Shown here piece by piece: positions 1-64,000 of a stretch of 64,000 bases of DNA (its first letter is position 1; each line of letters opens with the position of its first letter). The stretch is taken from contig NZ_AOII01000032.1 in the NCBI RefSeq assembly GCF_000337615.1, forward strand, positions 26,867 through 90,866. The letters run 5' to 3'. The notes below the pieces were generated by a model that was not told the DNA's origin, searched no databases, and saw nothing but the letters and a program-made list of their open reading frames with translations. A program made the position numbers and the translations under genes. Origin of the DNA: Natrinema pallidum DSM 3751 (GTDB taxonomy: Archaea; Halobacteriota; Halobacteria; Halobacteriales; Natrialbaceae).

Positions 1-357
1 CGGCGGTCGAATTTTACGGATTTCTAATTGAATTCCCCGATTTTGAACCTACTGTCCTCCTGCGATTTCTGGGGGTAAACACATACGCGATTCTCGAGGA
101 GTTCTTCGAGAACGGCGGTCACAACTAACCGCGGGGGAGCGGTCGCCGTCGCCGGCCGTCGAGGGCGGGCTCCGTCGTCCCGTAGCGACTCCGCCCTCGG
201 CCAGCCGTAGCCGATCCGTTCGATTCCGGCGTGGTAGTCGGGTTCGTCTGACAGTCACGATTGCTTCAAAGAGTGCCATATGAACCCCAGCACCGATCCG
301 GTCGGGAGCGCATCGATCGAAGGGAAATGACGACGACCGTTCGGAAACCGGGACTGC
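1..357. other. Left-edge region without a recognisable gene
   Basis: The first 80 bases are AT-richer than the rest and could belong to the promoter of a gene outside the window. The reading frames here are short, arginine-rich and unlike the acidic proteins around them. I see nothing that I can call. Confidence 0.5.
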
Positions 358-711
358 ATGCCACCCTGCGAGTGGCGGAGGGACGTATTCGTGCCACCGT
401 TTGACACCGTCTTCGAAGGAACCGACGGGCGGTACGTCACCGACTGGCAGATCGAACGGCGGCTTCGAGCCGGGGTGTGGACGCTCTGTCTGCGACAGCG
501 GGCCCCCGAGAAGGTAGTGGTCGAAACCCGGGACGGGGCGTTACTCTTGCTCGCGGCGATCGAGCCGGCCGAGTTGCCCGCCGGCGTCGGAATTCGCGTC
601 ACCGACGACCGCACTCGAGTCGTCGATACTCGAGCGGGGCCGTCACGGACAGCCCCGTACACACCGCCGGCCGACGGTGAGCGAAGCGGTGTAACCGGAC
701 ACGAGGGGTAG
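358..711 (+). CDS. Small hypothetical protein
   Basis: A 117-residue frame that I do not recognise. It has a balanced, mildly acidic composition and an orderly middle part (WQIERRLRAG, then KVVVETRDGALLLLAAIEP) suggesting beta strands with a charged edge. The last 30 residues are polar and probably disordered. There is no signal peptide, membrane segment or metal motif. It lies 39 bases before the protease gene on the same strand and could be co-transcribed with it. The composition favours a real gene, but the alternative is a chance frame in GC-rich DNA. Confidence 0.45.
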   Translation: MPPCEWRRDVFVPPFDTVFEGTDGRYVTDWQIERRLRAGVWTLCLRQRAPEKVVVETRDGALLLLAAIEPAELPAGVGIRVTDDRTRVVDTRAGPSRTAPYTPPADGERSGVTGHEG

Positions 712-750
712 CCCGTCCATGTCCACCCACAACGAGGGGACGGCAGTACG

Positions 751-1554
751 ATGACACGAAAGACGCGTCGCGTGGTCCTCGGAGCACTCGGTTCGATGGT
801 CTCGCTCGGGACGCTGGCGGAGGCGTCGCGCGAGCCACCCGAAACGCTCTCCGTTCGGGTCTGGCTCTCGGAGCAGGCCGCGACCTACGAGGGGGTTACC
901 GACCGCATCCGCGAGTACCTCACGGCGATCCGCTCCCTCGAGCACTGGACGGTGGAACTCTCTTTCGGCGGGACCGTTGCGGTCTCGACCGAGGATGCCG
1001 CCCGGCTCATGACCCGCGGAGAGTGGCCGACGGCCGTCGTGGCGGGCGGCCTCGGCCGACGCGATCTCGACCCGGTGGCGGACGTCAACTTGCTGGTTAC
1101 CGACGGACGGATGGAGGACGCACCGACCGGATACGGGGTGGCACACATCGCATCGGTCGGCGGGGCGCGACATATCGCCGACCTCGAGCCGTTCGACGAG
1201 TCGCTCGTCGACGGCACGCGGTGGATCGTCCCGAACACGGCACCGACGCGAACGATGCAGGTCCTCGTGCACGAGATCGGACACGCACTCGGGCTGGACC
1301 ACGAACACGGCGTGGCGATCCGCGACGGCGAAGCCGTGATCGCGACGCCGATGCTCAGTAGCTACGCGTGGGACCCGTCGTACCAGGCCGATCACGATCG
1401 TTGCGGGTCGGCGATCCCGCCGGCGCAGGACGGACTCGAGAAACGGCTCAGCTTCGCCTTCTCGCCGTGTGCCCGTCGCGAACTCGCGACGTACGACGGC
1501 GGACTCTTCTCGGAACCCATCCGAACGGATCGAGACCCGATCGCGATCGGATAG
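751..1554 (+). CDS. Secreted metzincin-like zinc metalloprotease
   Basis: A 267-residue protein with a short basic N terminus (TRKTRR) and a hydrophobic run to about residue 22, so it is probably exported. Residues 174-184 read HEIGHALGLDH, the HExxHxxGxxH zinc-binding motif of metzincins, with the catalytic Glu at 175. A Met-turn candidate follows at Met201 (TPMLSS). This spacing fits the matrixin/archaemetzincin group. Four cysteine-poor, acidic N-terminal segments of unknown fold precede the catalytic part. The substrate is unknown. It stands apart from the divergent or convergent neighbours and ends 54 bases before the stop of the winged-helix gene on the other strand. Confidence 0.8.
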   Translation: MTRKTRRVVLGALGSMVSLGTLAEASREPPETLSVRVWLSEQAATYEGVTDRIREYLTAIRSLEHWTVELSFGGTVAVSTEDAARLMTRGEWPTAVVAGGLGRRDLDPVADVNLLVTDGRMEDAPTGYGVAHIASVGGARHIADLEPFDESLVDGTRWIVPNTAPTRTMQVLVHEIGHALGLDHEHGVAIRDGEAVIATPMLSSYAWDPSYQADHDRCGSAIPPAQDGLEKRLSFAFSPCARRELATYDGGLFSEPIRTDRDPIAIG

Positions 1555-1608
1555 TTGCCACTCCGGCCGAAAATGAACGGCCGACGGCGAAACCGAACGT
1601 CCGTGCCG

Positions 1609-1959
1609 TTACTCGTCGGTTTCGTCGTCGTTCTCACCGCGGGCGAAACTGGCCTGGGACTCTCCGTTCTGGTCCGTGGCGGCGTTTGGCCCTTCGATGA
1701 GCGCCTCGAAGTCGTCGACTTCGTCGTACTGGTCTCGGTACACCAGCGCCGCCTTCCCCGTCGAGGAAATCTCGTAGAGACCGGATCGCTCGGCAGGACC
1801 GATCTTTCGGACGAGCCCGTAATCCTCGAGCACCGGCAGTCTGGTGTTGATGTTCTTTCGGCTCTTTCCCGTGTGTGCAGCCAGATTCGTTGCGACGTTT
1901 CGTCCCTTGTCCTCGAGCGCCTCGAGAATCAGGAAATCAGTTGGTTGGCGGAGTTTCAC
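1609..1959 (-). CDS. Winged-helix DNA-binding protein (PhiH1-repressor-like)
   Basis: A 116-residue protein. Residues 1-80 form a winged helix-turn-helix (FLILEALEDKGRNVATNLAAH, then a recognition helix around SRKNINTRLPVLEDYGLV and a wing ending YEISSTGKAAL). The last 35 residues are very acidic and disordered. This matches the small haloarchaeal regulators annotated as PhiH1 repressor-like or DUF2250-like. A TATA-like AAATATAG lies 23-30 bases before the ATG, so the mRNA is probably leaderless. The target is unknown. It may control itself or the neighbouring trehalose operon, but nothing in the sequence proves this. Confidence 0.8.
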   Translation of the reverse strand: MKLRQPTDFLILEALEDKGRNVATNLAAHTGKSRKNINTRLPVLEDYGLVRKIGPAERSGLYEISSTGKAALVYRDQYDEVDDFEALIEGPNAATDQNGESQASFARGENDDETDE

Positions 1960-1981
1960 TCTCGTTCACTCTCGTACCGGT

Positions 1982-1990
1982 CTATATTTC
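1982..1990 (-). promoter_or_regulatory. TATA element of the winged-helix gene
   Basis: On the minus strand GAAATATAG lies at about -31 to -23 relative to the ATG at 1959, the spacing expected of an archaeal TATA box with a leaderless transcript. Confidence 0.5.
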
Positions 1991-2282
1991 CAGTGGTAAC
2001 TAATACTTTCGGCTCGAGACGAGTTGTTTTCTTCGATTATTACCATCGGTGTCCTTAAGTACTGGGCGTTCATACGATCCTGGTGGGTGGGCCGAGCGAT
2101 CGCGGACGGTTCCCCCGACCGTCAGTGCCAGACCGAGCAGAGCCCCGGTACGCCGCTCCCCCATACCGGACTCGGTCCCGACTTGCCCATACTCGGCTCC
2201 CACCCGCCCCACTCTAGCCGTTCCCGTTTTCCTCGCGATCCATGCGTGCGCACGAGTCGCCATCGAGCGCCGATTCGCGTCC
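1991..2282. other. Gap between the winged-helix gene and otsB
   Basis: About 290 bases upstream of one minus-strand gene and downstream of another. It must hold the end of the otsAB transcript. No convincing frame or hairpin was seen. Confidence 0.4.
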
Positions 2283-3104
2283 TCATTGCCGTACTCGTTC
2301 GCCGCGTTCGTTCTGGACCGTTTCGAGCCACGAGAGAAACGACGCGACATCGGCGGGTGATGCGACCCGATAGGACGCGCTCGAGGGTTCGTCGTCGCCG
2401 ACTCGGATGCTGATTCCGTCGGGTTCGACGGCACGGAACGCCGATTCGTCGGTAACGTCGTCCCCGATGTAGACGACGGCCGTTCCGGGGGGCTCGGCGG
2501 CGGCGATCAACTCGACCGCGTTGCCCTTGCCCCACGGCAAGTCGGGTCCGATCTCGAGGATGCGTTTCCCGGTCGAAATCTCGAGGGCGTCACCGCCGAC
2601 GCGATCGACGAGATCGTGGGTGATCCGACGGACGGTCGCCTCGGCGGCCGGCGGAACGGATCTGAGATGGACCGTGCCGGTCAGGCGCTTGTTCTCGACC
2701 CGACAGTTCGGGACGGACGCCAGCACGGTCTCGAGCATCGCACAGAGCCGCTCGACTCGTATCGCGTGCTTGCGTGCGACCGGATGGACGGCGATCGACC
2801 CGTTTCGATCGAGTTCCAGCCCGTGATTGCCGGCGTAGATCGTCGGCCCGTCGATCCGCTCGCGGACGTTCGTCAGCGCGCGCCCGCTGACGATCGCCGT
2901 CGTCACGCCCGGCGTCTCCGCGAGCGCGGTCACTGCCCGCTGATTCGACTCGGTCGGGACCGCCGCGTCCGGATCGTCGACGATCGGCGCGAGCGTCCCG
3001 TCGAAATCCAGACAGACCAGCAATCCGGCGGCGTCCGCGAGCGTCGTTCGGATCCGCGACAATCGTTCCCAGAGCGGCCGTGGCGGTGTCTCGATCGCAG
3101 GCAT
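2283..3104 (-). CDS. otsB: Trehalose-6-phosphate phosphatase
   Basis: A 273-residue HAD-superfamily phosphatase that removes the phosphate from trehalose 6-phosphate, the second step of trehalose synthesis. Motif I is DFDGTLAPI (Asp33 the nucleophile, Asp35 the acid/base). SGRAL follows near residue 95, and IGDDVTDES near residue 230 is the GDDxTDE motif that binds magnesium. The length is normal for OtsB. It starts 2 bases after the otsA stop, so the two genes form an operon. Trehalose is a compatible solute and stress protectant in many haloarchaea. Confidence 0.95.
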   Translation of the reverse strand: MPAIETPPRPLWERLSRIRTTLADAAGLLVCLDFDGTLAPIVDDPDAAVPTESNQRAVTALAETPGVTTAIVSGRALTNVRERIDGPTIYAGNHGLELDRNGSIAVHPVARKHAIRVERLCAMLETVLASVPNCRVENKRLTGTVHLRSVPPAAEATVRRITHDLVDRVGGDALEISTGKRILEIGPDLPWGKGNAVELIAAAEPPGTAVVYIGDDVTDESAFRAVEPDGISIRVGDDEPSSASYRVASPADVASFLSWLETVQNERGERVRQ

Positions 3105-3106
3105 CG

Positions 3107-4825
3107 CTACACTGGCGGTGTCCGCTCCCGGGACTCGGAGTCGGTGTCGGTATTCGTTTCGCTGCGCTCACGATCGCCGTGTACCCGCCGGATCCAGTCG
3201 AACTGAGTCGCCATCCACGACTCGAGGTCGTCGTCGAATACGCGCTGACGGAGCGTGTTCATCCGCCGTCGTCGTTCGTACGACGACATCGAGAGCGCGT
3301 GCTCGAGTTGCGCCGCGAACCCGTCGGTATCGGTCGGATCGATCGTCAGCGCGTGCGACCCGAGGCGCTCGTGTGCTCCGGTCCGATCGCTCAACACCAG
3401 TGCGTCGTCGCCGTCGACGCTCGCGGCGACGTACTCCTGTGCGACGAGGTTCATGCCGTCGATCAGCGGACTGACCACCATCACGTCCGCGCGGCGGTAG
3501 AGCGCGCAGATGTCCGCCTGGGACAGCATGTCCTCGGTGTAGACGATCGGCCGCCAGTCGTCGGTTTCGAAGCGGCGGTTGATCCGTCGGACCTCGCCGC
3601 GGACGAGTTCGCCGTATCGCTCGTAGGTTTCGATGTCGGTCCGTGAGGGTGTCGCCTTCTGGACGAAAGTGAACGCGCCGCGCCACTCCGGATTCCGCTC
3701 GAGGAGTCGCTCGAGGGCCGCCAGCCGTTCGGGGATCCCTTTCGTGTAGTCGAGCCGATCCAACCCCAGCCCGATCGTCGTCCCCTGGGGAATCCCATAC
3801 TCCGCGAACAGGTCCGAAAGCCGGTCGGGATCGCTCGCCCGGGCGTCCCGCTCGTACGCATCGGCGTCGACGCCCATCGGCGTCGCCACGACGCGAGTCG
3901 TGTGCCCGTCGTAGCGAACCGTTCCATGGGAGTGGTCGACGGCCGCGGTCGGGAGGAAGCGATCGACGCAGTGCAGGAACTGCTCGGCGTACCGATCGAC
4001 GTGGAAGCCGATCAGGTCGTTTCCCAGCAGCCCCTCGAGAACGCGGCCGGCGGCGGAGCACTGCCGGAACGTCGCCGGCGACGGCCACGGGATATGCCAG
4101 AAGTGCGCGATGATCGCCCCGGCGGGCACCGAGTCCCGGATCATCCGCGGCGCGAGCGCGAGGTGGTAGTCCTGTATCCAGACGATGGAGTCGGCCGTCG
4201 CATGGTCGACCACCGCCTCGGCGAAGCGCTCGTTGACCGTGCGGTACCAGTCGAAGTCGGTCGGCCGGTCCTCGATCAGGGTGGGAAAGCCGTGACAGAG
4301 CGGCCAGAGCACGCGATTGCTGAACCCGTAGTAGTAGGAGTCGACGGCTTCGTCCGAGAGGTCCAGTCGGCGGAGCGTATAGGCACCCGCATCCGGCGGG
4401 ACGGCCACGCAGTTCCGCTCGTCGGTTACGTCGAAGTCCGCGTCGCCGTCGCCCCAGGCGATCCAGGTCCCGTCGGTTCGTTGCATAACGGGATCGAGAC
4501 CGGCGGTTAGACCACCGGTCGGCTCGTCGACCGCGATCGGTCGTGTCTCGGCCGTGGAACGCCCACCGCCGTCCGTTCCCGTCCGCGGGGGACCCGTTCC
4601 GTCGGGACTCGTCGCGCCGTCATCCGACGGCGCGGTGGCGTCCTCGTCTCGGTACTCGTGACGATACGGTTGCCGGTTCGAAACAACGATCAGCGAACCG
4701 GGACAGCTGGGCCCGTCGGACGCGGGCTCCGCGTTCGTTCGGCCGCGACCGTCGGCCCGTCGCTGTCTATTTCGTACAGTCGTCGACGACAACCGCTCGG
4801 GAACTCGCATTCGCTGAACTACCAC
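3107..4825 (-). CDS. otsA: Trehalose-6-phosphate synthase (GT20)
   Basis: A 572-residue GT-B enzyme that joins glucose from a nucleotide sugar to glucose 6-phosphate. Conserved pieces include SNRQPYRHEY at residues 49-58, a GGLTAGLDPVM segment after a disordered acidic insertion, WIQDYHLAL, HIPWPSPATFR, and RLDYTKGIPERL around residue 355 with the donor-binding Arg and Lys. The N-terminal 45 residues and the insertion near 60-110 are longer than in bacterial OtsA. The start is the most upstream one; an ATG 15 bases later is also possible. It is the first gene of the otsA-otsB operon. Confidence 0.93.
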   Translation of the reverse strand: MVVQRMRVPERLSSTTVRNRQRRADGRGRTNAEPASDGPSCPGSLIVVSNRQPYRHEYRDEDATAPSDDGATSPDGTGPPRTGTDGGGRSTAETRPIAVDEPTGGLTAGLDPVMQRTDGTWIAWGDGDADFDVTDERNCVAVPPDAGAYTLRRLDLSDEAVDSYYYGFSNRVLWPLCHGFPTLIEDRPTDFDWYRTVNERFAEAVVDHATADSIVWIQDYHLALAPRMIRDSVPAGAIIAHFWHIPWPSPATFRQCSAAGRVLEGLLGNDLIGFHVDRYAEQFLHCVDRFLPTAAVDHSHGTVRYDGHTTRVVATPMGVDADAYERDARASDPDRLSDLFAEYGIPQGTTIGLGLDRLDYTKGIPERLAALERLLERNPEWRGAFTFVQKATPSRTDIETYERYGELVRGEVRRINRRFETDDWRPIVYTEDMLSQADICALYRRADVMVVSPLIDGMNLVAQEYVAASVDGDDALVLSDRTGAHERLGSHALTIDPTDTDGFAAQLEHALSMSSYERRRRMNTLRQRVFDDDLESWMATQFDWIRRVHGDRERSETNTDTDSESRERTPPV

Positions 4826-4866
4826 AGCATCCCGACGGGTTGCTTCGCCGCTTGCGGTCGCCAGGG

Positions 4867-4877
4867 GGTTAATACGT
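4867..4877 (-). promoter_or_regulatory. Probable otsA promoter
   Basis: Minus-strand ACGTATTAACC lies about 42-52 bases before the otsA start and is the best TATA candidate in the 319-base divergent gap (4826-5144). The gap holds no other supported feature. Confidence 0.35.
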
Positions 4878-5144
4878 TCCTGTTAGCACTCGCGGCGTCC
4901 CGACTGTTCGACCACCGGGACAGTCGTCGCTCGAGACCGGTCTCGGACGCGCCGGGACGCGAGGCGTGTGCCGCGCCGCGGTGATGGAAGGGGATGCGAG
5001 CACCACACTCGACTGGCCGAGACGGGAACGACGCACCCAACTGGCGAAGCGACCGGTGCTTGGTGGCAGCCGGGGGCCGACGACACCCCACGCCGATGTC
5101 GCCAGAACCAAACGTTGATTTCTCGCTCGAGCGAATCCCCGCCC

Positions 5145-6293
5145 ATGCAACCCCCGTTCGAGCGCCGGATCGCGGCCTGCCAGCGCCGACTCGAGGACAC
5201 GGTGGCCGACCTGGCCGTCTGCTTCCCGAGTCCGAATCTGACCTATCTGACCGGGTTCGAGGAGACGCCGTCCGAACGACACCTCTTGCTGTTCGTTCCC
5301 GAGCACGGCGATCCCGCCCTCGTCGCGCCGGCGATGTACGAGGACCAACTCTCCGACCTCCCCATTCCGGCCTTACAGCTGCGGCCGTGGACCGACGCGG
5401 ACGACCCGCTCGAGGAGATCGCGACCGTGCTCGAGGAATATGCCCTCGACGGCTCCGATCCGGCGACCGTCCTCGTCGACGATCGACTGTGGGCGACGTT
5501 CACCCAGGACCTCCGAGAACTGTGTCCGGACGCCGAGTTCGGGCTCGCCAGTACCGCCCTCGAGCCGCTGCGAATCCGGAAAGACGACGTCGAACTCGAC
5601 GCGCTCCGGCGGGCCGGCGCGATCGCGGACCGGGTCTCGCTCGAGATACGCGACCGCGGCGACGACCTCGTCGGGACGACCGAATCGGAGCTGGCAGCGG
5701 AGATCGACCGCCTGCTCGCCGCTCACGGGGGCGAGGAGCCCGCCTTCGAAACGATCGTCGCCGCCGGCCCGAACGGAGCCCGGCCACACCACCACAGCGG
5801 CTCGCGGCCGATCGAGGCCGGCGACCCGATCGTTCTGGATTTCGGCGCGTTCGTCGCGGCCGATCTCGAGGGTGGAACGGGACGGTATCCGGGCGATCAA
5901 ACGCGAACGATCGTCGTCGGCGATCCGCCCGCGACATACGAGCACGTCCACGAAACCGTCAGGGAGGCACAGGAAGCCGCGATCGACGCCGTCGAACCCG
6001 GCGTCGAAGCCGGTGCGATCGATCGCGCCGCCCGGTCGGTCATCGAAGCGGCCGGCTACGGCGACGCCTTCGTCCACCGAACCGGTCACGGGGTCGGGCT
6101 CGAGGTCCACGAACCGCCCTACATCGTCGCCAGCAACGACCGCGAACTCGAGCCTGGCATGGTCTTCAGCGTCGAACCGGGGATCTACCTCGATGGGCAG
6201 TTCGGCGTCAGAATCGAGGATCTCGTCGTCGTGACCGACGACGGTGCCGAGCGATTGAACGATACGCCGCGGGGCTGGGAAAGCGGCCGCTGA
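5145..6293 (+). CDS. M24 family metallopeptidase (Xaa-Pro aminopeptidase-like)
   Basis: A 382-residue cytoplasmic peptidase of the pita-bread fold, expected to cleave N-terminal residues before proline. The five metal ligands are visible: Asp in VLDFGAF, Asp in GDQTRTI, His in HRTGHGVGLEVHEPP, Glu in FSVEPGIYL and Glu in VRIEDLVVV. The N-terminal creatinase-like domain starts PFERRIAACQRRL and has the typical YLTGFEE segment. I chose the ATG at 5145 because the family begins here and the upstream in-frame extension is not acidic and has no homology-like pattern. The gene ends about 45 bases before the first origin box. Confidence 0.9.
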   Translation: MQPPFERRIAACQRRLEDTVADLAVCFPSPNLTYLTGFEETPSERHLLLFVPEHGDPALVAPAMYEDQLSDLPIPALQLRPWTDADDPLEEIATVLEEYALDGSDPATVLVDDRLWATFTQDLRELCPDAEFGLASTALEPLRIRKDDVELDALRRAGAIADRVSLEIRDRGDDLVGTTESELAAEIDRLLAAHGGEEPAFETIVAAGPNGARPHHHSGSRPIEAGDPIVLDFGAFVAADLEGGTGRYPGDQTRTIVVGDPPATYEHVHETVREAQEAAIDAVEPGVEAGAIDRAARSVIEAAGYGDAFVHRTGHGVGLEVHEPPYIVASNDRELEPGMVFSVEPGIYLDGQFGVRIEDLVVVTDDGAERLNDTPRGWESGR

Positions 6294-6336
6294 GTTCCGC
6301 TCGAATCGGCCGATGGCTCGGCCGCGTCGAACGGGG

Positions 6337-6356
6337 ACACCGGGTTTCCGGTGAAA
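6337..6356 (-). repeat. Origin recognition box 1
   Basis: Plus-strand ACACCGGGTTTCCGGTGAAA. It is the outermost left box and lies 44 bases after the stop of the peptidase gene. Confidence 0.85.
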
Positions 6357-6400
6357 TCCGATCGGTCGCCGGACACGAGGCTAGGGCCGGGACGGGGTCA

Positions 6401-6420
6401 CACACCGGGTTTCCGGTGAA
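6401..6420 (-). repeat. Origin recognition box 2
   Basis: Same core as box 1 (ACACCGGGTTTCCGGTGAA), preceded by an extra CAC so that it reads CACACACCGGG. Centre-to-centre distance from box 1 is 64 bases. Confidence 0.85.
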
Positions 6421-6459
6421 CGGCTTTCGGCGACTCCGATCGGAGTCCGGGATGTCGGC

Positions 6460-6478
6460 ACACCGGATTTCCGGTGAA
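6460..6478 (-). repeat. Origin recognition box 3
   Basis: ACACCGGATTTCCGGTGAA. It differs from boxes 1 and 2 by one base in the variable middle and lacks the last A of the A-run. Confidence 0.85.
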
Positions 6479-6552
6479 TTTACCGACCGGCTGCGCCTCT
6501 GGAATAGTCGGACCGGCTGGGCGGATCAAAGCAGTGTGAACTGCTCTCACCC

Positions 6553-6572
6553 ACACCGTGTTTCCGGTGAAA
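6553..6572 (-). repeat. Origin recognition box 4
   Basis: ACACCGTGTTTCCGGTGAAA. The middle dinucleotide varies (TG) but both arms are conserved. Confidence 0.85.
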
Positions 6573-6851
6573 CGACGCCGAGTTGTGGACCGATGTCGAC
6601 CGGGATGGCGAACTCGAGAACCCCGATCCGTGGCTGGCTCAGGCCGACCGATTCAGGGCCGTTCCTGCGTCGATCGGCACTCGTCTCCGTGGGTAGAGAA
6701 CGAATAGAGACGGACACGAGACGACAGCGTGTGGCAACGATAGCGTGGCAACAGCAGCGCAGGGTGACACCAAGCGAGATGCCGCTTCCGACCGAGTTCG
6801 AGTATGGGCTCGGCCACCGGTCCGAACGGCAGCCGGCACTCGTTCGGACAC

Positions 6852-6871
6852 ACACCGCGTTTCCGGTGAAA
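6852..6871 (-). repeat. Origin recognition box 5
   Basis: ACACCGCGTTTCCGGTGAAA, preceded by ACAC. It is the innermost left box and borders the AT-rich unwinding region. Confidence 0.85.
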
Positions 6872-6933
6872 GTGCTCGGAAAGAGGTTCGTTCGATCACG
6901 CCGTGTTACGCTGCGCGATTACATCCAGTCTCC

Positions 6934-6977
6934 GGATTGTTCGATTCTGTTGGATTATTCGATCCGGATTATTTGAT
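6934..6977 (+). repeat. Three AT-rich 12-mers in the putative unwinding element
   Basis: GGATTGTTCGAT (6934), GGATTATTCGAT (6952) and GGATTATTTGAT (6966) are near-identical direct repeats. A weaker fourth copy, AGTTATTCGGTT, follows near 6990. They lie just inside box 5, where a DNA-unwinding element is expected. Confidence 0.6.
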
Positions 6978-7100
6978 CGTGCTACTCGAGTTATTCGGTT
7001 AAGGCAACTAGTCGACATGGGACGGAACAAATCGATACGAGAGACCTCAGCACGACATCCGACTGCGAACTGACGGACCTTCCCTCGCTCTGTACTCGCT

Positions 7101-7134
7101 CTATAGAAATATATAAATAGCAAATATGAGAAAA
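7101..7134. other. Most AT-rich stretch of the origin
   Basis: About 34 bases with only a few G or C (CTATAGAAATATATAAATAG, then CAAATATGAGAAAA) in otherwise GC-rich DNA, lying between the inward-facing boxes. It is a second candidate for the melting site. No gene starts at a promoter-like distance downstream. Confidence 0.6.
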
Positions 7135-7331
7135 GCTCGCCAAGTGAATCGGACTTTTTCTCACGGGTGATCGGAGAGTGCGAGCGGCGAGACGATGCTT
7201 GCTCCCGTCACTGGTGCCGGTCGGTATCGCTCGTCAATACCGGTGATTTCCGCACGGGTGGCATCCGATACCGGATTTCCGCCGCACCGTAACCCCTGTT
7301 TCAACTGGACACGATCCACGACGTTCTCCCG

Positions 7332-7351
7332 TTTCACCGGAAACACGGTGT
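7332..7351 (+). repeat. Origin recognition box 6 (inverted)
   Basis: TTTCACCGGAAACACGGTGT followed by GTGT. It is the first box in the opposite orientation and faces box 5 across the AT-rich region. Confidence 0.85.
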
Positions 7352-7518
7352 GTGTTCGCGATCGATCTTGCACGGCTCGTTTTGACGAACGAAACGGTTC
7401 TGACCGGCACGTCGAACCTGTAGTCGCCACACAATCGGTCCACAACCGTCATACGACCGGTCTACTGGACTGTGTCACCGCGCCGAGTTCCCCGCTCGAG
7501 TCGCCGGTGGCAAACGGA

Positions 7519-7528
7519 AGGGCTATTT
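7519..7528 (+). promoter_or_regulatory. Probable orc1/cdc6 promoter
   Basis: AGGGCTATTT lies 24-33 bases before the ATG at 7552, the usual TATA distance. Its last bases run into box 7, so Orc1/Cdc6 bound there would cover the transcription start. Confidence 0.45.
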
Positions 7529-7545
7529 CACCGGAAACATGGTGT
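7526..7545 (+). repeat. Origin recognition box 7 (inverted)
   Basis: TTTCACCGGAAACATGGTGT, ending only 6 bases before the orc1/cdc6 start codon. Confidence 0.85.
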
Positions 7546-7551
7546 TCGACT

Positions 7552-8757
7552 ATGTCGAGTTCCGGCGACGACCTGTTCACGCGCGACGACCCGATCTTCG
7601 AGAACAAGGAACTCCTCGAGATCAATCATCTCCCGGCGGAGGGCCGGATCGTCGGTCGAGACGACGAGATTTCGGAACTCGCGAACGCGGTCAACCCCGC
7701 TATTTTCGGGCAAAGTCCGAGTAACCTCCTCATCTATGGGAAGACGGGGACGGGCAAATCCCTCTGTGCGAAGTACATCTCGGAACGGGCCGTCCGCGTC
7801 GCGGGGGACGAAGACGTCACCTCCGCGTTCGCCTACGTTGATTGTGCTCAGGACAATACGGAGACGCAGGCCGTCCAGACGATCGCCCACTCGCTGAACG
7901 AGCCGGCGATCACTGACATCAGAATCCCGGACAAGGGGCTCAGCACCTCGACGTACTACAAGCGCCTCTGGACGGTGCTCGACACCCAGTACGATGTCGT
8001 CCTCGTGATCCTCGACGAAGTCGACAAACTCGACGACGACGATATTCTCATGCAACTCTCGCGCGCGGGCGAGGCCGGCAAACTCGAGTCGTGCAAGATC
8101 GGCGTCATCGGGATCAGTAACAAGATCAAGTACAAGGACCGACTGGACGAGCGAGTCAAGTCGAGCCTCTGTGAACGCGAGTTCGTCTTTCCGCCGTACG
8201 ACGCGAACCAGCTTCGGGACATCATGCAGGCCCGCAGCGACGCGTTCAAGGACGGCGTCCTCGAGCCGTCAGTCATTCCGCGGGCCGCAGCCCTCGCGGC
8301 CCGCGAACACGGCGACGCGCGGAAGGCGATCGACATCCTCCGATACGCCGGGGAAATCGCCCAATCGAAGGGCAACGAGACGGTTCGGGAAGAGTTCGTC
8401 GTCCAGGCGCGCGAGCGGGCCGAAACCGACCGGTTCCGGGAACTCATCCGCGGATCGACGCCCCACTCCCGGTACGTCCTACAGGCCCTCGCCGTCCTCT
8501 CGCTCAATGCGGCCGACGAGGACGGGTTCCGAACGACGAAGATCTACGACGTCTACGAGGAGATCTGCCGCCAGGAACGCTCCGATCCCCTCTCGCTCCG
8601 GCGCGTTCGCGACCTGCTGAAAGAACACGCGTTCCTCGATATTCTAGAGCAGACCCGTCGGAGCGGCGGGAGCGCCGAGGGGAGCTACACGGAACACCAG
8701 TTGCTCGAGGATCCGGACGTCGTCCGGACGGTGCTCGTCGAAACCGACGAGTCGTAG
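7552..8757 (+). CDS. cdc6: Orc1/Cdc6 replication initiator
   Basis: A 401-residue AAA+ protein that binds origin boxes and starts replication. Walker A is GKTGTGKS at residues 63-70, Walker B is VILDEVDKL at 152-160, and sensor 1 follows in GVIGISN near 186. The C-terminal third is the winged-helix domain that contacts the boxes. I chose the ATG at 7552: the frame stays open upstream to 7195, but the upstream part runs through two origin boxes and looks non-coding, and MSSSGDDLFTRDDPIFENKE is a typical haloarchaeal start. Boxes lie on both sides of the gene. Confidence 0.95.
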   Translation: MSSSGDDLFTRDDPIFENKELLEINHLPAEGRIVGRDDEISELANAVNPAIFGQSPSNLLIYGKTGTGKSLCAKYISERAVRVAGDEDVTSAFAYVDCAQDNTETQAVQTIAHSLNEPAITDIRIPDKGLSTSTYYKRLWTVLDTQYDVVLVILDEVDKLDDDDILMQLSRAGEAGKLESCKIGVIGISNKIKYKDRLDERVKSSLCEREFVFPPYDANQLRDIMQARSDAFKDGVLEPSVIPRAAALAAREHGDARKAIDILRYAGEIAQSKGNETVREEFVVQARERAETDRFRELIRGSTPHSRYVLQALAVLSLNAADEDGFRTTKIYDVYEEICRQERSDPLSLRRVRDLLKEHAFLDILEQTRRSGGSAEGSYTEHQLLEDPDVVRTVLVETDES

Positions 8758-8822
8758 CCGTCCGCCACCGCTGACGCGGACCGGCTGCTCGAGGAGCACG
8801 CGCCAATCGCAACGCGCCGACA
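8758..8822. other. Region between orc1/cdc6 and box 8
   Basis: Short 3' flank of the initiator gene. No gene or hairpin was recognised. Confidence 0.4.
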
Positions 8823-8842
8823 TTTCACCGGAAACCCGGTGT
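8823..8842 (+). repeat. Origin recognition box 8 (inverted, downstream of cdc6)
   Basis: TTTCACCGGAAACCCGGTGT followed by GGGTGT. It lies 66 bases after the initiator stop and is the outermost right box. The 210 bases from here to the next gene hold nothing else that I can support. Confidence 0.85.
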
Positions 8843-9055
8843 GGGTGTCATTCCGGAAGATAACAGCCGAGGATGGGGACCGGAACAGTCGAGGGAGAGA
8901 CGGGATCACGGATGTTTCAGCGGCCGCGACGCTCGCGCTCGTAACCAATCCCGTGCGCCGGTCGGTCCACCGACCGGTCGGTTCGGCAGTCGGCGTCGAC
9001 GTTCGATGGCAGTCTGTGGCGCACTCGACAGCCAGTTCGACAGTCGCGGTCGGTA

Positions 9056-9232
9056 TCAGTAGTAGTAGAGGTCGAGTTCGTGACCGCAGTTCCGACACCG
9101 GGTCTCCGTTCCCCGGAGCGGGTTCGAATCGCTCTTCGGGTGGATACCCGGTCCCGGCGGAACGGTGGCGCTGACCGTCGTCTCGCATTCCGGGCAGCCG
9201 ATCCGCATCTCCGCGTGACCTGTCCGGGACAT
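9056..9232 (-). CDS. Small zinc-ribbon protein
   Basis: A 58-residue frame (50 residues if the ATG at 9208 is used). It has two CxxC pairs: CPEC near residue 13 and CRNC near residue 46, separated by a glycine- and proline-rich loop, and ends HELDLYYY. Paired CxxC knuckles about 30 residues apart are the pattern of zinc ribbons common in small haloarchaeal proteins. It lies just outside the origin, pointing towards it. The function is unknown; nucleic-acid or protein binding is a guess. Confidence 0.65.
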   Translation of the reverse strand: MSRTGHAEMRIGCPECETTVSATVPPGPGIHPKSDSNPLRGTETRCRNCGHELDLYYY

Positions 9233-9626
9233 CGCTCGAGCGTATTCGACGCTCCCCGATAGTTATCGGAGCCGTACGCGACCGCTGTCGCCCCCTTCCG
9301 GCCGATCGAGCGCCGTAGCAGGCGATTTACGTCGCGAAGCGACCGGAGCTGCTGCGACGGCTCCATCGATCGCCCGTCCGCCGGTTCGACTCGATTGGAG
9401 GAACTGTTTCCGCTCCGAAAGCCGTTCTTTCCGGCCTGAATCGGTGAGCCGGCTCCCACGACCGTCCGCATTCGCTCACCACACGGGATTCCGGCGGCGA
9501 CACTGCCGCTCCCGACAGTGTCCGACTGCCGATGCTCGCAGCTCGAGTGTCACCCTCGAACACGCCGGCACGCACCGACTCCCGGGCCGGACGACGCGAC
9601 TCACGGTCCGGACGCCGTCTGGACGA
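9233..9626. other. Gap upstream of the zinc-ribbon gene
   Basis: About 390 bases that must hold the zinc-ribbon promoter and the end of the lipoprotein gene transcript. Frames on both strands are arginine-rich and unconvincing. A partial, gapped match to the origin box at 9480 is too weak to call. Confidence 0.4.
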
Positions 9627-10742
9627 TTAGATAGTGTACGTGATCTCGTCGAACTCGAAAAACGCCGTCTCGTAGCCGTCGTGGCGGGACACCTGCGGAG
9701 GCGAATCGACGGTAATCGTCACCCGATCGCCCGCCACGAACTCGTCGAATTCGAGCCCGTAATGATGGCCGATCTCGCCGTCGAGCGTTTCCACGAGTTC
9801 CCCTTCACGGACGACCTCTCCGTCACGTTCGACGGCGACGGACAAAGCGGTAAGCGGGAGGATGATGTCATTGTACGGCGTTCTCGGGCAGACCGCCAGG
9901 TAGGTGCCGCCGTCGGTGAACCGGTCGGCGTCGGACACGAACGCGGTAATCGCCGCGTCGCCGCTGCGCTGGGTCCCGAGCGAGTCGCCGGGGATGTCCG
10001 CGATCCGTGGCTCCCGTCCCGTCGGCGGCGGGCCGAGATTACCGCCGTGAGACCCGCTGCCGTCGCCGTGGTCCATCAGCGACAAGGCATCACGGTTACC
10101 CCATTTGTCCTCGTCGAGCGTCTCGAACGAGAGCTCGTTGATGTCGGAGCGATCGTACTCGAAGTCGACCTCGAGCGAGGCTGCGGTGTCCAGTCGTCCC
10201 TCGACCGCGCCGGTTCGCTCGAGCGTGACGGGACCGGCCCGGATGCGGGCCGTATACTCGCCTTCGCCGGGGAGCCCGACGTTGTCGCCGTAGTGAAAGC
10301 CCATCCGCTGGGAGAGCATCGGCCACGGTGACGAGATGCCTGCGTCGACTGGCGAGCCGTCCTGCAGGAGTTCGAGTCGCATGTCCACCGGCAGGACGGT
10401 TCGCGTTTCGCGATCCCAGAGGGTGGTCATGAGATGGAGGGTATCGTCCGTTTCGACCGCGACGCGTTGCTTCCCGTCGCTGGTCGCCTCGACGGTCCAG
10501 AACCGGTGTGGAAAGGTATAGGAAAGTGACACTGCGTAGTCGCCGTCGGCCGCCATTCCGTAGGTCCGCATCTCCTCGCGCGAGGACGGGAGGTAGACGG
10601 CGTCAGGACGGTTTTCGACGAGCGGCGGGTTCGCCCACGCGGACTCTTCTTCGAACCCCAGCCCCTCGAGACAGCCGGCGGTGCCGACGGTTCCGACGGC
10701 TCCGATCGTGGCTGTTCCGCGGAGAAAGCCCCGGCGATTCAT
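9627..10742 (-). CDS. P19/Tp34-like metal-binding lipoprotein
   Basis: A 371-residue exported lipoprotein. The start at 10742 gives NRRGFLRG (twin-arginine-like) followed by a lipobox ending AGC near residue 23. HYGDNVGLPGEGEY near residue 155 matches the family of periplasmic Fe/Cu-binding proteins related to P19 and Tp34 (PF10634), and a second beta-rich domain follows. Such proteins are thought to hand iron or copper to uptake systems. It is divergent from the Sco-TlpA-CcdA operon, a neighbourhood that supports a metal or redox role outside the membrane. Which metal it binds cannot be read from the sequence. Confidence 0.75.
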   Translation of the reverse strand: MNRRGFLRGTATIGAVGTVGTAGCLEGLGFEEESAWANPPLVENRPDAVYLPSSREEMRTYGMAADGDYAVSLSYTFPHRFWTVEATSDGKQRVAVETDDTLHLMTTLWDRETRTVLPVDMRLELLQDGSPVDAGISSPWPMLSQRMGFHYGDNVGLPGEGEYTARIRAGPVTLERTGAVEGRLDTAASLEVDFEYDRSDINELSFETLDEDKWGNRDALSLMDHGDGSGSHGGNLGPPPTGREPRIADIPGDSLGTQRSGDAAITAFVSDADRFTDGGTYLAVCPRTPYNDIILPLTALSVAVERDGEVVREGELVETLDGEIGHHYGLEFDEFVAGDRVTITVDSPPQVSRHDGYETAFFEFDEITYTI

Positions 10743-10929
10743 TGGGCGGTCCTTCGCCGCCGGCGATAAAACGCCTGTTGGTTCGCCGATCGAACGCGCT
10801 GCGAGGGGTGCGGTCCGTGCCCGGACCGCAGACAGCCGCCCCACGCCTTTCGCTCACCTCCTCGATGAACGTTCGATCTTCGTGAACCGAACCAATGAAC
10901 CTTTGATCGGGCGTTCCCTCGAGTCAGAC

Positions 10930-11658
10930 ATGGACCGGCGGACATACCTCGGCACGGTCGGAATGACGGGACTCGCAAGCGTTGCCGGTTGTCTTGGTGA
11001 CACGCTCGGTGGCGGCACAAGCGATACCGTGCTCGAGCCGCCAGAACAGCAACGCGGAGACCCCTTGTATCCGATTCACGGCGACGACTTTCCGGAGTTT
11101 TCCGTTCGGGACCCGCTCGCCGACGAGATGCTGTCGCTCGAGGACGTCATCGACGAACGCCCGTTCGTCATCACGTACTTTTACGCGTCCTGTCCCGACG
11201 GGATGTGTCAACAACTGCTCCAGCACCTCCGTCGGATACAGGCGGATGCCCTCGAGAGCGGTTACGAGGATGATCTCGCGTTGCTCGCGTTTACGTTCGA
11301 TCCCGACCGCGATACGGCCGACGCCCTTCGTACGCACGGCGAGCGAATGGGCATCGATGTCGATGCGGGACACTGGCACTTCCTTCGACCGGAAGACAAC
11401 GAGACGGCCAAGACGATGCTCAAGGAGACGTTCGGGCTGCCGCTCAGACGGAACGACGGTGAGTCGACCGCCACATCGGACAACGAGTCGACGGACGCCG
11501 ACAGTGCGTACACGTTCACGCACTCGGCGCTCGTCCAACTCGTCAACGAGCGCGGCATCGTCGAGCGGGCGTATCCGAAAGCGGCGACCCAGCGCGATGC
11601 GGTCAACACGCAGGTGATGGTCGACGACACGAGAACGGTCGTGGGGGTGGACGAGTAG
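10930..11658 (+). CDS. SCO1/SenC family lipoprotein
   Basis: A 242-residue thioredoxin-fold protein that in other organisms delivers copper to cytochrome oxidase or acts as a thiol reductase. The N terminus DRRTYLGTVG with a lipobox ending AGC suggests export and lipid anchoring. The metal site candidates are Cys88 and Cys93 (SCPDGMC) and His198 (FTHSALV). The cysteine pair is CX4C rather than the CX3C of classical Sco proteins. A polar insertion near residues 178-195 is rich in Ser, Thr, Asp and Glu. It is the first gene of a three-gene operon with TlpA and CcdA. Confidence 0.85.
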   Translation: MDRRTYLGTVGMTGLASVAGCLGDTLGGGTSDTVLEPPEQQRGDPLYPIHGDDFPEFSVRDPLADEMLSLEDVIDERPFVITYFYASCPDGMCQQLLQHLRRIQADALESGYEDDLALLAFTFDPDRDTADALRTHGERMGIDVDAGHWHFLRPEDNETAKTMLKETFGLPLRRNDGESTATSDNESTDADSAYTFTHSALVQLVNERGIVERAYPKAATQRDAVNTQVMVDDTRTVVGVDE

Positions 11659-11660
11659 CG

Positions 11661-12251
11661 ATGCGTCGCCGCGACCTCCTCGCTGGACTCGGCAGTGCGG
11701 GCGTGATTGCCGGCGGCGGTGCGGTCGCTGCGTTCGGTGTCCCGTCACCGGCCGCCGTCACCGAGCAGGAGGACGATGGCGACGACTCGTCCGGTATCGT
11801 GGGGAAACAACACGACCCCTACGAGATCGAAACCGTCGACGCCCCGGGTAGCGAGGCCGGCACTGTCCGCGTTCCGACGCCGGATCGACCGACGTTCGTC
11901 GACTTCTTTGCGACGTGGTGTTCCCCCTGTATCAAACAGATGGACGCGCTCGCGACGGCACACGAGCGCGTCAGCGACGAGGTCGTCTTCCTATCCGTGA
12001 CGACCGAGTCGATCAGCGACGCCGAACTCAGGGACTGGTGGGTGGAACACGACGGCAACTGGACGATCGGTCTCGATCCGACCGCGGAACTCACGTCCCG
12101 GTACTGGGGAACGCCCTACCCGTCCGCCGTGTCGATCGACGCTTCGGGGACGGTTCGATGGTCCGACTCCGGCGTCAAGACCGCGGACGAACTCGTCGCC
12201 GGAATCGAACGCGCACTCGAGGCGAGCGAACCAGCGAACGGGGCCGAATAG
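11661..12251 (+). CDS. TlpA-like thioredoxin-fold reductase
   Basis: A 196-residue exported protein with a Tat-like start (RRRDLLAGLGSAGV) and a thioredoxin fold. The redox centre is Cys87-Ser-Pro-Cys90 in FFATWCSPCIKQMDAL, and the cis-Pro loop is GTPYPSAV. It should reduce disulfides, or keep Cys residues of metal-binding proteins reduced, on the outer face of the membrane. It starts 2 bases after the sco stop and ends 1 base before ccdA, so translation is probably coupled. Confidence 0.88.
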   Translation: MRRRDLLAGLGSAGVIAGGGAVAAFGVPSPAAVTEQEDDGDDSSGIVGKQHDPYEIETVDAPGSEAGTVRVPTPDRPTFVDFFATWCSPCIKQMDALATAHERVSDEVVFLSVTTESISDAELRDWWVEHDGNWTIGLDPTAELTSRYWGTPYPSAVSIDASGTVRWSDSGVKTADELVAGIERALEASEPANGAE

Positions 12252-12252
12252 G

Positions 12253-12936
12253 ATGGTCGACTCGACGCTCGTCATGTCCCTCACGTTCGGGCTGATCTCC
12301 GGCATCGGGACCTTTTTCTCTCCGTGTTCGTTCCCGCTTCTGCCGGGCTATGTCGGCTTCTACGTCAGTCAGACCGACGGCGAGCGGGCGTCACTCGGCG
12401 GTGCCTTGAGTCGGGGACTGCTCGCCGGACTCGGCGTCCTCGTCACGTTCAGCGCCCTGCTCGGGGCGACGTTCTGGGTCGGTCACGCGACGCTGTCGAC
12501 GGTCAAGTGGTTCGAAGTCGTCGCCGGAGTCGTCCTGATCGCGTTCGGTCTGCTGGTGGTCTTCGAGCGAGCGCCGACGCTGTCGATCACGCTCCCCAAG
12601 CGACGCTCGAGCGTGCTCGGGTTCGCGATCTTCGGGGTCGGCTACGCGCTGGCGGCGGCAGGGTGTGTCGCGCCGATATTCATCGGCGTGGTCACCCGGG
12701 CACTGTCGCTGCCGACGACCGAGGCGGCGATTCTCCTCGGAACGTACGTGGGTAGTTTCGTGGCCCTCATGGTTTCGTTGACCGTCGCGACGGGGATGGG
12801 ACTCGTCGCGAGCGCCGGCCGACTCGCGGCCTATACTGGACTCCTAAAGCGCGTTGCGGGGGCCGTAATGATCGTCGCCGGAGTCGGACAGCTCTATCTC
12901 GCGATCGTCGTGCTCGACGTGTTCGGCGTCTTCTGA
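12253..12936 (+). CDS. ccdA: CcdA-type membrane thiol transporter
   Basis: A 227-residue protein with about six membrane segments. Cys25 (FFSPCSFPLLPGY) and Cys138 (AAAGCVAPIFIG) are the two conserved cysteines of the DsbD transmembrane/CcdA family, which carries electrons from cytoplasmic thioredoxin across the membrane. It should recharge the TlpA protein encoded just before it. The function fits with reduction of the Sco cysteines. It is the last gene of the operon and is followed by a hairpin. Confidence 0.9.
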   Translation: MVDSTLVMSLTFGLISGIGTFFSPCSFPLLPGYVGFYVSQTDGERASLGGALSRGLLAGLGVLVTFSALLGATFWVGHATLSTVKWFEVVAGVVLIAFGLLVVFERAPTLSITLPKRRSSVLGFAIFGVGYALAAAGCVAPIFIGVVTRALSLPTTEAAILLGTYVGSFVALMVSLTVATGMGLVASAGRLAAYTGLLKRVAGAVMIVAGVGQLYLAIVVLDVFGVF

Positions 12937-12947
12937 GGCGAAGCGGT

Positions 12948-12965
12948 GCCGCTCGACGGAGCGGC
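12948..12965 (+). terminator. Hairpin after ccdA
   Basis: GCCGCTC, loop GACG, GAGCGGC: a perfect 7-base-pair stem 11 bases after the ccdA stop. It may help end or stabilise the operon mRNA. Confidence 0.4.
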
Positions 12966-13086
12966 CCGTGCATCCCGGAGCGACGGGCCATCCCCGTGGT
13001 CGCGTCCGAGCGGCCGTCGAACGGAACCCGGCAGGCAACGGCAGGTCCGAAACCTATCCTCCCGTCTCCCGAACGGGAGACAGACG

Positions 13087-13509
13087 ATGTATCAGGAACT
13101 GTTGCTTGCGACGGACGGCAGCGACGCTGCCCATCGAGCGACCGATCACGCCGTCGAACTCGCGCGGGAACTCGACGCCACGCTCCACGTCCTGTCGGTC
13201 TCCGAGGACGGCCCCCATGCCGCTGAGAAACAGGACCGGTTGCGGTCCGATCCGGAGGCCGAAGCCGTTTCGGCCGCCGAACGTGCAACGGAGACGGCGG
13301 ACCGTGAGGGCGTCGCTGTCACAACTGACATCCGCCACGGCGTTCCGCAGGAACGGATCGTCGACTTCGCGGAGACGAACCCGGTCGATATGGTCATCGT
13401 CGGGACGGCCGGCCGGTCCGGACTCGACCACCTGATCTCGGGCAGCGTCGCCGAGGAAATCGTTCGGAACGCACCGGTTCCGGTTCTCACCGTTCGCGAC
13501 ACACCCTGA
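13087..13509 (+). CDS. Universal stress protein (UspA family)
   Basis: A 140-residue single-domain protein. LLLATDGSDAAHRATDHAVELA is replaced here by its key parts: an N-terminal TDGSD, a central helix pair, and the C-terminal ATP-binding pattern GTAGRSG followed by GSVAEEIVRNAPVPVLTV. These UspA features suggest ATP binding. The ATG at 13087 is the family start; the longer frame upstream runs into the 3' flank of ccdA. The role in stress is not known for this member. Confidence 0.92.
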   Translation: MYQELLLATDGSDAAHRATDHAVELARELDATLHVLSVSEDGPHAAEKQDRLRSDPEAEAVSAAERATETADREGVAVTTDIRHGVPQERIVDFAETNPVDMVIVGTAGRSGLDHLISGSVAEEIVRNAPVPVLTVRDTP

Positions 13510-13641
13510 CAACGCAGTTCCAGTGACCCGGACACCTCCTCCCGTGCTACGCGTCGATACGAACTCGACATGTATTATGCGGAATAGTGACGAGCCCCTC
13601 ACGATACCCGCTGGTCCGCTCGTCCGCGAGGGTGCTGCCGG

Positions 13642-16600
13642 ATGAGCGACGGCACCGCCACCGTCGTCCACGATACGCTCCGTGTCCTAGTCGTCGGTAA
13701 CTCCAACTCCGCCGACGACGCCATGACCACACTCGCTGCGGCGTTCGATGACGGGGCTCTGTTCAGAGCCCGCACGCTCGAGGGGGCGCTCGAGCGACTC
13801 GCCGCTCGAGCGATCCACTGCCTGGTCTGTCCGTTCGCGAGTGCGGACGGCGGATCACCCTCATCCGACGCGCCTCTCGAGGAACTGGCGGCCCGAACCG
13901 GCGAGCGGCCGATCGTGGCCCTCGTCGACGACGGCGACGCCGCTCGAGCGCTCGCGGCCGGCGCAAGCGATGTCGTCGAGCCGACCGCGTCCGACGCGGT
14001 CCTGACTGCCCGCGTCAGGACCGCCGCCGAGCGAGAGCGGTACCGGCTGGCCGCGGCAGCCGCAGATGCGCGCCCTCGGTCGATCCTCGAGCACGCCGCG
14101 GCGGTCGTCTGGGTGCTCGATGTCGACGGCGGGATCGAGTACGCGAGCCCGGCCGTCGAGTCCCGGTTGGGGTATACGCCGACGGAACTCGAGCGAACCA
14201 CGATCACGCGGCTCGTCCGGCCGGCCGATCGCGAAGCGGTTCGCGAGACGCTCGCCGCCGTCGCTGCCGCCCCGATCGGGACGACCGAACGGCTCACCTG
14301 CCGGCTGGGTCACGCCGACGGCACCTGGCAGGTCGCGACACTGACCTGTACGAACCGACTCGAGGACCCGGCCGTCGAGGGGATCGTCGTCACGCGGACG
14401 GACGCCCCGGGAGTCGAAACGGCCGTCAACGACGAGCTACGAGCGGGGCTCGATCGGCTCGGAGACGCGTTTTTCACCCTCGGTCCGCGGCGCGAGGTTC
14501 GGTATGCCAACGAAGCGGCGCTGGAACTGTTTACCGCTGGCGACCGATCGGACGGTGACGTCGTCCCGACGGGAACGGTCGTCTGGGACCTACTCCCCGA
14601 TCGACTCGGTGACCGACTCGCCGACCAGCTCCGCGAGGCCGACACGACGGGCGAGTCCGTCGAGTTCGAGACCGCACTCCCCGATCGCGAGCGCCGGCTC
14701 TCCGTCACCGTCCACCCCGGCGACGACGGTGTCTCCGTCTCCGTGAGGGAACGGCCCGCCGAGACCGCCGTCCCAGCCGCGTCGGACCGGGATCGCCGCG
14801 CGCTCCTCGAGAGGATCGTCGACGCGATGGATGTCGGTATCGCCGTGCTTGAGGGAACGACGGTTCGGCTGGCCAACACGGCACTGTTGGAACTCGCGGA
14901 GGCGGATGCGCTCGTCGGCCGCGAGCTCGAGGACGTGTTCGACGACGATCTCGCTGCGACGGTCCGAGAGCGGGCGCGGTCGCCCATCGTCAGGTGGATG
15001 GAGCCCGTGACGGGCGAACTCGCGACCGATGTGGGCCAGCCCCGGCCGGTCGCCGTCTCCGTCGTACCGCTGCCGGAGTCCGACCGAACGCTCTGTGTGA
15101 TCCGCGACAGGCGCGGCTCGCGGGCCGCCGCGTTATCGACGGTCCGGGCAACCGTCGCGACCCTCCGCCGTGCCGGCTCACCGGGTCCCGTTCGCGACGC
15201 CGTCACCGATGCCGTTCGCGAGTGTACCGACGCCGACATCGCCATCTGGTATCTCGTCGATGACCGCCTCCGTCCGGCAGCGGTGGCGACGGAACGAACG
15301 CCCGAACGTGACCGGGACGCGATCGAACCGCCGGCGATCGATCCCGGCGACGCCCCGCTGGCCGACGCCCTCGAGAGTGACGAGCCGACCGTCTACGAGG
15401 GCGGGAGTCTCGATGACACCCTCGCTCGGCCCGGATTCCGGGCCGAACGGCTCTTGGCCGTCCCGATCGGGGACCGGGGGCTCGTTCTCGCGACCAGCAC
15501 GGAGCCGATGGCGTTCGACCGGCTGGACACGGCCCCGATCGAAACCCTGGCCGACGCGGCCGTACTGACGCTCGAGGGGCTCGAGCGCGTCGCTGCTCTT
15601 GACGGGTGTCAGCGCGACCGGGAGCGACTACGGACCCGCACGGCACGCGCGGAACGGGTCCGGGAGGCGACGCGATCGCTGCTGGACGCGCCGACCCGGG
15701 AGGCGGTGGAACGACGGCTCTGTGAGGCCGTCGTCGCCCTGCCGTCCGTCGAGTCCGCCGGCGGGATCGAACTCGCCTGGGTCGGCCACACCGACGACGG
15801 TGGCCGGCGGATCGTTCCCGAGACGTGGGCCGGTCGCGACGCCGCGTTTCTCGAGGAGGTTCGAATCTCGCTCGACCGACACGCCGGGTCGCCGACGGCG
15901 GACGCCGCGTCGACCCGCGAACCGGTCGTTCTCGAGACGCTCGAGGCCGCCGAAACCGGCCGGACGAACGGAGACGGCACGGCGCGAGCGTGGCGGCAAC
16001 CGCTCCTCGAGCGAGGGGTTCGGTCCGCAATGAGCGTCCCGCTCGAGTCGGGCGCGCTCCGGTACGGAACGCTCACCGCGTACGCCACGCGGCCGTCGGC
16101 GTTCGGCGACGCCACTAGCCGGGCCTGCGAACACCTCGCGGTGGTGGCCGGCGATGCGATCGCCGCGATCGAGACGAAACGCGCGCTCCTCGCCGATCGT
16201 GTCACCGAACTCGAGGTCGTTCTTCGGGACGAGTCGGAACCGCTCTCGTCGATCGCGGACCGACTCGACCGTCGGATCGACGTGCGGGTCGTGATTCCGC
16301 GGTCGTCCGGTGGTTCGACGGTGTTCTGTTCGGTCCGCGACTCCGACGCGGAGACGATCCCCGAGGTCGTCGGCTCGCTGCCGGCGGTCGACTCGGTTTC
16401 GATCGTCGGCCGCGGGAACGGCGACCCCGTCGTCGAGATCCGACTGACCGAGGCAACCGAGCCGTCCATCGCGCGGACGGTCGCGGATCACGGCGGCGTC
16501 CTCCGATCGGTGACGCCGATCGACGATCGGACCAGCGTCGTGATCGATCTCGGGGACCCGATCGATGTCCGCTCGTTCCTCCGCGCGCTCGAGGCGGCTC

Positions 16601-16869
16601 ACTCGGAGACGGAACTGGCCGCTCGCCGGGAGCGCGAGCGGCCGCCGCGTTCGACCCGGCCGTTCGAGACGCTGGCCGAGTCCCTCTCGGAGCGACAGCG
16701 ACGGACGCTCGAGGCGGCCTATCACGGCGGGTTCTTCGAGTGGCCCCGCGAGCATACCGGCGAGGAGGTCGCCGAGTCCCTCGGCGTCTCGCAGCCGACG
16801 TTCAGCCGGCATCTCCGGATCGCACAGCGCAAACTGTTCGCCTCGCTGTTCGACGAGACCGAGGACTGA
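13642..16869 (+). CDS. Large bacterio-opsin-activator-like regulator (receiver-like, PAS, GAF, HTH_10)
   Basis: A 1075-residue soluble regulator. Domains in order: a receiver-like fold (about 15-130) that appears degenerate, with CLVCPFAS where the phosphorylated Asp strand should be; a PAS domain (145-260); two more PAS-like units (270-380, 390-500); two GAF domains (about 515-650 and 675-850); the Bat extension (855-1010); and a C-terminal HTH_10 (about 1015-1070) with EEVAESLGVSQPTFSRHLR. It should sense light, redox or a small ligand and control transcription. No kinase domain is present. The target is not evident; a second, small HTH_10 protein follows. Confidence 0.88.
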   Translation: MSDGTATVVHDTLRVLVVGNSNSADDAMTTLAAAFDDGALFRARTLEGALERLAARAIHCLVCPFASADGGSPSSDAPLEELAARTGERPIVALVDDGDAARALAAGASDVVEPTASDAVLTARVRTAAERERYRLAAAAADARPRSILEHAAAVVWVLDVDGGIEYASPAVESRLGYTPTELERTTITRLVRPADREAVRETLAAVAAAPIGTTERLTCRLGHADGTWQVATLTCTNRLEDPAVEGIVVTRTDAPGVETAVNDELRAGLDRLGDAFFTLGPRREVRYANEAALELFTAGDRSDGDVVPTGTVVWDLLPDRLGDRLADQLREADTTGESVEFETALPDRERRLSVTVHPGDDGVSVSVRERPAETAVPAASDRDRRALLERIVDAMDVGIAVLEGTTVRLANTALLELAEADALVGRELEDVFDDDLAATVRERARSPIVRWMEPVTGELATDVGQPRPVAVSVVPLPESDRTLCVIRDRRGSRAAALSTVRATVATLRRAGSPGPVRDAVTDAVRECTDADIAIWYLVDDRLRPAAVATERTPERDRDAIEPPAIDPGDAPLADALESDEPTVYEGGSLDDTLARPGFRAERLLAVPIGDRGLVLATSTEPMAFDRLDTAPIETLADAAVLTLEGLERVAALDGCQRDRERLRTRTARAERVREATRSLLDAPTREAVERRLCEAVVALPSVESAGGIELAWVGHTDDGGRRIVPETWAGRDAAFLEEVRISLDRHAGSPTADAASTREPVVLETLEAAETGRTNGDGTARAWRQPLLERGVRSAMSVPLESGALRYGTLTAYATRPSAFGDATSRACEHLAVVAGDAIAAIETKRALLADRVTELEVVLRDESEPLSSIADRLDRRIDVRVVIPRSSGGSTVFCSVRDSDAETIPEVVGSLPAVDSVSIVGRGNGDPVVEIRLTEATEPSIARTVADHGGVLRSVTPIDDRTSVVIDLGDPIDVRSFLRALEAAHSETELAARRERERPPRSTRPFETLAESLSERQRRTLEAAYHGGFFEWPREHTGEEVAESLGVSQPTFSRHLRIAQRKLFASLFDETED

Positions 16870-17043
16870 GACAGTACCGGCGGCCGACCGATCTCGAACG
16901 GTAGTACGTGTTTACCGCCGCGTTTCGGCCCAGTAACACACGCTTTCCGCGCCGTCGAGAAACCATAGCGAACTGACCGATGAATCAGTATTGAGGCCGA
17001 ACTCGAGCCGGTGTCCGTGTATAGCGTCCACGATCATGTACTC

Positions 17044-17058
17044 GGCTCCTAATGAGCC
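17044..17058. promoter_or_regulatory. Palindrome upstream of the second HTH_10 gene
   Basis: GGCTC, CTAAT, GAGCC: a perfect 5-base inverted repeat 68-82 bases before the ATG at 17126. It is a possible operator. Confidence 0.3.
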
Positions 17059-17078
17059 ATTCAATGAGCGCGTTCGAG

Positions 17079-17093
17079 GTAAGTCGTACTTAC
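17079..17093. promoter_or_regulatory. Palindrome GTAAGT-CGT-ACTTAC
   Basis: A perfect 6-3-6 inverted repeat 33-47 bases before the ATG at 17126, where an activator or repressor would touch the basal promoter. Confidence 0.4.
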
Positions 17094-17125
17094 GACGGTC
17101 GTCCCTCCGGACGGGGGATGGCCCG

Positions 17126-17905
17126 ATGAGCACCGATATCACCGATTCCGAGGACGCGACCGACACCGGGAGCGTCTCGAAGGACGGAGTGGCCGGTGCC
17201 GATACCGAGGCCGCCCCCGGTCCGGGTTCCGAGGGCGAGCAGCCGGGGATTCGATCCCAGGCCGAGGGCGGCATCGTCGCCCAACTCCGCCTCGACCACG
17301 CGGCCCTGTTCCTGCGACCGACCCTGCGGGACGCGCCGGCGGTCACCGTCGAACCGGCGTACTGGACCACCATCGAACCCGGCCGGACGGTCGTCTTCGT
17401 CACCGTCTACGGACGTGACTTCGACCCCTTCGAAACCGCTCTCACAGCCGATCCGACCGTCACCGATCCGGTGCTTGTCGATCGCTACTCCGACAGCCGA
17501 GTCTACCGCGTGACGCTTACCGACCGCGCAGTGACGGTTACCGCGGAAACCGCCGCGCTCGGTGGTCGCCTGCTCGATCTCTCGAGTTCCCGCGACGGCT
17601 GGCTCGTCCAACTTCGCTTTCCCGACCGCGAGCGACTCGTCGCGTTCAACGACTACTGTCGCGAGCACGAGATCTCAGTCACGGTCGATCACCTTCGGGT
17701 CTCCGACGACGAGAGCGAGGGGGTCGTCGCCCTGACCGACAAACAACAGGCACTCCTCACCGTCGCCCACGAAGAGGGGTACTTCGACGTGCCGCGGGGC
17801 ATCTCCCAGGACGAACTCGCGGAGCGGCTCGACGTTTCGAAGTCGGCGGTCTCCCAGCGGCTCCGGCGGGCGATCGGCGAACTGTGCGCCGCGGCGCTCC
17901 CCTGA
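17126..17905 (+). CDS. HTH_10 (Bat-type) transcriptional regulator
   Basis: A 259-residue regulator. The first 45 residues are acidic and disordered. The middle (about 50-190) is the BAT/GAF-like beta-rich region, and the last 60 residues are an HTH_10 domain with DELAERLDVSKSAVSQRLRRA. It lacks any PAS input domain, unlike its large neighbour. The ATG at 17126 was chosen because the upstream frame passes through two palindromes and loses the acidic composition. It probably regulates genes through upstream activator sites; the targets are unknown. Confidence 0.85.
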   Translation: MSTDITDSEDATDTGSVSKDGVAGADTEAAPGPGSEGEQPGIRSQAEGGIVAQLRLDHAALFLRPTLRDAPAVTVEPAYWTTIEPGRTVVFVTVYGRDFDPFETALTADPTVTDPVLVDRYSDSRVYRVTLTDRAVTVTAETAALGGRLLDLSSSRDGWLVQLRFPDRERLVAFNDYCREHEISVTVDHLRVSDDESEGVVALTDKQQALLTVAHEEGYFDVPRGISQDELAERLDVSKSAVSQRLRRAIGELCAAALP

Positions 17906-18059
17906 CCGCACGTCCCGGCCGGTGACCGCAAGCGGTGTTCAGCAGTGGCAGCGCCGTCCGAGTTCGCGCGCGAGAAAAAACGACTCGTCGATCGTCTCGA
18001 ACCGTGTCCGCTCGAGGGTGACCGATTCCGGCCCCATCGATCCCGTTCCGGGGCGGTCC

Positions 18060-18239
18060 TTACTCCTCGTCGTCGTCCTTCATCGATCCGAGCTGGTCGA
18101 CCAGCTCGTCCGTCGAGACGTCGGACTCGAACGACATTTCGCCCTGATGGTCGTTTTCGTGGACGTTGACCGCCTCTACGTCCTCATCGTCCGTCGTCTG
18201 CTCTTGTTGTTCGGATTCGTCGTAGCTACCAAAACCCAT
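18060..18239 (-). CDS. DUF5786-type small acidic protein
   Basis: A 59-residue, extremely acidic protein starting MGFGSYDESEQQEQ, the hallmark of a small conserved haloarchaeal family (DUF5786). About a third of its residues are Asp or Glu, and the C terminus carries a short helix (STDELVDQLGSM). The function is unknown. The start at 18239 is set by the family motif; the frame upstream to 18467 is basic. It is convergent with the HTH_10 gene. Confidence 0.8.
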   Translation of the reverse strand: MGFGSYDESEQQEQTTDDEDVEAVNVHENDHQGEMSFESDVSTDELVDQLGSMKDDDEE

Positions 18240-18620
18240 ATGCACGCGTCCCGCCCCACCGCAAAAGGTGTGGCGGTTCGTTCTATCACCGGCGCTCGAC
18301 CGGCAGTGGCTCGCCGCGCTGCGCGGCCGAAGGCCGTCCGCTCGCGGGCGTCCCGAGTCGTGCCGCTCGTTTCCCCTCCCTACCGATCGTTGGGGGCCGA
18401 TACCGGTCGTTCGATGCCCCGTACACGAGCGTCGGTCGGCTGTTCGGGTATCATACTTTTCGGACATCCGCCCTCGACCCGAAACAACGCCGTGAGCGGC
18501 GCTGAAACGGCCGTATTGTGGAACCCACTCGCAGACGGGACGGTCAGGATGCGATACTCGAAACGCCGGTCATCGACAGTCAGCCAAGGAGTACCTGCGG
18601 ACTACGGGATTTAGTAGTCC
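18240..18620. other. Gap between the DUF5786 gene and the glmS promoter
   Basis: About 380 bases that include the DUF5786 promoter region. The open frames have no recognisable features. Nothing else was seen. Confidence 0.4.
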
Positions 18621-18631
18621 GTCTATAGTAA
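18621..18631 (+). promoter_or_regulatory. Promoter upstream of the glmS leader ORF
   Basis: GTCTATAGTAA lies 28 bases before an ATG at 18659. The same 11 bases recur at 21337-21347, 27 bases before the zinc-ribbon gene at 21374. Confidence 0.5.
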
Positions 18632-18658
18632 TGGGTTCGGGAGGGATGAATTCCGCTC

Positions 18659-18826
18659 ATGGTTGCGTACCGTCTACCATCTCGATCGCTTGCGATGGAT
18701 CGGCAGGATATCACGTCGCCGCTCCTGCCGTCGTCGGTCGGGGACCGAGCCGACGACGCGTCGCCCCTAGAAACTGACACCGTGTCCGGGCCACACGAGC
18801 ATCCCCACCGGCCCGCCGGTCGGTGA
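18659..18826 (+). CDS. Possible 55-residue leader ORF of glmS
   Basis: An open frame of 55 codons that begins at the first ATG after the promoter and ends 7 bases before the glmS start. It has a mixed composition with an acidic middle (MDRQDITSPLLPSSVGDRAD). Its place, at the expected leaderless transcription start and right before glmS, is the main argument for translation. No homolog comes to mind. It may be a short gene, a regulatory leader, or chance. Confidence 0.3.
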   Translation: MVAYRLPSRSLAMDRQDITSPLLPSSVGDRADDASPLETDTVSGPHEHPHRPAGR

Positions 18827-18833
18827 ACAGCCG

Positions 18834-20645
18834 ATGTGTGGAATCATCGGCCGCGTCGGCGACGGGAACGCGCTCGAGCCGTTACTGACGGGACTCGAGA
18901 ACCTCGAGTATCGTGGCTACGACTCGGCCGGCGTCGCCGTCCAGAACGGCTCGGGAATCAACGTGGCAAAACGCTCCGGGCGGGTCGAGGAACTCAAGGA
19001 GTCGATCGGGGACCCCATTCAGGGGACGGTCGGGATCGGCCACACGCGTTGGAGCACGCACGGGCCGCCGACCGACGCGAACGCCCATCCCCATACCGAC
19101 GAGAGCGAAGACGTCGCCGTCGTCCACAACGGGATCATCGAGAACTACGCCGCGCTCAGGGACCGACTGGCGGCCACCGGCTACGAGTTCACGAGCGACA
19201 CCGACACCGAGGTCATTCCGCACCTCGTCCAGTACTACCTCGACGGCGGCTTCGACAGCGAGGCGGCGTTTCGCCGGGCCATCGCCGAACTCGAGGGCAG
19301 TTACGCCGTCACCGCGATGGTCTCCGGCGAGCACGTCCTCTACGCCGCACGACAGGGCTCGCCGCTCGTCGTCGGCATGGAGGACGGCGAGTACTTCCTC
19401 GCGAGCGACGTGCCGGCCTTTCTCGAGTACACCGACAGCGTGGTCTATCTCGAGGACGGCGATGTCGTCATCGTCGACCAAGACGGTGTCGAGTTCACGG
19501 ATCTCGACGGGAATCCGGTTACGCGGCCGTCCGAGACCGTCGAGTGGGACCCCGAGCAGGCGGGCAAGGGTGAGTACGATCACTTCATGCTCAAGGAGAT
19601 TACCGAGCAACCGACCTCGTTGGCCCAGGCGATCGAGGGGCGGGTCGATCCGACGAACGGACGGATCGCCCTGTCCGATTTCGGACCGGGCACGTTCGAC
19701 GATATCGATAGCATCCAGTTCGTCGCCTGTGGCACGTCCTATCACGCCGCGCTCTACGGTTCGCTGGCGCTGACCCAGGCCGGCGTGCAGTCGACCGCGC
19801 ACCTGGCCAACGAGTACAGCGTCTCGGCCCCGCCGATCGATGACGACACGCTGGTGATCGCGGTAACACAGAGCGGCGAGACCGCCGACACGCTCAACGC
19901 GCTCCGGCGAGCACGGGCCGAGGGCGCGGCCACGCTCACGGTGACGAACGTCGTCGGATCGACGGCCGCCCGCGAGGCCGACGACGCCCTCTTCATCCGC
20001 GCCGGCCCGGAGATCGGCGTCGCGGCGACGAAGACGTTCTCCTCGCAGGCCGTCATGCTCACGCTGCTTGCCCAGCGCATCGCCGGCGACCTGCGGGACG
20101 GGCCGGCGGCCGACCTCGAGACCCTCCTTCCGGAACTCGAGTCGATGCCCGGACGGATCGAAACCCTGCTCGACGAGTCCGACGCCGACCGGATCGCCGA
20201 GCGGTACCGCGGGAGCCAGTCGTACTTCTTTATCGGACGCGGACTCGGCTACCCCGTGGCGCTCGAGGGCGCGCTGAAGTTCAAGGAGATCACGTACGAG
20301 CACGCCGAGGGCTTCGCCTCCGGGGAACTCAAGCACGGTCCGCTGGCGCTGGTCACACCCGAGACGCCGGTGTTCGCGATCTTCACCGGTCAGGAGGACG
20401 AAAAGACGCTGAAAAACGCCGAGGAGGCCCAGACCCGCGGCGCGCCCATGATCGCGGTCTGTCCCGACGACCATCCGGCCGTCGAGGCCGCCGATGAGCA
20501 TCTCGCGATTCCCGAGACCGAGCCCGATCTGGCCGGGTTGCTCGCGAACGTCCAACTCCAACTCGTTTCGTACTACGCCGCCGACCTCCTCGGTCGGCCG
20601 ATCGACAAACCCCGCAACCTCGCCAAGAGCGTCACCGTCGAGTAG
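18834..20645 (+). CDS. glmS: Glutamine:fructose-6-phosphate aminotransferase (isomerising)
   Basis: A 603-residue cytoplasmic enzyme that makes glucosamine 6-phosphate from fructose 6-phosphate and glutamine, the first step to UDP-GlcNAc. The N-terminal glutaminase domain begins with the nucleophile Cys2 (MCGIIGRVG) and has HTRWSTHGPP. Two SIS domains follow, with ACGTSYHAAL and TQSGETADT in the first, and the C-terminal Lys in NLAKSVTVE. Length and motifs are normal. Together with glmM, 1 kb away and convergent, it supplies precursor for the amino-sugar operon at 56.7-62.1 kb. Confidence 0.95.
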   Translation: MCGIIGRVGDGNALEPLLTGLENLEYRGYDSAGVAVQNGSGINVAKRSGRVEELKESIGDPIQGTVGIGHTRWSTHGPPTDANAHPHTDESEDVAVVHNGIIENYAALRDRLAATGYEFTSDTDTEVIPHLVQYYLDGGFDSEAAFRRAIAELEGSYAVTAMVSGEHVLYAARQGSPLVVGMEDGEYFLASDVPAFLEYTDSVVYLEDGDVVIVDQDGVEFTDLDGNPVTRPSETVEWDPEQAGKGEYDHFMLKEITEQPTSLAQAIEGRVDPTNGRIALSDFGPGTFDDIDSIQFVACGTSYHAALYGSLALTQAGVQSTAHLANEYSVSAPPIDDDTLVIAVTQSGETADTLNALRRARAEGAATLTVTNVVGSTAAREADDALFIRAGPEIGVAATKTFSSQAVMLTLLAQRIAGDLRDGPAADLETLLPELESMPGRIETLLDESDADRIAERYRGSQSYFFIGRGLGYPVALEGALKFKEITYEHAEGFASGELKHGPLALVTPETPVFAIFTGQEDEKTLKNAEEAQTRGAPMIAVCPDDHPAVEAADEHLAIPETEPDLAGLLANVQLQLVSYYAADLLGRPIDKPRNLAKSVTVE

Positions 20646-21336
20646 GACGGCCGCTCTCAGTCCCCCGTTCCGACCGGCCGCGGACAGTACTCGCCGACAG
20701 CGTCCGGCTTCCGAGCGGAGTCTCCGTCCCCAGTAGAAGCGGGTGACGACGAGCCGCACCGACAGCTATCGGAGTGCCGCGACGAGTCGGCAGGAGGAAG
20801 TCACTCCGTGGCGAGTGCGACGAGGCGGGACGCCGATCGGACTCGAGTAGGGTCATCGAAGCCGCAGGACCTGAGACCACCCCCGTAGCCCGGTCCGCAC
20901 GGCGTCGGTGGTCGCGACCCGTACTCGAACGATGTCGGAATCGAACGTGGAGGGTCTGTGCGATCGAGCCGCGGCGACGGACCACCCGGCTCGTGGGTAT
21001 CGACCGATACCCTCCAATTGAACTAGGAATCGCCCGTGATATAAAGGGCACACCTGATAGCTACGGGCGGTCCGGATCGTGCCTGACCGGTGCTCGAGCG
21101 GACGGTCCCGACGATATTTCCCGACGGTCCGGAGGCGGGGAGGGTCGACCGACCCGTTCGACGCCTCACCGGCCGGCCGATAGCCGGTGTGCCGACCGCG
21201 TAATATCGGATTACTCGTTCGAAACGATCTCTTTCTCTCGCGCGAGGCGTCGACACTCTCGATATTCGGAGTGTCTTGCTCACTGCCAGATCACGACCGA
21301 AAGCCCCGACTAACGACGGGCCAGTTGATTATGCAG
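20646..21336. other. Gap between glmS and the zinc-ribbon gene
   Basis: About 690 bases. A TATA-like GTGATATAAAGG at 21031-21050 stands alone: no ATG with a good frame lies at leaderless distance on either strand. It could drive a small RNA. The longest frame (20774-21313, plus) is basic, with a low-complexity look, and is not called. Confidence 0.4.
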
Positions 21337-21349
21337 TCTATAGTAAATA
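21337..21349 (+). promoter_or_regulatory. TATA element of the zinc-ribbon gene
   Basis: GTCTATAGTAAAT ends 25-27 bases before the ATG at 21374. The first 11 bases are identical to the element before the glmS leader ORF. Confidence 0.55.
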
Positions 21350-21373
21350 CCGTTCTGTCGGTACGGGCTGTTG

Positions 21374-21580
21374 ATGTCGACGGATCAATCCGCGAAGTGG
21401 ACGCCGATGTCGTCACGATCGCAAACGAGCGCCCCTCGCTGTGTCAACTGCGGAAACCAGGTGACGCGTCAGTTCGCCCGCGTCTTCGGTGATAACCGCG
21501 ATGTCGTCCATGCCTGTCCCGACTGTGCGACGTACCGCGAGATGAAGACCTCCGATTTCATTCCCGAAGAAGCTAGATAG
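21374..21580 (+). CDS. Small zinc-ribbon protein (DUF7563-like)
   Basis: A 68-residue protein with two CxxC pairs, CVNC and CPDC, 25 residues apart, framing QFARVFGDNRDVVHA, and a tail TYREMKTSDF. This matches small haloarchaeal zinc-ribbon proteins annotated as DUF7563. The ATG at 21374 fits the promoter spacing; an internal ATG 33 bases later would still keep the whole ribbon. The function is unknown. Confidence 0.75.
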   Translation: MSTDQSAKWTPMSSRSQTSAPRCVNCGNQVTRQFARVFGDNRDVVHACPDCATYREMKTSDFIPEEAR

Positions 21581-21664
21581 CCGGTCCGTCCGGATGTCCC
21601 CCCTTGAGCGCCGCTGGCGCTGCCGTCTCGGTATCGAACTGACTCGGACCGCTCCTCGCTGTCC

Positions 21665-22990
21665 TCAGTGGTCTGCCGCCGTCGTCTCGGTGACGAGTCC
21701 CTTCGCGGTCTCGAACAGGTCCGCCGCGTCCGATTCCGACCGCGCCTCCGCGGTTACCCGGATCAGCGGCTGAGTTCCGCTGGCGCGAAGCAGGAACCAG
21801 CCGTCCTCGGTCTCGACTCTGACACCGTCGAGCGTGTCGACCTCCTCGTATCGCGTTCGAACGCGCTCAGTCACGTCGGTCATAACCGCCGTTTTATCCG
21901 CGACGTCGAGGGACGTTCGCCGGAGCGGATATCGATCGATTCCGGCGACGCGGTCGGACAATGGTCCTCCGTCGGCGACCAACTCGACCAGTTTACAGGC
22001 CGCCAGCGGTCCGTCCGGGCACCGCGTCTCCTCGGGCCAGATCCAGGCACCGCTCGGTTCCCCGCCGAAGACGACATCGGGTTCGGTCGTTCGCTCCGCG
22101 ACGTAGACATCCCCGACTCGCGTCCGGGTCAGCGATGCGCCGACGCCGGCCAGTACGTCGTCGACGGCGAGACTGGTGTCGACGGGAGCGGCGACGCGGT
22201 CGCCTTCGCCCGCCGCTTCTCCGGCGAAGATGGCGAGAAGAACGTCCTTCGGCACGAACGCTCCCGTTTCGTCGACCGCGACCATCCGGTCGGCGTCGCC
22301 GTCGTGTGCGATTCCCACCTCGGCGGCGGTCTCCGCGACGAGCGCCGACAGGGTCTCGAGGGTCTCCGCGGTCGGCTCGCTTGGCCGCCCGGGAAACGAG
22401 CCGTCCTCCTGCCCGTTCAGAGTTCGCACCTGACAACCGAGGTCGTCGAGCACTGCCGCCGTGATCCCGCCGGCACCGTTCCCCACGTCGACGACGACGC
22501 TGGGCCCGCGCTCGAGAGCGACCGCGTCCCGGATCGCGGCGGCGTGGTGGTCCCGGACGCCCTCGCGACGATAGCGGTCGCCGACGCCGTCCCAGTCGGC
22601 CAGTTCGTAGTCGTCCTCGCGAATCCGTCGCTCGATCGCCGCGCGCTGGTCGGGGCCGAACGCCTTCCCCGATGGGTTCCAGAGTTTGATCCCGTTGTCC
22701 GTCGCCGGGTTGTGCGAGGCCGTCACGACGATGCCCGCGTCGGCCTCGAGATGGGCGACCGCGCGGGCGATCGTCGGCGTCGCCTCGACGCCGACCGTGA
22801 TCACGTCCGCCCCGCACTCGCGCAGCCCCGCGCCGACCGCGTCGACGAGCATCGGCCCGCTCTCGCGGACGTCGCGACCGACGACGACGCGCTCGTATCC
22901 CTCCGAGGCGACCGCTCGGCCGACCGACAGTGCCAGCTCCGCCGTCACGTCGCTCCCGACCCGTCCGCGAATGCCGCTGGTTCCGAACAT
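21665..22990 (-). CDS. glmM: Phosphoglucosamine mutase
   Basis: A 441-residue enzyme of the alpha-D-phosphohexomutase family that converts glucosamine 6-phosphate to the 1-phosphate. It starts FGTSGIRGRVG, has the phosphoserine loop TASHNPATDNG near residue 90, a metal-binding DGDADRM, the sugar-binding GGEPSGAW and the phosphate-binding RASGTQPLIRV. It is convergent with the zinc-ribbon gene and close to glmS, which supports the glucosamine assignment. Phosphomannomutase activity cannot be excluded from sequence alone. Confidence 0.88.
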   Translation of the reverse strand: MFGTSGIRGRVGSDVTAELALSVGRAVASEGYERVVVGRDVRESGPMLVDAVGAGLRECGADVITVGVEATPTIARAVAHLEADAGIVVTASHNPATDNGIKLWNPSGKAFGPDQRAAIERRIREDDYELADWDGVGDRYRREGVRDHHAAAIRDAVALERGPSVVVDVGNGAGGITAAVLDDLGCQVRTLNGQEDGSFPGRPSEPTAETLETLSALVAETAAEVGIAHDGDADRMVAVDETGAFVPKDVLLAIFAGEAAGEGDRVAAPVDTSLAVDDVLAGVGASLTRTRVGDVYVAERTTEPDVVFGGEPSGAWIWPEETRCPDGPLAACKLVELVADGGPLSDRVAGIDRYPLRRTSLDVADKTAVMTDVTERVRTRYEEVDTLDGVRVETEDGWFLLRASGTQPLIRVTAEARSESDAADLFETAKGLVTETTAADH

Positions 22991-23378
22991 AGCCGCTTCT
23001 GAGAGCGGCGAGTGCCTTACTATGCACGGGTTAACTACGACGGTCAGGCCGCGGTTTCGGTCCGTGCGCCGCCGCTGTGTCGTCGTCTCGAGGCTCGCCC
23101 GGCGACCGCCGTTCGTAACGGCCCGACTCGGCCGGGCCGGCGGCGCTCGATCGTTAGTTGTCCCCTAGATTTCTGAACTGTCGGTGCTGTCTATATGAGT
23201 CTGGCCGGTACGCTCGAGTGAGAATGAGACCGGCAGAGCCTTCCGCCGCCGGACGGACTCCGGCGGCCGACGGACCCACGCCGCGGCTCCCACCGACCGA
23301 CGCGACGAACGACGACCGACCGTCGCCCCGAGGCAGCCACACAGACCGCTCGAGGGCCGAACGGAGTGGTCGACACCG
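22991..23378. other. Divergent gap between glmM and a winged-helix gene
   Basis: About 390 bases that hold two promoters. CTGTCTATATGAGTC near 23186-23200 is a TATA candidate, 180 bases before the winged-helix start, so that gene may have a leader. Nothing else was seen. Confidence 0.4.
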
Positions 23379-23690
23379 ATGAGCACGACCGAACCGGACG
23401 CCGAACTCGACGGCGACAGCAAGACCGACGACCGCGGTGACGGCGGAGACGAGTGGGACCGTGAGAGCGGTCTCTCCGAACTCCCGCCCAGCGCGAAACT
23501 GGTCTACAAGGTCCTCGAATACGAAGCCCCGCTGACCCAGGAGGGGATCGCGGCCGAGTCGCGGCTCTGTTCCCGAACCGTCCGCTACGCGCTGGGGAAA
23601 CTCGAGGAGCAGGACTTGATCTCCAGCCGCGCCTGTCTCGAGGACGCCCGTCAGTCGAAGTATCAGCTCGTCGACCCGGAGACACCTTGA
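23379..23690 (+). CDS. Winged-helix regulator (MarR/TrmB-like)
   Basis: A 103-residue protein. The first 35 residues are acidic and disordered; the rest is one winged helix-turn-helix: PPSAKLVYKVLEYEAPLTQ, then EGIAAESRLCSRTVRYALGK as the recognition pair, and a wing ending RQSKYQLVD. It has no ligand domain, so it may act as a dimer or with a partner. The start is the ATG just before the acidic segment. The target is unknown. Confidence 0.8.
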   Translation: MSTTEPDAELDGDSKTDDRGDGGDEWDRESGLSELPPSAKLVYKVLEYEAPLTQEGIAAESRLCSRTVRYALGKLEEQDLISSRACLEDARQSKYQLVDPETP

Positions 23691-23963
23691 CACGGCCATC
23701 GGCTGGTATCTCACCGGGAACCTGTTGATACACTCTCCCAATTAGCGCTGATTAATGCTGACTCATGTCTCATCTCAAAAACGGGACCACCAGAGTCACC
23801 GTCTGCTTGGTCCGTGCTCACTTTCACTCTCTCTCCATCCAGATCAGTACATTGGAAGGACAGAGACGAATGAGACAGGCCAATCTTAGATATATTGAAT
23901 TAATCAATTTGAACTATAGGGTTTTTACATAGGCTATTTAATCTTCGTGGGTTATGTGATGCT
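23691..23963. other. AT-rich promoter region
   Basis: The base composition falls well below that of the neighbours from about 23740. GGTTTTTACATAGGCTATTT lies 25-45 bases before the lipoprotein ATG and is its likely promoter. Confidence 0.45.
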
Positions 23964-24506
23964 ATGGACCGAAGGAAACTACTGAAGGCCCTATCCATCG
24001 GTACTATCTCCCTTTCTGGATGCCTGTCGGAAAGCAAGCAAAGTCGATCACAACGGGGGGCTTCGTTACCACCTAACTCTTCCACTACAAGTAACACAGA
24101 CCGTTCGGAGTTACCTGAGTATGCTCCGGAATATACGTATCTAGATTTTCAAATAGGGAGTGAAAATACAGTAACAGACCCGGAACAGAACCAACCTCAT
24201 GAGATAGGGATTTGGAACGCAACTGCCGAGACGTTCGGAATAACTGTCGAAATATTTGAGCAGCCAACTGAGTCCGCTGTTCTCAGCGGCACGTATCGGC
24301 TCCCGTCCGATACTGATCTCTCACTCACACTGTTAGAGCCGGCAACCTATCTCGTTCGGATACAGCCCGTGACAACTGACGCGAAAGAATCACTGCACAT
24401 CCCTCGCGACCGATTCGATTGCAATGCCTCTACTACCCACGTTGGAATCCGTGAAAACGGGCGTATCAACTCGACTCTTCTGACGACGACGAGGGAATGT
24501 GACTAA
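23964..24506 (+). CDS. Predicted lipoprotein of unknown function
   Basis: A 180-residue exported protein with a basic start (DRRKLLK), a hydrophobic stretch and a lipobox ending SGC near residue 19, followed by a Ser/Thr-rich linker. The rest looks like one beta-sandwich (HEIGIWNATAETFGITVEIF, later YLVRIQPV). Late in the protein a CNAS and a terminal ECD give two cysteines that could pair. The GC content is clearly lower than in the flanking genes, which suggests acquisition by transfer. I do not recognise the family. Confidence 0.7.
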   Translation: MDRRKLLKALSIGTISLSGCLSESKQSRSQRGASLPPNSSTTSNTDRSELPEYAPEYTYLDFQIGSENTVTDPEQNQPHEIGIWNATAETFGITVEIFEQPTESAVLSGTYRLPSDTDLSLTLLEPATYLVRIQPVTTDAKESLHIPRDRFDCNASTTHVGIRENGRINSTLLTTTRECD

Positions 24507-24698
24507 TTTGAGGCGATCATAGACGAACTCACGCGTTGCATCACGTTCTCACAATCCTGCAACTCCCCTTTCGGCCGGCTCGACCAGTTGTGCTGGACGT
24601 CTTTTCGATCATTGAGGCCCTCCGATCGGCTGCCAACTGCATACTCGTCACGAGAGTTCGGGGTCAGCCGAGTCGATGCGGCGTATTCGACGGCTGCC

Positions 24699-25709
24699 TT
24701 ACCGGTGTTTCTGATACCGATCGACGAGCAGATCGATCCCGAACACGCCGGCCGTGATCTCGTACTGGGTCTCGAGGCGGGGGTTGAACTTCGCCTTGTA
24801 CCGGTTGATGCTCGGGACGCCGGCCCCGACGAGGTCGTACTCGTCGATGCCGCCGTGCAGGCCGTCGCGCATGACGTGCCAGTCTAACAGGTCGTTGATC
24901 GCGATATCGACGCCGGCGTCCGGCTTGACACCACCCTGCCATCGATACCGCGTTCGGTCGGACTCGACGACCAGAATTCCGCCGAGAAACTCGCCGTCGA
25001 CGCGACAGACGTAGGGTCGAATCGCGCCGTCGGGCAGCGTCTCGTGTAGCGACCGTGCGAAGTCGGTGCTCAGCCGGAACGGCTGGCCCTGGCTCTCGTA
25101 GCGGTCGCGGACCTTTTCGACGATGCGCGCAACGTCGTCGGTGTCACCCTCCGCGATCGTGTAGCGGTCCCCGTCGGCGTTCCGGATGTTACTCCGCGCG
25201 TCGCTGCTGAACCGTTTCAGTAACTCGTCCTCGCTGCCCTCGAGATCGACGACGTACGTGTGACCGGGTTCGACATCGTACTCGTTCCAGACGAACGGCC
25301 GGATGTCGTCGAACTCCGCCGTGACGAACTTGCTGTACAGCGGCGCGATTTCGTCTTCGATCCGCTCGAGACAGCCCTCGATGAAGCGTTTGGTTCGCCG
25401 GTCGGCCTTCCGGCGTTTGAGTTTGTCCACGTTGAGCAAGGAGGGGCCGAGGTACGACGTCCACGAGTGGGGAGCCGGCGAGAACGCACCGGTGACCGGC
25501 CCCCTCGTGTATTCGAAGACGGGAAAGACGCCGACCGGCTCCTGGCCTTTGAAGCCGGCGAGCAGATAGGGTGTCGATCCGGTGTCCTCGGCCTGTAACC
25601 GGAGCGCTTCCGCCCGGAAGAAGGGATTCGTTCCGTCGGAGCGCTCGACGTAGCGGTTCCACTCGTCGGCATTGATCCGTGGGTCGAGGGCGCGGATTTC
25701 CACGCTCAT
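24699..25709 (-). CDS. FemAB/GNAT-like acyl transferase
   Basis: A 336-residue protein with the doubled-GNAT look of FemAB/BioF2-like acyltransferases: an N-terminal SVEIRALDPRINADEW, a middle PLYSKFVTAEFDDI, then GGILVVESDRTRYRWQGG, and near the C terminus GIDEYDLVGAGVPSINRYKAKF, where the acceptor site usually lies. In other organisms such proteins transfer an aminoacyl or acyl group to a cell-surface glycan precursor. It overlaps the preceding phosphodiesterase gene by 3 bases (ATGA), so the two are an operon. The acyl donor is unknown. Confidence 0.75.
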   Translation of the reverse strand: MSVEIRALDPRINADEWNRYVERSDGTNPFFRAEALRLQAEDTGSTPYLLAGFKGQEPVGVFPVFEYTRGPVTGAFSPAPHSWTSYLGPSLLNVDKLKRRKADRRTKRFIEGCLERIEDEIAPLYSKFVTAEFDDIRPFVWNEYDVEPGHTYVVDLEGSEDELLKRFSSDARSNIRNADGDRYTIAEGDTDDVARIVEKVRDRYESQGQPFRLSTDFARSLHETLPDGAIRPYVCRVDGEFLGGILVVESDRTRYRWQGGVKPDAGVDIAINDLLDWHVMRDGLHGGIDEYDLVGAGVPSINRYKAKFNPRLETQYEITAGVFGIDLLVDRYQKHR

Positions 25710-27334
25710 AAATACCCCAAATCGGACAGTCGGTTTTCGACCGTCTCGTCGTCGGTCGCCGTGATCGGCTCCGGATCGTACGCCGGATACGGTCGCTCCG
25801 TAGTCTTGTCGATAACCGGGAGCGTGGTCCCGTCCATCGCGGCGTCGATCGGGATATCGAAGAGCGAACAGATCGTCGGCGCGATATCGAAAATCGTCGC
25901 TCCCTCGAGGGAGACGGACTCGTCGAACGCCGGTCCGGCGGCCGCGACGACGCCGGTTCGCTTGTGATTCCACGGCTCCATCGGATCGCCGAACCGCTCC
26001 TTCCCGAGGCTGGCGTCGATCGCCGTATCGAACGCCCGCGGAACCGTCACGATGTCGGGTGCCTCGTCGACGTGTGGGCCGTCGAAGTAGTGCTCCCTCG
26101 GTTCCACGGCGTCGAACATCCGGTCACCGTCGGGCGTTCGGACGGCCGACAGCGTCTCGATGAGTTCCTCGCGGACGGTCTCGTACTCCCCGGGCGGTAC
26201 CTGTCCGTTCGGCTCGCGGCCCGCGAGATTGATCCGGACGCCGAGTTCGCTCTTCGAGCGGACGTAGGCGTTCGACTCGGGGAAGTCGACCTGTTCGCTC
26301 GCGGCTCGAATCATGTCGTTCGGGACGCGCTTGCCGATCGGTTCTTTCAGTCCGACGCGGTCGAGCGCGCTCGCCACCCGCTGGGTCGTGAGCCCGACGC
26401 CCGCGGCGAGGTTCATCGCCCGCTCGAGCGGGCCTGCCGTGTGATCGCCGGCCTCGGCTCCCTCGAGTAGATCGTTCTCCCAGGACTTCGACCAGTCGGG
26501 CATTCCGTCGCCGCCGCTGCGAGCGCTCACGTAGCCGCGCTCGCGGAGGAACTCGTTGACCCGGAACTCGTCGCCGGTCACCTTCCCCATGCCGTGGTCG
26601 CTGACGACCAGCACGTTCTCGGGCTCGGTTCGCTCGATGGTCGCCGCGAGCTGTCTGTCGACCTCGCGGTAGACCGCTTCGATCGCCCGTTTGTCACCGG
26701 GCCGTTCGTGAAACACCGAGTCGGTTTGCTGGAACTGGAGGAAGCCGAAATCGGGCGCTATACGGCGTGTGAGATAGCGAAACGCGTTCCCACGGAGTTC
26801 GATCGTCCGCACGTATCCCTCGATCGATCGGTCCGGTGCCGGCCCGCTCTGCGGATAGACCCAGTACTCGCCGCCACAGGCAAGTTTCACGTCCTCGAGA
26901 ATCCCATCGGGGTGGCAGTCCGGGTTCTCGGGCGCGGTCAGTCCCGGAATCAACGCGCCGTCGAACGCCCGTGCTGGATGGGTCACGGGTACGTTGACGA
27001 CCACACTCGAGAACCCGTGCTCGCTCAGGAGTTCCCAGACCGGCCGCGCCCTGACGTGGGTCGCGTTGACGACGTCCCAGTCGTAGCCGTCGAACGAGAG
27101 GAAGTCGTAGACACCGTGTTTGCCCGGGTTTTTGCCAGTGTACAGCGATGGCCAGGCGCTGGCCGTCCACGGCGGAATTTGGGACTCGAGCGGTCCCGCC
27201 GTTCCGCGATCGAACAGCCCCTCGAGGGTTGGAAGTTCGCCCGACTCGAACAGTGACTCGAGCACCGGCCGACAGCCGGCGTCCAGCCCAACGACGAGCA
27301 GACGAAGGTCTTTGTTGTCGGTCGAACCTGCCAT
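25706..27334 (-). CDS. Alkaline-phosphatase-superfamily phosphodiesterase (PF01663-like)
   Basis: A 542-residue enzyme resembling nucleotide pyrophosphatases/phosphodiesterases. It starts LRLLVVGLDAGCRPVLESL with the metal-binding Asp, has WPSLYTGKNPGKHGVYDFL with the catalytic Thr, VSDHGMGK with Asp-His ligands in the middle, and ends RLSDLGYL. A second gene of the same family lies at 48050-49642. The start at 27334 fits the promoter element 25 bases upstream. The substrate is unknown; a role in trimming or transferring phosphate on surface glycans is an inference from the neighbourhood. Confidence 0.85.
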   Translation of the reverse strand: MAGSTDNKDLRLLVVGLDAGCRPVLESLFESGELPTLEGLFDRGTAGPLESQIPPWTASAWPSLYTGKNPGKHGVYDFLSFDGYDWDVVNATHVRARPVWELLSEHGFSSVVVNVPVTHPARAFDGALIPGLTAPENPDCHPDGILEDVKLACGGEYWVYPQSGPAPDRSIEGYVRTIELRGNAFRYLTRRIAPDFGFLQFQQTDSVFHERPGDKRAIEAVYREVDRQLAATIERTEPENVLVVSDHGMGKVTGDEFRVNEFLRERGYVSARSGGDGMPDWSKSWENDLLEGAEAGDHTAGPLERAMNLAAGVGLTTQRVASALDRVGLKEPIGKRVPNDMIRAASEQVDFPESNAYVRSKSELGVRINLAGREPNGQVPPGEYETVREELIETLSAVRTPDGDRMFDAVEPREHYFDGPHVDEAPDIVTVPRAFDTAIDASLGKERFGDPMEPWNHKRTGVVAAAGPAFDESVSLEGATIFDIAPTICSLFDIPIDAAMDGTTLPVIDKTTERPYPAYDPEPITATDDETVENRLSDLGYL

Positions 27335-27358
27335 GGACGCGGTGTCCGTTCGCCCGTG

Positions 27359-27367
27359 CTTTGTTAT
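27359..27367 (-). promoter_or_regulatory. Glycan-region promoter element ATAACAAAG
   Basis: Minus-strand ATAACAAAG in the context GCATAACAAAGCAC. Its last base is 25 bases before the phosphodiesterase ATG at 27334, the TATA position of a leaderless transcript. Confidence 0.65.
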
Positions 27368-27500
27368 GCAACTGCTGGCCGACTGTAAGTTCGTACTGGC
27401 GGTTCTACGGGCGGAATAGCAGTTCAAACGATGTGAGTGTCGATCGCGCCGGTTGACTGTAAGACGCGATTGGCACGCGACCGTGGGCTGTATCGCCCCT

Positions 27501-27509
27501 ATCACTAAG
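27501..27509 (+). promoter_or_regulatory. Related promoter element ATCACTAAG
   Basis: It differs from ATAACAAAG at two positions, but has the same spacing: 27 bases before the ATG of the mini-ORF at 27536. It shares a 240-base divergent gap with the minus-strand element at 27359. Confidence 0.45.
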
Positions 27510-27535
27510 GGCGCGGCTGGGTCCGTCTTACGTCG

Positions 27536-27580
27536 ATGATCGGCTCTACTACTGGCTTCCCGTCCCGCCGCTTCGTATGA
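27536..27580 (+). CDS. 14-codon leader ORF overlapping the aminotransferase start
   Basis: An ATG at the expected leaderless transcription start opens MIGSTTGFPSRRFV. Its TGA overlaps the ATG of the aminotransferase (ATGA). Two other glycan genes have the same arrangement with exactly 14 codons. Translation is inferred. Confidence 0.4.
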   Translation: MIGSTTGFPSRRFV

Positions 27581-28698
27581 TCGATGCCACGCCGTCGGTG
27601 TTCGACGCGTCATTTTCGGGGACGGGGCCGGGGATCGATGCGTTCATCGACCGGTACGCACCCGACAGCACGCACACGTACTACGGCTCGGGGAAAGTTG
27701 CACTCCGGGACGGCCTCGCCGGACTCGTCGACCCCGGCGACAACGTCATTGTTCCCGCCTTCCTCTCGCCCGCCGTCGTCGAGCCGTTCCACGAACTCGG
27801 CCTCGAGCCGCGGTACTACGCCATCGAAGAGTCGCTCGCACCGGATTTCGCCGATCTCGAGGCACGGATCGACGCCGACACCGCCGCCGTCGTATCGGTC
27901 AACTACTTCGGCTTCCCCCAGCCCGGCCTCGAACGACTCGCCGCGCTGACCGACGAGTACGACTGCTATCACGTCGATGATAACGCGCACTCACCGCTCA
28001 GTGTCCGCGACGGGACCCTGCTTGGCACGCACGGTGATCTCGGCATTACGACGCTGCGGAAACTCCTCCCCGTTCCCGACGGGGCCGTCCTCTACTGTAC
28101 GGACGAGACGGTCACAGCGCAGTTCGCGCCCTCGTCGCTTGCCGGCCGGTCGAATCGCATCGCGACCGCTGATTGCCGGTTCGTGGCCGCCTCGATCGCC
28201 GAACGCGTCCTTCGGACCAGCCCGTCGCTGTACCGCTCGGTCGAGGCGATCCTCGCTGACGGGGTGGTGGACTCGTCGTCCGTAGACCCCGACAGCCGAT
28301 ACGAGGCCGCCAAAGTCCCGATGTCGAAGCTTTCCGCGATCGTCGCCGACGCCGTCGACCCGGATGCGATCCGGGCTGCTCGCCGGGAGAACTTCCGTGC
28401 GTGGCGGCGAGTCGTCGCCGACCGTGAGGACGTGAGACCGCTCTACGACCGACTGCCGGAGGGTATCAGCCCGTACGAGTTCCCCGTCCGAACGGCCGAT
28501 CGCGACTCGTTTCTCGCGGCGCTCGAGGAACGTGGTGTCGTCGGTGCCCACTCCTGGCCGATCCTCCGCGAGACCGTCCGTGAGGCGGACACGTACGAGA
28601 CGTCGATCCGACTCGCGGACGATCTCGTCGCGCTTCCCGTCCATCAGGGGATCGAGCCGTCGGCCATCGAGACGGTCGGCGATCGGCTTCGACCGTGA
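27577..28698 (+). CDS. DegT/DnrJ/EryC1-like aminotransferase
   Basis: A 373-residue PLP-dependent enzyme of the type that aminates nucleotide-linked keto sugars. VALRDGLAGLVDPGDNVIVPAF binds the cofactor phosphate, here in shortened form, VVSVNYFGFPQPG and CYHVDDNAHSPLS hold the ring-binding Asp, and GDLGITTLRKLLPVPDG carries the likely Schiff-base Lys. The usual GEGG glycine loop after this Lys is replaced by PVPDGAVL, so the active site is divergent. It starts inside a leader ORF (ATGA overlap) and is divergent from the phosphodiesterase gene. The substrate is unknown. Confidence 0.75.
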   Translation: MIDATPSVFDASFSGTGPGIDAFIDRYAPDSTHTYYGSGKVALRDGLAGLVDPGDNVIVPAFLSPAVVEPFHELGLEPRYYAIEESLAPDFADLEARIDADTAAVVSVNYFGFPQPGLERLAALTDEYDCYHVDDNAHSPLSVRDGTLLGTHGDLGITTLRKLLPVPDGAVLYCTDETVTAQFAPSSLAGRSNRIATADCRFVAASIAERVLRTSPSLYRSVEAILADGVVDSSSVDPDSRYEAAKVPMSKLSAIVADAVDPDAIRAARRENFRAWRRVVADREDVRPLYDRLPEGISPYEFPVRTADRDSFLAALEERGVVGAHSWPILRETVREADTYETSIRLADDLVALPVHQGIEPSAIETVGDRLRP

Positions 28699-28720
28699 CG
28701 GATCGTCGCTACTGAAACGG

Positions 28721-28765
28721 TCGAGACACTGACCACAAACCGTCATGCGGTCGGGCGTGTCTCGA
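28721..28765 (+). terminator. Inverted repeat between convergent genes
   Basis: TCGAGACAC and GTGTCTCGA form a 9-base-pair stem around a 27-base spacer that contains a smaller GACC/GGTC pair. It lies between the stops of the aminotransferase and HerA-like genes and may end both transcripts. Confidence 0.4.
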
Positions 28766-28823
28766 ATTTCGGTGGCGACTATAGCGCCGCCCGCCCGTTT
28801 CGATCCGATCGGAGCGCACTCCG

Positions 28824-30563
28824 TTACTCGCCCGCCGCCGCGGCCGGCAGTTCCGCCCGCACGTCGCCGGCCAGCGCGTACGTCCGTTCGCCGGCCCGCT
28901 CGAGCAACCCGGCCGTCCGGAGCTCCGAGACGAGACTCTGGACTGCGACCCGCGATCGATCGACTCGAGCGGCGACGGCCACCGTCTCCAGCGGGCCGTC
29001 TCGCGCGAACACGCCCAGGATCTCCGCGGCCGTCTCGCGCGAACACTGCGACCCCTCGCACGCGCGGGTGACGCGCTCGTTGATCCACCGGGTCTCGAGC
29101 AGGTCCGGGAGGTCGCGTTCCTCGTCCATGACGACGGACCCCGGCTCGTCCACGGTGTCCGTCTCCGACGCCGCGTCCGCGTCGGCGGGCGTGTATCCGA
29201 ACTCGATGTCGTCACCGCCGGCCTGGACGATCGCCGACCCGTCCGCGTCGGCACCGCTGCCGTCGGCCCCGACCGTCGCATCGTCAGCATCCCGCTCGGG
29301 ACGCTCCTCGCGCTCGAGATCGCGGACGACCGCGCGCAACTGCTTGTTTTCGTTCCGGAGTCGATCGACTTCCGCCGCTCGATCCGCAAGCTGCTCCTCG
29401 AGGTGCTCGATACGGTCGTCGCGCGCGGCGAGGTCCGCCTCGAGTTCGTCTCGCTCGGCCTCGAGCTCGGCGATCTCCTCGTGGAGTCGGCGTACGTCCT
29501 CGCTGCCGCCGGGAAGTTGCGACTGGACCGTGTCCGTGTTCTGCAAGGCGTCGGCCATCTGTCTGGCCGCACTCGAGACATCACGCGCCGAGGCGAGATC
29601 GTCCTCCAACGTTTCGATCCGTTGTTGCTTTTTCTCGAGTTCGGCCTCGAGTTCGGTGATGCGGTCCTGTTCGCGCTCCGTGCGCTCGGAGATGTCCTGG
29701 AGGTCGCCGACCAGCGCGTCGGAGACGGACTTGAGTTCGGGGCGCTCGAAGTCGTCCAGGCCGGGCGTTGCTCCGGCGTCGAAGGTCCGCTTCCGGCGAA
29801 ACTGGATTTTCCGGACGTCGACTTCGGTCCAGTCGGTTTGGACGAACGCCTGTCCGTCGTTGAGATCCGAGACGAGTTCCGAGTACTCGGTGTCGATGAT
29901 CCGGCCGACGACCTTCGTGTCGTTGTCCCATGTCAGCCGATGCCATACTAGCCAGTTTGCCTGTGTGATGAAGTCCTTCTTCACGTCGGCGGGTCGCTGG
30001 CTGATTCCCACGATTCCCAGGCCGTGTTTCCGGCCGCGCTTGCTGATCTTGATCAGCAGGTTGCCGGTCTCGCCGACGCCGCCCCCCTCCGGGATGTACT
30101 CGTGGACCTCCTCGACGACCAGCAGGAACGGCTTCTTCAGCTTTTTTTCCTTGACGAACAGCTGCCGGGCGATCTTCCGCAGGAGTTCGTCCGCGACGTC
30201 CTCGTCGAGATACCCCGACACGTCGAGGATGACCGGCACGTTCTCCTCGAGCGCCAGCGTCGCCATCTGCTCCGCGTGTTCCGGCCCGATCTGAATGTCA
30301 CACTCCTCGTCGGCCCCCGCGTGGAGCATCTCGTACTCCTCTTTGAGCCCGTAGTACTCCCCGTCCGTGTCGACGATGAGCAGGGGATACCCGGCCTCGA
30401 GCAGTTCTTCGGCGATCACCGACGCGGTGTTTGACTTCCCCGAGCCGGACTTGCCGGTGACGAACCCGCGACCGGTGAGGAGTTCGACGACGGGCAGCTG
30501 CAGATCGGCTCCGTCGGCCGTCTCGCCGACGTGGATCAGGCGCTGCCTGGAGCCGTCGCTCAC
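28824..30563 (-). CDS. HerA-like ATPase with coiled coil and winged helix
   Basis: A 579-residue protein. Residues 1-290 are a HerA/FtsK-type ATPase with Walker A GKSGSGKS (37-44), Walker B FLLVVEEVHEY and a GISQRPADV sensor. About residues 300-430 form a long coiled coil rich in Glu, Leu and Arg. An acidic linker follows, and the last 70 residues look like a winged helix (ETAAEILGVFARDG, then VAARVDRSRVAVQSLVSELR). HerA proteins pump DNA with nucleases in repair and end processing. No nurA gene is adjacent; the XPB-type helicase upstream suggests a repair role. Confidence 0.85.
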   Translation of the reverse strand: MSDGSRQRLIHVGETADGADLQLPVVELLTGRGFVTGKSGSGKSNTASVIAEELLEAGYPLLIVDTDGEYYGLKEEYEMLHAGADEECDIQIGPEHAEQMATLALEENVPVILDVSGYLDEDVADELLRKIARQLFVKEKKLKKPFLLVVEEVHEYIPEGGGVGETGNLLIKISKRGRKHGLGIVGISQRPADVKKDFITQANWLVWHRLTWDNDTKVVGRIIDTEYSELVSDLNDGQAFVQTDWTEVDVRKIQFRRKRTFDAGATPGLDDFERPELKSVSDALVGDLQDISERTEREQDRITELEAELEKKQQRIETLEDDLASARDVSSAARQMADALQNTDTVQSQLPGGSEDVRRLHEEIAELEAERDELEADLAARDDRIEHLEEQLADRAAEVDRLRNENKQLRAVVRDLEREERPERDADDATVGADGSGADADGSAIVQAGGDDIEFGYTPADADAASETDTVDEPGSVVMDEERDLPDLLETRWINERVTRACEGSQCSRETAAEILGVFARDGPLETVAVAARVDRSRVAVQSLVSELRTAGLLERAGERTYALAGDVRAELPAAAAGE

Positions 30564-30718
30564 CGATCGACCACCCCGGTCGTGCGCGGTTCGTTCATAC
30601 TATCTGTACAGTCCGAACACGCAACCTTCAATATTGGCCTCGCGTCCGCCGTCGCCGTCGGCCGGCAACCGCCGCCTGCGCCGCGGTGGGTGCGGCCGAC
30701 GGGCGTTCTCGAGTCCGA

Positions 30719-32629
30719 TCAATCCGCGTCGCGCTCGACCGTCCGCTCGCGGACCGTCATCCCCTTGCGACCCAGATGCTGGAGTTGCTTCCGGGCGAAG
30801 TCCTCCTCGCGGGTCCCGCGGGTCGCGAGGACGTAGACGAGCGCGCCGCCGGCGGGCCGCATCGTCCGGCCGGCACGTTGGGTCCCCTGCCGGCGCGAGC
30901 CGCCCAGCCCCGAGGCGACGATCGCCAGATCGGCCGTCGGCAGGTCGATCCCCTCGTCGCCGACCCGCGAGATGAGCAACAGATCGCGCTCGTTCCGTCG
31001 GAACTCCTCGAGCAGCCGCCGACGCTCGTGGTGTGGCGTCTCGCCGCTGAGGAAGGGTACGTCGAGCGCCTCGGAGAGCTCCCCGCCTTGCTCCAAGTAG
31101 TCGACGAAGACGATGGCCTTCGCGTCGGGGTGGGCCGACAGCAGGTAGCGGACCTCGTCGATCTTGCCCCGATTGCGGGCGGCGATCCGATACTTCTCAC
31201 GGCCGTCGGCCGAGCCGTAGGCGTTCGCCTGCTCGTCGTCGCCCCACGGCACGTACCGGATCTCGAGTTCGGGTTCGGCGACGTGGCCCGCGTCGAACAG
31301 CGCCTCCCAGTCGGTGCCGATCGGCGGTCCGACGAGGGTGAAAATCTCCGTCTGGCGGTCGTCCTCCCGGATCGGGCTGGCCGACAGCCCGAGCCGGTGT
31401 TTGGACTGGAGGTGCGTGCTCCGCCGGTAGACGTCCGAGGGGACGTGCTGGCACTCGTCGAAGATCACCAGCCCCCACTCGCGGTCGTCGAACAGCGAGC
31501 GGTGCCGATCCATCCCCGCGATCTGGTAGGTAGCGATCGTCACCGGCCGCACCTCCTTGCGGCCGCCGTGGTACTGGCCGATCTGATGGGGCTCGAGCGA
31601 GGTGTACTCGACGATCGTCTCGGCCCACTGCTGGGCGAGGTCGCGGCTCGGCACGAGGACGAGGGTCTCGCCCTCGACGTGGGCCATCGCGCCCATCGCA
31701 GCTACCGTCTTCCCGCTGCCTGGCGGACCGACGAAGACACCCTCGCCGGCCTCTGTAAAGCGATCCACCCACGTCCGCTGGTAGTCCCGCAGCGACACCT
31801 GCAGGTCGGTCGCCAGTTCCTCGCCGGACTCGAGTTTGCGGTGGTCCTGAACTGGATAGCCGGCTTCATAGAGGATGCGCTTGATCGCGGCCTCCGCCCC
31901 TTCCCGGACCCAGTCTTCCGTCTCGGAGATCGGCGCGTGGACGTGTTCCTCGTCGAGCTTCTGGCGGGCGACGTTGCCCATGATCTCGGGGCTCTGGGCC
32001 TCGAGCACGGTGTAGCCGTCCTCGTGGGTTGTCAGGCGGAACTGGTGGGCACGGTCCCACTGGCTCTCGACCCAGTCCTCGAGTTGGTCGGCCCGCTGGC
32101 CGAGCGCCTGTCGCATCGTCCGCGCGAGTTCGTCGAAGGAGTCGTGGGGCGTCCCCCAGATATCCTCGGGCCGGACGACGTAGCGATAGCCCTGCTCGCC
32201 GTTCCCGTCCGCGAGGTGGGCGAACTGCGAGAGTTGCGCGCGGGTGAACTGCTCGGGGCGGTCGACGATGATCTCCCGTCGTTTCGGAAAGACGACGACC
32301 CGCTCGCGGTCGGTCAAATCCTCGAGTTCGCTCGGATACCAGACCACGGGGTCCGTCGAGACGGCGTGGCGCTCGATGTCGCCCGTGTCGGCGAGGGCCT
32401 CGAGTCGTGCGGTCGCTTCCTCGTGGGGAATCTCGAGCGCACGGGAGACGGCCGCGGCGGTAAGTACGGGTCGTCCCTCCCGTTGACTGGCGTCGTGGAA
32501 GTCGGCGATCGTGAACTCGGCGTCGCCCGGCTCGTTCTCGTCGCCGGCGTCGATCGGCTCCGTGTCACCCGACGCTGCGGGGTCGCTTCGCTGCTCGTCG
32601 GCGGGCGTCGAAGAACGGTCGTCGGTCAC
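30719..32629 (-). CDS. XPB/Rad25-type superfamily 2 DNA helicase
   Basis: A 636-residue helicase. The first 45 residues are acidic and disordered. A DNA-damage-recognition-like N-terminal domain follows, then the helicase core: GPPGSGKT near residue 300, DECQH (the DEAH-type motif II) near 386, SASP, and QRAGRTMRP near 583. XPB acts in DNA opening for repair and transcription in eukaryotes, and its archaeal homologs are thought to act in repair, some with the Bax1 nuclease. Bax1 is not seen here. The neighbouring HerA-like gene lies on the same strand, 155 bases downstream. Confidence 0.9.
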   Translation of the reverse strand: MTDDRSSTPADEQRSDPAASGDTEPIDAGDENEPGDAEFTIADFHDASQREGRPVLTAAAVSRALEIPHEEATARLEALADTGDIERHAVSTDPVVWYPSELEDLTDRERVVVFPKRREIIVDRPEQFTRAQLSQFAHLADGNGEQGYRYVVRPEDIWGTPHDSFDELARTMRQALGQRADQLEDWVESQWDRAHQFRLTTHEDGYTVLEAQSPEIMGNVARQKLDEEHVHAPISETEDWVREGAEAAIKRILYEAGYPVQDHRKLESGEELATDLQVSLRDYQRTWVDRFTEAGEGVFVGPPGSGKTVAAMGAMAHVEGETLVLVPSRDLAQQWAETIVEYTSLEPHQIGQYHGGRKEVRPVTIATYQIAGMDRHRSLFDDREWGLVIFDECQHVPSDVYRRSTHLQSKHRLGLSASPIREDDRQTEIFTLVGPPIGTDWEALFDAGHVAEPELEIRYVPWGDDEQANAYGSADGREKYRIAARNRGKIDEVRYLLSAHPDAKAIVFVDYLEQGGELSEALDVPFLSGETPHHERRRLLEEFRRNERDLLLISRVGDEGIDLPTADLAIVASGLGGSRRQGTQRAGRTMRPAGGALVYVLATRGTREEDFARKQLQHLGRKGMTVRERTVERDAD

Positions 32630-32762
32630 TGGCGAGTCGTAACGTCGGTGCGGATAAACCGATTTCGCTCGCCGACGGTGGGTCGTCGAGCGTCCCTATC
32701 CGTGGTGATCGGACGCCCGAACCAGGATAGCTATATTTGGCTGGACGGCGTTTCGTTCCGGT

Positions 32763-32951
32763 ATGTACCGCGCGATCCTTCCCGAAGGACAGATCGAATG
32801 CGATCGGTACGACCACGCCGAGAACGGCGTCGAACTGTACGACGAGGACGGCACCTTCATCGCCTTCATCCCGTACGCGAACCTCCACGCGCTGGCCGAC
32901 GAACGGCTCTACACCGAGAGCACCAGCGAGGGCGAGCGGTCGATCATGTAG
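32763..32951 (+). CDS. Small conserved-looking haloarchaeal protein
   Basis: A 62-residue acidic protein (MYRAILPEGQIECDRYDHAE at its start) with a beta-rich pattern, GVELYDEDGTFIAFIPYANL, and no cysteine cluster. A TATA-like GCTATATTTGG lies about 25-35 bases upstream, which supports a leaderless gene. It is divergent from the helicase and overlaps the end of the tfb gene by 8 bases tail to tail. I do not recognise a function. Confidence 0.7.
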   Translation: MYRAILPEGQIECDRYDHAENGVELYDEDGTFIAFIPYANLHALADERLYTESTSEGERSIM

Positions 32952-33903
32952 CCGGCTGCTGATCGATCGCCTCGAGTTGCTCCCGATATCGGTTGCGGAC
33001 GGTGACGACCGTCGTTTGGGCGGTTTCGGCGACCGCTCGCTGGGGGATGGTCTCGTCACAGAGGAGCCCGGCGGCGTAGATGGCCGCGGCGGCGAACCCT
33101 GTCGGTGATTTGCCCGAGTGGAGCCCCTGCTCGGTCGTCCGGTCGATGATCTCGATTGCTTTGGTCTCGACGTCGGTATCGACGTCGAGTTCCGAACAAA
33201 ACCGCGGGACGAACTGTCTGGGGTTCGTCGGTTCGAGGTTGATGTCGAGTTCGTCCGCGATGTACCGGTAGGTTCGACCGATCTCGCGTTGCTCGACGCG
33301 TGCGACCGAGGTGACCTCCTCGAGACTGCGCGGAATGTCCTCCTTTCGACACGCGGTGTAGAGCGCGCTGGTCGCGACGCCTTCGATCGATCGGCCCCGG
33401 ATGAGGTCCTGCTCGAGTGCCTGTCGGTAGATGACGCTCGCGGTCTCCTTGACGGGCTTGGGAACCCCGAGCGCGCTCACCATGCGGTCGATTTCCGAGA
33501 GGGCGTACTTGAGGTTCCGTTCGCCCGCGTTCTTCGTTCGGATGCGTTCCTGCCAGACCCGGAGTCGATGGAGTTGGCCGTGTTTGTCCGCCGACATCGA
33601 GTGGCCGTTGGCGTCCTTGTTGCGCCAGTCGATGGTCGTCGTGAGCCCGCGGTCGTGCATCGACTGGGTCAGCGGCGCGCCGACGCGCGACAGTTCGTCG
33701 TGTTCCTGTGCGTTGAACGCGCGCCACTCCGGCCCGTAGTCGATCGGGTCTTCGGTGAGGACGAGTCCACACTCCGCACAGACTTGCTCACCGCGATCCG
33801 GGTCGTGGATGATCGTGTCGGTCTCGCAGTCGGGACACAGACCGGTCTCGACCTCCGTCGACTCTGATTCGGTGCTGCGTTGATCGATGATAGACCGCGT
33901 CAT
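32944..33903 (-). CDS. tfb: Transcription initiation factor TFB
   Basis: A 319-residue homolog of TFIIB that bridges TBP on the TATA box and RNA polymerase. The zinc ribbon uses Cys23, Cys26, Cys42 and Cys45; the B-reader follows (GPEWRAFN). Two cyclin repeats fill about residues 120-210 and 215-305, and the last helix-turn-helix (PQRAVAETAQTTVVTVRNRY) is where TFB reads the BRE. Haloarchaea have several TFBs with different promoter preferences. This copy lies within the region where the ATAACAAAG promoters occur, which makes it a candidate for their recognition, but that is only inference. Confidence 0.93.
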   Translation of the reverse strand: MTRSIIDQRSTESESTEVETGLCPDCETDTIIHDPDRGEQVCAECGLVLTEDPIDYGPEWRAFNAQEHDELSRVGAPLTQSMHDRGLTTTIDWRNKDANGHSMSADKHGQLHRLRVWQERIRTKNAGERNLKYALSEIDRMVSALGVPKPVKETASVIYRQALEQDLIRGRSIEGVATSALYTACRKEDIPRSLEEVTSVARVEQREIGRTYRYIADELDINLEPTNPRQFVPRFCSELDVDTDVETKAIEIIDRTTEQGLHSGKSPTGFAAAAIYAAGLLCDETIPQRAVAETAQTTVVTVRNRYREQLEAIDQQPAT

Positions 33904-34745
33904 CAGTAGCCGGAGGAAACCCTGCCGGCACTGTAATGGGTTCACATGGTTTCGCGGGAAACACCGACTTACGATGCCGCCGGCTGTCAGTCTGCGTGAG
34001 GGTTCGCCCGAGCGAACGCGGCGAATTACATACCCGGTTACGGCGGGGTGTCGTTCGCGCGACGGCGGGCGATGACCGCCACCGCTCGAAGAGAGAACGG
34101 CAGATGATCGATACGGCCGCCAACTGCCTCGAGCAAACAGAGCGGCAGCCGTATCGAGACCGTGTCCCATCGGTCGTGTCCGGGTGAAACGACCATGGAT
34201 CGGTCGCTTCGACCCACCGTGGGCAATGCACACATAATACATGAATCGTGGCGATCGTTGTTCTGCCCTGTCGACATAAATCGCCCATTCATGACGTAAA
34301 TCCGTCGTTCGGTTGTGAACTGTCGCTCGCCTTTAGGTTGGTTGGTTCGAACCTTCGGACCCAGTGCTGTGTTAGTACGTAGTCCCCCGGACCGTGCTCG
34401 TCGGTGGCCGTTCGCCGAGCCGACCGCTCGTACGCCGCCGATATACGGGTGCAATCGCCAGATACGACGCGGCGACGCGGGCGTTCGAAATCGCCCGCCA
34501 TGGCGGCGGCCGAGCGTCGCGGGAGTGCCGTCGAGAAGTCGTTCCGTACCTCCTTTGCAGACGGTGCGAAACGTGGCCGTGCTTAAGAGTATCTCTGTTG
34601 GTGTACAACCTGGTGTGTCAATCGTGATTTCGACTCGCCGTTCGAACGTACAGCGGTCGCCGTCGGGACGACGTTCCAGTGACGGGAAGCAGGTCCGACC
34701 GGTGCCGAACTCGAATGGTGTCTCTACAACCGGAGGGTCGTCGTA
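33904..34745. other. Long gap upstream of tfb
   Basis: About 840 bases between divergent tfb and the winged-helix/membrane gene. It holds their promoters, with GTGCTTAAGAGTATC at 34578-34592 a candidate for the latter, and one possible small ORF (34038-34196). CCGGAGGG at about -15 before the start at 34746 may act as a Shine-Dalgarno site. Confidence 0.4.
34038..34196 (-). CDS. Possible small ribbon-helix-helix-like protein
   Basis: A 52-residue frame. DTVSIRLPLCLLEAV resembles the strand and first helix of a ribbon-helix-helix repressor, and a second helix could be FSLRAVAVIARRRAN. A TATA-like GTATTATG lies 37-44 bases upstream of the ATG. The composition is more basic than typical here, so this may be chance or a remnant. 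Confidence 0.25.
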   Translation of the reverse strand: MVVSPGHDRWDTVSIRLPLCLLEAVGGRIDHLPFSLRAVAVIARRRANDTPP

Positions 34746-35342
34746 ATGTCCTCGATCGATACGTCGTTGCCCGACGAAATCGCCTCGGTTGCCGAGGCCG
34801 ACGAGGACGAACGCCTCTCGAAGGACGTCATTTTCGAGCTTTTAAAGAATCGCCGTCGCCGGGAAGTCCTCGCGTACTTGCTCGAAGCCGACGAAACAGT
34901 TACGCTCGGTGAACTCGCCGAACAGATCGCCGCCTGGGAGAACGATACCGAGGTCAACGCGCTCAGTTCCGATCAGCGGAAACGTGTCTACGTCGCCCTC
35001 TACCAGACCCACCTGCCGAAGATGGACGACGCCGGCATCGTCGAATACGACCAGGACCGGGGCCTGATCTCGCTCGCTGACAACGCGGACCTGCTGATGA
35101 TGTACCTCGATACGGACAGCCACCGACAGGACCGGTGGGATCGATGGTATGCCGCTCTCAGCGTCGTCGGTGCCGCCCTTCTCGGCGCGGCGGCGCTCGG
35201 CGCACCGCTGCTATCGACACTCCCGATGCTCGGCCTCGCTGGTGCCGTCGTCGTCACCTTCTTTTGCCTCTCGGTCGCTCACGTCGTTCGGAACCGCTCG
35301 CAAGAACGCACCGTCGACGGCAAACTGTCCCGGATCGAGTGA
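34746..35342 (+). CDS. Winged-helix/membrane protein (DUF7344-like), left copy
   Basis: A 198-residue protein. Residues 25-105 form a winged helix with NRRRREVLAYLLEADETVTL and VYVALYQTHLPKMDDAGIV, a pattern typical of the DUF7344 family. Two hydrophobic segments near residues 140-160 and 165-185 anchor it to the membrane. A clear paralog lies at 62593, at the other end of the glycan region: both share the stretch around AAWEND and YQTHLP. Such proteins are likely membrane-bound transcription regulators, but no target is known. Confidence 0.82.
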   Translation: MSSIDTSLPDEIASVAEADEDERLSKDVIFELLKNRRRREVLAYLLEADETVTLGELAEQIAAWENDTEVNALSSDQRKRVYVALYQTHLPKMDDAGIVEYDQDRGLISLADNADLLMMYLDTDSHRQDRWDRWYAALSVVGAALLGAAALGAPLLSTLPMLGLAGAVVVTFFCLSVAHVVRNRSQERTVDGKLSRIE

Positions 35343-35899
35343 CCCGACGTTCGTGACGGCGCTCCCGTGTCCCGAATCCGCGACGACTCTCCTGTCAGTC
35401 CGTCCGCTCGAGTGATGGGCGTCTCGGTCGGTGAGTCGCTGCGCTCCTGCCGCCACTCGCTCGAGTGCCGCGACCACGGTCGGCGCGGCCACCGCTCGAC
35501 GCCATCGGCGTGTCGCCGGCTGTCGATTCGGCCACCTTCGTCTCGGATCGCTGAGAAGGTTTTTATCACACGATTACGTATGTTCGACCGGCTCCCGACG
35601 ACCGTCATCCAATACCGGAGCAGTCGCGTGCCAGCAGCTGTTCCCGGCGCGGGAGCCGTCTTTCAACTCGTGCCACCTCGGCCGCCGAAACTCGTCCTCG
35701 GAGTGACCCGACCTCGAGTCGCGACTCGATGAGGGACCGCTTTCGCGCTTCCGGCCCCGGGCCGAGGGAGCGGTCGATCTCAGCGGGTCGACCCTCGTTG
35801 TCGGTAGCAGGCCCATACCCGGTCGCCGTCTCGAGGGCGAGTTAGGGTTCGTGAAGTAATCGGACTAAAACTAATGACCGGCGTCCTGTCCGTCCGCTC
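35343..35899. other. Gap before the first oxidoreductase gene
   Basis: About 560 bases. A T-rich GGTTTTTATCAC at 35558-35569 looks like a TATA element, yet no good frame starts at leaderless distance. GGACTAAAACTAATG at 35862-35876 lies 25-38 bases before the ATG at 35900 and is the likely promoter of that gene. Confidence 0.4.
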
Positions 35900-37054
35900 A
35901 TGGTCGTTCGAACCGCAGTCGTCGGCGCAGGAACGGTCTCGCGGGCCCACCTCGCGGGAGCGCGGAACAACCCCGAGATGGAACTGGTCGCGGTCTGTGA
36001 CCTCGACGAGGACCTGGCCAGGGAGCGGGCTCGGGAGTTCGGGACGATGGCCGTCACGGACGTCACCGAACTGCTCGACGAACTCGACTGTCTGCACGTG
36101 TGTACACCGGTTCAGACGCATTTCGATATCGCTCGGCAGGCGATCGAAGCCGGCGTCGCCGTCATCATCGAGAAACCCGCTACCGTCACCGCCGAGGAGG
36201 TCGAGCAGTTGCAGGCGCTCTCTCGCGAGCACGAAACGCCCGCAACGGTCATCCACAACCACCTGTTCTATCCGGCCGTTCGCACGGCCCGGGAGCTGAT
36301 CGACGCCGGCGAACTCGGCCACATCAAGTCCGTTGACACCCTCTATGCGGGACTGACGCCGCCCGATCAGGTCAACCGCGGCTCGTGGGTGTTCGAACTG
36401 CCCGGGGGCGAGTTCGAGGAGGGACTGCCACACCCGATCTACTCGGTCCTCGGCATCGGCGGCTGGCCGGAACGCGACGACGACATCTCCGCACAGACCG
36501 TCCTCTCGGACCGCTACGAGGAGGACTTCGAGTACGATCAGGCGCAAGTCCAGTACGTCTCCGAGGACGGCGCGCTCTGTACCGTGACGATGCTCTCGGG
36601 AACGCTCCCCCAGCGCCTCCACGTGATCACCGGCTCCGAGAAGTCCCTCGTGGTCGACGAGATCAACCAGTCGCTCTACGAGGTCGACGAGGACTACACG
36701 TCCTCGGTCATCGCCCGCTCGAAGAAGAGCCTCGACGTCTCGCTGGCCCAGGTCACCAGCACGCTCGAGAACGCGAGATCGGTCGCCACCTCTCGGTTCG
36801 ACGATAGCTGGGAGACCGAGACGGAGACGAACTCCCACTGTGCGATCTTCGACGGATTCGTCGATGCGATCGAAGGCGACGCCGACGTGCCGGTGCCCCT
36901 CAAGCAGTCGAAGTGGACGATCCGCATCATGGAGACCATCCGCGACGCCGCAAAGCCCCGTCCCGAGGCGGACGGAGCGGAGACGGCGGACGCGGCGGAC
37001 GACGACGCGGCCGAGGAAACCTCCGACGCCGAGTCCGTCTCGACCGACCTCTAG
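35900..37054 (+). CDS. Gfo/Idh/MocA oxidoreductase (copy 1)
   Basis: A 384-residue NAD(P)-dependent oxidoreductase, probably acting on a nucleotide sugar. The Rossmann start is VVGAGTVSRAHLAGA, then CTPVQTHFDIARQAIEAG and the EKP motif in VIIEKPATV. The C-terminal domain is normal, followed by a 30-residue acidic tail (ADAADDDAAEE). The flippase gene follows after 33 bases on the same strand, so the two are likely co-transcribed. Two more members of the family lie at 50954 and 59290. Confidence 0.88.
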   Translation: MVVRTAVVGAGTVSRAHLAGARNNPEMELVAVCDLDEDLARERAREFGTMAVTDVTELLDELDCLHVCTPVQTHFDIARQAIEAGVAVIIEKPATVTAEEVEQLQALSREHETPATVIHNHLFYPAVRTARELIDAGELGHIKSVDTLYAGLTPPDQVNRGSWVFELPGGEFEEGLPHPIYSVLGIGGWPERDDDISAQTVLSDRYEEDFEYDQAQVQYVSEDGALCTVTMLSGTLPQRLHVITGSEKSLVVDEINQSLYEVDEDYTSSVIARSKKSLDVSLAQVTSTLENARSVATSRFDDSWETETETNSHCAIFDGFVDAIEGDADVPVPLKQSKWTIRIMETIRDAAKPRPEADGAETADAADDDAAEETSDAESVSTDL

Positions 37055-37087
37055 AACTGCCGGTAGCCCAGCCCTCCTCGCTTTCCA

Positions 37088-38551
37088 ATGTCACTGTCAC
37101 AGCGCATCGTCCGCGGAGTCACGGCCACGTTCGGCGCTGAACTACTTCGACTCGGCGCGCAAGGAGCCATCACCCTGTTGCTCACGCGGGTGTTCCTCTC
37201 GCCCGACGAGTACGGCCTCATTTTCCTCGCCATCGCGGTCTTCTCGATCGCGACCCTCTTCGGGACCCTCGGGATTCCGAAGTCGATGGCGAGGTTCGTC
37301 ACGGAGTACCGGGAAACGGACGACACCCAGATCCGCCACATCGTCCGGTCCTCGATCGCGTTCAACGTCGTTACCGTCGGACTCGTCTGCGTCCTGTTCT
37401 TCCTCTGTCGCGGCGCGATCGCGGCCGCGTACGGTGAACCGCGGTTAGAGCCGTTGCTGGCGCTCGGCATCGCGTTCATCGTCGTCAAGGTCGCCCACGG
37501 CTACCTGCTGATCGCGTTCCAAGGCTTTGGCGAAGTCACCCTGACCGCAGCGACCAGTACGGTCTCGAGCGTCAGCCGACTCGGCTGCATCGTGCTCCTC
37601 CTTGTCGCCGGCTTCGGCGCGTACGGCGCGCTGGCCGGCTTCGTCGCCGGGTACCTGGTGTCCGTCGCCGTCGGCGGGTACTTCCTCTACCGAATCCTCG
37701 CGTCGTACCCCGCGACCGAATCCCCAGAGCCCGGGCTCTCGACGCGGATCGGCAGGTACAGTCTCCCGCTGACAGCCTCACAGGGTGCGAACGTGCTGTA
37801 CAAGCGCGTCGACACGCTGATGGTCGGGTTCTTTTTGACGCCGGTCGCAGTCGGCTTCTACGAACTCGCCAAACAGATCTCTACGTTCGTGATCGCGCCC
37901 GCCGACTCGCTCGGCTTTACCGTCGCACCGACGTTCGGCGAGCACAAGTCGTCCGAACGACTCGAGCGCGCCGCTCGGGTGTACGAGCAGTCGCTCGAGT
38001 ACGTCCTCCTGGTGTATTTGCCGGCGGTCGCCGGCATCGTCCTCCTGGCGGAACCCGGGGTCCGGTTCGTCTTCGGCGACGCGTACACCGGTGCCGCGCC
38101 CGTCTTGCAGGTGTTCAGCGTCTTCGTCCTGTTTCAGGCGATCGATAAGATCACCAACGACAGTCTCGATTACCTGGGTCGGGCGACCGAGCGCGCGGTC
38201 GGGAAGGGGCTCACCGGCGCGTTGAACTTCGGACTGAACCTCGTATTGATCCCGGCGATCGGCGTCGTCGGCGCGGCGATGTCGACGGCGCTCTGTTACG
38301 CGCTCATGGTGTGTTACAACGTCTATCTGATCGATCGGGAACTCGCCTTGCGCTGGCGGCGGCTCGCGACGTCGATCGCGACGGCCGGCGGCGTGACGGT
38401 CGCGATGGCCGCCGCCGTCGTGGCGTTACAGCCGCTCGTTACCGGACTCATCACGCTGCTGGCGGTCATCGCCGTCGGCGTCGCAGTCTGGGCGGTGCTC
38501 TCCGTCGCGAGCGGTCTCGTCGACATCTACGAGATTCGAGCCTACATCTGA
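37088..38551 (+). CDS. Oligosaccharide flippase (Wzx/MATE-like)
   Basis: A 487-residue membrane protein with about 14 membrane segments, in the polysaccharide-exporter branch of the MOP superfamily. The N terminus LSQRIVRGVTATFGAELLRLGAQGAI and the segment VLYKRVDTLMVGFFLTPVAVGFYELA are typical. It should flip a lipid-linked oligosaccharide from the cytoplasmic to the outer face for N-glycosylation or polysaccharide assembly. It is probably co-transcribed with the oxidoreductase before it. Confidence 0.92.
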   Translation: MSLSQRIVRGVTATFGAELLRLGAQGAITLLLTRVFLSPDEYGLIFLAIAVFSIATLFGTLGIPKSMARFVTEYRETDDTQIRHIVRSSIAFNVVTVGLVCVLFFLCRGAIAAAYGEPRLEPLLALGIAFIVVKVAHGYLLIAFQGFGEVTLTAATSTVSSVSRLGCIVLLLVAGFGAYGALAGFVAGYLVSVAVGGYFLYRILASYPATESPEPGLSTRIGRYSLPLTASQGANVLYKRVDTLMVGFFLTPVAVGFYELAKQISTFVIAPADSLGFTVAPTFGEHKSSERLERAARVYEQSLEYVLLVYLPAVAGIVLLAEPGVRFVFGDAYTGAAPVLQVFSVFVLFQAIDKITNDSLDYLGRATERAVGKGLTGALNFGLNLVLIPAIGVVGAAMSTALCYALMVCYNVYLIDRELALRWRRLATSIATAGGVTVAMAAAVVALQPLVTGLITLLAVIAVGVAVWAVLSVASGLVDIYEIRAYI

Positions 38552-38751
38552 CGCGCCCCGCCGACGAAGGACACCGTTCGTGCGCGCTTCTCCCGGACTC
38601 GGTCGACTCCGAGGGAGTCGGCGCTCGATGACCGGCTCGAAAACCCCAACGTATTCGATACCAGCAATACTTGACTGATCGACAGGCGAGAGTGTCAGCG
38701 CGTTCGGACGAAACGGCGGTAATATACGATTACCGCGACGCCGTGTTGCGG

Positions 38752-38880
38752 TCCCACTATAAAACATACAGCTTATAATACGATATACTAACCAACAAAC
38801 ATCGATGAATATCTGAACTTCTGTTTATTTTATACAGATTTAAGCGGAAAGTTTATGGGGGCATATTCTCCTTAACCGAA
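38752..38880 (+). promoter_or_regulatory. Very AT-rich upstream region of the beta-helix gene
   Basis: About 130 bases dominated by A and T, with several TATA-like words (TATAAAACATACAGC, CTTATAATACG, TTTATTTTATACAG). It is the AT-richest stretch outside the origin and probably contains the promoter. An equally AT-rich region precedes the minus-strand paralog. Confidence 0.5.
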
Positions 38881-38883
38881 CGC

Positions 38884-40953
38884 ATGGCACGCGACAATTC
38901 GGTATTGGATGATGGCGATTCCGCGGATAACGCCCTCGAAAGCAGTGATACGAGCGGTAACAACGAATTACTCGACCGTCGCTCGTATCTGAAGCTGACT
39001 GGTGCGGCGTCCGTGATCGGCGGCGGGTTCGCGACCGGTACCGCGGCCGCCCAGGACGACTACGAAGTCATCGAGGCGTCCAACGAGTGGTACACCATCG
39101 ACGACGGCGAGGTCTTCGAGAACAAGATCATCGACTTTTCGAACGGCAACTGGTTCGGGCTTTACGCTCGAGAGTCGACGAACTGGACGATCCGGAACGT
39201 CGGCTTCGTCGGGACCCACCGCTACGACAGACACGCGATCGCGGTCGCCGACGTCGACGGCAACACGTCGACGATCGAAAACGTCTATATGGGCGACGGC
39301 TGTGTGCGCCCGAGCAGCTACAGTTCCCACGGACAGTGTGGGATCTGGGTCGCGCCGGAACACAGCGGGCATATCGACATTCGGCACTGTAACGTTCAGG
39401 ACTGGCCCAACAACGGGATTTACGCGTCCGCGCCCGGATACAACGGCAACGGCGGCACGGTCCACATCGATCGTTGCTACGCGGCGAACAACTACGTCTC
39501 GAGCTTCCGTCTCAGCTCCGACGGCTCGAAGTGTACGGACTCCGTCGCGTACAACGACGGCAACGGCCGCTACAACGGTCGGTGTTTCTGGGGCTGGAAC
39601 CCCGGCCGGATGGAGGTCACGGGCTGTGACTTCAGCTCCGGTTCCTACAACGACGCGATCCACCTCGGTCGAAACGGTGAGACGACGCGAATCCGCATCG
39701 CGGACACGCAGTTCGACGGCATCAGCCAGCGCGGTGACGTTCGTCTCACTCGCGGGGACGGACTCGGCTCGAACCCCGACCTCTCGATGCCCGACGGGGT
39801 GCCGACCTCGGCTGAGGAGGCCGCAAGCGGCAGTTCGTCCGGCGATCAGTCCGGCACCGAGCCGTCGACCGACGACTCCGACGGCTCGTCGCTGGCGAAC
39901 ACGGTCGTCTTCGACGGGAACGGCACGTCGGACACGACGAGCTACGAATTCGTCGTCAGCGAGGCGGTCGAGCCCAGCACTGACGAGAACGCGACGATCG
40001 ACGCGGCGGCCTCGGTCGACGGCACCCGCGCCAGCGGTACCGTCGCCGACTACCTCGACGCGTTCCGCTTCGACGGGGAAATCGAGCGCCTGTCCGTTGA
40101 CGGCGACGCGACCGTTCGGGTCAACGGCGTCGAGATCGACCCTGCGGATATCGACGACGTTCTGGACGACATCATCGTCATCGACGGGAGCGACGAGGAC
40201 GTGACTCGCTACGAGTTCACCGTCAGCGGCGAGGCCGAACGGAGCGGGTACGAGGGTGCCTCGATCGACGACGAGGACGCCATCGAGGACGGCACCGTCT
40301 ACGGTGTCGTCGCCGACTGGAAGGACGCCTTCCGGTACAGCGGCGAGGTCGACCAACTGACCGTCGATGGACCGGGTACCGTTTCCATCAACGGCGATCG
40401 TATCGATCCCGCCGACTACGGGTCCGACCTCCCTCACGTCCTCGAGGTAGAGGGGACGGGAACCCCGGTCGGCTTCGAGATCACGGTCGACGGCAACATC
40501 GAACTCGCTTCCGACGAAGCGCCGGAAGACGTGGCGACGACGATCTCCGGCTCGACGGTCCAGAGCACCGTCACCGACGGCAGCCTCCGCTTTCGTTTCT
40601 CCGGGACGCTAACCGACGTTTCGCTGATCAACGGGACACCCACCATCACCGTTGACGGTGACGAGATCGATCTCGAGGAGTACGGCGACCCCGAACTGCT
40701 CCCCCACGCGGTCGTCTTCGACGGAACCGAAACGGCCGAGCCGAGCACGTATTCGTTCCGCGTCGACGGGAAGGTCATTCAGGCCGAGTACCGCGACGCG
40801 TCGGTCGACGAGAACGATATCGTCGAGGACACGACGGTCCGCGGCGGCGTCGGCAACTGGCTCGACGCCTACTGGTTCGACGGCGATATCGAGGACTTCC
40901 GGATCCTCGGCGACGCGACGGTCGACGTACAGTACAACGCGCGCGAACAGTAG
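38884..40953 (+). CDS. Secreted beta-helix protein with four C-terminal repeats
   Basis: A 689-residue protein with a Tat signal (DRRSYLKLTGAASVIGG, then AAA before the mature part at about residue 57). Residues 60-310 form a right-handed parallel beta-helix, as in polysaccharide lyases and tailspike-like proteins (WTIRNVGFVG, IENVYMGDGC, DIRHCNVQDWPNNGIYAS). A Ser/Gly/Asp-rich linker follows. From about residue 335, four repeats of about 85-90 residues share a VVFDG start, a middle FRFDGEI/YWFDGDI and an end VNGxEIDPADY. They could bind glycan or the cell surface. No catalytic residue can be assigned. Confidence 0.82.
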   Translation: MARDNSVLDDGDSADNALESSDTSGNNELLDRRSYLKLTGAASVIGGGFATGTAAAQDDYEVIEASNEWYTIDDGEVFENKIIDFSNGNWFGLYARESTNWTIRNVGFVGTHRYDRHAIAVADVDGNTSTIENVYMGDGCVRPSSYSSHGQCGIWVAPEHSGHIDIRHCNVQDWPNNGIYASAPGYNGNGGTVHIDRCYAANNYVSSFRLSSDGSKCTDSVAYNDGNGRYNGRCFWGWNPGRMEVTGCDFSSGSYNDAIHLGRNGETTRIRIADTQFDGISQRGDVRLTRGDGLGSNPDLSMPDGVPTSAEEAASGSSSGDQSGTEPSTDDSDGSSLANTVVFDGNGTSDTTSYEFVVSEAVEPSTDENATIDAAASVDGTRASGTVADYLDAFRFDGEIERLSVDGDATVRVNGVEIDPADIDDVLDDIIVIDGSDEDVTRYEFTVSGEAERSGYEGASIDDEDAIEDGTVYGVVADWKDAFRYSGEVDQLTVDGPGTVSINGDRIDPADYGSDLPHVLEVEGTGTPVGFEITVDGNIELASDEAPEDVATTISGSTVQSTVTDGSLRFRFSGTLTDVSLINGTPTITVDGDEIDLEEYGDPELLPHAVVFDGTETAEPSTYSFRVDGKVIQAEYRDASVDENDIVEDTTVRGGVGNWLDAYWFDGDIEDFRILGDATVDVQYNAREQ

Positions 40954-40963
40954 TCGGCATCGG

Positions 40964-40984
40964 TCACTGACGCAGCGTCAGTGA
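40964..40984 (+). terminator. Perfect palindrome after the beta-helix gene
   Basis: TCACTGACGC, A, GCGTCAGTGA: a perfect 10-base inverted repeat, 10 bases after the stop. It may be a terminator hairpin. Confidence 0.45.
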
Positions 40985-41567
40985 GTCGCGATGCGGCACC
41001 TGTGATCGGCGCGATCTACTTGTTTTGCTCGTTCCGGTTCGATTCTCGGGCCGCAAGAACCCGCCAGCCACGGCCCTCCGCCGTAACCGGCGCGCGGTCG
41101 CCGTCGCGGATCGGTACGCACTCACGGGTAACACAGTATTACTGCCGGTCCTCCCTCCGGATCGTCGTTCTCCGTCGCTCGGTCCACATCGCCACAGTCC
41201 GTCGGTCGCTGCCGACCGCACCCGACGGCAGCGGCCACGACCGGTGCGGAAGCGATCCGTTCTCGAGTCCGCTCTCTGCACGCCGACGGCTCACTGCCGT
41301 TGGAGCGTCGGATGTCCCGTCGTGCTGTCGCGGTCGTCCCGCGAGACCGTGGGGAGACGCGGCTAGTCAGTGTGTCGCTCGAATCAGGTCCGAAAAACGA
41401 GACTGGAAAACCGGTCGCGGGGATAGCGTCCGCGCACCGAGCGTCACGTGGCGGAGAGCGTCACGTCAGCGGGGACCGAAACGGCGTGTGAGGGGGGACG
41501 TACACGCGTCGGAGGGCGGGATCGGTCGCGTCAGCGGGTCGATGCTCCGCGAAAACGGGCAGCCTCG
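40985..41567. other. Gap between the convergent beta-helix paralogs
   Basis: About 580 bases with no convincing frame on either strand. It could be a remnant left by the duplication that made the paralogs. Confidence 0.4.
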
Positions 41568-42518
41568 TTACTTCTGTGAACCGGCCGCGGCTTCTTCGGG
41601 GCTCGTCGGGACGCCCTGCGGGATGAACGCCTCGGGGTCGGTCCCGACGCCGTCGCCGAGTTGGACGTTCGAGCCGGCGTGTTCGGCGATGCCGGCCCCG
41701 TCGTCGTAATCGGTGTTCGTGACGGCGATCTCGGTCGGGTTCCCGTTCGCACCGGCGTCGATGGCGGTGTTCTGTCCGTTCATCTCGATCTGGCAGTCCT
41801 CGACCTCGATCGTCCCCGGGGCCCAGCCCCAGATACCGCGGCCGACGTACCCGTGACTACCGTCGACGTAGACGCTCGAGTTCGTGACCTTGCTCCCTTC
41901 GGTCGCCAGTCGGAAGTGCGAGACGTAACAGTTCGCGGCGAAACTGCTGTCGATGTGGATCGTTCCGCCACCCTTGGTGCCGGGTGCGGAACCGTAGATC
42001 GCGTTGTCCGCGAACTTTTGGATGTTGACGTTCTCGAAGTCGATGTGGCCGTTGTGGTCCGGCGCGACCCAGAAGGCCGTCTGTCCGTGGCCGTTCGGGT
42101 TCCCGTTCCCGGTGCTCGAGCCGTCGCCGAGATAGACGTTCTCGACGGTACAGGTGCCGCCGCTCGTATCGGAGATGCCGAACGTGGCGGTCCCGGTGCC
42201 GGAGGTGTTCTTGCCTTTGAAGCCGACGTTCCGGATCGTCCAGTCGCTGCTGTGAGCGGTAATGATGATGTCCTGGCCGGTCGTCATATCGATGAGTTTG
42301 TTCTCCCAGGTCTCACCGGCGTCGATGGTGATCGTCTGTCCCTCGGCTTCGATGACCTCGTAGTCGTCCTGAGCGGCGGCCGTGCCGGCCCCGCCGATCG
42401 CGGTCGCTGCGGTCGCCACGGCGGCGAGCGAGCGAACGTAGTTACGGCGGCTTAATCCGCTGTTACGGCCTGCAGTCGGAGTGGATTCCGTCTCGGACGT
42501 ACGGGGGTTCTGCGCCAT
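41568..42518 (-). CDS. Secreted beta-helix protein, short paralog
   Basis: A 316-residue protein with a Tat signal (LSRRNYVRSLAAVA, cleavage near GTAAA). The mature part is a beta-helix that clearly matches the first 310 residues of the protein at 38884: both start DDYEVIEA, have a WENKLID- or FENKIID-like segment, WTIRNVGF, and ENVY.GDG, and end GVPTS.EEAA. It lacks the four C-terminal repeats. The two genes are convergent, which suggests an inverted duplication. The function is unknown: lyase, structural or adhesive roles are all possible. Confidence 0.8.
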   Translation of the reverse strand: MAQNPRTSETESTPTAGRNSGLSRRNYVRSLAAVATAATAIGGAGTAAAQDDYEVIEAEGQTITIDAGETWENKLIDMTTGQDIIITAHSSDWTIRNVGFKGKNTSGTGTATFGISDTSGGTCTVENVYLGDGSSTGNGNPNGHGQTAFWVAPDHNGHIDFENVNIQKFADNAIYGSAPGTKGGGTIHIDSSFAANCYVSHFRLATEGSKVTNSSVYVDGSHGYVGRGIWGWAPGTIEVEDCQIEMNGQNTAIDAGANGNPTEIAVTNTDYDDGAGIAEHAGSNVQLGDGVGTDPEAFIPQGVPTSPEEAAAGSQK

Positions 42519-43077
42519 ACATGTCCGTAACTCCGGCTTACACACATAAACTTTTTCTTGGAGCTATGGCTTAAATTTACAGAATATATTTCTAACACTG
42601 GGTATAGGGTCACAATCTATCGATATTTATCCACGAACTTATGAACGAATTGATGACAGTTTCCGTGGCCGTAATCGACTCTTTGTCGAAGAAACGAGCG
42701 CGTGTCGAGCGGAGAGGCGCTCTCGACCTCGAACCCGACGGGGAAGACGAAAGCGGCGTTCGGTATCGCCGACACCGTTTCGGACGGACAGCATCGTCTT
42801 TCTCGAGTCGTAAGCAGTTCTTACCGGCCGCTTCGACCGGTCTCGGGGGCTCGGACGAGATGCGTCAGTCCCGACGGAGCGGAGACCACCAGCGAGGAGT
42901 GCCGACAGCGGTCTCGAGTCGACGGCGCGTCCCGTCACGGTGAGGACTCGAACGTGCTCGCGTGCGCGAGGAGGAATCGGCACATCTCATTCATCGTGGG
43001 GCCGGGAGCTGGCGGCGGCCGAAACTCGCCCGCCCCGATCAACAGTGGCAGCAGCGGCCTGCGGAACGGGAGCGTCG
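42519..43077. other. AT-rich promoter and gap
   Basis: The first 140 bases are AT-rich (CATAAACTTTTTCTTGG, TTTACAGAATATATTTC) and hold the promoter of the short beta-helix gene. The remaining 400 bases have no supported feature. Confidence 0.4.
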
Positions 43078-44871
43078 CTACGGCCTGCTACTGATAGCGT
43101 ACATCTCGAACTCGTCGTTCGAGACGACCTTGTTCGCGGCCGGGTCGGTGTCGAGCCCCTCGAGTGCGGCTTCGCGGTAGTTGAGTTCCTGATAGACGTC
43201 GATCTCTTTCGTTCTGTCCCACTCCGTGAAGACGAAGTAGTACTCGTCGGTCGGATAGGCCCCGCTGTAGTTGCCCGCCGAGAACACGGTCGCGTTGACA
43301 GTTCCCGTGGCCGCCGACGCGCCACCAACGGTCTCGCCGCCGCCCGGGATACCGTTGATCGCGTGATCGTACCGGTAGGGGTCGTACCCCATACCCGCGT
43401 AGGGAACGCCCTCGGCCCCGTGATCCAGACCGTCCTCGTAGCCGCTCATCATTTCGGGAGTCACGTGCTGGCCCGGGTTGTAGATCAGCGGCGACGCGAA
43501 CACCGTGAGCAACCCGAGCACCAGACAGCAGCCGAGCACCAGCGCGGTGACCGCGTTTGCTCCCGGTCTCGTGAGCACGCTCGAGAGCCCGCCGGTAACC
43601 TGTGCCAGCGCGATTCCGGCAAGGATCGTCAGGAGGACGTAGATGAAGCCGACCTGTCGGAACGCCATCGTGGGCGTTCCGACGAAGTACACCCCGAACA
43701 GGCCACCCAAGGGAATGAGTCCGAAGCTGACGTAGTTGACGAAGGATCTGTTCTCGGCGTCGAGGCTCGTCCGACCGAGCCAGACGGCCAGGATGAATAG
43801 GCCGACGAGAAGTCCGATGATCGCGGCATCGAGGAACATCTTCACGAAGAGCTCGGCGAGGCTCCCGCCGATGTCGGTCAGCGACGATCCTCGCTGGTCG
43901 ACCTCGGCCCCGGCACCGACGTCCTGCGAGAGCAGCCCGTACACTAGCCCGGACGCGGCGCTTCTAAACCGTTCGTTCCCGAGCGCCCAGAGCCCGAACA
44001 TTCCACCGAGGACGATCGTGTGTGTGTACGTCGTCGGGTGCTCGAGCATCGGGTGCTCGTCGAACCGTCGGCGAGCGAGGAACTGAACGCCGCTGATCGC
44101 GGCGACGAGGACGATGATATTGAACATCTGCTGGGGGTGGACCAACAGGAGCGTGAGGCCGGTCAGATAGACGAGGACGCTGAACGGCGATAGCCCGAGC
44201 GGGAGTCGTTCGACCATCGACCGACGCCGGAGGTAGGCGACGAGCGCGAAGACGACGGGCGGAACCAGAAAGAGTGCGTTCGAGTTGGTATGAACGCCCA
44301 TGAACGTCGCGATGTTGTTAACTGGGAGGACCATCCAGGAGACGATCGCGGACAGTCCGACCGCCAGTCCGCTGCCCGCAATATCGCGGACGGCGAGCGG
44401 AACGAAGACGACGAACGGAACGAAGAGCACGACCATCGCGATCAGGAGCCCGCGTTCGATCGGGACGCCGCCGACGACGTGAAACACCGTTGCAATGGCG
44501 TGTAACCCCGGATAGAACAGTTCGTGGGGCGCGGTTCCCCCGGACACGATGTCTCGGGTCCAGCCCAGATGCGTCATCGCGTCGCCCATCCCGGCGAAGC
44601 GATAGTTCCGGATCACCGGGAGACTCACGATGGCGATCACCGTCGTCCCGCCCAGCACGATCCCGTACCCCTGTCGGCGACCCCGACAGGACAGGGTCGT
44701 CCCGACTGCGATTGCGAGCGCGAACGCGAACACGACCCAGGTGATCGTCGGCGAGCCCACGTAAACCGAGGATTCGTAGGCCGTCGCCGGGTTCGCTCTC
44801 GCGATCAGGGTGCCGACCGCGACTGCGAGAAACCCGACCGCGACCGTCACGTTGAGCGTCGATCGTCTCAT
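43078..44871 (-). CDS. Multi-spanning membrane protein, polymerase- or glycosyltransferase-like
   Basis: A 597-residue protein with about 12 membrane segments up to residue 480 and a soluble C-terminal domain of about 115 residues (GYDPYRYDHAINGIPGGG and YYFVFTEWDRTKEID). The first outer loop has GDAMTHLGWTRDIVSGG, then HELFYPGLHAIATVFH, the acidic and histidine loop seen in lipid-linked-sugar glycosyltransferases and polysaccharide polymerases. It is the best polymerase candidate in the region. The start is set by an overlapping leader ORF (ATGA). A precise family cannot be named. Confidence 0.7.
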   Translation of the reverse strand: MRRSTLNVTVAVGFLAVAVGTLIARANPATAYESSVYVGSPTITWVVFAFALAIAVGTTLSCRGRRQGYGIVLGGTTVIAIVSLPVIRNYRFAGMGDAMTHLGWTRDIVSGGTAPHELFYPGLHAIATVFHVVGGVPIERGLLIAMVVLFVPFVVFVPLAVRDIAGSGLAVGLSAIVSWMVLPVNNIATFMGVHTNSNALFLVPPVVFALVAYLRRRSMVERLPLGLSPFSVLVYLTGLTLLLVHPQQMFNIIVLVAAISGVQFLARRRFDEHPMLEHPTTYTHTIVLGGMFGLWALGNERFRSAASGLVYGLLSQDVGAGAEVDQRGSSLTDIGGSLAELFVKMFLDAAIIGLLVGLFILAVWLGRTSLDAENRSFVNYVSFGLIPLGGLFGVYFVGTPTMAFRQVGFIYVLLTILAGIALAQVTGGLSSVLTRPGANAVTALVLGCCLVLGLLTVFASPLIYNPGQHVTPEMMSGYEDGLDHGAEGVPYAGMGYDPYRYDHAINGIPGGGETVGGASAATGTVNATVFSAGNYSGAYPTDEYYFVFTEWDRTKEIDVYQELNYREAALEGLDTDPAANKVVSNDEFEMYAISSRP

Positions 44872-44912
44872 TTCATCCCACCGCGCTCGTCCGGGCCAGT
44901 CTCGGTACGCAT
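44868..44912 (-). CDS. 14-codon leader ORF overlapping the membrane-protein start
   Basis: The ATG at 44912 is 30 bases after the promoter element. It opens MRTETGPDERGGMK, and its TGA overlaps the ATG of the membrane-protein gene (ATGA). Translation is inferred from the repeated arrangement. Confidence 0.4.
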   Translation of the reverse strand: MRTETGPDERGGMK

Positions 44913-44941
44913 CTCTCGAGCCAGTCGTCGACGCTGTCGGG

Positions 44942-44950
44942 GTTTGTTAT
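44942..44950 (-). promoter_or_regulatory. Glycan-region promoter element ATAACAAAC
   Basis: Minus-strand GGATAACAAACCCC, one base off the consensus. It lies 30 bases before the leader ORF and 71 before the membrane-protein gene. The rest of the 359-base divergent gap (44872-45230) has nothing else that I can support. Confidence 0.6.
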
Positions 44951-45230
44951 CCGGCACCTACCCTCGAAACCATATCGGGAGGCGAGCTCCACGCCGTACG
45001 GCCGGCGTCCCGCCCGGACGTTTGCCCTGCAGACCCCTCTCGAGCGCGTGCGCCGCGTTCGTTCGGCTGCAAACGGGGCGAGCGGGGACCGCCGCAGCCG
45101 AAGTATTCCGTCCCTATCGAGTCGGGACAGTCAGCTATGGATGCATTTCTCGAGCGCTGATCGATCAACGGTTCCGGTCGTTTTTGTAGTCGGTCGTGGT
45201 CCGCTCACTCGAGCGCGAGATGTCTTCACT

Positions 45231-46538
45231 ATGTCATCGATCCTTATCGACCGACTGACGGCCGACAGTGGAACCCTCGAGTGCTCGATTCGAGCCACGT
45301 CAGACCTCGAGCGGTTCTTCACCGACGAATCGTTCCGAACCGACTACGACGTCCCGATCGCGGCCGTTCCGGACGGCGTGCTCGCGATCCCGGTCCTCGC
45401 GCAGGTCTGTCCCGTCGCGTGGGCCAACGGGGCCGATATCTACGTCGACGAGGTCGACGCGACGTTCGCGCGCGCCCTCGCGGACGTGAAGACGACCCTG
45501 TGTGAGATGCACGACTTCCTCGACGGTGGGACCCTCTACGCGCGGCGGACCATCGACCCGGAACCGGAGCCGAGCGACGGGAGCGGACTGCTCTTTACCG
45601 GCGGCGTCGACTCGACGTGTTCGTACGTCCGCCACCGCGAGGAGTCGCCGACGTTGATCAGCATTCGGGGCTGGACGATTACCCCCAGCCCCGACGACGA
45701 CGAGAAGTGGGACGCGCTGCGAACGCGCGTTTCGCGGTTCGCCGACGATCACGACTGTGAGACCGCGTTCGTCGAGTCGAACATGCTTTCGTTTCTCGAC
45801 CATGCGATGCTGTTGGCCCATTACAAACGGCACGTCGACGGCGGCTGGTACAGTTCCGTCGGCCACGGGTTGGGGCTGCTCGGTCTCTGTGCCCCGATGG
45901 CCTACGCGCGTGGGCTGACGGATCTCTACGTCGCCGCGACTCACTGGGACGGCATCGACCTCGAATGGGGCTCGCGCCCCGATATCGACGAGCGCGTCCG
46001 GTGGACCGGGACACGGTGTCACCACGACGGCTACGAACTCACCCGACAGGAGCGCCTCGATGCCATCGCCGACTACGTCCGCAGCGAGGAGCCGACGCTG
46101 CGACTCCAGACCTGTAACGACCGCATGGACGGAAACTGCGGCGAGTGTGAAAAGTGTTACCGCACCGCTGTCGGACTTCGCCTTTCGGGCCTCGAGCCGG
46201 CCGATCACGGCTATCCGTTCGCCGAGGGGGACTACCGTCGGCTCCGGCGGTCGCTCGAGCGTGGCGAGTGGGTGCTCGGCCAGGACGAGCGTCACATGTG
46301 GGCGGACATCCGCGAGCGTGCCCGCGACACGGACCCGGCCACGCCGGCCGAACGGGCCTTCTTCGAGTGGCTCGCTGGCGTCGATCTGGACGACCTGATT
46401 TCGGCCTCCGAACCGCCGCTCACCCATCGGCTCCTCCGTGCTGGCGCGAGAAACGCCCCCGCACCCGTCTACAACACCGTGTACCCGGCCTGGGTGGCGG
46501 CGAAAACCGGCCTGCAACGCGTCCGTTCGGATCGATAG
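45231..46538 (+). CDS. PP-loop ATPase related to QueC
   Basis: A 435-residue protein. The PP-loop LLFTGGVDSTCSYV lies near residues 121-134 and would bind ATP and release pyrophosphate. Near residue 300 NCGECEKCYRT repeats the CxxCxxC zinc site found at the end of QueC (7-cyano-7-deazaguanine synthase). The N-terminal 110 residues and C-terminal tail are not those of QueC, and no other queuosine or archaeosine genes are near. In a glycan region it may form an amide, nitrile or similar group on a sugar, but this is inference. The ATG at 45231 matches the protein start best. Confidence 0.65.
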   Translation: MSSILIDRLTADSGTLECSIRATSDLERFFTDESFRTDYDVPIAAVPDGVLAIPVLAQVCPVAWANGADIYVDEVDATFARALADVKTTLCEMHDFLDGGTLYARRTIDPEPEPSDGSGLLFTGGVDSTCSYVRHREESPTLISIRGWTITPSPDDDEKWDALRTRVSRFADDHDCETAFVESNMLSFLDHAMLLAHYKRHVDGGWYSSVGHGLGLLGLCAPMAYARGLTDLYVAATHWDGIDLEWGSRPDIDERVRWTGTRCHHDGYELTRQERLDAIADYVRSEEPTLRLQTCNDRMDGNCGECEKCYRTAVGLRLSGLEPADHGYPFAEGDYRRLRRSLERGEWVLGQDERHMWADIRERARDTDPATPAERAFFEWLAGVDLDDLISASEPPLTHRLLRAGARNAPAPVYNTVYPAWVAAKTGLQRVRSDR

Positions 46539-46654
46539 CGTCGGCTCCGCCGCCTCGATCGGGCACCCGCTCGAGCCGCGTCGTTCCGCCTGCGTCCGGT
46601 CGCACTCCCACCACGCTTTTGCTTCGCTACGGGAAACTGTCCCACAGTATCGCG

Positions 46655-48049
46655 ATGACCGTCGAACTCGGCGATATGGCTTCCGTCCTGCTCGAGCACG
46701 CCCAAGACAAACTCGCCATCGTCGATACGGACGGCACCTACGTCTACCTCAACGCGGCGAGCGACCCGATCCTCGGCTACGAGCCGGCGGACCTCGTCGG
46801 CGAGCAGTCCGCGGCGTACATCCACCCCGACGACCGGCGGGCCGTCGCGGATCGGCTCGAGCAGGTCAGTGCGACGGGCGCGTCGGCGACGGTCCGCTAT
46901 CGCCACGCGACCGCGGACGGCGAGTGGGTGTGGCTGGAGAGTCGCGTGACGAACCTGCCGGATGCGGCGCTCGACGGCTACGTCGTCAGTTCGCGGGATA
47001 TCTCCGATCAGGTGACCGCGGAGCAGGAACGCCGCGACGCCGAGAGCAGACTGCGAACGATCGCCGGCACCGTCGGCGACGTGCTGTGGATGTTCAACGG
47101 CGACTGGTCGGAACTGCTGTTCGTCAACCCGGCCTACGAGGACATCTTCGGTCAGCCGGTCGCCGACCTCAAGGCCGACCCCCGGCAGTTCCTCGAGGTC
47201 GTTCATCCCGACGACATCCCGTGCGTCCGAGAGGCGATGGATCGCGCCTCGGCCGGCGAATCCGTCGACGTGGAGTATCGCGTCAACCCGGATGCGGAGT
47301 ACAGCCACTGGGTCTGGGTCCGCTCCGAACCGATCATCGAGGACGGCGAGGTCGTCCGCATCGTCGGCTTTTCTCGAGACATCACCGACCGGCGGCGACG
47401 GGAACGCCAGCTCGCGGTCATGGACAACCTGCTCCGGCACAACCTGCGCAACGACATGGCCGTCATCCTCGGCAACGCCGAGTGTATCGCCCGGGAGGGC
47501 GATACGGCGTCTCGTGGGCGGGCGGAGATCATCCGCACCCAGGGCCGGAATCTCCTCGAGAGCGCGGACAAACAACGCGACATCATCGAACTACTCACCG
47601 ACCGGGCCGTGCCGGAGCCGATCGATCTCGTCGCGGTCGTCACTGACGCGGTCGAGACGACCCGGGAGCGGTATCCGTCCGCGACGATCGAAACGACGCT
47701 GCCGGCGTCGGCGACCGCGACCACCCTCCACGAGATCGAGTTGGCCGTGGCGGAACTCCTCGAGAACGCCGCCCGGCACGAACCCGACGGTCAGCCGGAG
47801 CTGTCCGTTACCGTCCGCTCCACCCCGGAAACGGTCGATATCGTCGTTCGAGACAACTGCCCGCCGATTCCGGAGGTCGAGTTTCGCGTCCTGACTGGCG
47901 ACTGGAAGATGAACGACGTCTATCACACGTCCGGACTGGGGCTGTGGCTCGTCTACTGGACCGTCGATCTCTCCGGGGGCCGTATCGCCTTCGACCGAGC
48001 CGAGAACGGCAACACGATCACCGTGACGGTGCCGCGCAGTCGGTCCTGA
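46655..48049 (+). CDS. PAS-PAS sensor histidine kinase
   Basis: A 464-residue soluble histidine kinase. Two PAS domains (about 5-120 and 130-250) are followed by an H-box RHNLRNDM with the phosphorylated His near residue 262, typical of haloarchaeal kinases, and an HATPase domain ending GLGLWLVYWTVDLSGG. It has no membrane segment or receiver. The partner regulator is not adjacent. Its stop is immediately followed by the stop of the convergent phosphodiesterase gene with no gap. Confidence 0.88.
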   Translation: MTVELGDMASVLLEHAQDKLAIVDTDGTYVYLNAASDPILGYEPADLVGEQSAAYIHPDDRRAVADRLEQVSATGASATVRYRHATADGEWVWLESRVTNLPDAALDGYVVSSRDISDQVTAEQERRDAESRLRTIAGTVGDVLWMFNGDWSELLFVNPAYEDIFGQPVADLKADPRQFLEVVHPDDIPCVREAMDRASAGESVDVEYRVNPDAEYSHWVWVRSEPIIEDGEVVRIVGFSRDITDRRRRERQLAVMDNLLRHNLRNDMAVILGNAECIAREGDTASRGRAEIIRTQGRNLLESADKQRDIIELLTDRAVPEPIDLVAVVTDAVETTRERYPSATIETTLPASATATTLHEIELAVAELLENAARHEPDGQPELSVTVRSTPETVDIVVRDNCPPIPEVEFRVLTGDWKMNDVYHTSGLGLWLVYWTVDLSGGRIAFDRAENGNTITVTVPRSRS

Positions 48050-49642
48050 TCACTCCATATAGCCAAGTCCCTTCAGCCGGTCCGCCACGTCGTCGAAGTC
48101 CTCGTCGACCGCCTCGTCGCTCTCGATCCGACCCACCGTCGTCCGCTCGACCTTGGTCGCGGCCGGCGCGCTCTCGTCGTCGAAGGCGTCGAAGAGCACC
48201 CGCCCGTCCGCGTTGTCCGGTACTGGCTCGCCGATCCCGTGTAGCAGCGTCGGCGCGATGTCGACCACTCGAGCCCCGCGCAGGGTCGCGCCGGACGCGA
48301 TCGACGGGCCGCGACAGAGGACGATCCCGTCGTTGCGATGGCTCGCGTCGTAGGTCCCCGTCTCGCCACGGACCTCGGTTGCCATCCCGCTGCGGGATTC
48401 GTAAACACCGCGGCCACAGACCACCAGATCCGGCGATCCCTCGTCCGTCGGGAACAGATCGTCCCCGTCGTGGACGACCAGCAGCGGATCGCCGTCGTCG
48501 TCGGTGGCCGACTCGAACGCGGCCCTGAGATCGGCCTTTATCTCCGGCACTTCGCTCGGCGAGACGATGCCGCTGTCGAAACGCTCCGTGTCGTTGATAT
48601 AGCAGTTGCCCGTGTCGTGGACGAAGGCGACGGTACGGTCGTAGTCGACGTCGTAGAGGGCGTGATCGCCGGGAATCTGCTCGGCGACGGAGTCGACCAG
48701 CCGCCGGGGCAGCGACTGGACGAGGGTCTCCTCGGTGATGCCGACCCGGTTGAGCGCCCCGGTGATGGCGTCGCGAGAGATGCCGAGGCTCGCGAGCGCT
48801 CCGCGGGTGCCCTCGTCCTCGCGCCGGAACAGGTACCCCTCCTGCTCCAGGATGCGGTTGACGTAGACGAGTCCCTCGATCGGGCCGAAACCGTGGTCGG
48901 AGACGACGTAGAGGTCCGCGTCGTGGTCGTCCGTGTACGCCATCACATCGCCGAGTATCTCGTCGAGTTGCGCGTAGTGGGCGCGCAGTCGGTCCATGTC
49001 CCAGATGAGGTGCTGGAACCGGTCGGGCGCGGTGTAGACGAAGAAGAACAGCTGCCAGTCGTCGCCGGCGCGGTCCATCTGGATCTCCATGAGGTCGCGG
49101 CGTTTCGCGAGGACATCGTCGACGGCGTCCTCGAAGTCGTCCGGCCGGTCGGCGTACTCGGGATAGTCGAGGCTGATCTCGTAGTTCGGGATCCGGGAGT
49201 CGATCTCGGCTTGCAGCTCCGGCGGATGGGTAAACTCCCGGTCCGTCGAGGGCGTCATCATCCCCGTGACCATGGTGCCGTCGATCTCGCGGGCCGGATA
49301 CGTCATCGGGACGTTTCCGACGTGGGCCGGCCCGAGTTGATCCCAGAGGGCCGGCTGTGCGAGATCGCGGCTCGTATACATCTCGTGGCTGTATTCGGAC
49401 GAGAGGTTCTGGAAGCCGTAAATTCCGTGTTTGTCCGGCCACACGCCCGTGGCGATCGACGGCCACGCGAGCGGCGTCGTCGGCGGACGAGTGCTGTCGA
49501 GCGTTCCGGATGCACCCGCTTCGCGCATCCGAGCGAAGTTCGGGAGGATACCCTCGTCGCTCCATTGCTCGATGAGTCTCCACGGCACGCCGTCGAGTCC
49601 GAGCACGAACGCTCGCTCGGAGGAAGTCGTAGATCCGCTCAT
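48050..49642 (-). CDS. Alkaline-phosphatase-superfamily phosphodiesterase, second copy
   Basis: A 530-residue PF01663-like enzyme. It starts ERAFVLGLDGVPWRLIEQW with the first metal Asp, has AWPSIATGVWPDKHGIYGF with the catalytic Thr, and VVSDHGFGPIEG with Asp-His ligands. It ends RLKGLGYME, like the RLSDLGYL end of the copy at 25706. Both lie among glycan genes and share the ATAACAAAG promoter element. The substrate is unknown; transfer or removal of phosphate-linked groups on surface glycans is one idea. Confidence 0.85.
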   Translation of the reverse strand: MSGSTTSSERAFVLGLDGVPWRLIEQWSDEGILPNFARMREAGASGTLDSTRPPTTPLAWPSIATGVWPDKHGIYGFQNLSSEYSHEMYTSRDLAQPALWDQLGPAHVGNVPMTYPAREIDGTMVTGMMTPSTDREFTHPPELQAEIDSRIPNYEISLDYPEYADRPDDFEDAVDDVLAKRRDLMEIQMDRAGDDWQLFFFVYTAPDRFQHLIWDMDRLRAHYAQLDEILGDVMAYTDDHDADLYVVSDHGFGPIEGLVYVNRILEQEGYLFRREDEGTRGALASLGISRDAITGALNRVGITEETLVQSLPRRLVDSVAEQIPGDHALYDVDYDRTVAFVHDTGNCYINDTERFDSGIVSPSEVPEIKADLRAAFESATDDDGDPLLVVHDGDDLFPTDEGSPDLVVCGRGVYESRSGMATEVRGETGTYDASHRNDGIVLCRGPSIASGATLRGARVVDIAPTLLHGIGEPVPDNADGRVLFDAFDDESAPAATKVERTTVGRIESDEAVDEDFDDVADRLKGLGYME

Positions 49643-49698
49643 GCTTGTTGTATGAGACGTCGAAGACGCCTGTTGTCCGGGCGGTTGCCGAGTGAGCG

Positions 49699-49707
49699 CT
49701 TTGTTAT
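49699..49707 (-). promoter_or_regulatory. Glycan-region promoter element ATAACAAAG
   Basis: Minus-strand CTATAACAAAGCGC, 57 bases before the phosphodiesterase start. This implies a leader of about 30 bases. No leader ORF is seen here, unlike at three other sites. Confidence 0.6.
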
Positions 49708-49849
49708 AGAGCGGTTTCAGCCAACGGCCGCCTCGAGCCGTCGCTGTTCGGTGGCGTTAACTCGTCGGTTCGTGTGCGAGGCGGTCTCGTTGACCCTCGC
49801 TCGCCTCGCACGGCTCGCGGTCGTCAGCCGCCGGCCAAACAGGACATCC

Positions 49850-49858
49850 ATAACAAAG
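49850..49858 (+). promoter_or_regulatory. Glycan-region promoter element ATAACAAAG
   Basis: CCATAACAAAGCCA, 25 bases before the ATG of the mini-ORF at 49883. It is divergent from the element at 49699. Confidence 0.65.
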
Positions 49859-49882
49859 CCACCCGCCCACGACGGTCCGGAT

Positions 49883-49927
49883 ATGAGACGCATGCAATCG
49901 TGGTGGGATCCGTGGGTAGCGTCGTAA
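49883..49927 (+). CDS. 14-codon, tryptophan-rich leader ORF
   Basis: The first ATG at leaderless distance from the promoter opens MRRMQSWWDPWVAS, with three Trp in 14 residues. Its TAA shares one base with the ATG of the deacetylase gene (TAATG). The same length and arrangement occur at 27536 and 44912. Confidence 0.4.
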   Translation: MRRMQSWWDPWVAS

Positions 49928-50844
49928 TGTCGCTCGACGCGGAACTCGGCTGGGGCTTTCACGATTTTGCCACGCCGCCGGCGGACCGCGTCGAAGCCGG
50001 CCGCCGCGGCTGGTCGGTCATGATTGACTTGCTCGAGGAATTCGACGTCCCGGCGACGTGGGCCGTCGTCGGCCACCTCATGCTCGAGTCCTGTGACGGG
50101 ACCCACGCCGATCATCCGGCCCCCGACGGCTGGTTCGAGCGCGAACGGAACGCGTGGGCCGACCGCGAAGACCTCCGGTTCGGTCCTGCCCTCGTCGCCG
50201 ACGTACTCGCGTCCGACGCCGGCCACGAGTTCGCCAGCCACTCCTTTTCGCACGTCTTGTTCGGCCACCCGGAGACGGACCGCGAACTCGCCGACGCCGA
50301 ACTCGAGCGCAGCCGCGACCTCGCGGCCGACTGGAACCAGTCGATCGACTCGTTCGTCTATCCGCGCAACGACGTGGGACACCGAGACGTGTTGGCCGAC
50401 CACGGTGTGACGGCCTACCGTGGGCGGTCGCCGACCAGGGACGGCGTTCGGGGCGTCTTCGACTCGACGATTCGCGACCGTTCGATGCTGGTCGAACCGA
50501 CCGTCGACGAGTACGGCCTGGTCAACGTGCCAGCCTCGATGTTCCTCTTCGGGTTCGAGGGGCCGGCGCGGACCGTCGCCGAGTCGATCTGGGCGGACCC
50601 GATGGTCGCCCTGGCTCGCCGCGGAATCGACGAGGCGGCGCGCACTGACGGGCTCTTTCACATGTGGCTCCATCCGAACAACCTGACCCACGAGCGGGAC
50701 GACCGCCGCATGCGGGCGATCCTGTCGTACCTCGATCGCCAGCGGTCGGCGACCGACCTCACCGTCGAGACGATGGCCGATGTCGCCAGTCGCGTCGCGG
50801 GTCCCCGGAGTAGCGCCGAACGGGCGACGGCGAGCCGACGGTAA
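49927..50844 (+). CDS. Polysaccharide deacetylase (NodB-like)
   Basis: A 305-residue cytoplasmic-looking enzyme. SLDAELGWGFHDF at the start carries the catalytic Asp pair of NodB deacetylases in the archaeal form, FASHSFSHVLFG the metal His residues, and SFVYPRNDVGH and FHMWLHPNNL later motifs. It should remove an N-acetyl group from an amino sugar. The ATG overlapping the leader ORF stop is favoured; in-frame GTG codons at 49900 and 49912 would add residues GSVV that suit the first strand, so the start is uncertain. Confidence 0.85.
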   Translation: MSLDAELGWGFHDFATPPADRVEAGRRGWSVMIDLLEEFDVPATWAVVGHLMLESCDGTHADHPAPDGWFERERNAWADREDLRFGPALVADVLASDAGHEFASHSFSHVLFGHPETDRELADAELERSRDLAADWNQSIDSFVYPRNDVGHRDVLADHGVTAYRGRSPTRDGVRGVFDSTIRDRSMLVEPTVDEYGLVNVPASMFLFGFEGPARTVAESIWADPMVALARRGIDEAARTDGLFHMWLHPNNLTHERDDRRMRAILSYLDRQRSATDLTVETMADVASRVAGPRSSAERATASRR

Positions 50845-50919
50845 TCGCGGCCCAGTCGACGGTGCCCGCAGGCGGCCGAATGCGTCCGCTACTCGTCCGC
50901 TCGGGCGGGTACGGCGACG

Positions 50920-50928
50920 ATAACAAAG
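50920..50928 (+). promoter_or_regulatory. Glycan-region promoter element ATAACAAAG
   Basis: CGATAACAAAGCCC, 26 bases before the ATG at 50954, so the mRNA is predicted to be leaderless. It drives the three-gene operon 50954-53972. Confidence 0.65.
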
Positions 50929-50953
50929 CCCGCAGCCCGCCGAATGCGGGCAG

Positions 50954-52069
50954 ATGGCACGACCGTTTTTACATCGATGGACCGATTCGGATGCCCTCTC
51001 GCTGGGCCTCCTCGGGGTCGGCAACATCGGCATGGTACACCTGAAATCGGCGGTCGCGATGCCGGCCGTCGAGGTCGTCGCGGCCGCCGACGTACGGCCG
51101 GAGAATCGCGCTCGAGCCCGGAGCGCCGGCGTTTCCCGCACCTACGACGACTACGAGGCGTTGCTCGACGCGGAAGCCCTCGACGCGGCCGTCGTCGCCT
51201 TGCCGCCTTTCCTCCACGCCGACGCCGTCGAGCGGGCCGCCGAGGCCGGTGTCGACGTCTTCGTCGAGAAACCGCTCGCGCGCTCGACGGCGGAGGCCGA
51301 TCGGCTGCTCGAGATCGCCCGCGAGGCCGGGATCGCCGTCGGCGTCGACCACACGCTGCGCTACCAGCCGGATATGATGGGTGTCAAGGAGGCCTACGAC
51401 GAGGGCAGCGTGGGGCACGTTCCATACGCCTCGATCACGCGGCTCAACGACCATCCACTCGGTCGGCCCCCGGCCGGTGACGCGCCACCGGAGTGGCCCA
51501 TGGACCCCGACGCCGCCGGCGGCGGCTCCCTCGTCGAACTCGGCGTCCACTGCTTCGACGTCCTCGAGTGGCTGTTCGGCGACCTCGAGGTCAGGGACGC
51601 CTCGATGGGGCGGACGCTCGAGACCGAGGCCGAGGACGCCGCCACCGTGCTCATGGACGCGCCGGAGACGGGCACGACGATCACGCTCCACTGTGGTACC
51701 TATCAGTGGGAACAGCTCCCGGAAGTCAACACCCGGCTGCGTCTCGAGGGCGTGACGGGGACGATCAGCAATCGGGAGCACCTGCCGGCGAACTTCTACG
51801 CCGGCGCGGCGACGGCCGCGCTGTCGAACGTCGCGAGCCGGCTCACGAGCGACGAGCCGGACGTCTTCGGTCCGACCTTCTACCTGCAGGCCCACTACGA
51901 CGCCCTGGCTGCTTTCTGTGACGCGATTCGGGAGGGCCAGCGGCCGCCGGTCGACGGTACGGACGGCCGGCGAGCGATCGCACTCGCGGAAACGGCCTAC
52001 GACCTCGCCGCAGAGGGCGACGACGCAGGCGATATCGACGGCCTCGAAACCCCGGAGGTGTCCCCGTGA
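50954..52069 (+). CDS. Gfo/Idh/MocA oxidoreductase (copy 2)
   Basis: A 371-residue NAD(P)-dependent oxidoreductase. LGLLGVGNIGMVHLKSA is the Rossmann loop, LPPFLHADAVERAAEAG follows, and VEKPLARS holds the conserved EKP lysine. HTLRYQPDMMGVKEAY and ELGVHCFDVLEWLFG with its His belong to the catalytic domain. It is the first gene of an operon; its stop overlaps the GTG start of the DUF362 gene (GTGA). The substrate is probably a nucleotide sugar or sugar derivative. Confidence 0.88.
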   Translation: MARPFLHRWTDSDALSLGLLGVGNIGMVHLKSAVAMPAVEVVAAADVRPENRARARSAGVSRTYDDYEALLDAEALDAAVVALPPFLHADAVERAAEAGVDVFVEKPLARSTAEADRLLEIAREAGIAVGVDHTLRYQPDMMGVKEAYDEGSVGHVPYASITRLNDHPLGRPPAGDAPPEWPMDPDAAGGGSLVELGVHCFDVLEWLFGDLEVRDASMGRTLETEAEDAATVLMDAPETGTTITLHCGTYQWEQLPEVNTRLRLEGVTGTISNREHLPANFYAGAATAALSNVASRLTSDEPDVFGPTFYLQAHYDALAAFCDAIREGQRPPVDGTDGRRAIALAETAYDLAAEGDDAGDIDGLETPEVSP

Positions 52070-52995
52070 GCACCGCACCGGTCCGCGCGGCCGCCGTCGA
52101 CGCCGCCGAACGCCGCGGCGGTTGGATTCCCGATGTCGACGCCCGCATGGCCGCGCTCCAGTCGCCGGTTCGAACCGTTCTGGAGCCCGCCTTCGAGACG
52201 CTCGCCGAGGCCGACCGGGTGACGCTCGTTCCCGACGCACATTACCCCTTCCACCCGTCGTCGGGCATGGTCACCGATCCCGCCGTCGTCGGCGCGGTCG
52301 TCGCCCGTCTCGAGCGGGAGACGGGTGCCGACGTCGCGGTCGCCGGCGCGAGCGACGACCGCATCTCGTTCGACCGGACGGCGCGGTACCTCGGCTACGA
52401 GAGTCTTCTCGAGCGGTTCGAGGCGTCGCTCGTCGATCTCGCCGACGATTCGCACACTGGTGACGTCTGTGCGGTCGCGGACGAGCCGATCGCGCTCTCG
52501 GTCCCCAACCGCCTCGCCGAGGGGGCCGTGGTCGTGGTTCCGTCGCTCCGGCCGACCGAGAACGGGCCGGTCGCGGGTGCGATGCGGACGCTCGCTGCTC
52601 TCGTCGACTGTGACACGGGACCCGATCGAGCCCCTGTCGCGGCGACGCGGGCGATCGATCCCGCGGTCGCCGTCCTCGATGCGACGACCGCCTACGGCGG
52701 CGACCCCGTCGCGGGGAACGCGCTGTTCGCGGGCTCGGCCCCTGCCGTCGACGCCGTCGCGACCACCTTGCTCGGCCGCTCGCTCGCGGCCGACGGGGCG
52801 CTCGAGACCGCACGCGGCGACCGCGGGCCGATCTCCGTCACGGGCGACGCCGACTTCGAGGCGCTGCGAGCGCGAATCCCCGACGGCGAGCTCCCCCCGG
52901 CGGACGACACCCATCCTGCCGTGTCGACTGCCTACCGCGTCTACGCGGCGGTGGCCGGCGACGCCGTCCCGCCGCAACTCGAGGGCGACCGATGA
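52066..52995 (+). CDS. DUF362-like protein
   Basis: A 309-residue protein, GTG start, fused by 4-base overlaps to the genes on both sides (GTGA, ATGA). RVTLVPDAHYPFHPSSGMVTDP, GADVAVAGASDDRISFDRTARYLG (in parts) and AILD-like AVAVLDATTAYGGDP resemble the DUF362 family, whose bacterial members often carry an iron-sulfur domain. No cysteine cluster is present here. The function is unknown; the tight overlap with an oxidoreductase and an epimerase suggests a step in making the same sugar. Confidence 0.7.
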   Translation: MSTAPVRAAAVDAAERRGGWIPDVDARMAALQSPVRTVLEPAFETLAEADRVTLVPDAHYPFHPSSGMVTDPAVVGAVVARLERETGADVAVAGASDDRISFDRTARYLGYESLLERFEASLVDLADDSHTGDVCAVADEPIALSVPNRLAEGAVVVVPSLRPTENGPVAGAMRTLAALVDCDTGPDRAPVAATRAIDPAVAVLDATTAYGGDPVAGNALFAGSAPAVDAVATTLLGRSLAADGALETARGDRGPISVTGDADFEALRARIPDGELPPADDTHPAVSTAYRVYAAVAGDAVPPQLEGDR

Positions 52996-53972
52996 CCGGG
53001 GGGATCGAACCGGGGACGGCGGCGGTCACCGGAGCGACCGGGTTCCTCGGCTCGCGGCTCTGTGAGCGCCTGCTCGAGGAGGGCTGGACGGTTCGCGGAC
53101 TCAGCCGGCCGACCTCGGATCGGGGCGACCGCTGTGGCGTCGACTGGTTCGTCGGCGATATCTTCGACGGCGAGACGCTGCGGGAACTCGTCGACGGGGC
53201 CGACGCCGTCTTCCACCTCGCCGGGGTCGGCCTCTGGAGCGCCGACCCCGAGACCGTCTGGGCGGTCAACCGTGACGGGACGGAACGGGTGCTCGAGGCC
53301 TGTCGTGACGGCGACGTGGGACGGGTGGTGTTCACCAGTACTGCCGGGACGCGCCGTCCGCAGGGAGACGACAGCGTTGCGGACGAGACGGACGTGGCCG
53401 AGCCGATCGGGGCCTATCAGGCCGCGAAAGCCGAGGCGGCGGCCCTGGTCGATCGGTATGCTGACGCTGACGGGGATGCCGTGACCGTTCACCCGACCTC
53501 GATCTTCGGCCCCGGGGACGAGGCGTTCACCGCTCAACTGCTTTCGATGGGCGTCGATATGACGATGCCCGTCTACCTCCCCGGGGGCCTGAGCATCGTC
53601 GGCGTCTCGGACGTCGTCGACGGCCTCCTGGCCGCGTACGACCGCGGAACCAGCGGCGATCACTACATCCTCGGCGGCGAGAACCTCACCTACGACAGCG
53701 CCGTCTCCCGGATCGCCAACGCCGTCGACGGCTCGCCCGCTCGAATCCGCGTTCCTGCGACGGCGATCCACGCCGCTGGCCCCGTCGCCGAGGTCGTCGA
53801 CGCCGTCGCCGATCGGCGCGTGTTTCCGTTCGATCGGGACATGGCCCGCCTCGCAACCCGGCGGCTGTTCTACAGTTCGAAGAAAGCCAGCGAGGAACTG
53901 GGGTACGAGTACCGGCCGCTCGAGGCCCACCTGCCCGAGACCATGGCGTGGTATCGAACGGCAGTCGGGTAG
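52992..53972 (+). CDS. NAD-dependent sugar epimerase/dehydratase
   Basis: A 326-residue extended short-chain dehydrogenase. The NAD loop is TGATGFLGSRL, then FHLAGVGLWSAD, TSTAG with the catalytic Ser/Thr, and YQAAK with the catalytic Tyr and Lys. SIFGPGDE follows. Such enzymes epimerise, dehydrate or reduce nucleotide sugars. It is the last gene of the three-gene operon and is followed by a hairpin at once. Confidence 0.88.
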   Translation: MTGGIEPGTAAVTGATGFLGSRLCERLLEEGWTVRGLSRPTSDRGDRCGVDWFVGDIFDGETLRELVDGADAVFHLAGVGLWSADPETVWAVNRDGTERVLEACRDGDVGRVVFTSTAGTRRPQGDDSVADETDVAEPIGAYQAAKAEAAALVDRYADADGDAVTVHPTSIFGPGDEAFTAQLLSMGVDMTMPVYLPGGLSIVGVSDVVDGLLAAYDRGTSGDHYILGGENLTYDSAVSRIANAVDGSPARIRVPATAIHAAGPVAEVVDAVADRRVFPFDRDMARLATRRLFYSSKKASEELGYEYRPLEAHLPETMAWYRTAVG

Positions 53973-53990
53973 TCGATCGCGTTCGATCGA
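53973..53990 (+). terminator. Hairpin right after the epimerase gene
   Basis: TCGATCG, loop CGTT, CGATCGA: a perfect 7-base-pair stem that begins at the base after the stop codon, between convergent genes. Confidence 0.45.
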
Positions 53991-54060
53991 AGTGCGGGTC
54001 GGCCGATCGGTCTCGGCAGACGCTTTCGACCGTCCGTACCACGCGATCCCGTTCGGGCAC

Positions 54061-55053
54061 TCACTCGATTCGGCCCGCGGCTCCCCCCGTGTGTCGCGTC
54101 TCGCCGCCGGCCTCGGTCTCGCTCGTCGTGCCGGCGACCCGCTCGTAGACCGCGAGCAGTCGGTCCGCGGTCCGGTCGATGCTCACCTCGCGGGCGGCCT
54201 CGCGGCCGTTCGATCGCTCCCCGCGCTCGAGGACGTCGATCAACCCGCGGATCAGGTCCTCGTCGGTCGCTGCGACGTGCGAGGGGGTGACGCCGGCCAG
54301 GCGCTCCCGAACGTCGCCGACATCGACGGCGACGACGGGGAGGTTGCAGGCCAGGGCCTCCTTCACCGAGTTCGGTGACCCCTCGCTGTCGGAGGTCAAC
54401 AGGAGCGCGTCGGCGGCGTTCATGTAGTCCGACACGGCGTCGTGGTCGACGCCGTAGACGGTTCGGAGCCGCACCCGGCGCTCGAGGAGGTTGTCGACGA
54501 CGGTCACGACGCGCTCTGCGCGAGAATAATTTTTCACTCCGCGTGCGGGCGAGTACGGAAACAATATCTCATACGCGTCCGCGTCGTCGTCCCAGCCGAC
54601 CCGTTTTTTCGCTCGGTCCTGTGGCTCCGGCCGGAACTTCTCGAGGTCGACCCCGTCGGGGATCACCGTACACTCGCGGCCCAGGGCGGTGCGCATCCCC
54701 TCGGACATGACGACGACCGCGTCGCAGAACGGCGCGGAGAGCCGGCTGACGGGGGCGGCGGGTCCGTACACGTCCGATCCCCACAGCGAGAGGACGACCG
54801 GCTGCCGGAACTGTGCGAGCGCCATCGGTGCCGTCAGCCCGTAGTGGGCGTGGATCAGGTCGTAGCCGTTTCGGGCCTCTCGGAGGACCCGCGGAACGGT
54901 CCGCACGTAATCCGCCGGCGACCGATCGGTGTCGGCATCGACCTCGCCGGCCACCGATATCGTGGTCCCGGAAACGCCCCGCTCCTCAAGCGCCGCCAGC
55001 TGCTGGGTCATGAAGGGAGCGTCGGCGTTCGTGGTGAGCGTGAGGACGTGCAT
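54061..55053 (-). CDS. Family 4 glycosyltransferase
   Basis: A 330-residue GT-B enzyme. HVLTLTTNADAPFMTQQL starts the acceptor domain, IHAHYGLTAPMAL and SLWGSDVYGP follow, and the donor site is GSPNSVKEALACNLPVVAVDVGD with the ExxE-like pattern around the Lys-Glu. IPDGVDLEKFRPE is typical of GT4. It should add a sugar from a nucleotide donor to a lipid-linked glycan. The start at 55053 lies 31 bases after a promoter element. Confidence 0.9.
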   Translation of the reverse strand: MHVLTLTTNADAPFMTQQLAALEERGVSGTTISVAGEVDADTDRSPADYVRTVPRVLREARNGYDLIHAHYGLTAPMALAQFRQPVVLSLWGSDVYGPAAPVSRLSAPFCDAVVVMSEGMRTALGRECTVIPDGVDLEKFRPEPQDRAKKRVGWDDDADAYEILFPYSPARGVKNYSRAERVVTVVDNLLERRVRLRTVYGVDHDAVSDYMNAADALLLTSDSEGSPNSVKEALACNLPVVAVDVGDVRERLAGVTPSHVAATDEDLIRGLIDVLERGERSNGREAAREVSIDRTADRLLAVYERVAGTTSETEAGGETRHTGGAAGRIE

Positions 55054-55083
55054 CTCGGTGGCCGACTCGACGCAGCGGGGCCG

Positions 55084-55092
55084 CTTTGTTAT
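55084..55092 (-). promoter_or_regulatory. Glycan-region promoter element ATAACAAAG
   Basis: Minus-strand GGATAACAAAGCGG, 31 bases before the glycosyltransferase ATG at 55053. It is divergent from the element at 55182. Confidence 0.65.
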
Positions 55093-55181
55093 CCGTGCAG
55101 GCACGCGAGTTTTCTTCACGTACAGCTAGACGAACCGTCCGTAGACGGTGACTTCGGACCGACTGTCCCCGTAGCGATGCT

Positions 55182-55190
55182 ATTACAAAG
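55182..55190 (+). promoter_or_regulatory. Glycan-region promoter element ATTACAAAG
   Basis: CTATTACAAAGGGT, one base off the consensus, 26 bases before the ATG at 55216. Confidence 0.6.
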
Positions 55191-55215
55191 GGTCGAGGCC
55201 CGGTAGTCGGCGTCG

Positions 55216-56316
55216 ATGCGGCTCCTCGTCTTGGCCAATACGCCCGCACACGTGCACCTGTATCGACACGCCGTCGACCGCCTCGAGCGGGCGGGACACG
55301 ACGTGCTCGTGTTGACTCGGGAGTACGCCTGTACGACCGATCTACTCGACTATTTCGACATGCCCTACCGAGTGTACGGCGACCACGAAACCGAAGGCTA
55401 CTCGCGGGTAGGGTTCGCCCGCGAACTGGGTGGCCAGTTCCTGACGATCGGGATCGAAGCGATCCGGTTCGATCCGGATGTCGTCTTCGGTCGGGGTCCC
55501 TACGCCGCCTACGCCGGCACGGTTTCGCGGACACCGGTCGTTCTCGTCCTCGACGACGAACCCGGCGATTTCAACCACACCGTGTCGCGACCGTTCGCCG
55601 ACTGTATCATCTCCCCGGCCGTGACGCGTCGCGATCTCGGCGACGCACACTATACCTTCGACGGCTTCAAGGAATGTGCCTATCTCCACCCCGACGTTTT
55701 CGAGGCGAACGACGACGTTCGCGAGTACCTCGACGTCGATCCGGACGAACCGTACGTCATCGTCCGATTCAACGCGCTCGACGCGCTCCACGACGCCGAT
55801 CTCGAGGGGTTCCGTCCCGAACAGCGACGGGATCTAGTCGAACGGCTGAGCGAGGTGGCGACCGTCTTCGTCTCCGACGAGGGCGACGAGATGACCCTCC
55901 GGGACCTCCCCGCTCGGTCCTATGACCTCCACCCCGCGTTGATCCACGACGCCATGGCCGAGGCCTCGCTGCTGGTCGCCGACACCGGAACGATGGTCAA
56001 CGAAGCCGCCCTGCTCGGAACGCCCGCCTTTCGCTACCGTGGGACCGACGACCACGAGTACGGCGAGTTCCGGGAACTCGAGCGCGCCGGCCTGGCCGAA
56101 CAGTTCGACGAGTACGACGCGGTTCGGACGCGTTCCCTCGAGATCCTCGCCGACGACGGTGCGAGCGACCGCTGGCGAGCGCGGCGACGCGAGTACACGG
56201 CCGACCTCGTCAACCTCACCGAACTGCTCGTCGACGTAGCGCAGTCCCGCGGGGAACTGAAGCGACTCGACCGGTCGACCAAGCGCGTCCTGCAGCCTCG
56301 TTCGCGGTCGATGTGA
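55216..56316 (+). CDS. DUF354 protein (glycosyltransferase-like fold)
   Basis: A 366-residue protein of the DUF354 family, which has the GT-B fold of UDP-GlcNAc 2-epimerases and glycosyltransferases. LLVLANTPAHVHLYRHAVDRL starts the first domain, VVFGRGPYAAYAG follows, and ALIHDAMAEASLLVADTGTMVNEAALLGTPAF (residues about 255-285) is the donor-site region with the TGTMVNEA loop. It is common in archaeal surface-glycan clusters. Whether it transfers or epimerises is not known. Confidence 0.82.
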   Translation: MRLLVLANTPAHVHLYRHAVDRLERAGHDVLVLTREYACTTDLLDYFDMPYRVYGDHETEGYSRVGFARELGGQFLTIGIEAIRFDPDVVFGRGPYAAYAGTVSRTPVVLVLDDEPGDFNHTVSRPFADCIISPAVTRRDLGDAHYTFDGFKECAYLHPDVFEANDDVREYLDVDPDEPYVIVRFNALDALHDADLEGFRPEQRRDLVERLSEVATVFVSDEGDEMTLRDLPARSYDLHPALIHDAMAEASLLVADTGTMVNEAALLGTPAFRYRGTDDHEYGEFRELERAGLAEQFDEYDAVRTRSLEILADDGASDRWRARRREYTADLVNLTELLVDVAQSRGELKRLDRSTKRVLQPRSRSM

Positions 56317-56423
56317 CGTGTCTCGACTCTCAGTCCTGGTTCTTCACGAACGATAGTGTCCTATAAGGTTACACAAAACACTTTTATTCATCTCCGGAAA
56401 AGAGCCGATACGCTCCCTGTTCT

Positions 56424-56630
56424 ATGAGCCTCTCCACACTCCTCGATCACCTGCTCTCCGGGACTGAGTCCGCGACTGACTCCCCCGATGCTCCCCGCGA
56501 GAGCGGCGACAACGCCCCGTCGGTTACGGTCGTCCACGAGTGCCGCGACTGCGGGACGAACGTCTCGGACGGAACGACCCGTTGTCCCGCCTGTGAGAGC
56601 GAGGACATCGTGACGTATTCGATCGAGTAG
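56424..56630 (+). CDS. Small double-zinc-knuckle protein
   Basis: A 68-residue protein. The first 35 residues are polar and acidic; the rest has CRDC and CPAC pairs 15 residues apart and ends EDIVTYSIE, a small zinc ribbon. CTTTTATTC, 35-43 bases upstream, is its likely TATA element and is unlike the ATAACAAAG promoters, so it may not belong to the glycan set. The function is unknown. Confidence 0.75.
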   Translation: MSLSTLLDHLLSGTESATDSPDAPRESGDNAPSVTVVHECRDCGTNVSDGTTRCPACESEDIVTYSIE

Positions 56631-56642
56631 CTGCCGGCCGGT

Positions 56643-56684
56643 TCGTGGTCGGCCCGCGGGTCTCGCCCCGAGAGCCGACCACGA
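56643..56684 (+). terminator. Hairpin between convergent genes
   Basis: TCGTGGTCGGC and GCCGACCACGA form a perfect 11-base-pair stem with a 20-base loop, which itself contains TCTCG/CGAGA. It begins 12 bases after the zinc-knuckle stop and lies before the glycosyltransferase stop on the other strand. Confidence 0.5.
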
Positions 56685-56727
56685 GCGCGCCCGCGTTCCG
56701 CATCGAAAGCCGCGTCGCCCGGCGCGG

Positions 56728-57807
56728 TTACCTCGAGCCGTCCCGTGCCGGCGCTCGCCCGTCTCGCTCCCGCTCCCGGTTCGCCATCGCCCGCTCGGGA
56801 CACGGGCGCTCGAGGTCCGCGTTCGCCTCGGCGTCGAGTCGGATGGCGGTACCGAGCGCGAGGAGTCCGAGTAGCGCGGCGATGCTCGCGGCGATCGCCC
56901 CCGTGACGCCGTCCTTGCCTCGAGCCGTCCGAACGGCCGAGCCGACGAGCCCGGTCAGGCCGCCGGCCAGGCCGATCGTGCCGGCACCGTAGTAGACGAC
57001 GGCCGGATTGAACGACCGGATCACGTACCGGTTCGCGAGCCGCCAGCAGAAGCTCCGGAGCAAGAGGAGGGAGACGAACCGCACGAACGACACGTACTCG
57101 ATGCTGCTCTCCTCCTCGCCGTAGACGGCCGACATGGGGACGTCCGCGACGCGGAAGCCGGCCACGTTGAGGTGTGTCAACAGGTGATTGAGGAACCCGT
57201 ACTGATCGGTGATCGCCTCGAGATCGAGGTCCTCGATCGCGGTCCGCGAGATAGCGGTGTAGCCGTTCTGGGGGTCGCCGATCGACCAGTAGCCCGAGGC
57301 GAACTTCGAGAGGCCGGTGAGCATGGCGTTGCCGACGAAGCGAAACGTCGACATGCCATCGCGATCCTCGGGCCGGAGCAGCCGGTTGCCCTTGGCGTAC
57401 TCGACCTCGCCGGTGACGACTGGGTCGACGATCCGATCGAGGATGGCGGGGTCCATCTGCCCGTCGCCGTTCATCACGGCGACGACGTCCATCCCGTCCT
57501 CGGCGGCGCGGCGGTAGCCCGTCTTGACCGCCGCGCCGTAACCGCGGTTCTCCTCGTGGCGGATCGGGACGACGCGCCGGTCGTCGCCGCCGTCGGCCAC
57601 CGCGACGTCCGGCAGTGGTTCGCCCTCGGCGTCCTCGTTGACCCGCTCGGCGACCCGCCTGATGACCGCCCAACTGTCGTCGGGCGATCGGTCGTCGACG
57701 GCGTAGATCCGGTCGACGAAGTCGGGCACCGTCTCGATGACGCGGCCGACGAACGACGCCTCGTCGTATGCCGTGACGACGACGCCGATCCGGTGCCCCT
57801 TATACAT
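56728..57807 (-). CDS. Family 2 glycosyltransferase (dolichol-phosphate sugar type)
   Basis: A 359-residue enzyme. IGVVVTAYDEASFVGRVIE starts the GT-A fold, YAVDDRSPDDS and MNGDGQMDPAILD hold the metal-binding acidic residues, and QNGYTAISR and YGFLNHLLTHL follow. One or two C-terminal hydrophobic segments (VVYYGAGTIGLAGGLTGLVG, ASIAALLGLLALGTA) anchor it. It resembles polyprenyl-phosphate sugar transferases. It is the last gene of the operon that starts at 62122 and overlaps the dehydrogenase gene by 8 bases. Confidence 0.9.
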   Translation of the reverse strand: MYKGHRIGVVVTAYDEASFVGRVIETVPDFVDRIYAVDDRSPDDSWAVIRRVAERVNEDAEGEPLPDVAVADGGDDRRVVPIRHEENRGYGAAVKTGYRRAAEDGMDVVAVMNGDGQMDPAILDRIVDPVVTGEVEYAKGNRLLRPEDRDGMSTFRFVGNAMLTGLSKFASGYWSIGDPQNGYTAISRTAIEDLDLEAITDQYGFLNHLLTHLNVAGFRVADVPMSAVYGEEESSIEYVSFVRFVSLLLLRSFCWRLANRYVIRSFNPAVVYYGAGTIGLAGGLTGLVGSAVRTARGKDGVTGAIAASIAALLGLLALGTAIRLDAEANADLERPCPERAMANRERERDGRAPARDGSR

Positions 57808-59290
57808 CGTTCTCTCCGCCCGGCGTCGCCCGCGACGCTTCACGGTGGCTCCCCGAGTCGCCGCGCGCTCCGCTCGGCGGCCGTCCGTCGCTCGAGCCAG
57901 CCAGGTCGTACTCCCGATGAGCCGTCTCCGAGAGGTCGACCGCGTCCCGGCCGTCGACGACCGTCATCGGCTCGAGTGCATCCCAGTCGATCCGATCGAA
58001 CGCCGCGTGGGGCGTGACGATCACGGCGGCGTCGAACGACTCCGCGGCCAGCCCGTCGATCGCGACCGGTCGCGCGCCGTAGTCGGCCGGATCGACGAGC
58101 GGGTCGACGCCGGCAACGTCCGCACCGCGCTCGTCGAGGGCGTCGATGAGACCCAGCGCGGGCGAGGCACGGGTCTCCTCGACGCCGGGGCGGTACGTGA
58201 GCCCGAGGACGACGACCGACGCGTCCGCGAGGGCCGTCCCGGCCCGCTCGAGTTCCCGCTCGAGGCGGTCGGCGACGACCGACGGCATCTCGTCGTTGAC
58301 GCGGCGAGCAGTTCCAGTCACGGCCAGCGGCTCGTCGGTTCGGCCGAGCAGGAAGTGCGGATAGTACGGAATACAGTGCCCGCCGACGCCCGGACCGGGA
58401 TCGTGCAACTGACACATGGGCAAGTCGTTTGCCGTGTCGATCGCCTCGCGAACGGAAATCCCGAACTCGTCCGCGAGACGGCCGAGTTCGTTCGCCAGGC
58501 CGACGTTTACGTCACGGTAGAGTCCTTCGAACACTTTGACCGCTTCCGCGGTCGTCGCGTCCGAAACCGGGTGGACGTCGTTGTCCGAGAGTTCGTCGTA
58601 GACGATCGCTGCGGCCCGAGTGCTCTCGGCGTCGACGCCGCCGACGACCTTGGGGTACTGGCCGCGGATGTCCCGCAGCGCCGTCCCCGAGGACGTGCGT
58701 TCCGGACAGAACGCGAGTCCGAACTCGTCGGGCGCAAGCCCGCTCTCGCTCGCGAGGTGGGGCTGGAGGACGTCGCGGCAGGTCCCCGGCGGCAGCGTCG
58801 ACTCGGCGATCACCAGGTCTCCAGGGGCGAGTCCAGCCGCGATATCGTCGGCGACCGACTCGACGGTCGTCAGGTCCGGCTCGTTCTCGTCGTCCAGCAG
58901 CGTCGGGACGATGACGACGTGAATCCGCGCCGCGGCGGCCGCCGCCTCGCCGTCGGTCGTCGCCTCGAGCCGGCCGGCGTCGACCTGGGCGGCGACGAGG
59001 TCGTCGAGACCGGGTTCGCCGACGACGTGGTTCCCGCCGCCGGCGATCGTGTCGACGACTGCGGGGTCGACATCGACACCGGTCACGTTGCCCGTCGTCT
59101 CGGCGAACACCGCCGCGAGCGGGAGCCCCATCTTGCCGAGCCCGTAGACGGCGACCGGTACCTCGCCGCTGGTCACCCGATCGCGCTGTCGCTCCGGCGG
59201 GTGACTCGAGCCGTAGAGCCCGCCGGTCGCCCGCCCGCCAGGACTCCCGGCTCGGCGCGTCGGCTCCCCGTCGATCGACCGCTCCGCCAT
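57800..59290 (-). CDS. Nucleotide-sugar dehydrogenase (WbpA/WecC-like)
   Basis: A 496-residue enzyme that oxidises C6 of a UDP-HexNAc to the uronic acid. VAVYGLGKMGLPLAAVFAE is the NAD site, PGTCRDVLQPHL follows, and GPGVGGHCIPYYP near residue 302 carries the catalytic Cys. The N-terminal 40 residues are basic, polar and unusual. In the order of the Wbp pathway this is the first step, UDP-GlcNAc to UDP-GlcNAcA (or the ManNAc epimer). Its ATG overlaps the stop of the gene before it by one base (TGATG). Confidence 0.88.
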   Translation of the reverse strand: MAERSIDGEPTRRAGSPGGRATGGLYGSSHPPERQRDRVTSGEVPVAVYGLGKMGLPLAAVFAETTGNVTGVDVDPAVVDTIAGGGNHVVGEPGLDDLVAAQVDAGRLEATTDGEAAAAAARIHVVIVPTLLDDENEPDLTTVESVADDIAAGLAPGDLVIAESTLPPGTCRDVLQPHLASESGLAPDEFGLAFCPERTSSGTALRDIRGQYPKVVGGVDAESTRAAAIVYDELSDNDVHPVSDATTAEAVKVFEGLYRDVNVGLANELGRLADEFGISVREAIDTANDLPMCQLHDPGPGVGGHCIPYYPHFLLGRTDEPLAVTGTARRVNDEMPSVVADRLERELERAGTALADASVVVLGLTYRPGVEETRASPALGLIDALDERGADVAGVDPLVDPADYGARPVAIDGLAAESFDAAVIVTPHAAFDRIDWDALEPMTVVDGRDAVDLSETAHREYDLAGSSDGRPPSGARGDSGSHREASRATPGGENDV

Positions 59291-60315
59291 CAGACCTCCA
59301 CCTCACGTTCTTTCGGCGGGGTGTCGTCCGTCCCTTCCGACGGTCCCGTCGCGAGCCGATCGATCACTTTGACCGTCTCGAGGGCCGCGATCCCGTCTTC
59401 GGCGGTGACTGTCGGCGTCGACCCGGTGCGAACGGCCTCGATGAACGACTCGAGTTCGTTGCGAAGCGGTTCGCCGCTGTCGACGTGGGGTCGCTCGACG
59501 ACGCTCTCGTGGCGGTAGCGGGGCTGGCCGTCGTCCGCGACGTACTCGGGATAGGAATCGCGGTGGATCAACACCGACTGCTCGAGGTAGTCGACCTCGA
59601 CGAGACACTCGCGGGCGGTGACGGTAAGCGCTCGGACCTTCTTCTGCGTGAGGCGGCTCGCCGTCACCGTCGCGATGACGTCGTCGTACTCGATGGTCGC
59701 GGTGGCGTACTGCCCGTTGTCGGTCCCCATCGCGGCCAGCGAGTGTGGTGTGTCGTCGAGCAGCGAGCCGACGATATCGACGTCGTGGACCATCAGGTCG
59801 AAGACCACGTTGCCCGGGGCCGTCCGATCGATCGGCGGTCCGAGGCGTTCGGCCTCGACGCTGATCACGTCCAGATCGTTGATCAGTTCCGCGACCGTCT
59901 GCACTGCCGGGTTGAACCGTTCGATGTGGCCGACCTGGAGGACCAACCCCGCCTCGCGGGCCTGCTCGGCCAGCGCGTAGCCCTGCTCGACGGTCTCCGC
60001 GATCGGCTTCTCGACCAGCACGTGGACACCCGCCTCGAGACAGGTCGACACCGTCTCGTAATGGGCGGGCGTCGGGACGGCGACCGTCACGACATCGCAG
60101 CGGTCACACAGCGTCTCGAGCGCGAGCGCCTCGGTTCCGTATCGCGTTGCCATTTCCGCAGCGATGTCGTCGTCGCGGTCGGTGACGCCGGCGAGTTCGA
60201 CGCCGGCGAGTTCGCCGTAGACGCGCGCGTGGTTTTCGCCCATGGAGCCGACGCCGACGACGCCGGCCCGGATCGGTTCCTCCCTCGTCGCGTTCGTTCG
60301 GTGGTCCGTACTCAT
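59290..60315 (-). CDS. Gfo/Idh/MocA oxidoreductase (copy 3, WbpB-like)
   Basis: A 341-residue NAD-dependent oxidoreductase. RAGVVGVGSMGENHARVYGE is the nucleotide loop, VLVEKPIAETVEQGYALAE holds EKP, and QVGHIERFNPAVQTV and FDLMVHDVDIVGSLL (with the active His) match the archaeal UDP-GlcNAc 3-dehydrogenase type. In the Wbp pathway it would oxidise C3 of the uronic acid to a ketone. It overlaps the aminotransferase gene by 4 bases (ATGA). Of the three copies in the window, this one has the clearest assignment. Confidence 0.88.
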   Translation of the reverse strand: MSTDHRTNATREEPIRAGVVGVGSMGENHARVYGELAGVELAGVTDRDDDIAAEMATRYGTEALALETLCDRCDVVTVAVPTPAHYETVSTCLEAGVHVLVEKPIAETVEQGYALAEQAREAGLVLQVGHIERFNPAVQTVAELINDLDVISVEAERLGPPIDRTAPGNVVFDLMVHDVDIVGSLLDDTPHSLAAMGTDNGQYATATIEYDDVIATVTASRLTQKKVRALTVTARECLVEVDYLEQSVLIHRDSYPEYVADDGQPRYRHESVVERPHVDSGEPLRNELESFIEAVRTGSTPTVTAEDGIAALETVKVIDRLATGPSEGTDDTPPKEREVEV

Positions 60316-61535
60316 TGGGTGGTGAAGTGATCGCGTACTGCTTCAGCGACGGTCCGTCGGTCGCGCTCGGTCAGCCCGGGATGGACGGGCAGGGACAGGA
60401 CATCGGCGGCGGCCCGTTCCGCCTGCGGTAACGACGCGGCGGCCGTGCTGACCGTTTCGTAGGCCGGCTGGCGGTGGATGGGCGTCTCGTAGTAGACGCC
60501 GGTCTGGACCTCCCGATCGCTGAGGGTCGACTCGAGGGCGTCCCGATCGTCGGTCCGAACCGTATACTGGTGGTAGACGTGCCGGGCGTTCGCCGGTTCC
60601 GTCGGCGTCTGGAGGGGGAGATCGGCGAGCCGGTCGTCGTAGTACGCCGCGTGTTCGCGTCTGGCGCGGTTACATGCCGGGAGGCGCTCGAGTTGGGTGC
60701 GACCGATCGCCGCCGCCACGCTCGTCAGCCGGTAGTTGTGGCCGAGGGCGACGTGTTCGTAGCCGCCGGTCCCGTCCGTCTCCCGACCGTGGTTGACGTA
60801 GCTCGCCGCCCGCGCGGCGATGTCGTCGCGGTCGGTGACGATCATGCCACCCTCGCCGGTAGTCATGTTCTTCGTCGGATAAAACGAGAAACACGCGGCA
60901 TCGCCGAACTCGCCGACGCGCCGGCCGTCGATCTTCGCCCCGTGGGCCTGACAGGCATCCTCGACGACGAACAGGTCGTGTGCAGCGGCCAGCTCGCACA
61001 GCGCCGGCATGTCCGCGGGGAGCCCGTAGAGGTGAACGGGAAGGAGCCCGACGATATCGTTCCGCTCGTTGAGGACGCGTTCCACGTCCGCCGGGTCCAG
61101 GGTGTACGTCTCGGGATCGATATCGGCGAAAACGGGCGTCCCGCCCGCCAGCCGAATCGCGTTTGCGCTCGCCACGAAGGAAAACGGCGAGGTGATCACC
61201 GCGTCGCCCGCTTCGAGTCCGATCGCCTCGAGCGCCGCGTGGAGGGCGGTGGTTCCGTTGGCGGTCGCGACCGCAGCAGCGGTCCCGCAGTAGTCCGCGA
61301 ACTCCTCCTCGAAGGCCCTGACTTCGGGGCCGTCGGCGAGTCGCCCCGCTTCGAGGATCGACGCGACGCGCTCGATGGCGTCGGCGCTGAGTTCGGGGTC
61401 GGCGATCGGAACCGGCGTCGACGCGCCGTCGCGGTCGAGTTCGGGCTCGGCATCGACCGCTTCCGTCCCCGCGCCGACGCTGGTGGCCGCTTCGACGCTC
61501 GCATCGCCCTCGGGGTTGGGTTCGGTGTCGGTCAT
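60312..61535 (-). CDS. DegT-type sugar aminotransferase (WbpE-like)
   Basis: A 407-residue PLP enzyme. The first 40 residues are an acidic tail not seen in bacterial WbpE. GTAAAVATANGTTALHAAL binds the cofactor phosphate, EDACQAHGAKIDGR the ring, and CFSFYPTKNMTTGEGG contains the Schiff-base Lys. It should aminate the 3-keto sugar made by the neighbouring oxidoreductase. The ATG at 61535 overlaps the acyltransferase stop (ATGA), which fixes the start. Confidence 0.92.
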   Translation of the reverse strand: MTDTEPNPEGDASVEAATSVGAGTEAVDAEPELDRDGASTPVPIADPELSADAIERVASILEAGRLADGPEVRAFEEEFADYCGTAAAVATANGTTALHAALEAIGLEAGDAVITSPFSFVASANAIRLAGGTPVFADIDPETYTLDPADVERVLNERNDIVGLLPVHLYGLPADMPALCELAAAHDLFVVEDACQAHGAKIDGRRVGEFGDAACFSFYPTKNMTTGEGGMIVTDRDDIAARAASYVNHGRETDGTGGYEHVALGHNYRLTSVAAAIGRTQLERLPACNRARREHAAYYDDRLADLPLQTPTEPANARHVYHQYTVRTDDRDALESTLSDREVQTGVYYETPIHRQPAYETVSTAAASLPQAERAAADVLSLPVHPGLTERDRRTVAEAVRDHFTTQ

Positions 61536-62122
61536 GCGAGCCGGTTGCCCCCCTCGAGCGGTGCCGGTAGTTCCCGAACGCTCGCCGGCGTCCCGACGGC
61601 CAGGCACTCCGCCGGCACGTCAGCCGTGACGACGGCCCCGGCCGCGACGAAGGCGTTCTCGCCGATCGTCACGCCCGGCAACACCGTCGCGTTCGCGCCA
61701 ATCGACGCGCCGTCCTCGATCGTCGGTCCCTCGAGCCCGTCGTCGGTTCGAACGGGGTACTCGTCGTTGGTCAGCACGGCTCCCGGGCCGACGAAGACGT
61801 TGTCGCCGATCGTCGTCTCGGTCGGCACGTAGACGTTCGTCTGCAGTCTGACGTGTGAGCCGATCGTCGTCCGTCCGTCGATGACCGTCTTGGTCCCGAC
61901 GAGTACGTCGTCGCCGATCGTCGTCCCTTCGCGAATCAGGACGTCGTGGCCCGTCGCGAACTCGTCGCCGATCGTCACGTCGCCGTAGACGATCGAGCCC
62001 GTTCTGACCGTCGCCCCGTCACCGAACCGTGTCGGCTCCTCGAACTCACCGTAGCCGACCGTTGCCCCGTCGTCGATCGTACACCCGTCCCCGCTGACGA
62101 TGTCGTGTACTGCTTCGCTCAT
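61532..62122 (-). CDS. Hexapeptide-repeat N-acetyltransferase (WbpD-like)
   Basis: A 196-residue left-handed beta-helix acetyltransferase. Hexapeptide repeats run through most of the length (TIGDEF, TIGDDV, TIGSHV, TIGDNV, SIGANA, TIGENA), and PGAVLTNDEYPVR gives the acceptor loop. It should acetylate the new 3-amino group, giving a 2,3-diacetamido sugar. A GGAGGGG lies about 8-14 bases before the ATG at 62122. The frame is open upstream to a TTG at 62272 that is 27 bases after the promoter element, so a longer product is possible but its added part is basic. Confidence 0.9.
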   Translation of the reverse strand: MSEAVHDIVSGDGCTIDDGATVGYGEFEEPTRFGDGATVRTGSIVYGDVTIGDEFATGHDVLIREGTTIGDDVLVGTKTVIDGRTTIGSHVRLQTNVYVPTETTIGDNVFVGPGAVLTNDEYPVRTDDGLEGPTIEDGASIGANATVLPGVTIGENAFVAAGAVVTADVPAECLAVGTPASVRELPAPLEGGNRLA

Positions 62123-62592
62123 CGCTGCTCCCCTCCGTTCGAACGGGGGCCGCCCCAGCCGTCGCTCGAGCGAACGTGACGGCAGCGCAGCGCCGTGTCC
62201 GTTCGATCCGCTACTCGAGATCGTGATCGGTCGCGTATTCCTGTCATAGTGAATCGATACCCGCGTGGGCAATCGTGCTCAAACAGCCGGTAACGAGGCT
62301 TTGTTATCCCCGGCCTGCAGGCCTCGTAGCCCTGAACTACAGCGTCGACGAGACGGCCAATCGACGGTCGGCGGACCCCGGCTCCGTGGGATCGCGACCG
62401 GCCGCTCGAACCGGCGTCGATCCGCGAACCGTCGAATAAGGCGTCAGTCACGGCCGCTAACTGGTACAATACCATTTCGGGCGGGTAGCAGAGCGATAGT
62501 AAAGTGGCACAGTCTGGCATCGTGTGCTGTGAGGAATCCGACTCCACCCGTCAGACGGGACCGGGATCCGATCCGATACGAGGAGGGTACAC
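62123..62592. other. Divergent gap before the amino-sugar operon
   Basis: About 470 bases. It holds the promoter element at 62299, a 42-codon frame (62247-62119, minus) whose stop overlaps the acetyltransferase ATG, and CGATAGTAAAGTG near 62494, the likely TATA of the DUF7344 gene. GAGGAGGG just before 62593 is a Shine-Dalgarno candidate for that gene. Confidence 0.45.
62299..62307 (-). promoter_or_regulatory. Glycan-region promoter element ATAACAAAG
   Basis: Minus-strand GGATAACAAAGCCT, 177 bases before the acetyltransferase ATG. It implies a leader of about 150 bases for the five-gene operon, the longest leader in the set. Confidence 0.6.
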
Positions 62593-63129
62593 ATGGCTGA
62601 CAGCGAACTCACGCAAGCGAAACTGTTCGACGTGTTCAGCAATGCGCGCAGACGGCGAACGGTCCAGTACCTGAACCGACAGGGCGGGACCTGCGATCTC
62701 GCACCGCTCGTCGAGCAGGTGGCTGCCTGGGAGAACGACGCCGACCCCGACGACGTGACCCGTACACAGCGCCGGCGGGTCTACATTTCGCTGTACCAGA
62801 CCCACCTGCCGATGCTCGAGGATCACGGCATCGTCGACTGGGACCCGGACGGCCACGAGATCGAACTCCTGCCGAGCGGGGACCGTTTCGAACCCTACCT
62901 CGACCGGCATCTCGAGGACCGGCGGTCGTGGCACCGGCTCTACGCGGCCGTCGCGACGGTCGGCCTCGTCGCGTTCGCGCTCTCCGCGCTCGCGATCGGC
63001 CCGCTAACGACGTCCATCGCACCGGTCGTCGCACTGGGAGTCTGCGTCGTCGTTCTCGGGCTCTCGGCAGCACAGTACGTCTCGCGTCGCCCGGGACTCG
63101 ATCTCCCGATCGGGCGTCCGAGCCGTTAA
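62593..63129 (+). CDS. Winged-helix/membrane protein (DUF7344-like), right copy
   Basis: A 178-residue paralog of the protein at 34746. The winged helix (NARRRRTVQYLNRQGGTCDL, then VYISLYQTHLPMLEDHGIV) fills residues 10-100, and two membrane segments follow near 120-140 and 145-165. It stands divergent from the amino-sugar operon and is a good candidate for its regulator or that of the whole region, sensing something at the membrane. The role is inferred from position only. Confidence 0.82.
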   Translation: MADSELTQAKLFDVFSNARRRRTVQYLNRQGGTCDLAPLVEQVAAWENDADPDDVTRTQRRRVYISLYQTHLPMLEDHGIVDWDPDGHEIELLPSGDRFEPYLDRHLEDRRSWHRLYAAVATVGLVAFALSALAIGPLTTSIAPVVALGVCVVVLGLSAAQYVSRRPGLDLPIGRPSR

Positions 63130-63345
63130 CCAACGTCAGTGTCCGCTCTCCACGCGGTAGCCGTCACCCTCTCGTTGTCGGGACGATACCGTCGTCCCCG
63201 CTCGTCGTGACCTGCTTTTCCCCCTCAGTCACTGTCCCCGCGCTCGAGCCGAGGACCGGCGACCCACTCATCCCCCCTCGAGTCCGGACCCGGTTCCGAC
63301 GGGACGCTCGCGGCTCCGCTACGGGTGCCAATCCCGAAACGCGGT

Positions 63346-64000
63346 TCACTCCTCGGTCACCGTGACCCAGAAGTGGGTCTCTTCGTCGGCGTTCCCGTTC
63401 GTCGTCGTCGCCGGCGGTTCGCCCTCGTAGAGCAAGACGCTGATTCGAACCGTTTCGCCCGCCGCCGCCGTCGGCGTTATCGTCCGCTCCCCGGTCCCCG
63501 TCGCCCCGTCCGAGACGGTCGCGTCGATCCGGCGTACCTCCGTCCGGTCGACGACCGTCCCGTCCTCGAGGGTCTGTTGCTGAACGACGGCCGTGTAGTC
63601 CCGCTCGGCACCCTCCTGGTTCTCGATGGCGATCGTCAGCGGAATCGACTCGCCGGGCTCGATCTCGTCGGGGAGTTCGCCGGCGACGACTTCGCCGTCC
63701 TCGTCCTCGCTGTAGAGCGCGAGTTCGGTGAACCCGCCCGCCGCTACGGGAAGCAGGAACGCGACGAGCAATGCGCTGACCGCCGTCCCGATCGCCAGCA
63801 CGAGCAGTATCGACGACGCCGTCGCGGTCGGTCCGTCGCCACGACTCGTCACGAAACTCGCGAGCGGTGACACGGTAAACCGGTCGCCGTCCGGCACCCG
63901 AAGTCGCCGGACGACGCCGATCTGTGCGACGGCGACCGTTCCGAACCCGAGAGCTGCGGCGATCGATGTCGTCGTCAGTCCGAGTCCAAGGAGCGGCAGC
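63346..64000 (-). CDS. DUF1616-like membrane protein, cut by the window edge
   Basis: The frame is open from the stop at 63346 to the right edge, so this is the C-terminal part (about 217 residues) of a longer protein. LPLLGLGLTTTSIAAALGFG and a second hydrophobic stretch (ASSILLVLAIGTAVSALLVAF) are membrane segments; the rest is an outside beta-sandwich (GESIPLTIAIENQEG, later ETVRISVLLYEG) ending HFWVTVTEE. This is the usual layout of haloarchaeal DUF1616 proteins, often found with glycan genes. The internal GTG at 63897 is not the true start. Confidence 0.75.
   Translation of the reverse strand, partial: LPLLGLGLTTTSIAAALGFGTVAVAQIGVVRRLRVPDGDRFTVSPLASFVTSRGDGPTATASSILLVLAIGTAVSALLVAFLLPVAAGGFTELALYSEDEDGEVVAGELPDEIEPGESIPLTIAIENQEGAERDYTAVVQQQTLEDGTVVDRTEVRRIDATVSDGATGTGERTITPTAAAGETVRISVLLYEGEPPATTTNGNADEETHFWVTVTEE

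Follow-up and report, generated by a model that had tools for sequence, protein, structure and literature searches.

Four genes of a haloarchaeal glycan cluster (sites 1, 2, 4, and 5) are probably supplied with ribosomes by short upstream ORFs, whereby initiation at a 5'-terminal mini-ORF would be followed by termination-reinitiation at the glycan gene. The arrangement is retained in ~27 genera while the sequence and the length of the encoded peptides drift, which suggests, judging from sequence comparison, that the mini-ORFs deliver ribosomes rather than make peptides. The DNA analysed is a 64,000-nt stretch (the window; Table 1) from Natrinema (Natrialbaceae), its nearest kin being N. altunense and N. 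gari; a TFB gene is encoded within the glycan cluster. A sequence-only reading of the window had proposed leaderless translation of three leader ORFs of exactly 14 codons (sites 1 to 3) with reinitiation at the gene behind them. The comparison argues strongly for such a mechanism at sites 1 and 2 and likewise at sites 4 and 5, which are additional to those three, while site 3 turned out to be a different arrangement. Site 5 lies just beyond the window.

Table 1. Positions of promoter elements, upstream ORFs, motifs, and genes in the window.
Feature	Positions	Strand	Remarks
Site 1 promoter element ATCACTAA, variant of ATAACAAA	27501..27508	+	35 nt ahead of mini-ORF ATG; ATCACTAAg in most orthologues
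Site 1 mini-ORF, 14 codons + TGA	27536..27580	+	stop overlaps ATG 27577
Site 1 main gene, DegT/DnrJ/EryC1-like aminotransferase, 373 aa	27577..28698	+	PF01041, E=5e-17
Site 2 promoter element ATAACAAA	44943..44950	-	38 nt ahead of mini-ORF ATG
Site 2 mini-ORF, 14 codons + TGA	44868..44912	-	stop overlaps ATG 44871
Site 2 GGTG Shine-Dalgarno-like motif within mini-ORF	44879..44882	-	GGTGA in most Natrinema
Site 2 main gene, 597-aa multi-pass membrane protein	43078..44871	-	coupled gene
Site 3 promoter element ATAACAAA	49850..49857	+	33 nt ahead of upstream ATG
Site 3 upstream ORF, 14 codons + TAA	49883..49927	+	overlaps main gene start by ~16 nt
Site 3 GGTGG Shine-Dalgarno-like motif	49902..49906	+	precedes GTG 49912
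Site 3 main gene, polysaccharide deacetylase-like	49912..50844	+	start corrected to GTG 49912
Site 4 promoter element ATAACAAA	62300..62307	-	ahead of upstream ORF
Site 4 upstream ORF, 42 codons + TGA	62119..62247	-	stop overlaps ATG 62122; ATG 60 nt past element
Site 4 main gene, 196-aa hexapeptide acyltransferase	61532..62122	-	PF00132, E=5e-29
ATAACAAA element, directly leaderless gene behind	27360..27367	-	ATG 27334, 33 nt
ATAACAAA element, directly leaderless gene behind	50920..50927	+	ATG 50954, 34 nt
ATAACAAA element, directly leaderless glycosyltransferase gene behind	55085..55092	-	ATG 55053, 39 nt

That the mini-ORFs begin at an ATG following a promoter, as had been claimed, was borne out by the excess of the element ATAACAAA in the window (7 copies vs 0.08 expected) and by matching distances to the ATG. 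A 5'-proximal ATG is kept 33-40 nt past a ATAACAAA or ATCACTAA element, with spacings of 33-38 nt for mini-ORFs and of 33, 34, and 39 nt for the directly leaderless genes. Sites 1, 2, and 5 share the spacing of directly leaderless genes, and site 4, where the distance is 60 nt, may therefore have a ~25 nt leader or another start. Searching the whole genome for ATAACAAAS showed no enrichment (18 copies, equal to the reversed-control count); 8 of the 18 copies fall within one ~37 kb cluster, and relatives show similar clusters. It is conceivable, if rather doubtful, that a core promoter shared by and specific to the cluster (ATAACAAA, for which the TFB encoded there might be the reader) and peptide-independent 5' mini-ORFs form a common translational control layer for the four genes across the family.

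At site 1, the 14-codon ORF at 27536 (+) was present as claimed, encoding MIGSTTGFPSRRFV and ending in a TGA (27578-27580) over ATG 27577, and the same holds for the ORF at 44912 (-) at site 2, which encodes MRTETGPDERGGMK and whose TGA lies over ATG 44871 (-). An exact ATGA overlap was found in 47 of the 51 site 1 loci that have an upstream ATG; in the other 32 of 83 loci the element or the ATG is absent or the site has changed. At site 2, the exact overlap was found in 101 of 104 family loci, rising to 103 once two start calls were corrected, so that the counter-case raised earlier, orthologues without an overlapping ORF, did not hold there. Leaders ranged from 11 to 30 codons at site 2, with 12 different lengths and the same frame in nearly all, and from 13 to 28 codons at site 1. 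Because relatives span these ranges, the three equal lengths carry no meaning (the sequence-only reading had itself allowed for coincidence), and a length of exactly 14 codons was ruled out as a conserved trait. Length and overlap had been named together as the conserved property: the overlap stands at sites 1 and 2, while the length does not. Conserved at these two sites are the placement of the ATG relative to the promoter element, the frame in which the mini-ORF is read, and the overlap of stop and start as NTGA.

Conservation of the frame and of the stop/start overlap is far beyond chance. None of 95 unique site 2 leaders had a stop in the mini-ORF frame, compared with 22 and 53 leaders in the other two frames; in shuffles the number averaged 34.7 and never fell below 21. 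Frame-preserving changes of length numbered at least 9, at least 11, at least 13, and at least 7; the probabilities calculated from distinct lengths assume that unconstrained changes preserve the frame in one of three cases, and exceptions occur at sites 1 and 4. The upstream ORF at site 4 had no in-frame stops in 30 loci, and the script found an exact NTGA in 23-24 of the 30, with lengths of 18-112 codons; two more loci had a 1-nt overlap (~26 of 30 tightly linked). At sites 1 and 4, the way in which the script chose the ATG and the main start is somewhat lenient. Site 5 was coupled in 30 of 30 loci, with lengths of 16-42 codons. A TGA sharing two bases with the next RTG is thus present at sites 1, 2, 4, and 5 and in most relatives, and absent at site 3, and the spacings are those of haloarchaeal termination-reinitiation (4-nt or 1-nt overlaps, or a very short gap).

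Scans for conserved coupled mini-ORFs covered stretches of the genome. When the island was scanned together with 200 kb of flank, one of the 113 flanking genes proved to be a comparable, conserved case. A 280 kb scan in four species recovered sites 1, 2, and 5 along with one flank case, a protein resembling ribonucleotide reductase. One further call was probably in the wrong frame. Site 4 was not recovered in the 280 kb scan, and the gene-wide scan of the window and the islands missed it owing to the ORF length limit that had been set.

The linkage is kept while the peptide sequence is not, in agreement with the earlier observation that the peptides are unrelated in sequence. The mini-ORFs might instead encode functional peptides, as amino-acid-sensing leaders or small proteins incidentally coupled to the gene, and at site 2 a beginning of MRI(D/E) in most genera does leave room for conservation of the peptide or of the nucleotides in the start region. 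Against this, genera share no peptide sequence at sites 1, 4, and 5, where lengths run from 13 to >100 codons, and a common run of one codon type was not seen. Selection on the site 2 peptide was looked for in three ways (how variation is spread over codon positions, synonymous counts between nearest neighbours, and positional GC), none of which supported it: variation was about even across codon positions, the synonymous fraction was not above that of the other frames, and the mini-ORF was devoid of gene-like codon bias (57% GC3 vs 77% in the main gene). With no conserved peptide, variable lengths, and no synonymous bias at site 2, the features of an amino-acid-sensing leader or attenuator were not found, and a functional peptide is highly improbable. 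The site 4 peptides are rich in arginine. The 597-aa site 2 protein itself had no Pfam or NCBIfam match above the cut-off (DUF6541 at E=0.23 only), and its predicted structure (mean pLDDT 51.8) was left out of the interpretation.

Shine-Dalgarno (SD)-like motifs bear on whether the mini-ORFs are translated in the first place. Of 101 site 2 leaders, 69 carry an SD-like 4-mer ahead of the main start, as opposed to 19 and 28 in control intervals, and such motifs are likewise enriched at sites 4 and 5, whereas site 1 showed no enrichment before the main start (14 of 68, the controls giving 16 and 12). For reinitiation, such a motif within the upstream ORF is helpful but inessential. The motifs at sites 2, 4, and 5 would also suit a leader that remains untranslated, as a UTR or a DNA regulatory element, with ribosomes initiating straight at the main start in an SD-type or another leadered mode, and site 3 with its GGTG motif clearly fits a leadered start. 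This explanation nevertheless leaves unaccounted for why the frame is kept over many length changes, why stops are absent from one frame only, and why the NTGA overlap is constant; moreover, a study of Haloferax volcanii found that initiation on 5'-UTRs does not use SD motifs in this species (PMC3986360). An untranslated leader is consequently very unlikely.

The arrangement could also be a relic, in which a frameshift split the N-terminus off an ancestral leaderless gene and reinitiation at ATGA only rescues expression, with no regulatory benefit. In three loci from three other families (L056, L058, and L059), the site 2 gene apparently starts at a promoter-spaced ATG and is N-terminally extended, as this history would have it. 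However, the same architecture occurs at four genes of one cluster and is kept family-wide even though changing a single base could bring back direct initiation, and at site 5 it was also seen by eye in two other families (L423 and L428). A mere relic is therefore unlikely, and as an account of the origin it may be compatible with a present function.

In the preferred reading, ribosome loading by the mini-ORF, a promoter of the ATAACAAA or ATCACTAA type would start the transcript on the mini-ORF ATG itself or a few nt ahead of it, and a ribosome would initiate there in the leaderless mode usual for haloarchaea, where 72% of coding transcripts in H. volcanii are leaderless (PMC4983044). A short peptide of no conserved sequence, free of detectable selection at site 2, would be made, termination would take place at the TGA that has two bases in common with the main start, and the ribosome would reinitiate on the main gene by analogy with known haloarchaeal termination-reinitiation, presumably assisted at sites 2, 4, and 5 by the enriched SD-like motif within the mini-ORF. 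In H. volcanii, translation is coupled across ATGA overlaps (PMC6728339), and coupling requires an overlap or a very short spacing (PMC10666635). Loading of ribosomes in this manner would mean that the mini-ORF sets the amount of cell-surface glycan protein. Points that weigh against this reading are the codon usage of the site 2 mini-ORF, which is not gene-like, the 32 site 1 loci that depart from the pattern, and the 60-nt distance at site 4.

"Coupled" leaderless small ORFs are already known from mycobacteria, while an archaeal, family-wide set at glycan genes appears to be new. The mycobacterial RTGA-coupled class (Shell et al., 2015, PMC4633059) likewise has a small ORF (in leaderless position there, and probably here) with its TGA over the next RTG, and a linkage that is more conserved than the peptide sequence; it is, however, bacterial and was shown by start-site mapping and ribosome profiling, whereas the haloarchaeal set is deduced by comparison, comprises four genes of one glycan cluster, and carries an internal SD-like motif at three of them. 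Overlapping gene pairs of H. volcanii (Huber et al., 2019, 2023; PMC6728339, PMC10666635) share the -4 nt NTGA overlap, the SD-like motif in the upstream ORF, and the archaeal class, but are full genes, while the upstream ORF described here is a mini-ORF close to the promoter whose product is not conserved. In H. volcanii, genes can also be preceded by short ORFs of 15-31 aa (PMC4983044), although these lie in 150-250 nt 5'-UTRs, and neither a 5'-terminal position nor an overlap with the main start was described for them. Delivery of ribosomes by a short coupled ORF is listed among the proposed routes of translation initiation in a 2025 review (PMC12548453). The present loci look like natural, deeply conserved archaeal cases, in which the peptide is free to change but not the frame or the junction of stop and start, and the ribosome-delivery idea is therefore directly testable with simple mutants.

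Site 3, although related, has a form of its own, consisting of a 5' ATG and a separately placed GTG start that is preceded by an SD-like motif. The proposed 14-codon ORF from ATG 49883 does exist (peptide MRRMQSWWDPWVAS, TAA at 49925-49927), but its TAATG junction with the gene does not hold, since ATG 49927 is an internal codon. As a start this ATG was rejected: most relatives have ATT, ATC, ATA, or CTC there. Conservation begins at GTG 49912 (MGSVVxSLDAELGW), where some relatives carry an ATG, and with this start the ORF and the gene overlap by ~16 nt. The frame of the overlapping ORF is not preserved in other genera. Haloarchaeal gene starts and small ORFs are prone to mis-annotation, for which site 3 is an example. 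E. coli mRNAs with a 5'-terminal AUG and an SD-led gene (Beck et al., 2016, PMC4965119) resemble site 3 in that a 5' ATG is followed by an SD-like motif and the main start lies apart from that ATG, but belong to another domain of life; site 3 differs further in its GTG start in Natrinema and in a 5' ATG that is conserved across genera, at a distance of 28, 29, or 40 nt from the main start.

The three 14-codon ORFs that had been noted before glycan genes (sites 1, 2 and 3) were all found in the sequence, and at sites 1 and 2 the end of the ORF does overlap the main gene as ATGA. The stop/start junction proposed for site 3 did not hold: relatives do not conserve the supposed main start, ATG 49927, and have ATT, ATC, ATA or CTC there. 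Conservation of this main gene instead opens at GTG 49912 (MGSVVxSLDAELGW), a position that is ATG in some relatives and has GGTGG upstream, and site 3 is therefore without a junction of the described type. Two further upstream ORFs (sites 4 and 5) were identified. Glycan-type genes are present in the window from ~24.7 kb on, with products that include aminotransferases, glycosyltransferases, an epimerase, an acyltransferase, a UDP-sugar dehydrogenase and a polysaccharide deacetylase-like protein.

Coordinates of the upstream ORFs and of the TFB gene (window positions unless a contig is given)
Feature	Position	Strand	Remarks
Window	G000:C32:26867-90866		haloarchaeal genome
Site 1 ORF	27536	+	14 codons
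Site 2 ORF	44912	-	14 codons
Site 3 ORF	49883	+	14 codons
Site 4 upstream ORF	62247	-	42 codons; overlaps ATG 62122 of hexapeptide acyltransferase
Site 5 mini-ORF	G000:C32:91198	-	just beyond the window; before DUF1616 protein
TFB (TFIIB-like) gene	32944-34242	-	PF00382, E=4.9e-44; inside the glycan cluster

At site 2, whose protein has its closest named relatives in Natrinema altunense (96%) and N. gari (95%), the mini-ORF stop exactly overlaps the main start in 101 of the 104 family loci possessing the promoter element. When the three exceptions were read, two proved to be start-call errors that overlap after all, and in the third the stop lies a few nt upstream of the ATG. Mini-ORF length varies from 11 to 30 codons, most commonly 15 (43 loci), 14 (30) and 17 (14), and none of the 95 unique leaders has an in-frame stop (22 and 53 in the remaining two frames; shuffled mean 34.7). 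Two Natrinema loci (L039 and L132, from genomes G020 and G091) carry a 45-nt in-frame insertion, giving a mini-ORF of 29 codons with the ATGA overlap retained. In other families, homologues (L056, L058, L059) bear an N-terminal extension and apparently begin directly with an ATG close to that promoter element; the site 2 mini-ORF may have arisen by the splitting-off of such an N-terminus.

At site 1, an ATG lies 31-42 nt downstream of a CACTA-type element in 51 of 83 loci, and 47 of these 51 overlap exactly (13-28 codons), including every one of the 23 Natrinema loci that have the ATG. In the remaining 32 either the element or the ATG is missing, and at least 4 of these have an in-frame GTG at the same position. 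By script criteria, site 4 has an exact NTGA overlap in 23-24 among 30 relatives, with two more sharing one base and the rest overlapping by a few to 14 nt, and site 5 keeps the exact overlap in 30/30 (16-42 codons). No leader has an in-frame stop at either site (other frames: 27 and 14 at site 4, 15 and 12 at site 5). Judged by eye, the site 5 gene also has an ATGA-coupled mini-ORF in two other families (L423, L428). At site 4, the stretch from ATAACAAAG to the upstream ATG (62247-62307, minus strand; CCTCGTTACCGGCTGT...GGGTATCGA) is highly conserved across genera, which suggests a regulatory element.

The promoter element ATAACAAA occurs seven times in the window (27360-62307) against 0.08 expected. 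For three directly leaderless genes the distance from the element to the ATG is 33, 34 and 39 nt; for the mini-ORFs of sites 3 and 2 it is 33 and 38 nt. Site 1 carries a variant, ATCACTAA, 35 nt upstream of its mini-ORF ATG. Such spacing would fit a position of the mini-ORF ATGs at, or close to, the 5' end of the mRNA. Genome-wide, ATAACAAAS was not enriched, its 18 copies equalling the count for the reversed control; eight of the 18 fall within a single ~37 kb cluster, and such clustering is likewise present in relatives. The cluster TFB, which has matches in all five islands (glycan gene cluster regions) compared, could be the factor that reads these unusual promoters.

SD-like motifs, defined as a 4-mer of GGAGGTGATC immediately upstream of the main start, were found in 69/101 loci at site 2 (control intervals 19 and 28), 28/30 at site 4 (5 and 8), 28/30 at site 5 (3 and 5) and 14/68 at site 1 (16 and 12). 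The formal test for peptide selection covered site 2, where differences were spread over the codon positions (1452/1962/1436 in leaders of 14 codons, 5672/5736/5357 in those of 15) and synonymous changes were not enriched in the mini-ORF frame. GC3 is lower in the mini-ORF (57%) than in the main gene (77%). From genus to genus, the peptides of sites 1, 4 and 5 are clearly unrelated. None of this points to peptide selection, though it is no proof that the peptide lacks a role.

In H. volcanii, leaderless transcripts are the majority of coding transcripts (PMC4983044), initiation was not SD-driven at the 5'-UTR tested (PMC3986360), and ATGA overlaps couple translation (PMC6728339, PMC10666635). 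Together with the sequence evidence, this literature favours a scheme in which the ribosome would initiate at the 5'-terminal mini-ORF and, after terminating there, reinitiate at the glycan gene. A mycobacterial class has the same design and is experimentally supported (PMC4633059), so the kind is already known; no report of coupled mini-ORFs at haloarchaeal glycan genes was found in a search limited to open-access literature.

Background frequency was assessed by scanning 280 kb in four species (181 genes with orthologues in at least two others). Among flanking genes, 1/113 had a comparable conserved coupled upstream ORF, and in the island part sites 1, 2 and 5 were found again. Both scans for such ORFs missed site 4, so the frequencies they give are minimum values, and the seeming concentration in the glycan cluster is a suggestion, not an established result. 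Outside the cluster, conserved ATGA coupling was seen in four species at the gene of a ribonucleotide reductase-like protein of 1047 aa (G015:C3 ~3523135, minus strand; position 83135 in the joined stretch), where the upstream ORF has at most 33 codons. Lastly, a 91-aa ORF (MHDLTGFQRDLLYVIAGADRPSGQ...) resembling a PadR-type regulator follows a ATAACAAAT element in the islands of G015, G014, G012 and G005, and is near-identical in all four.
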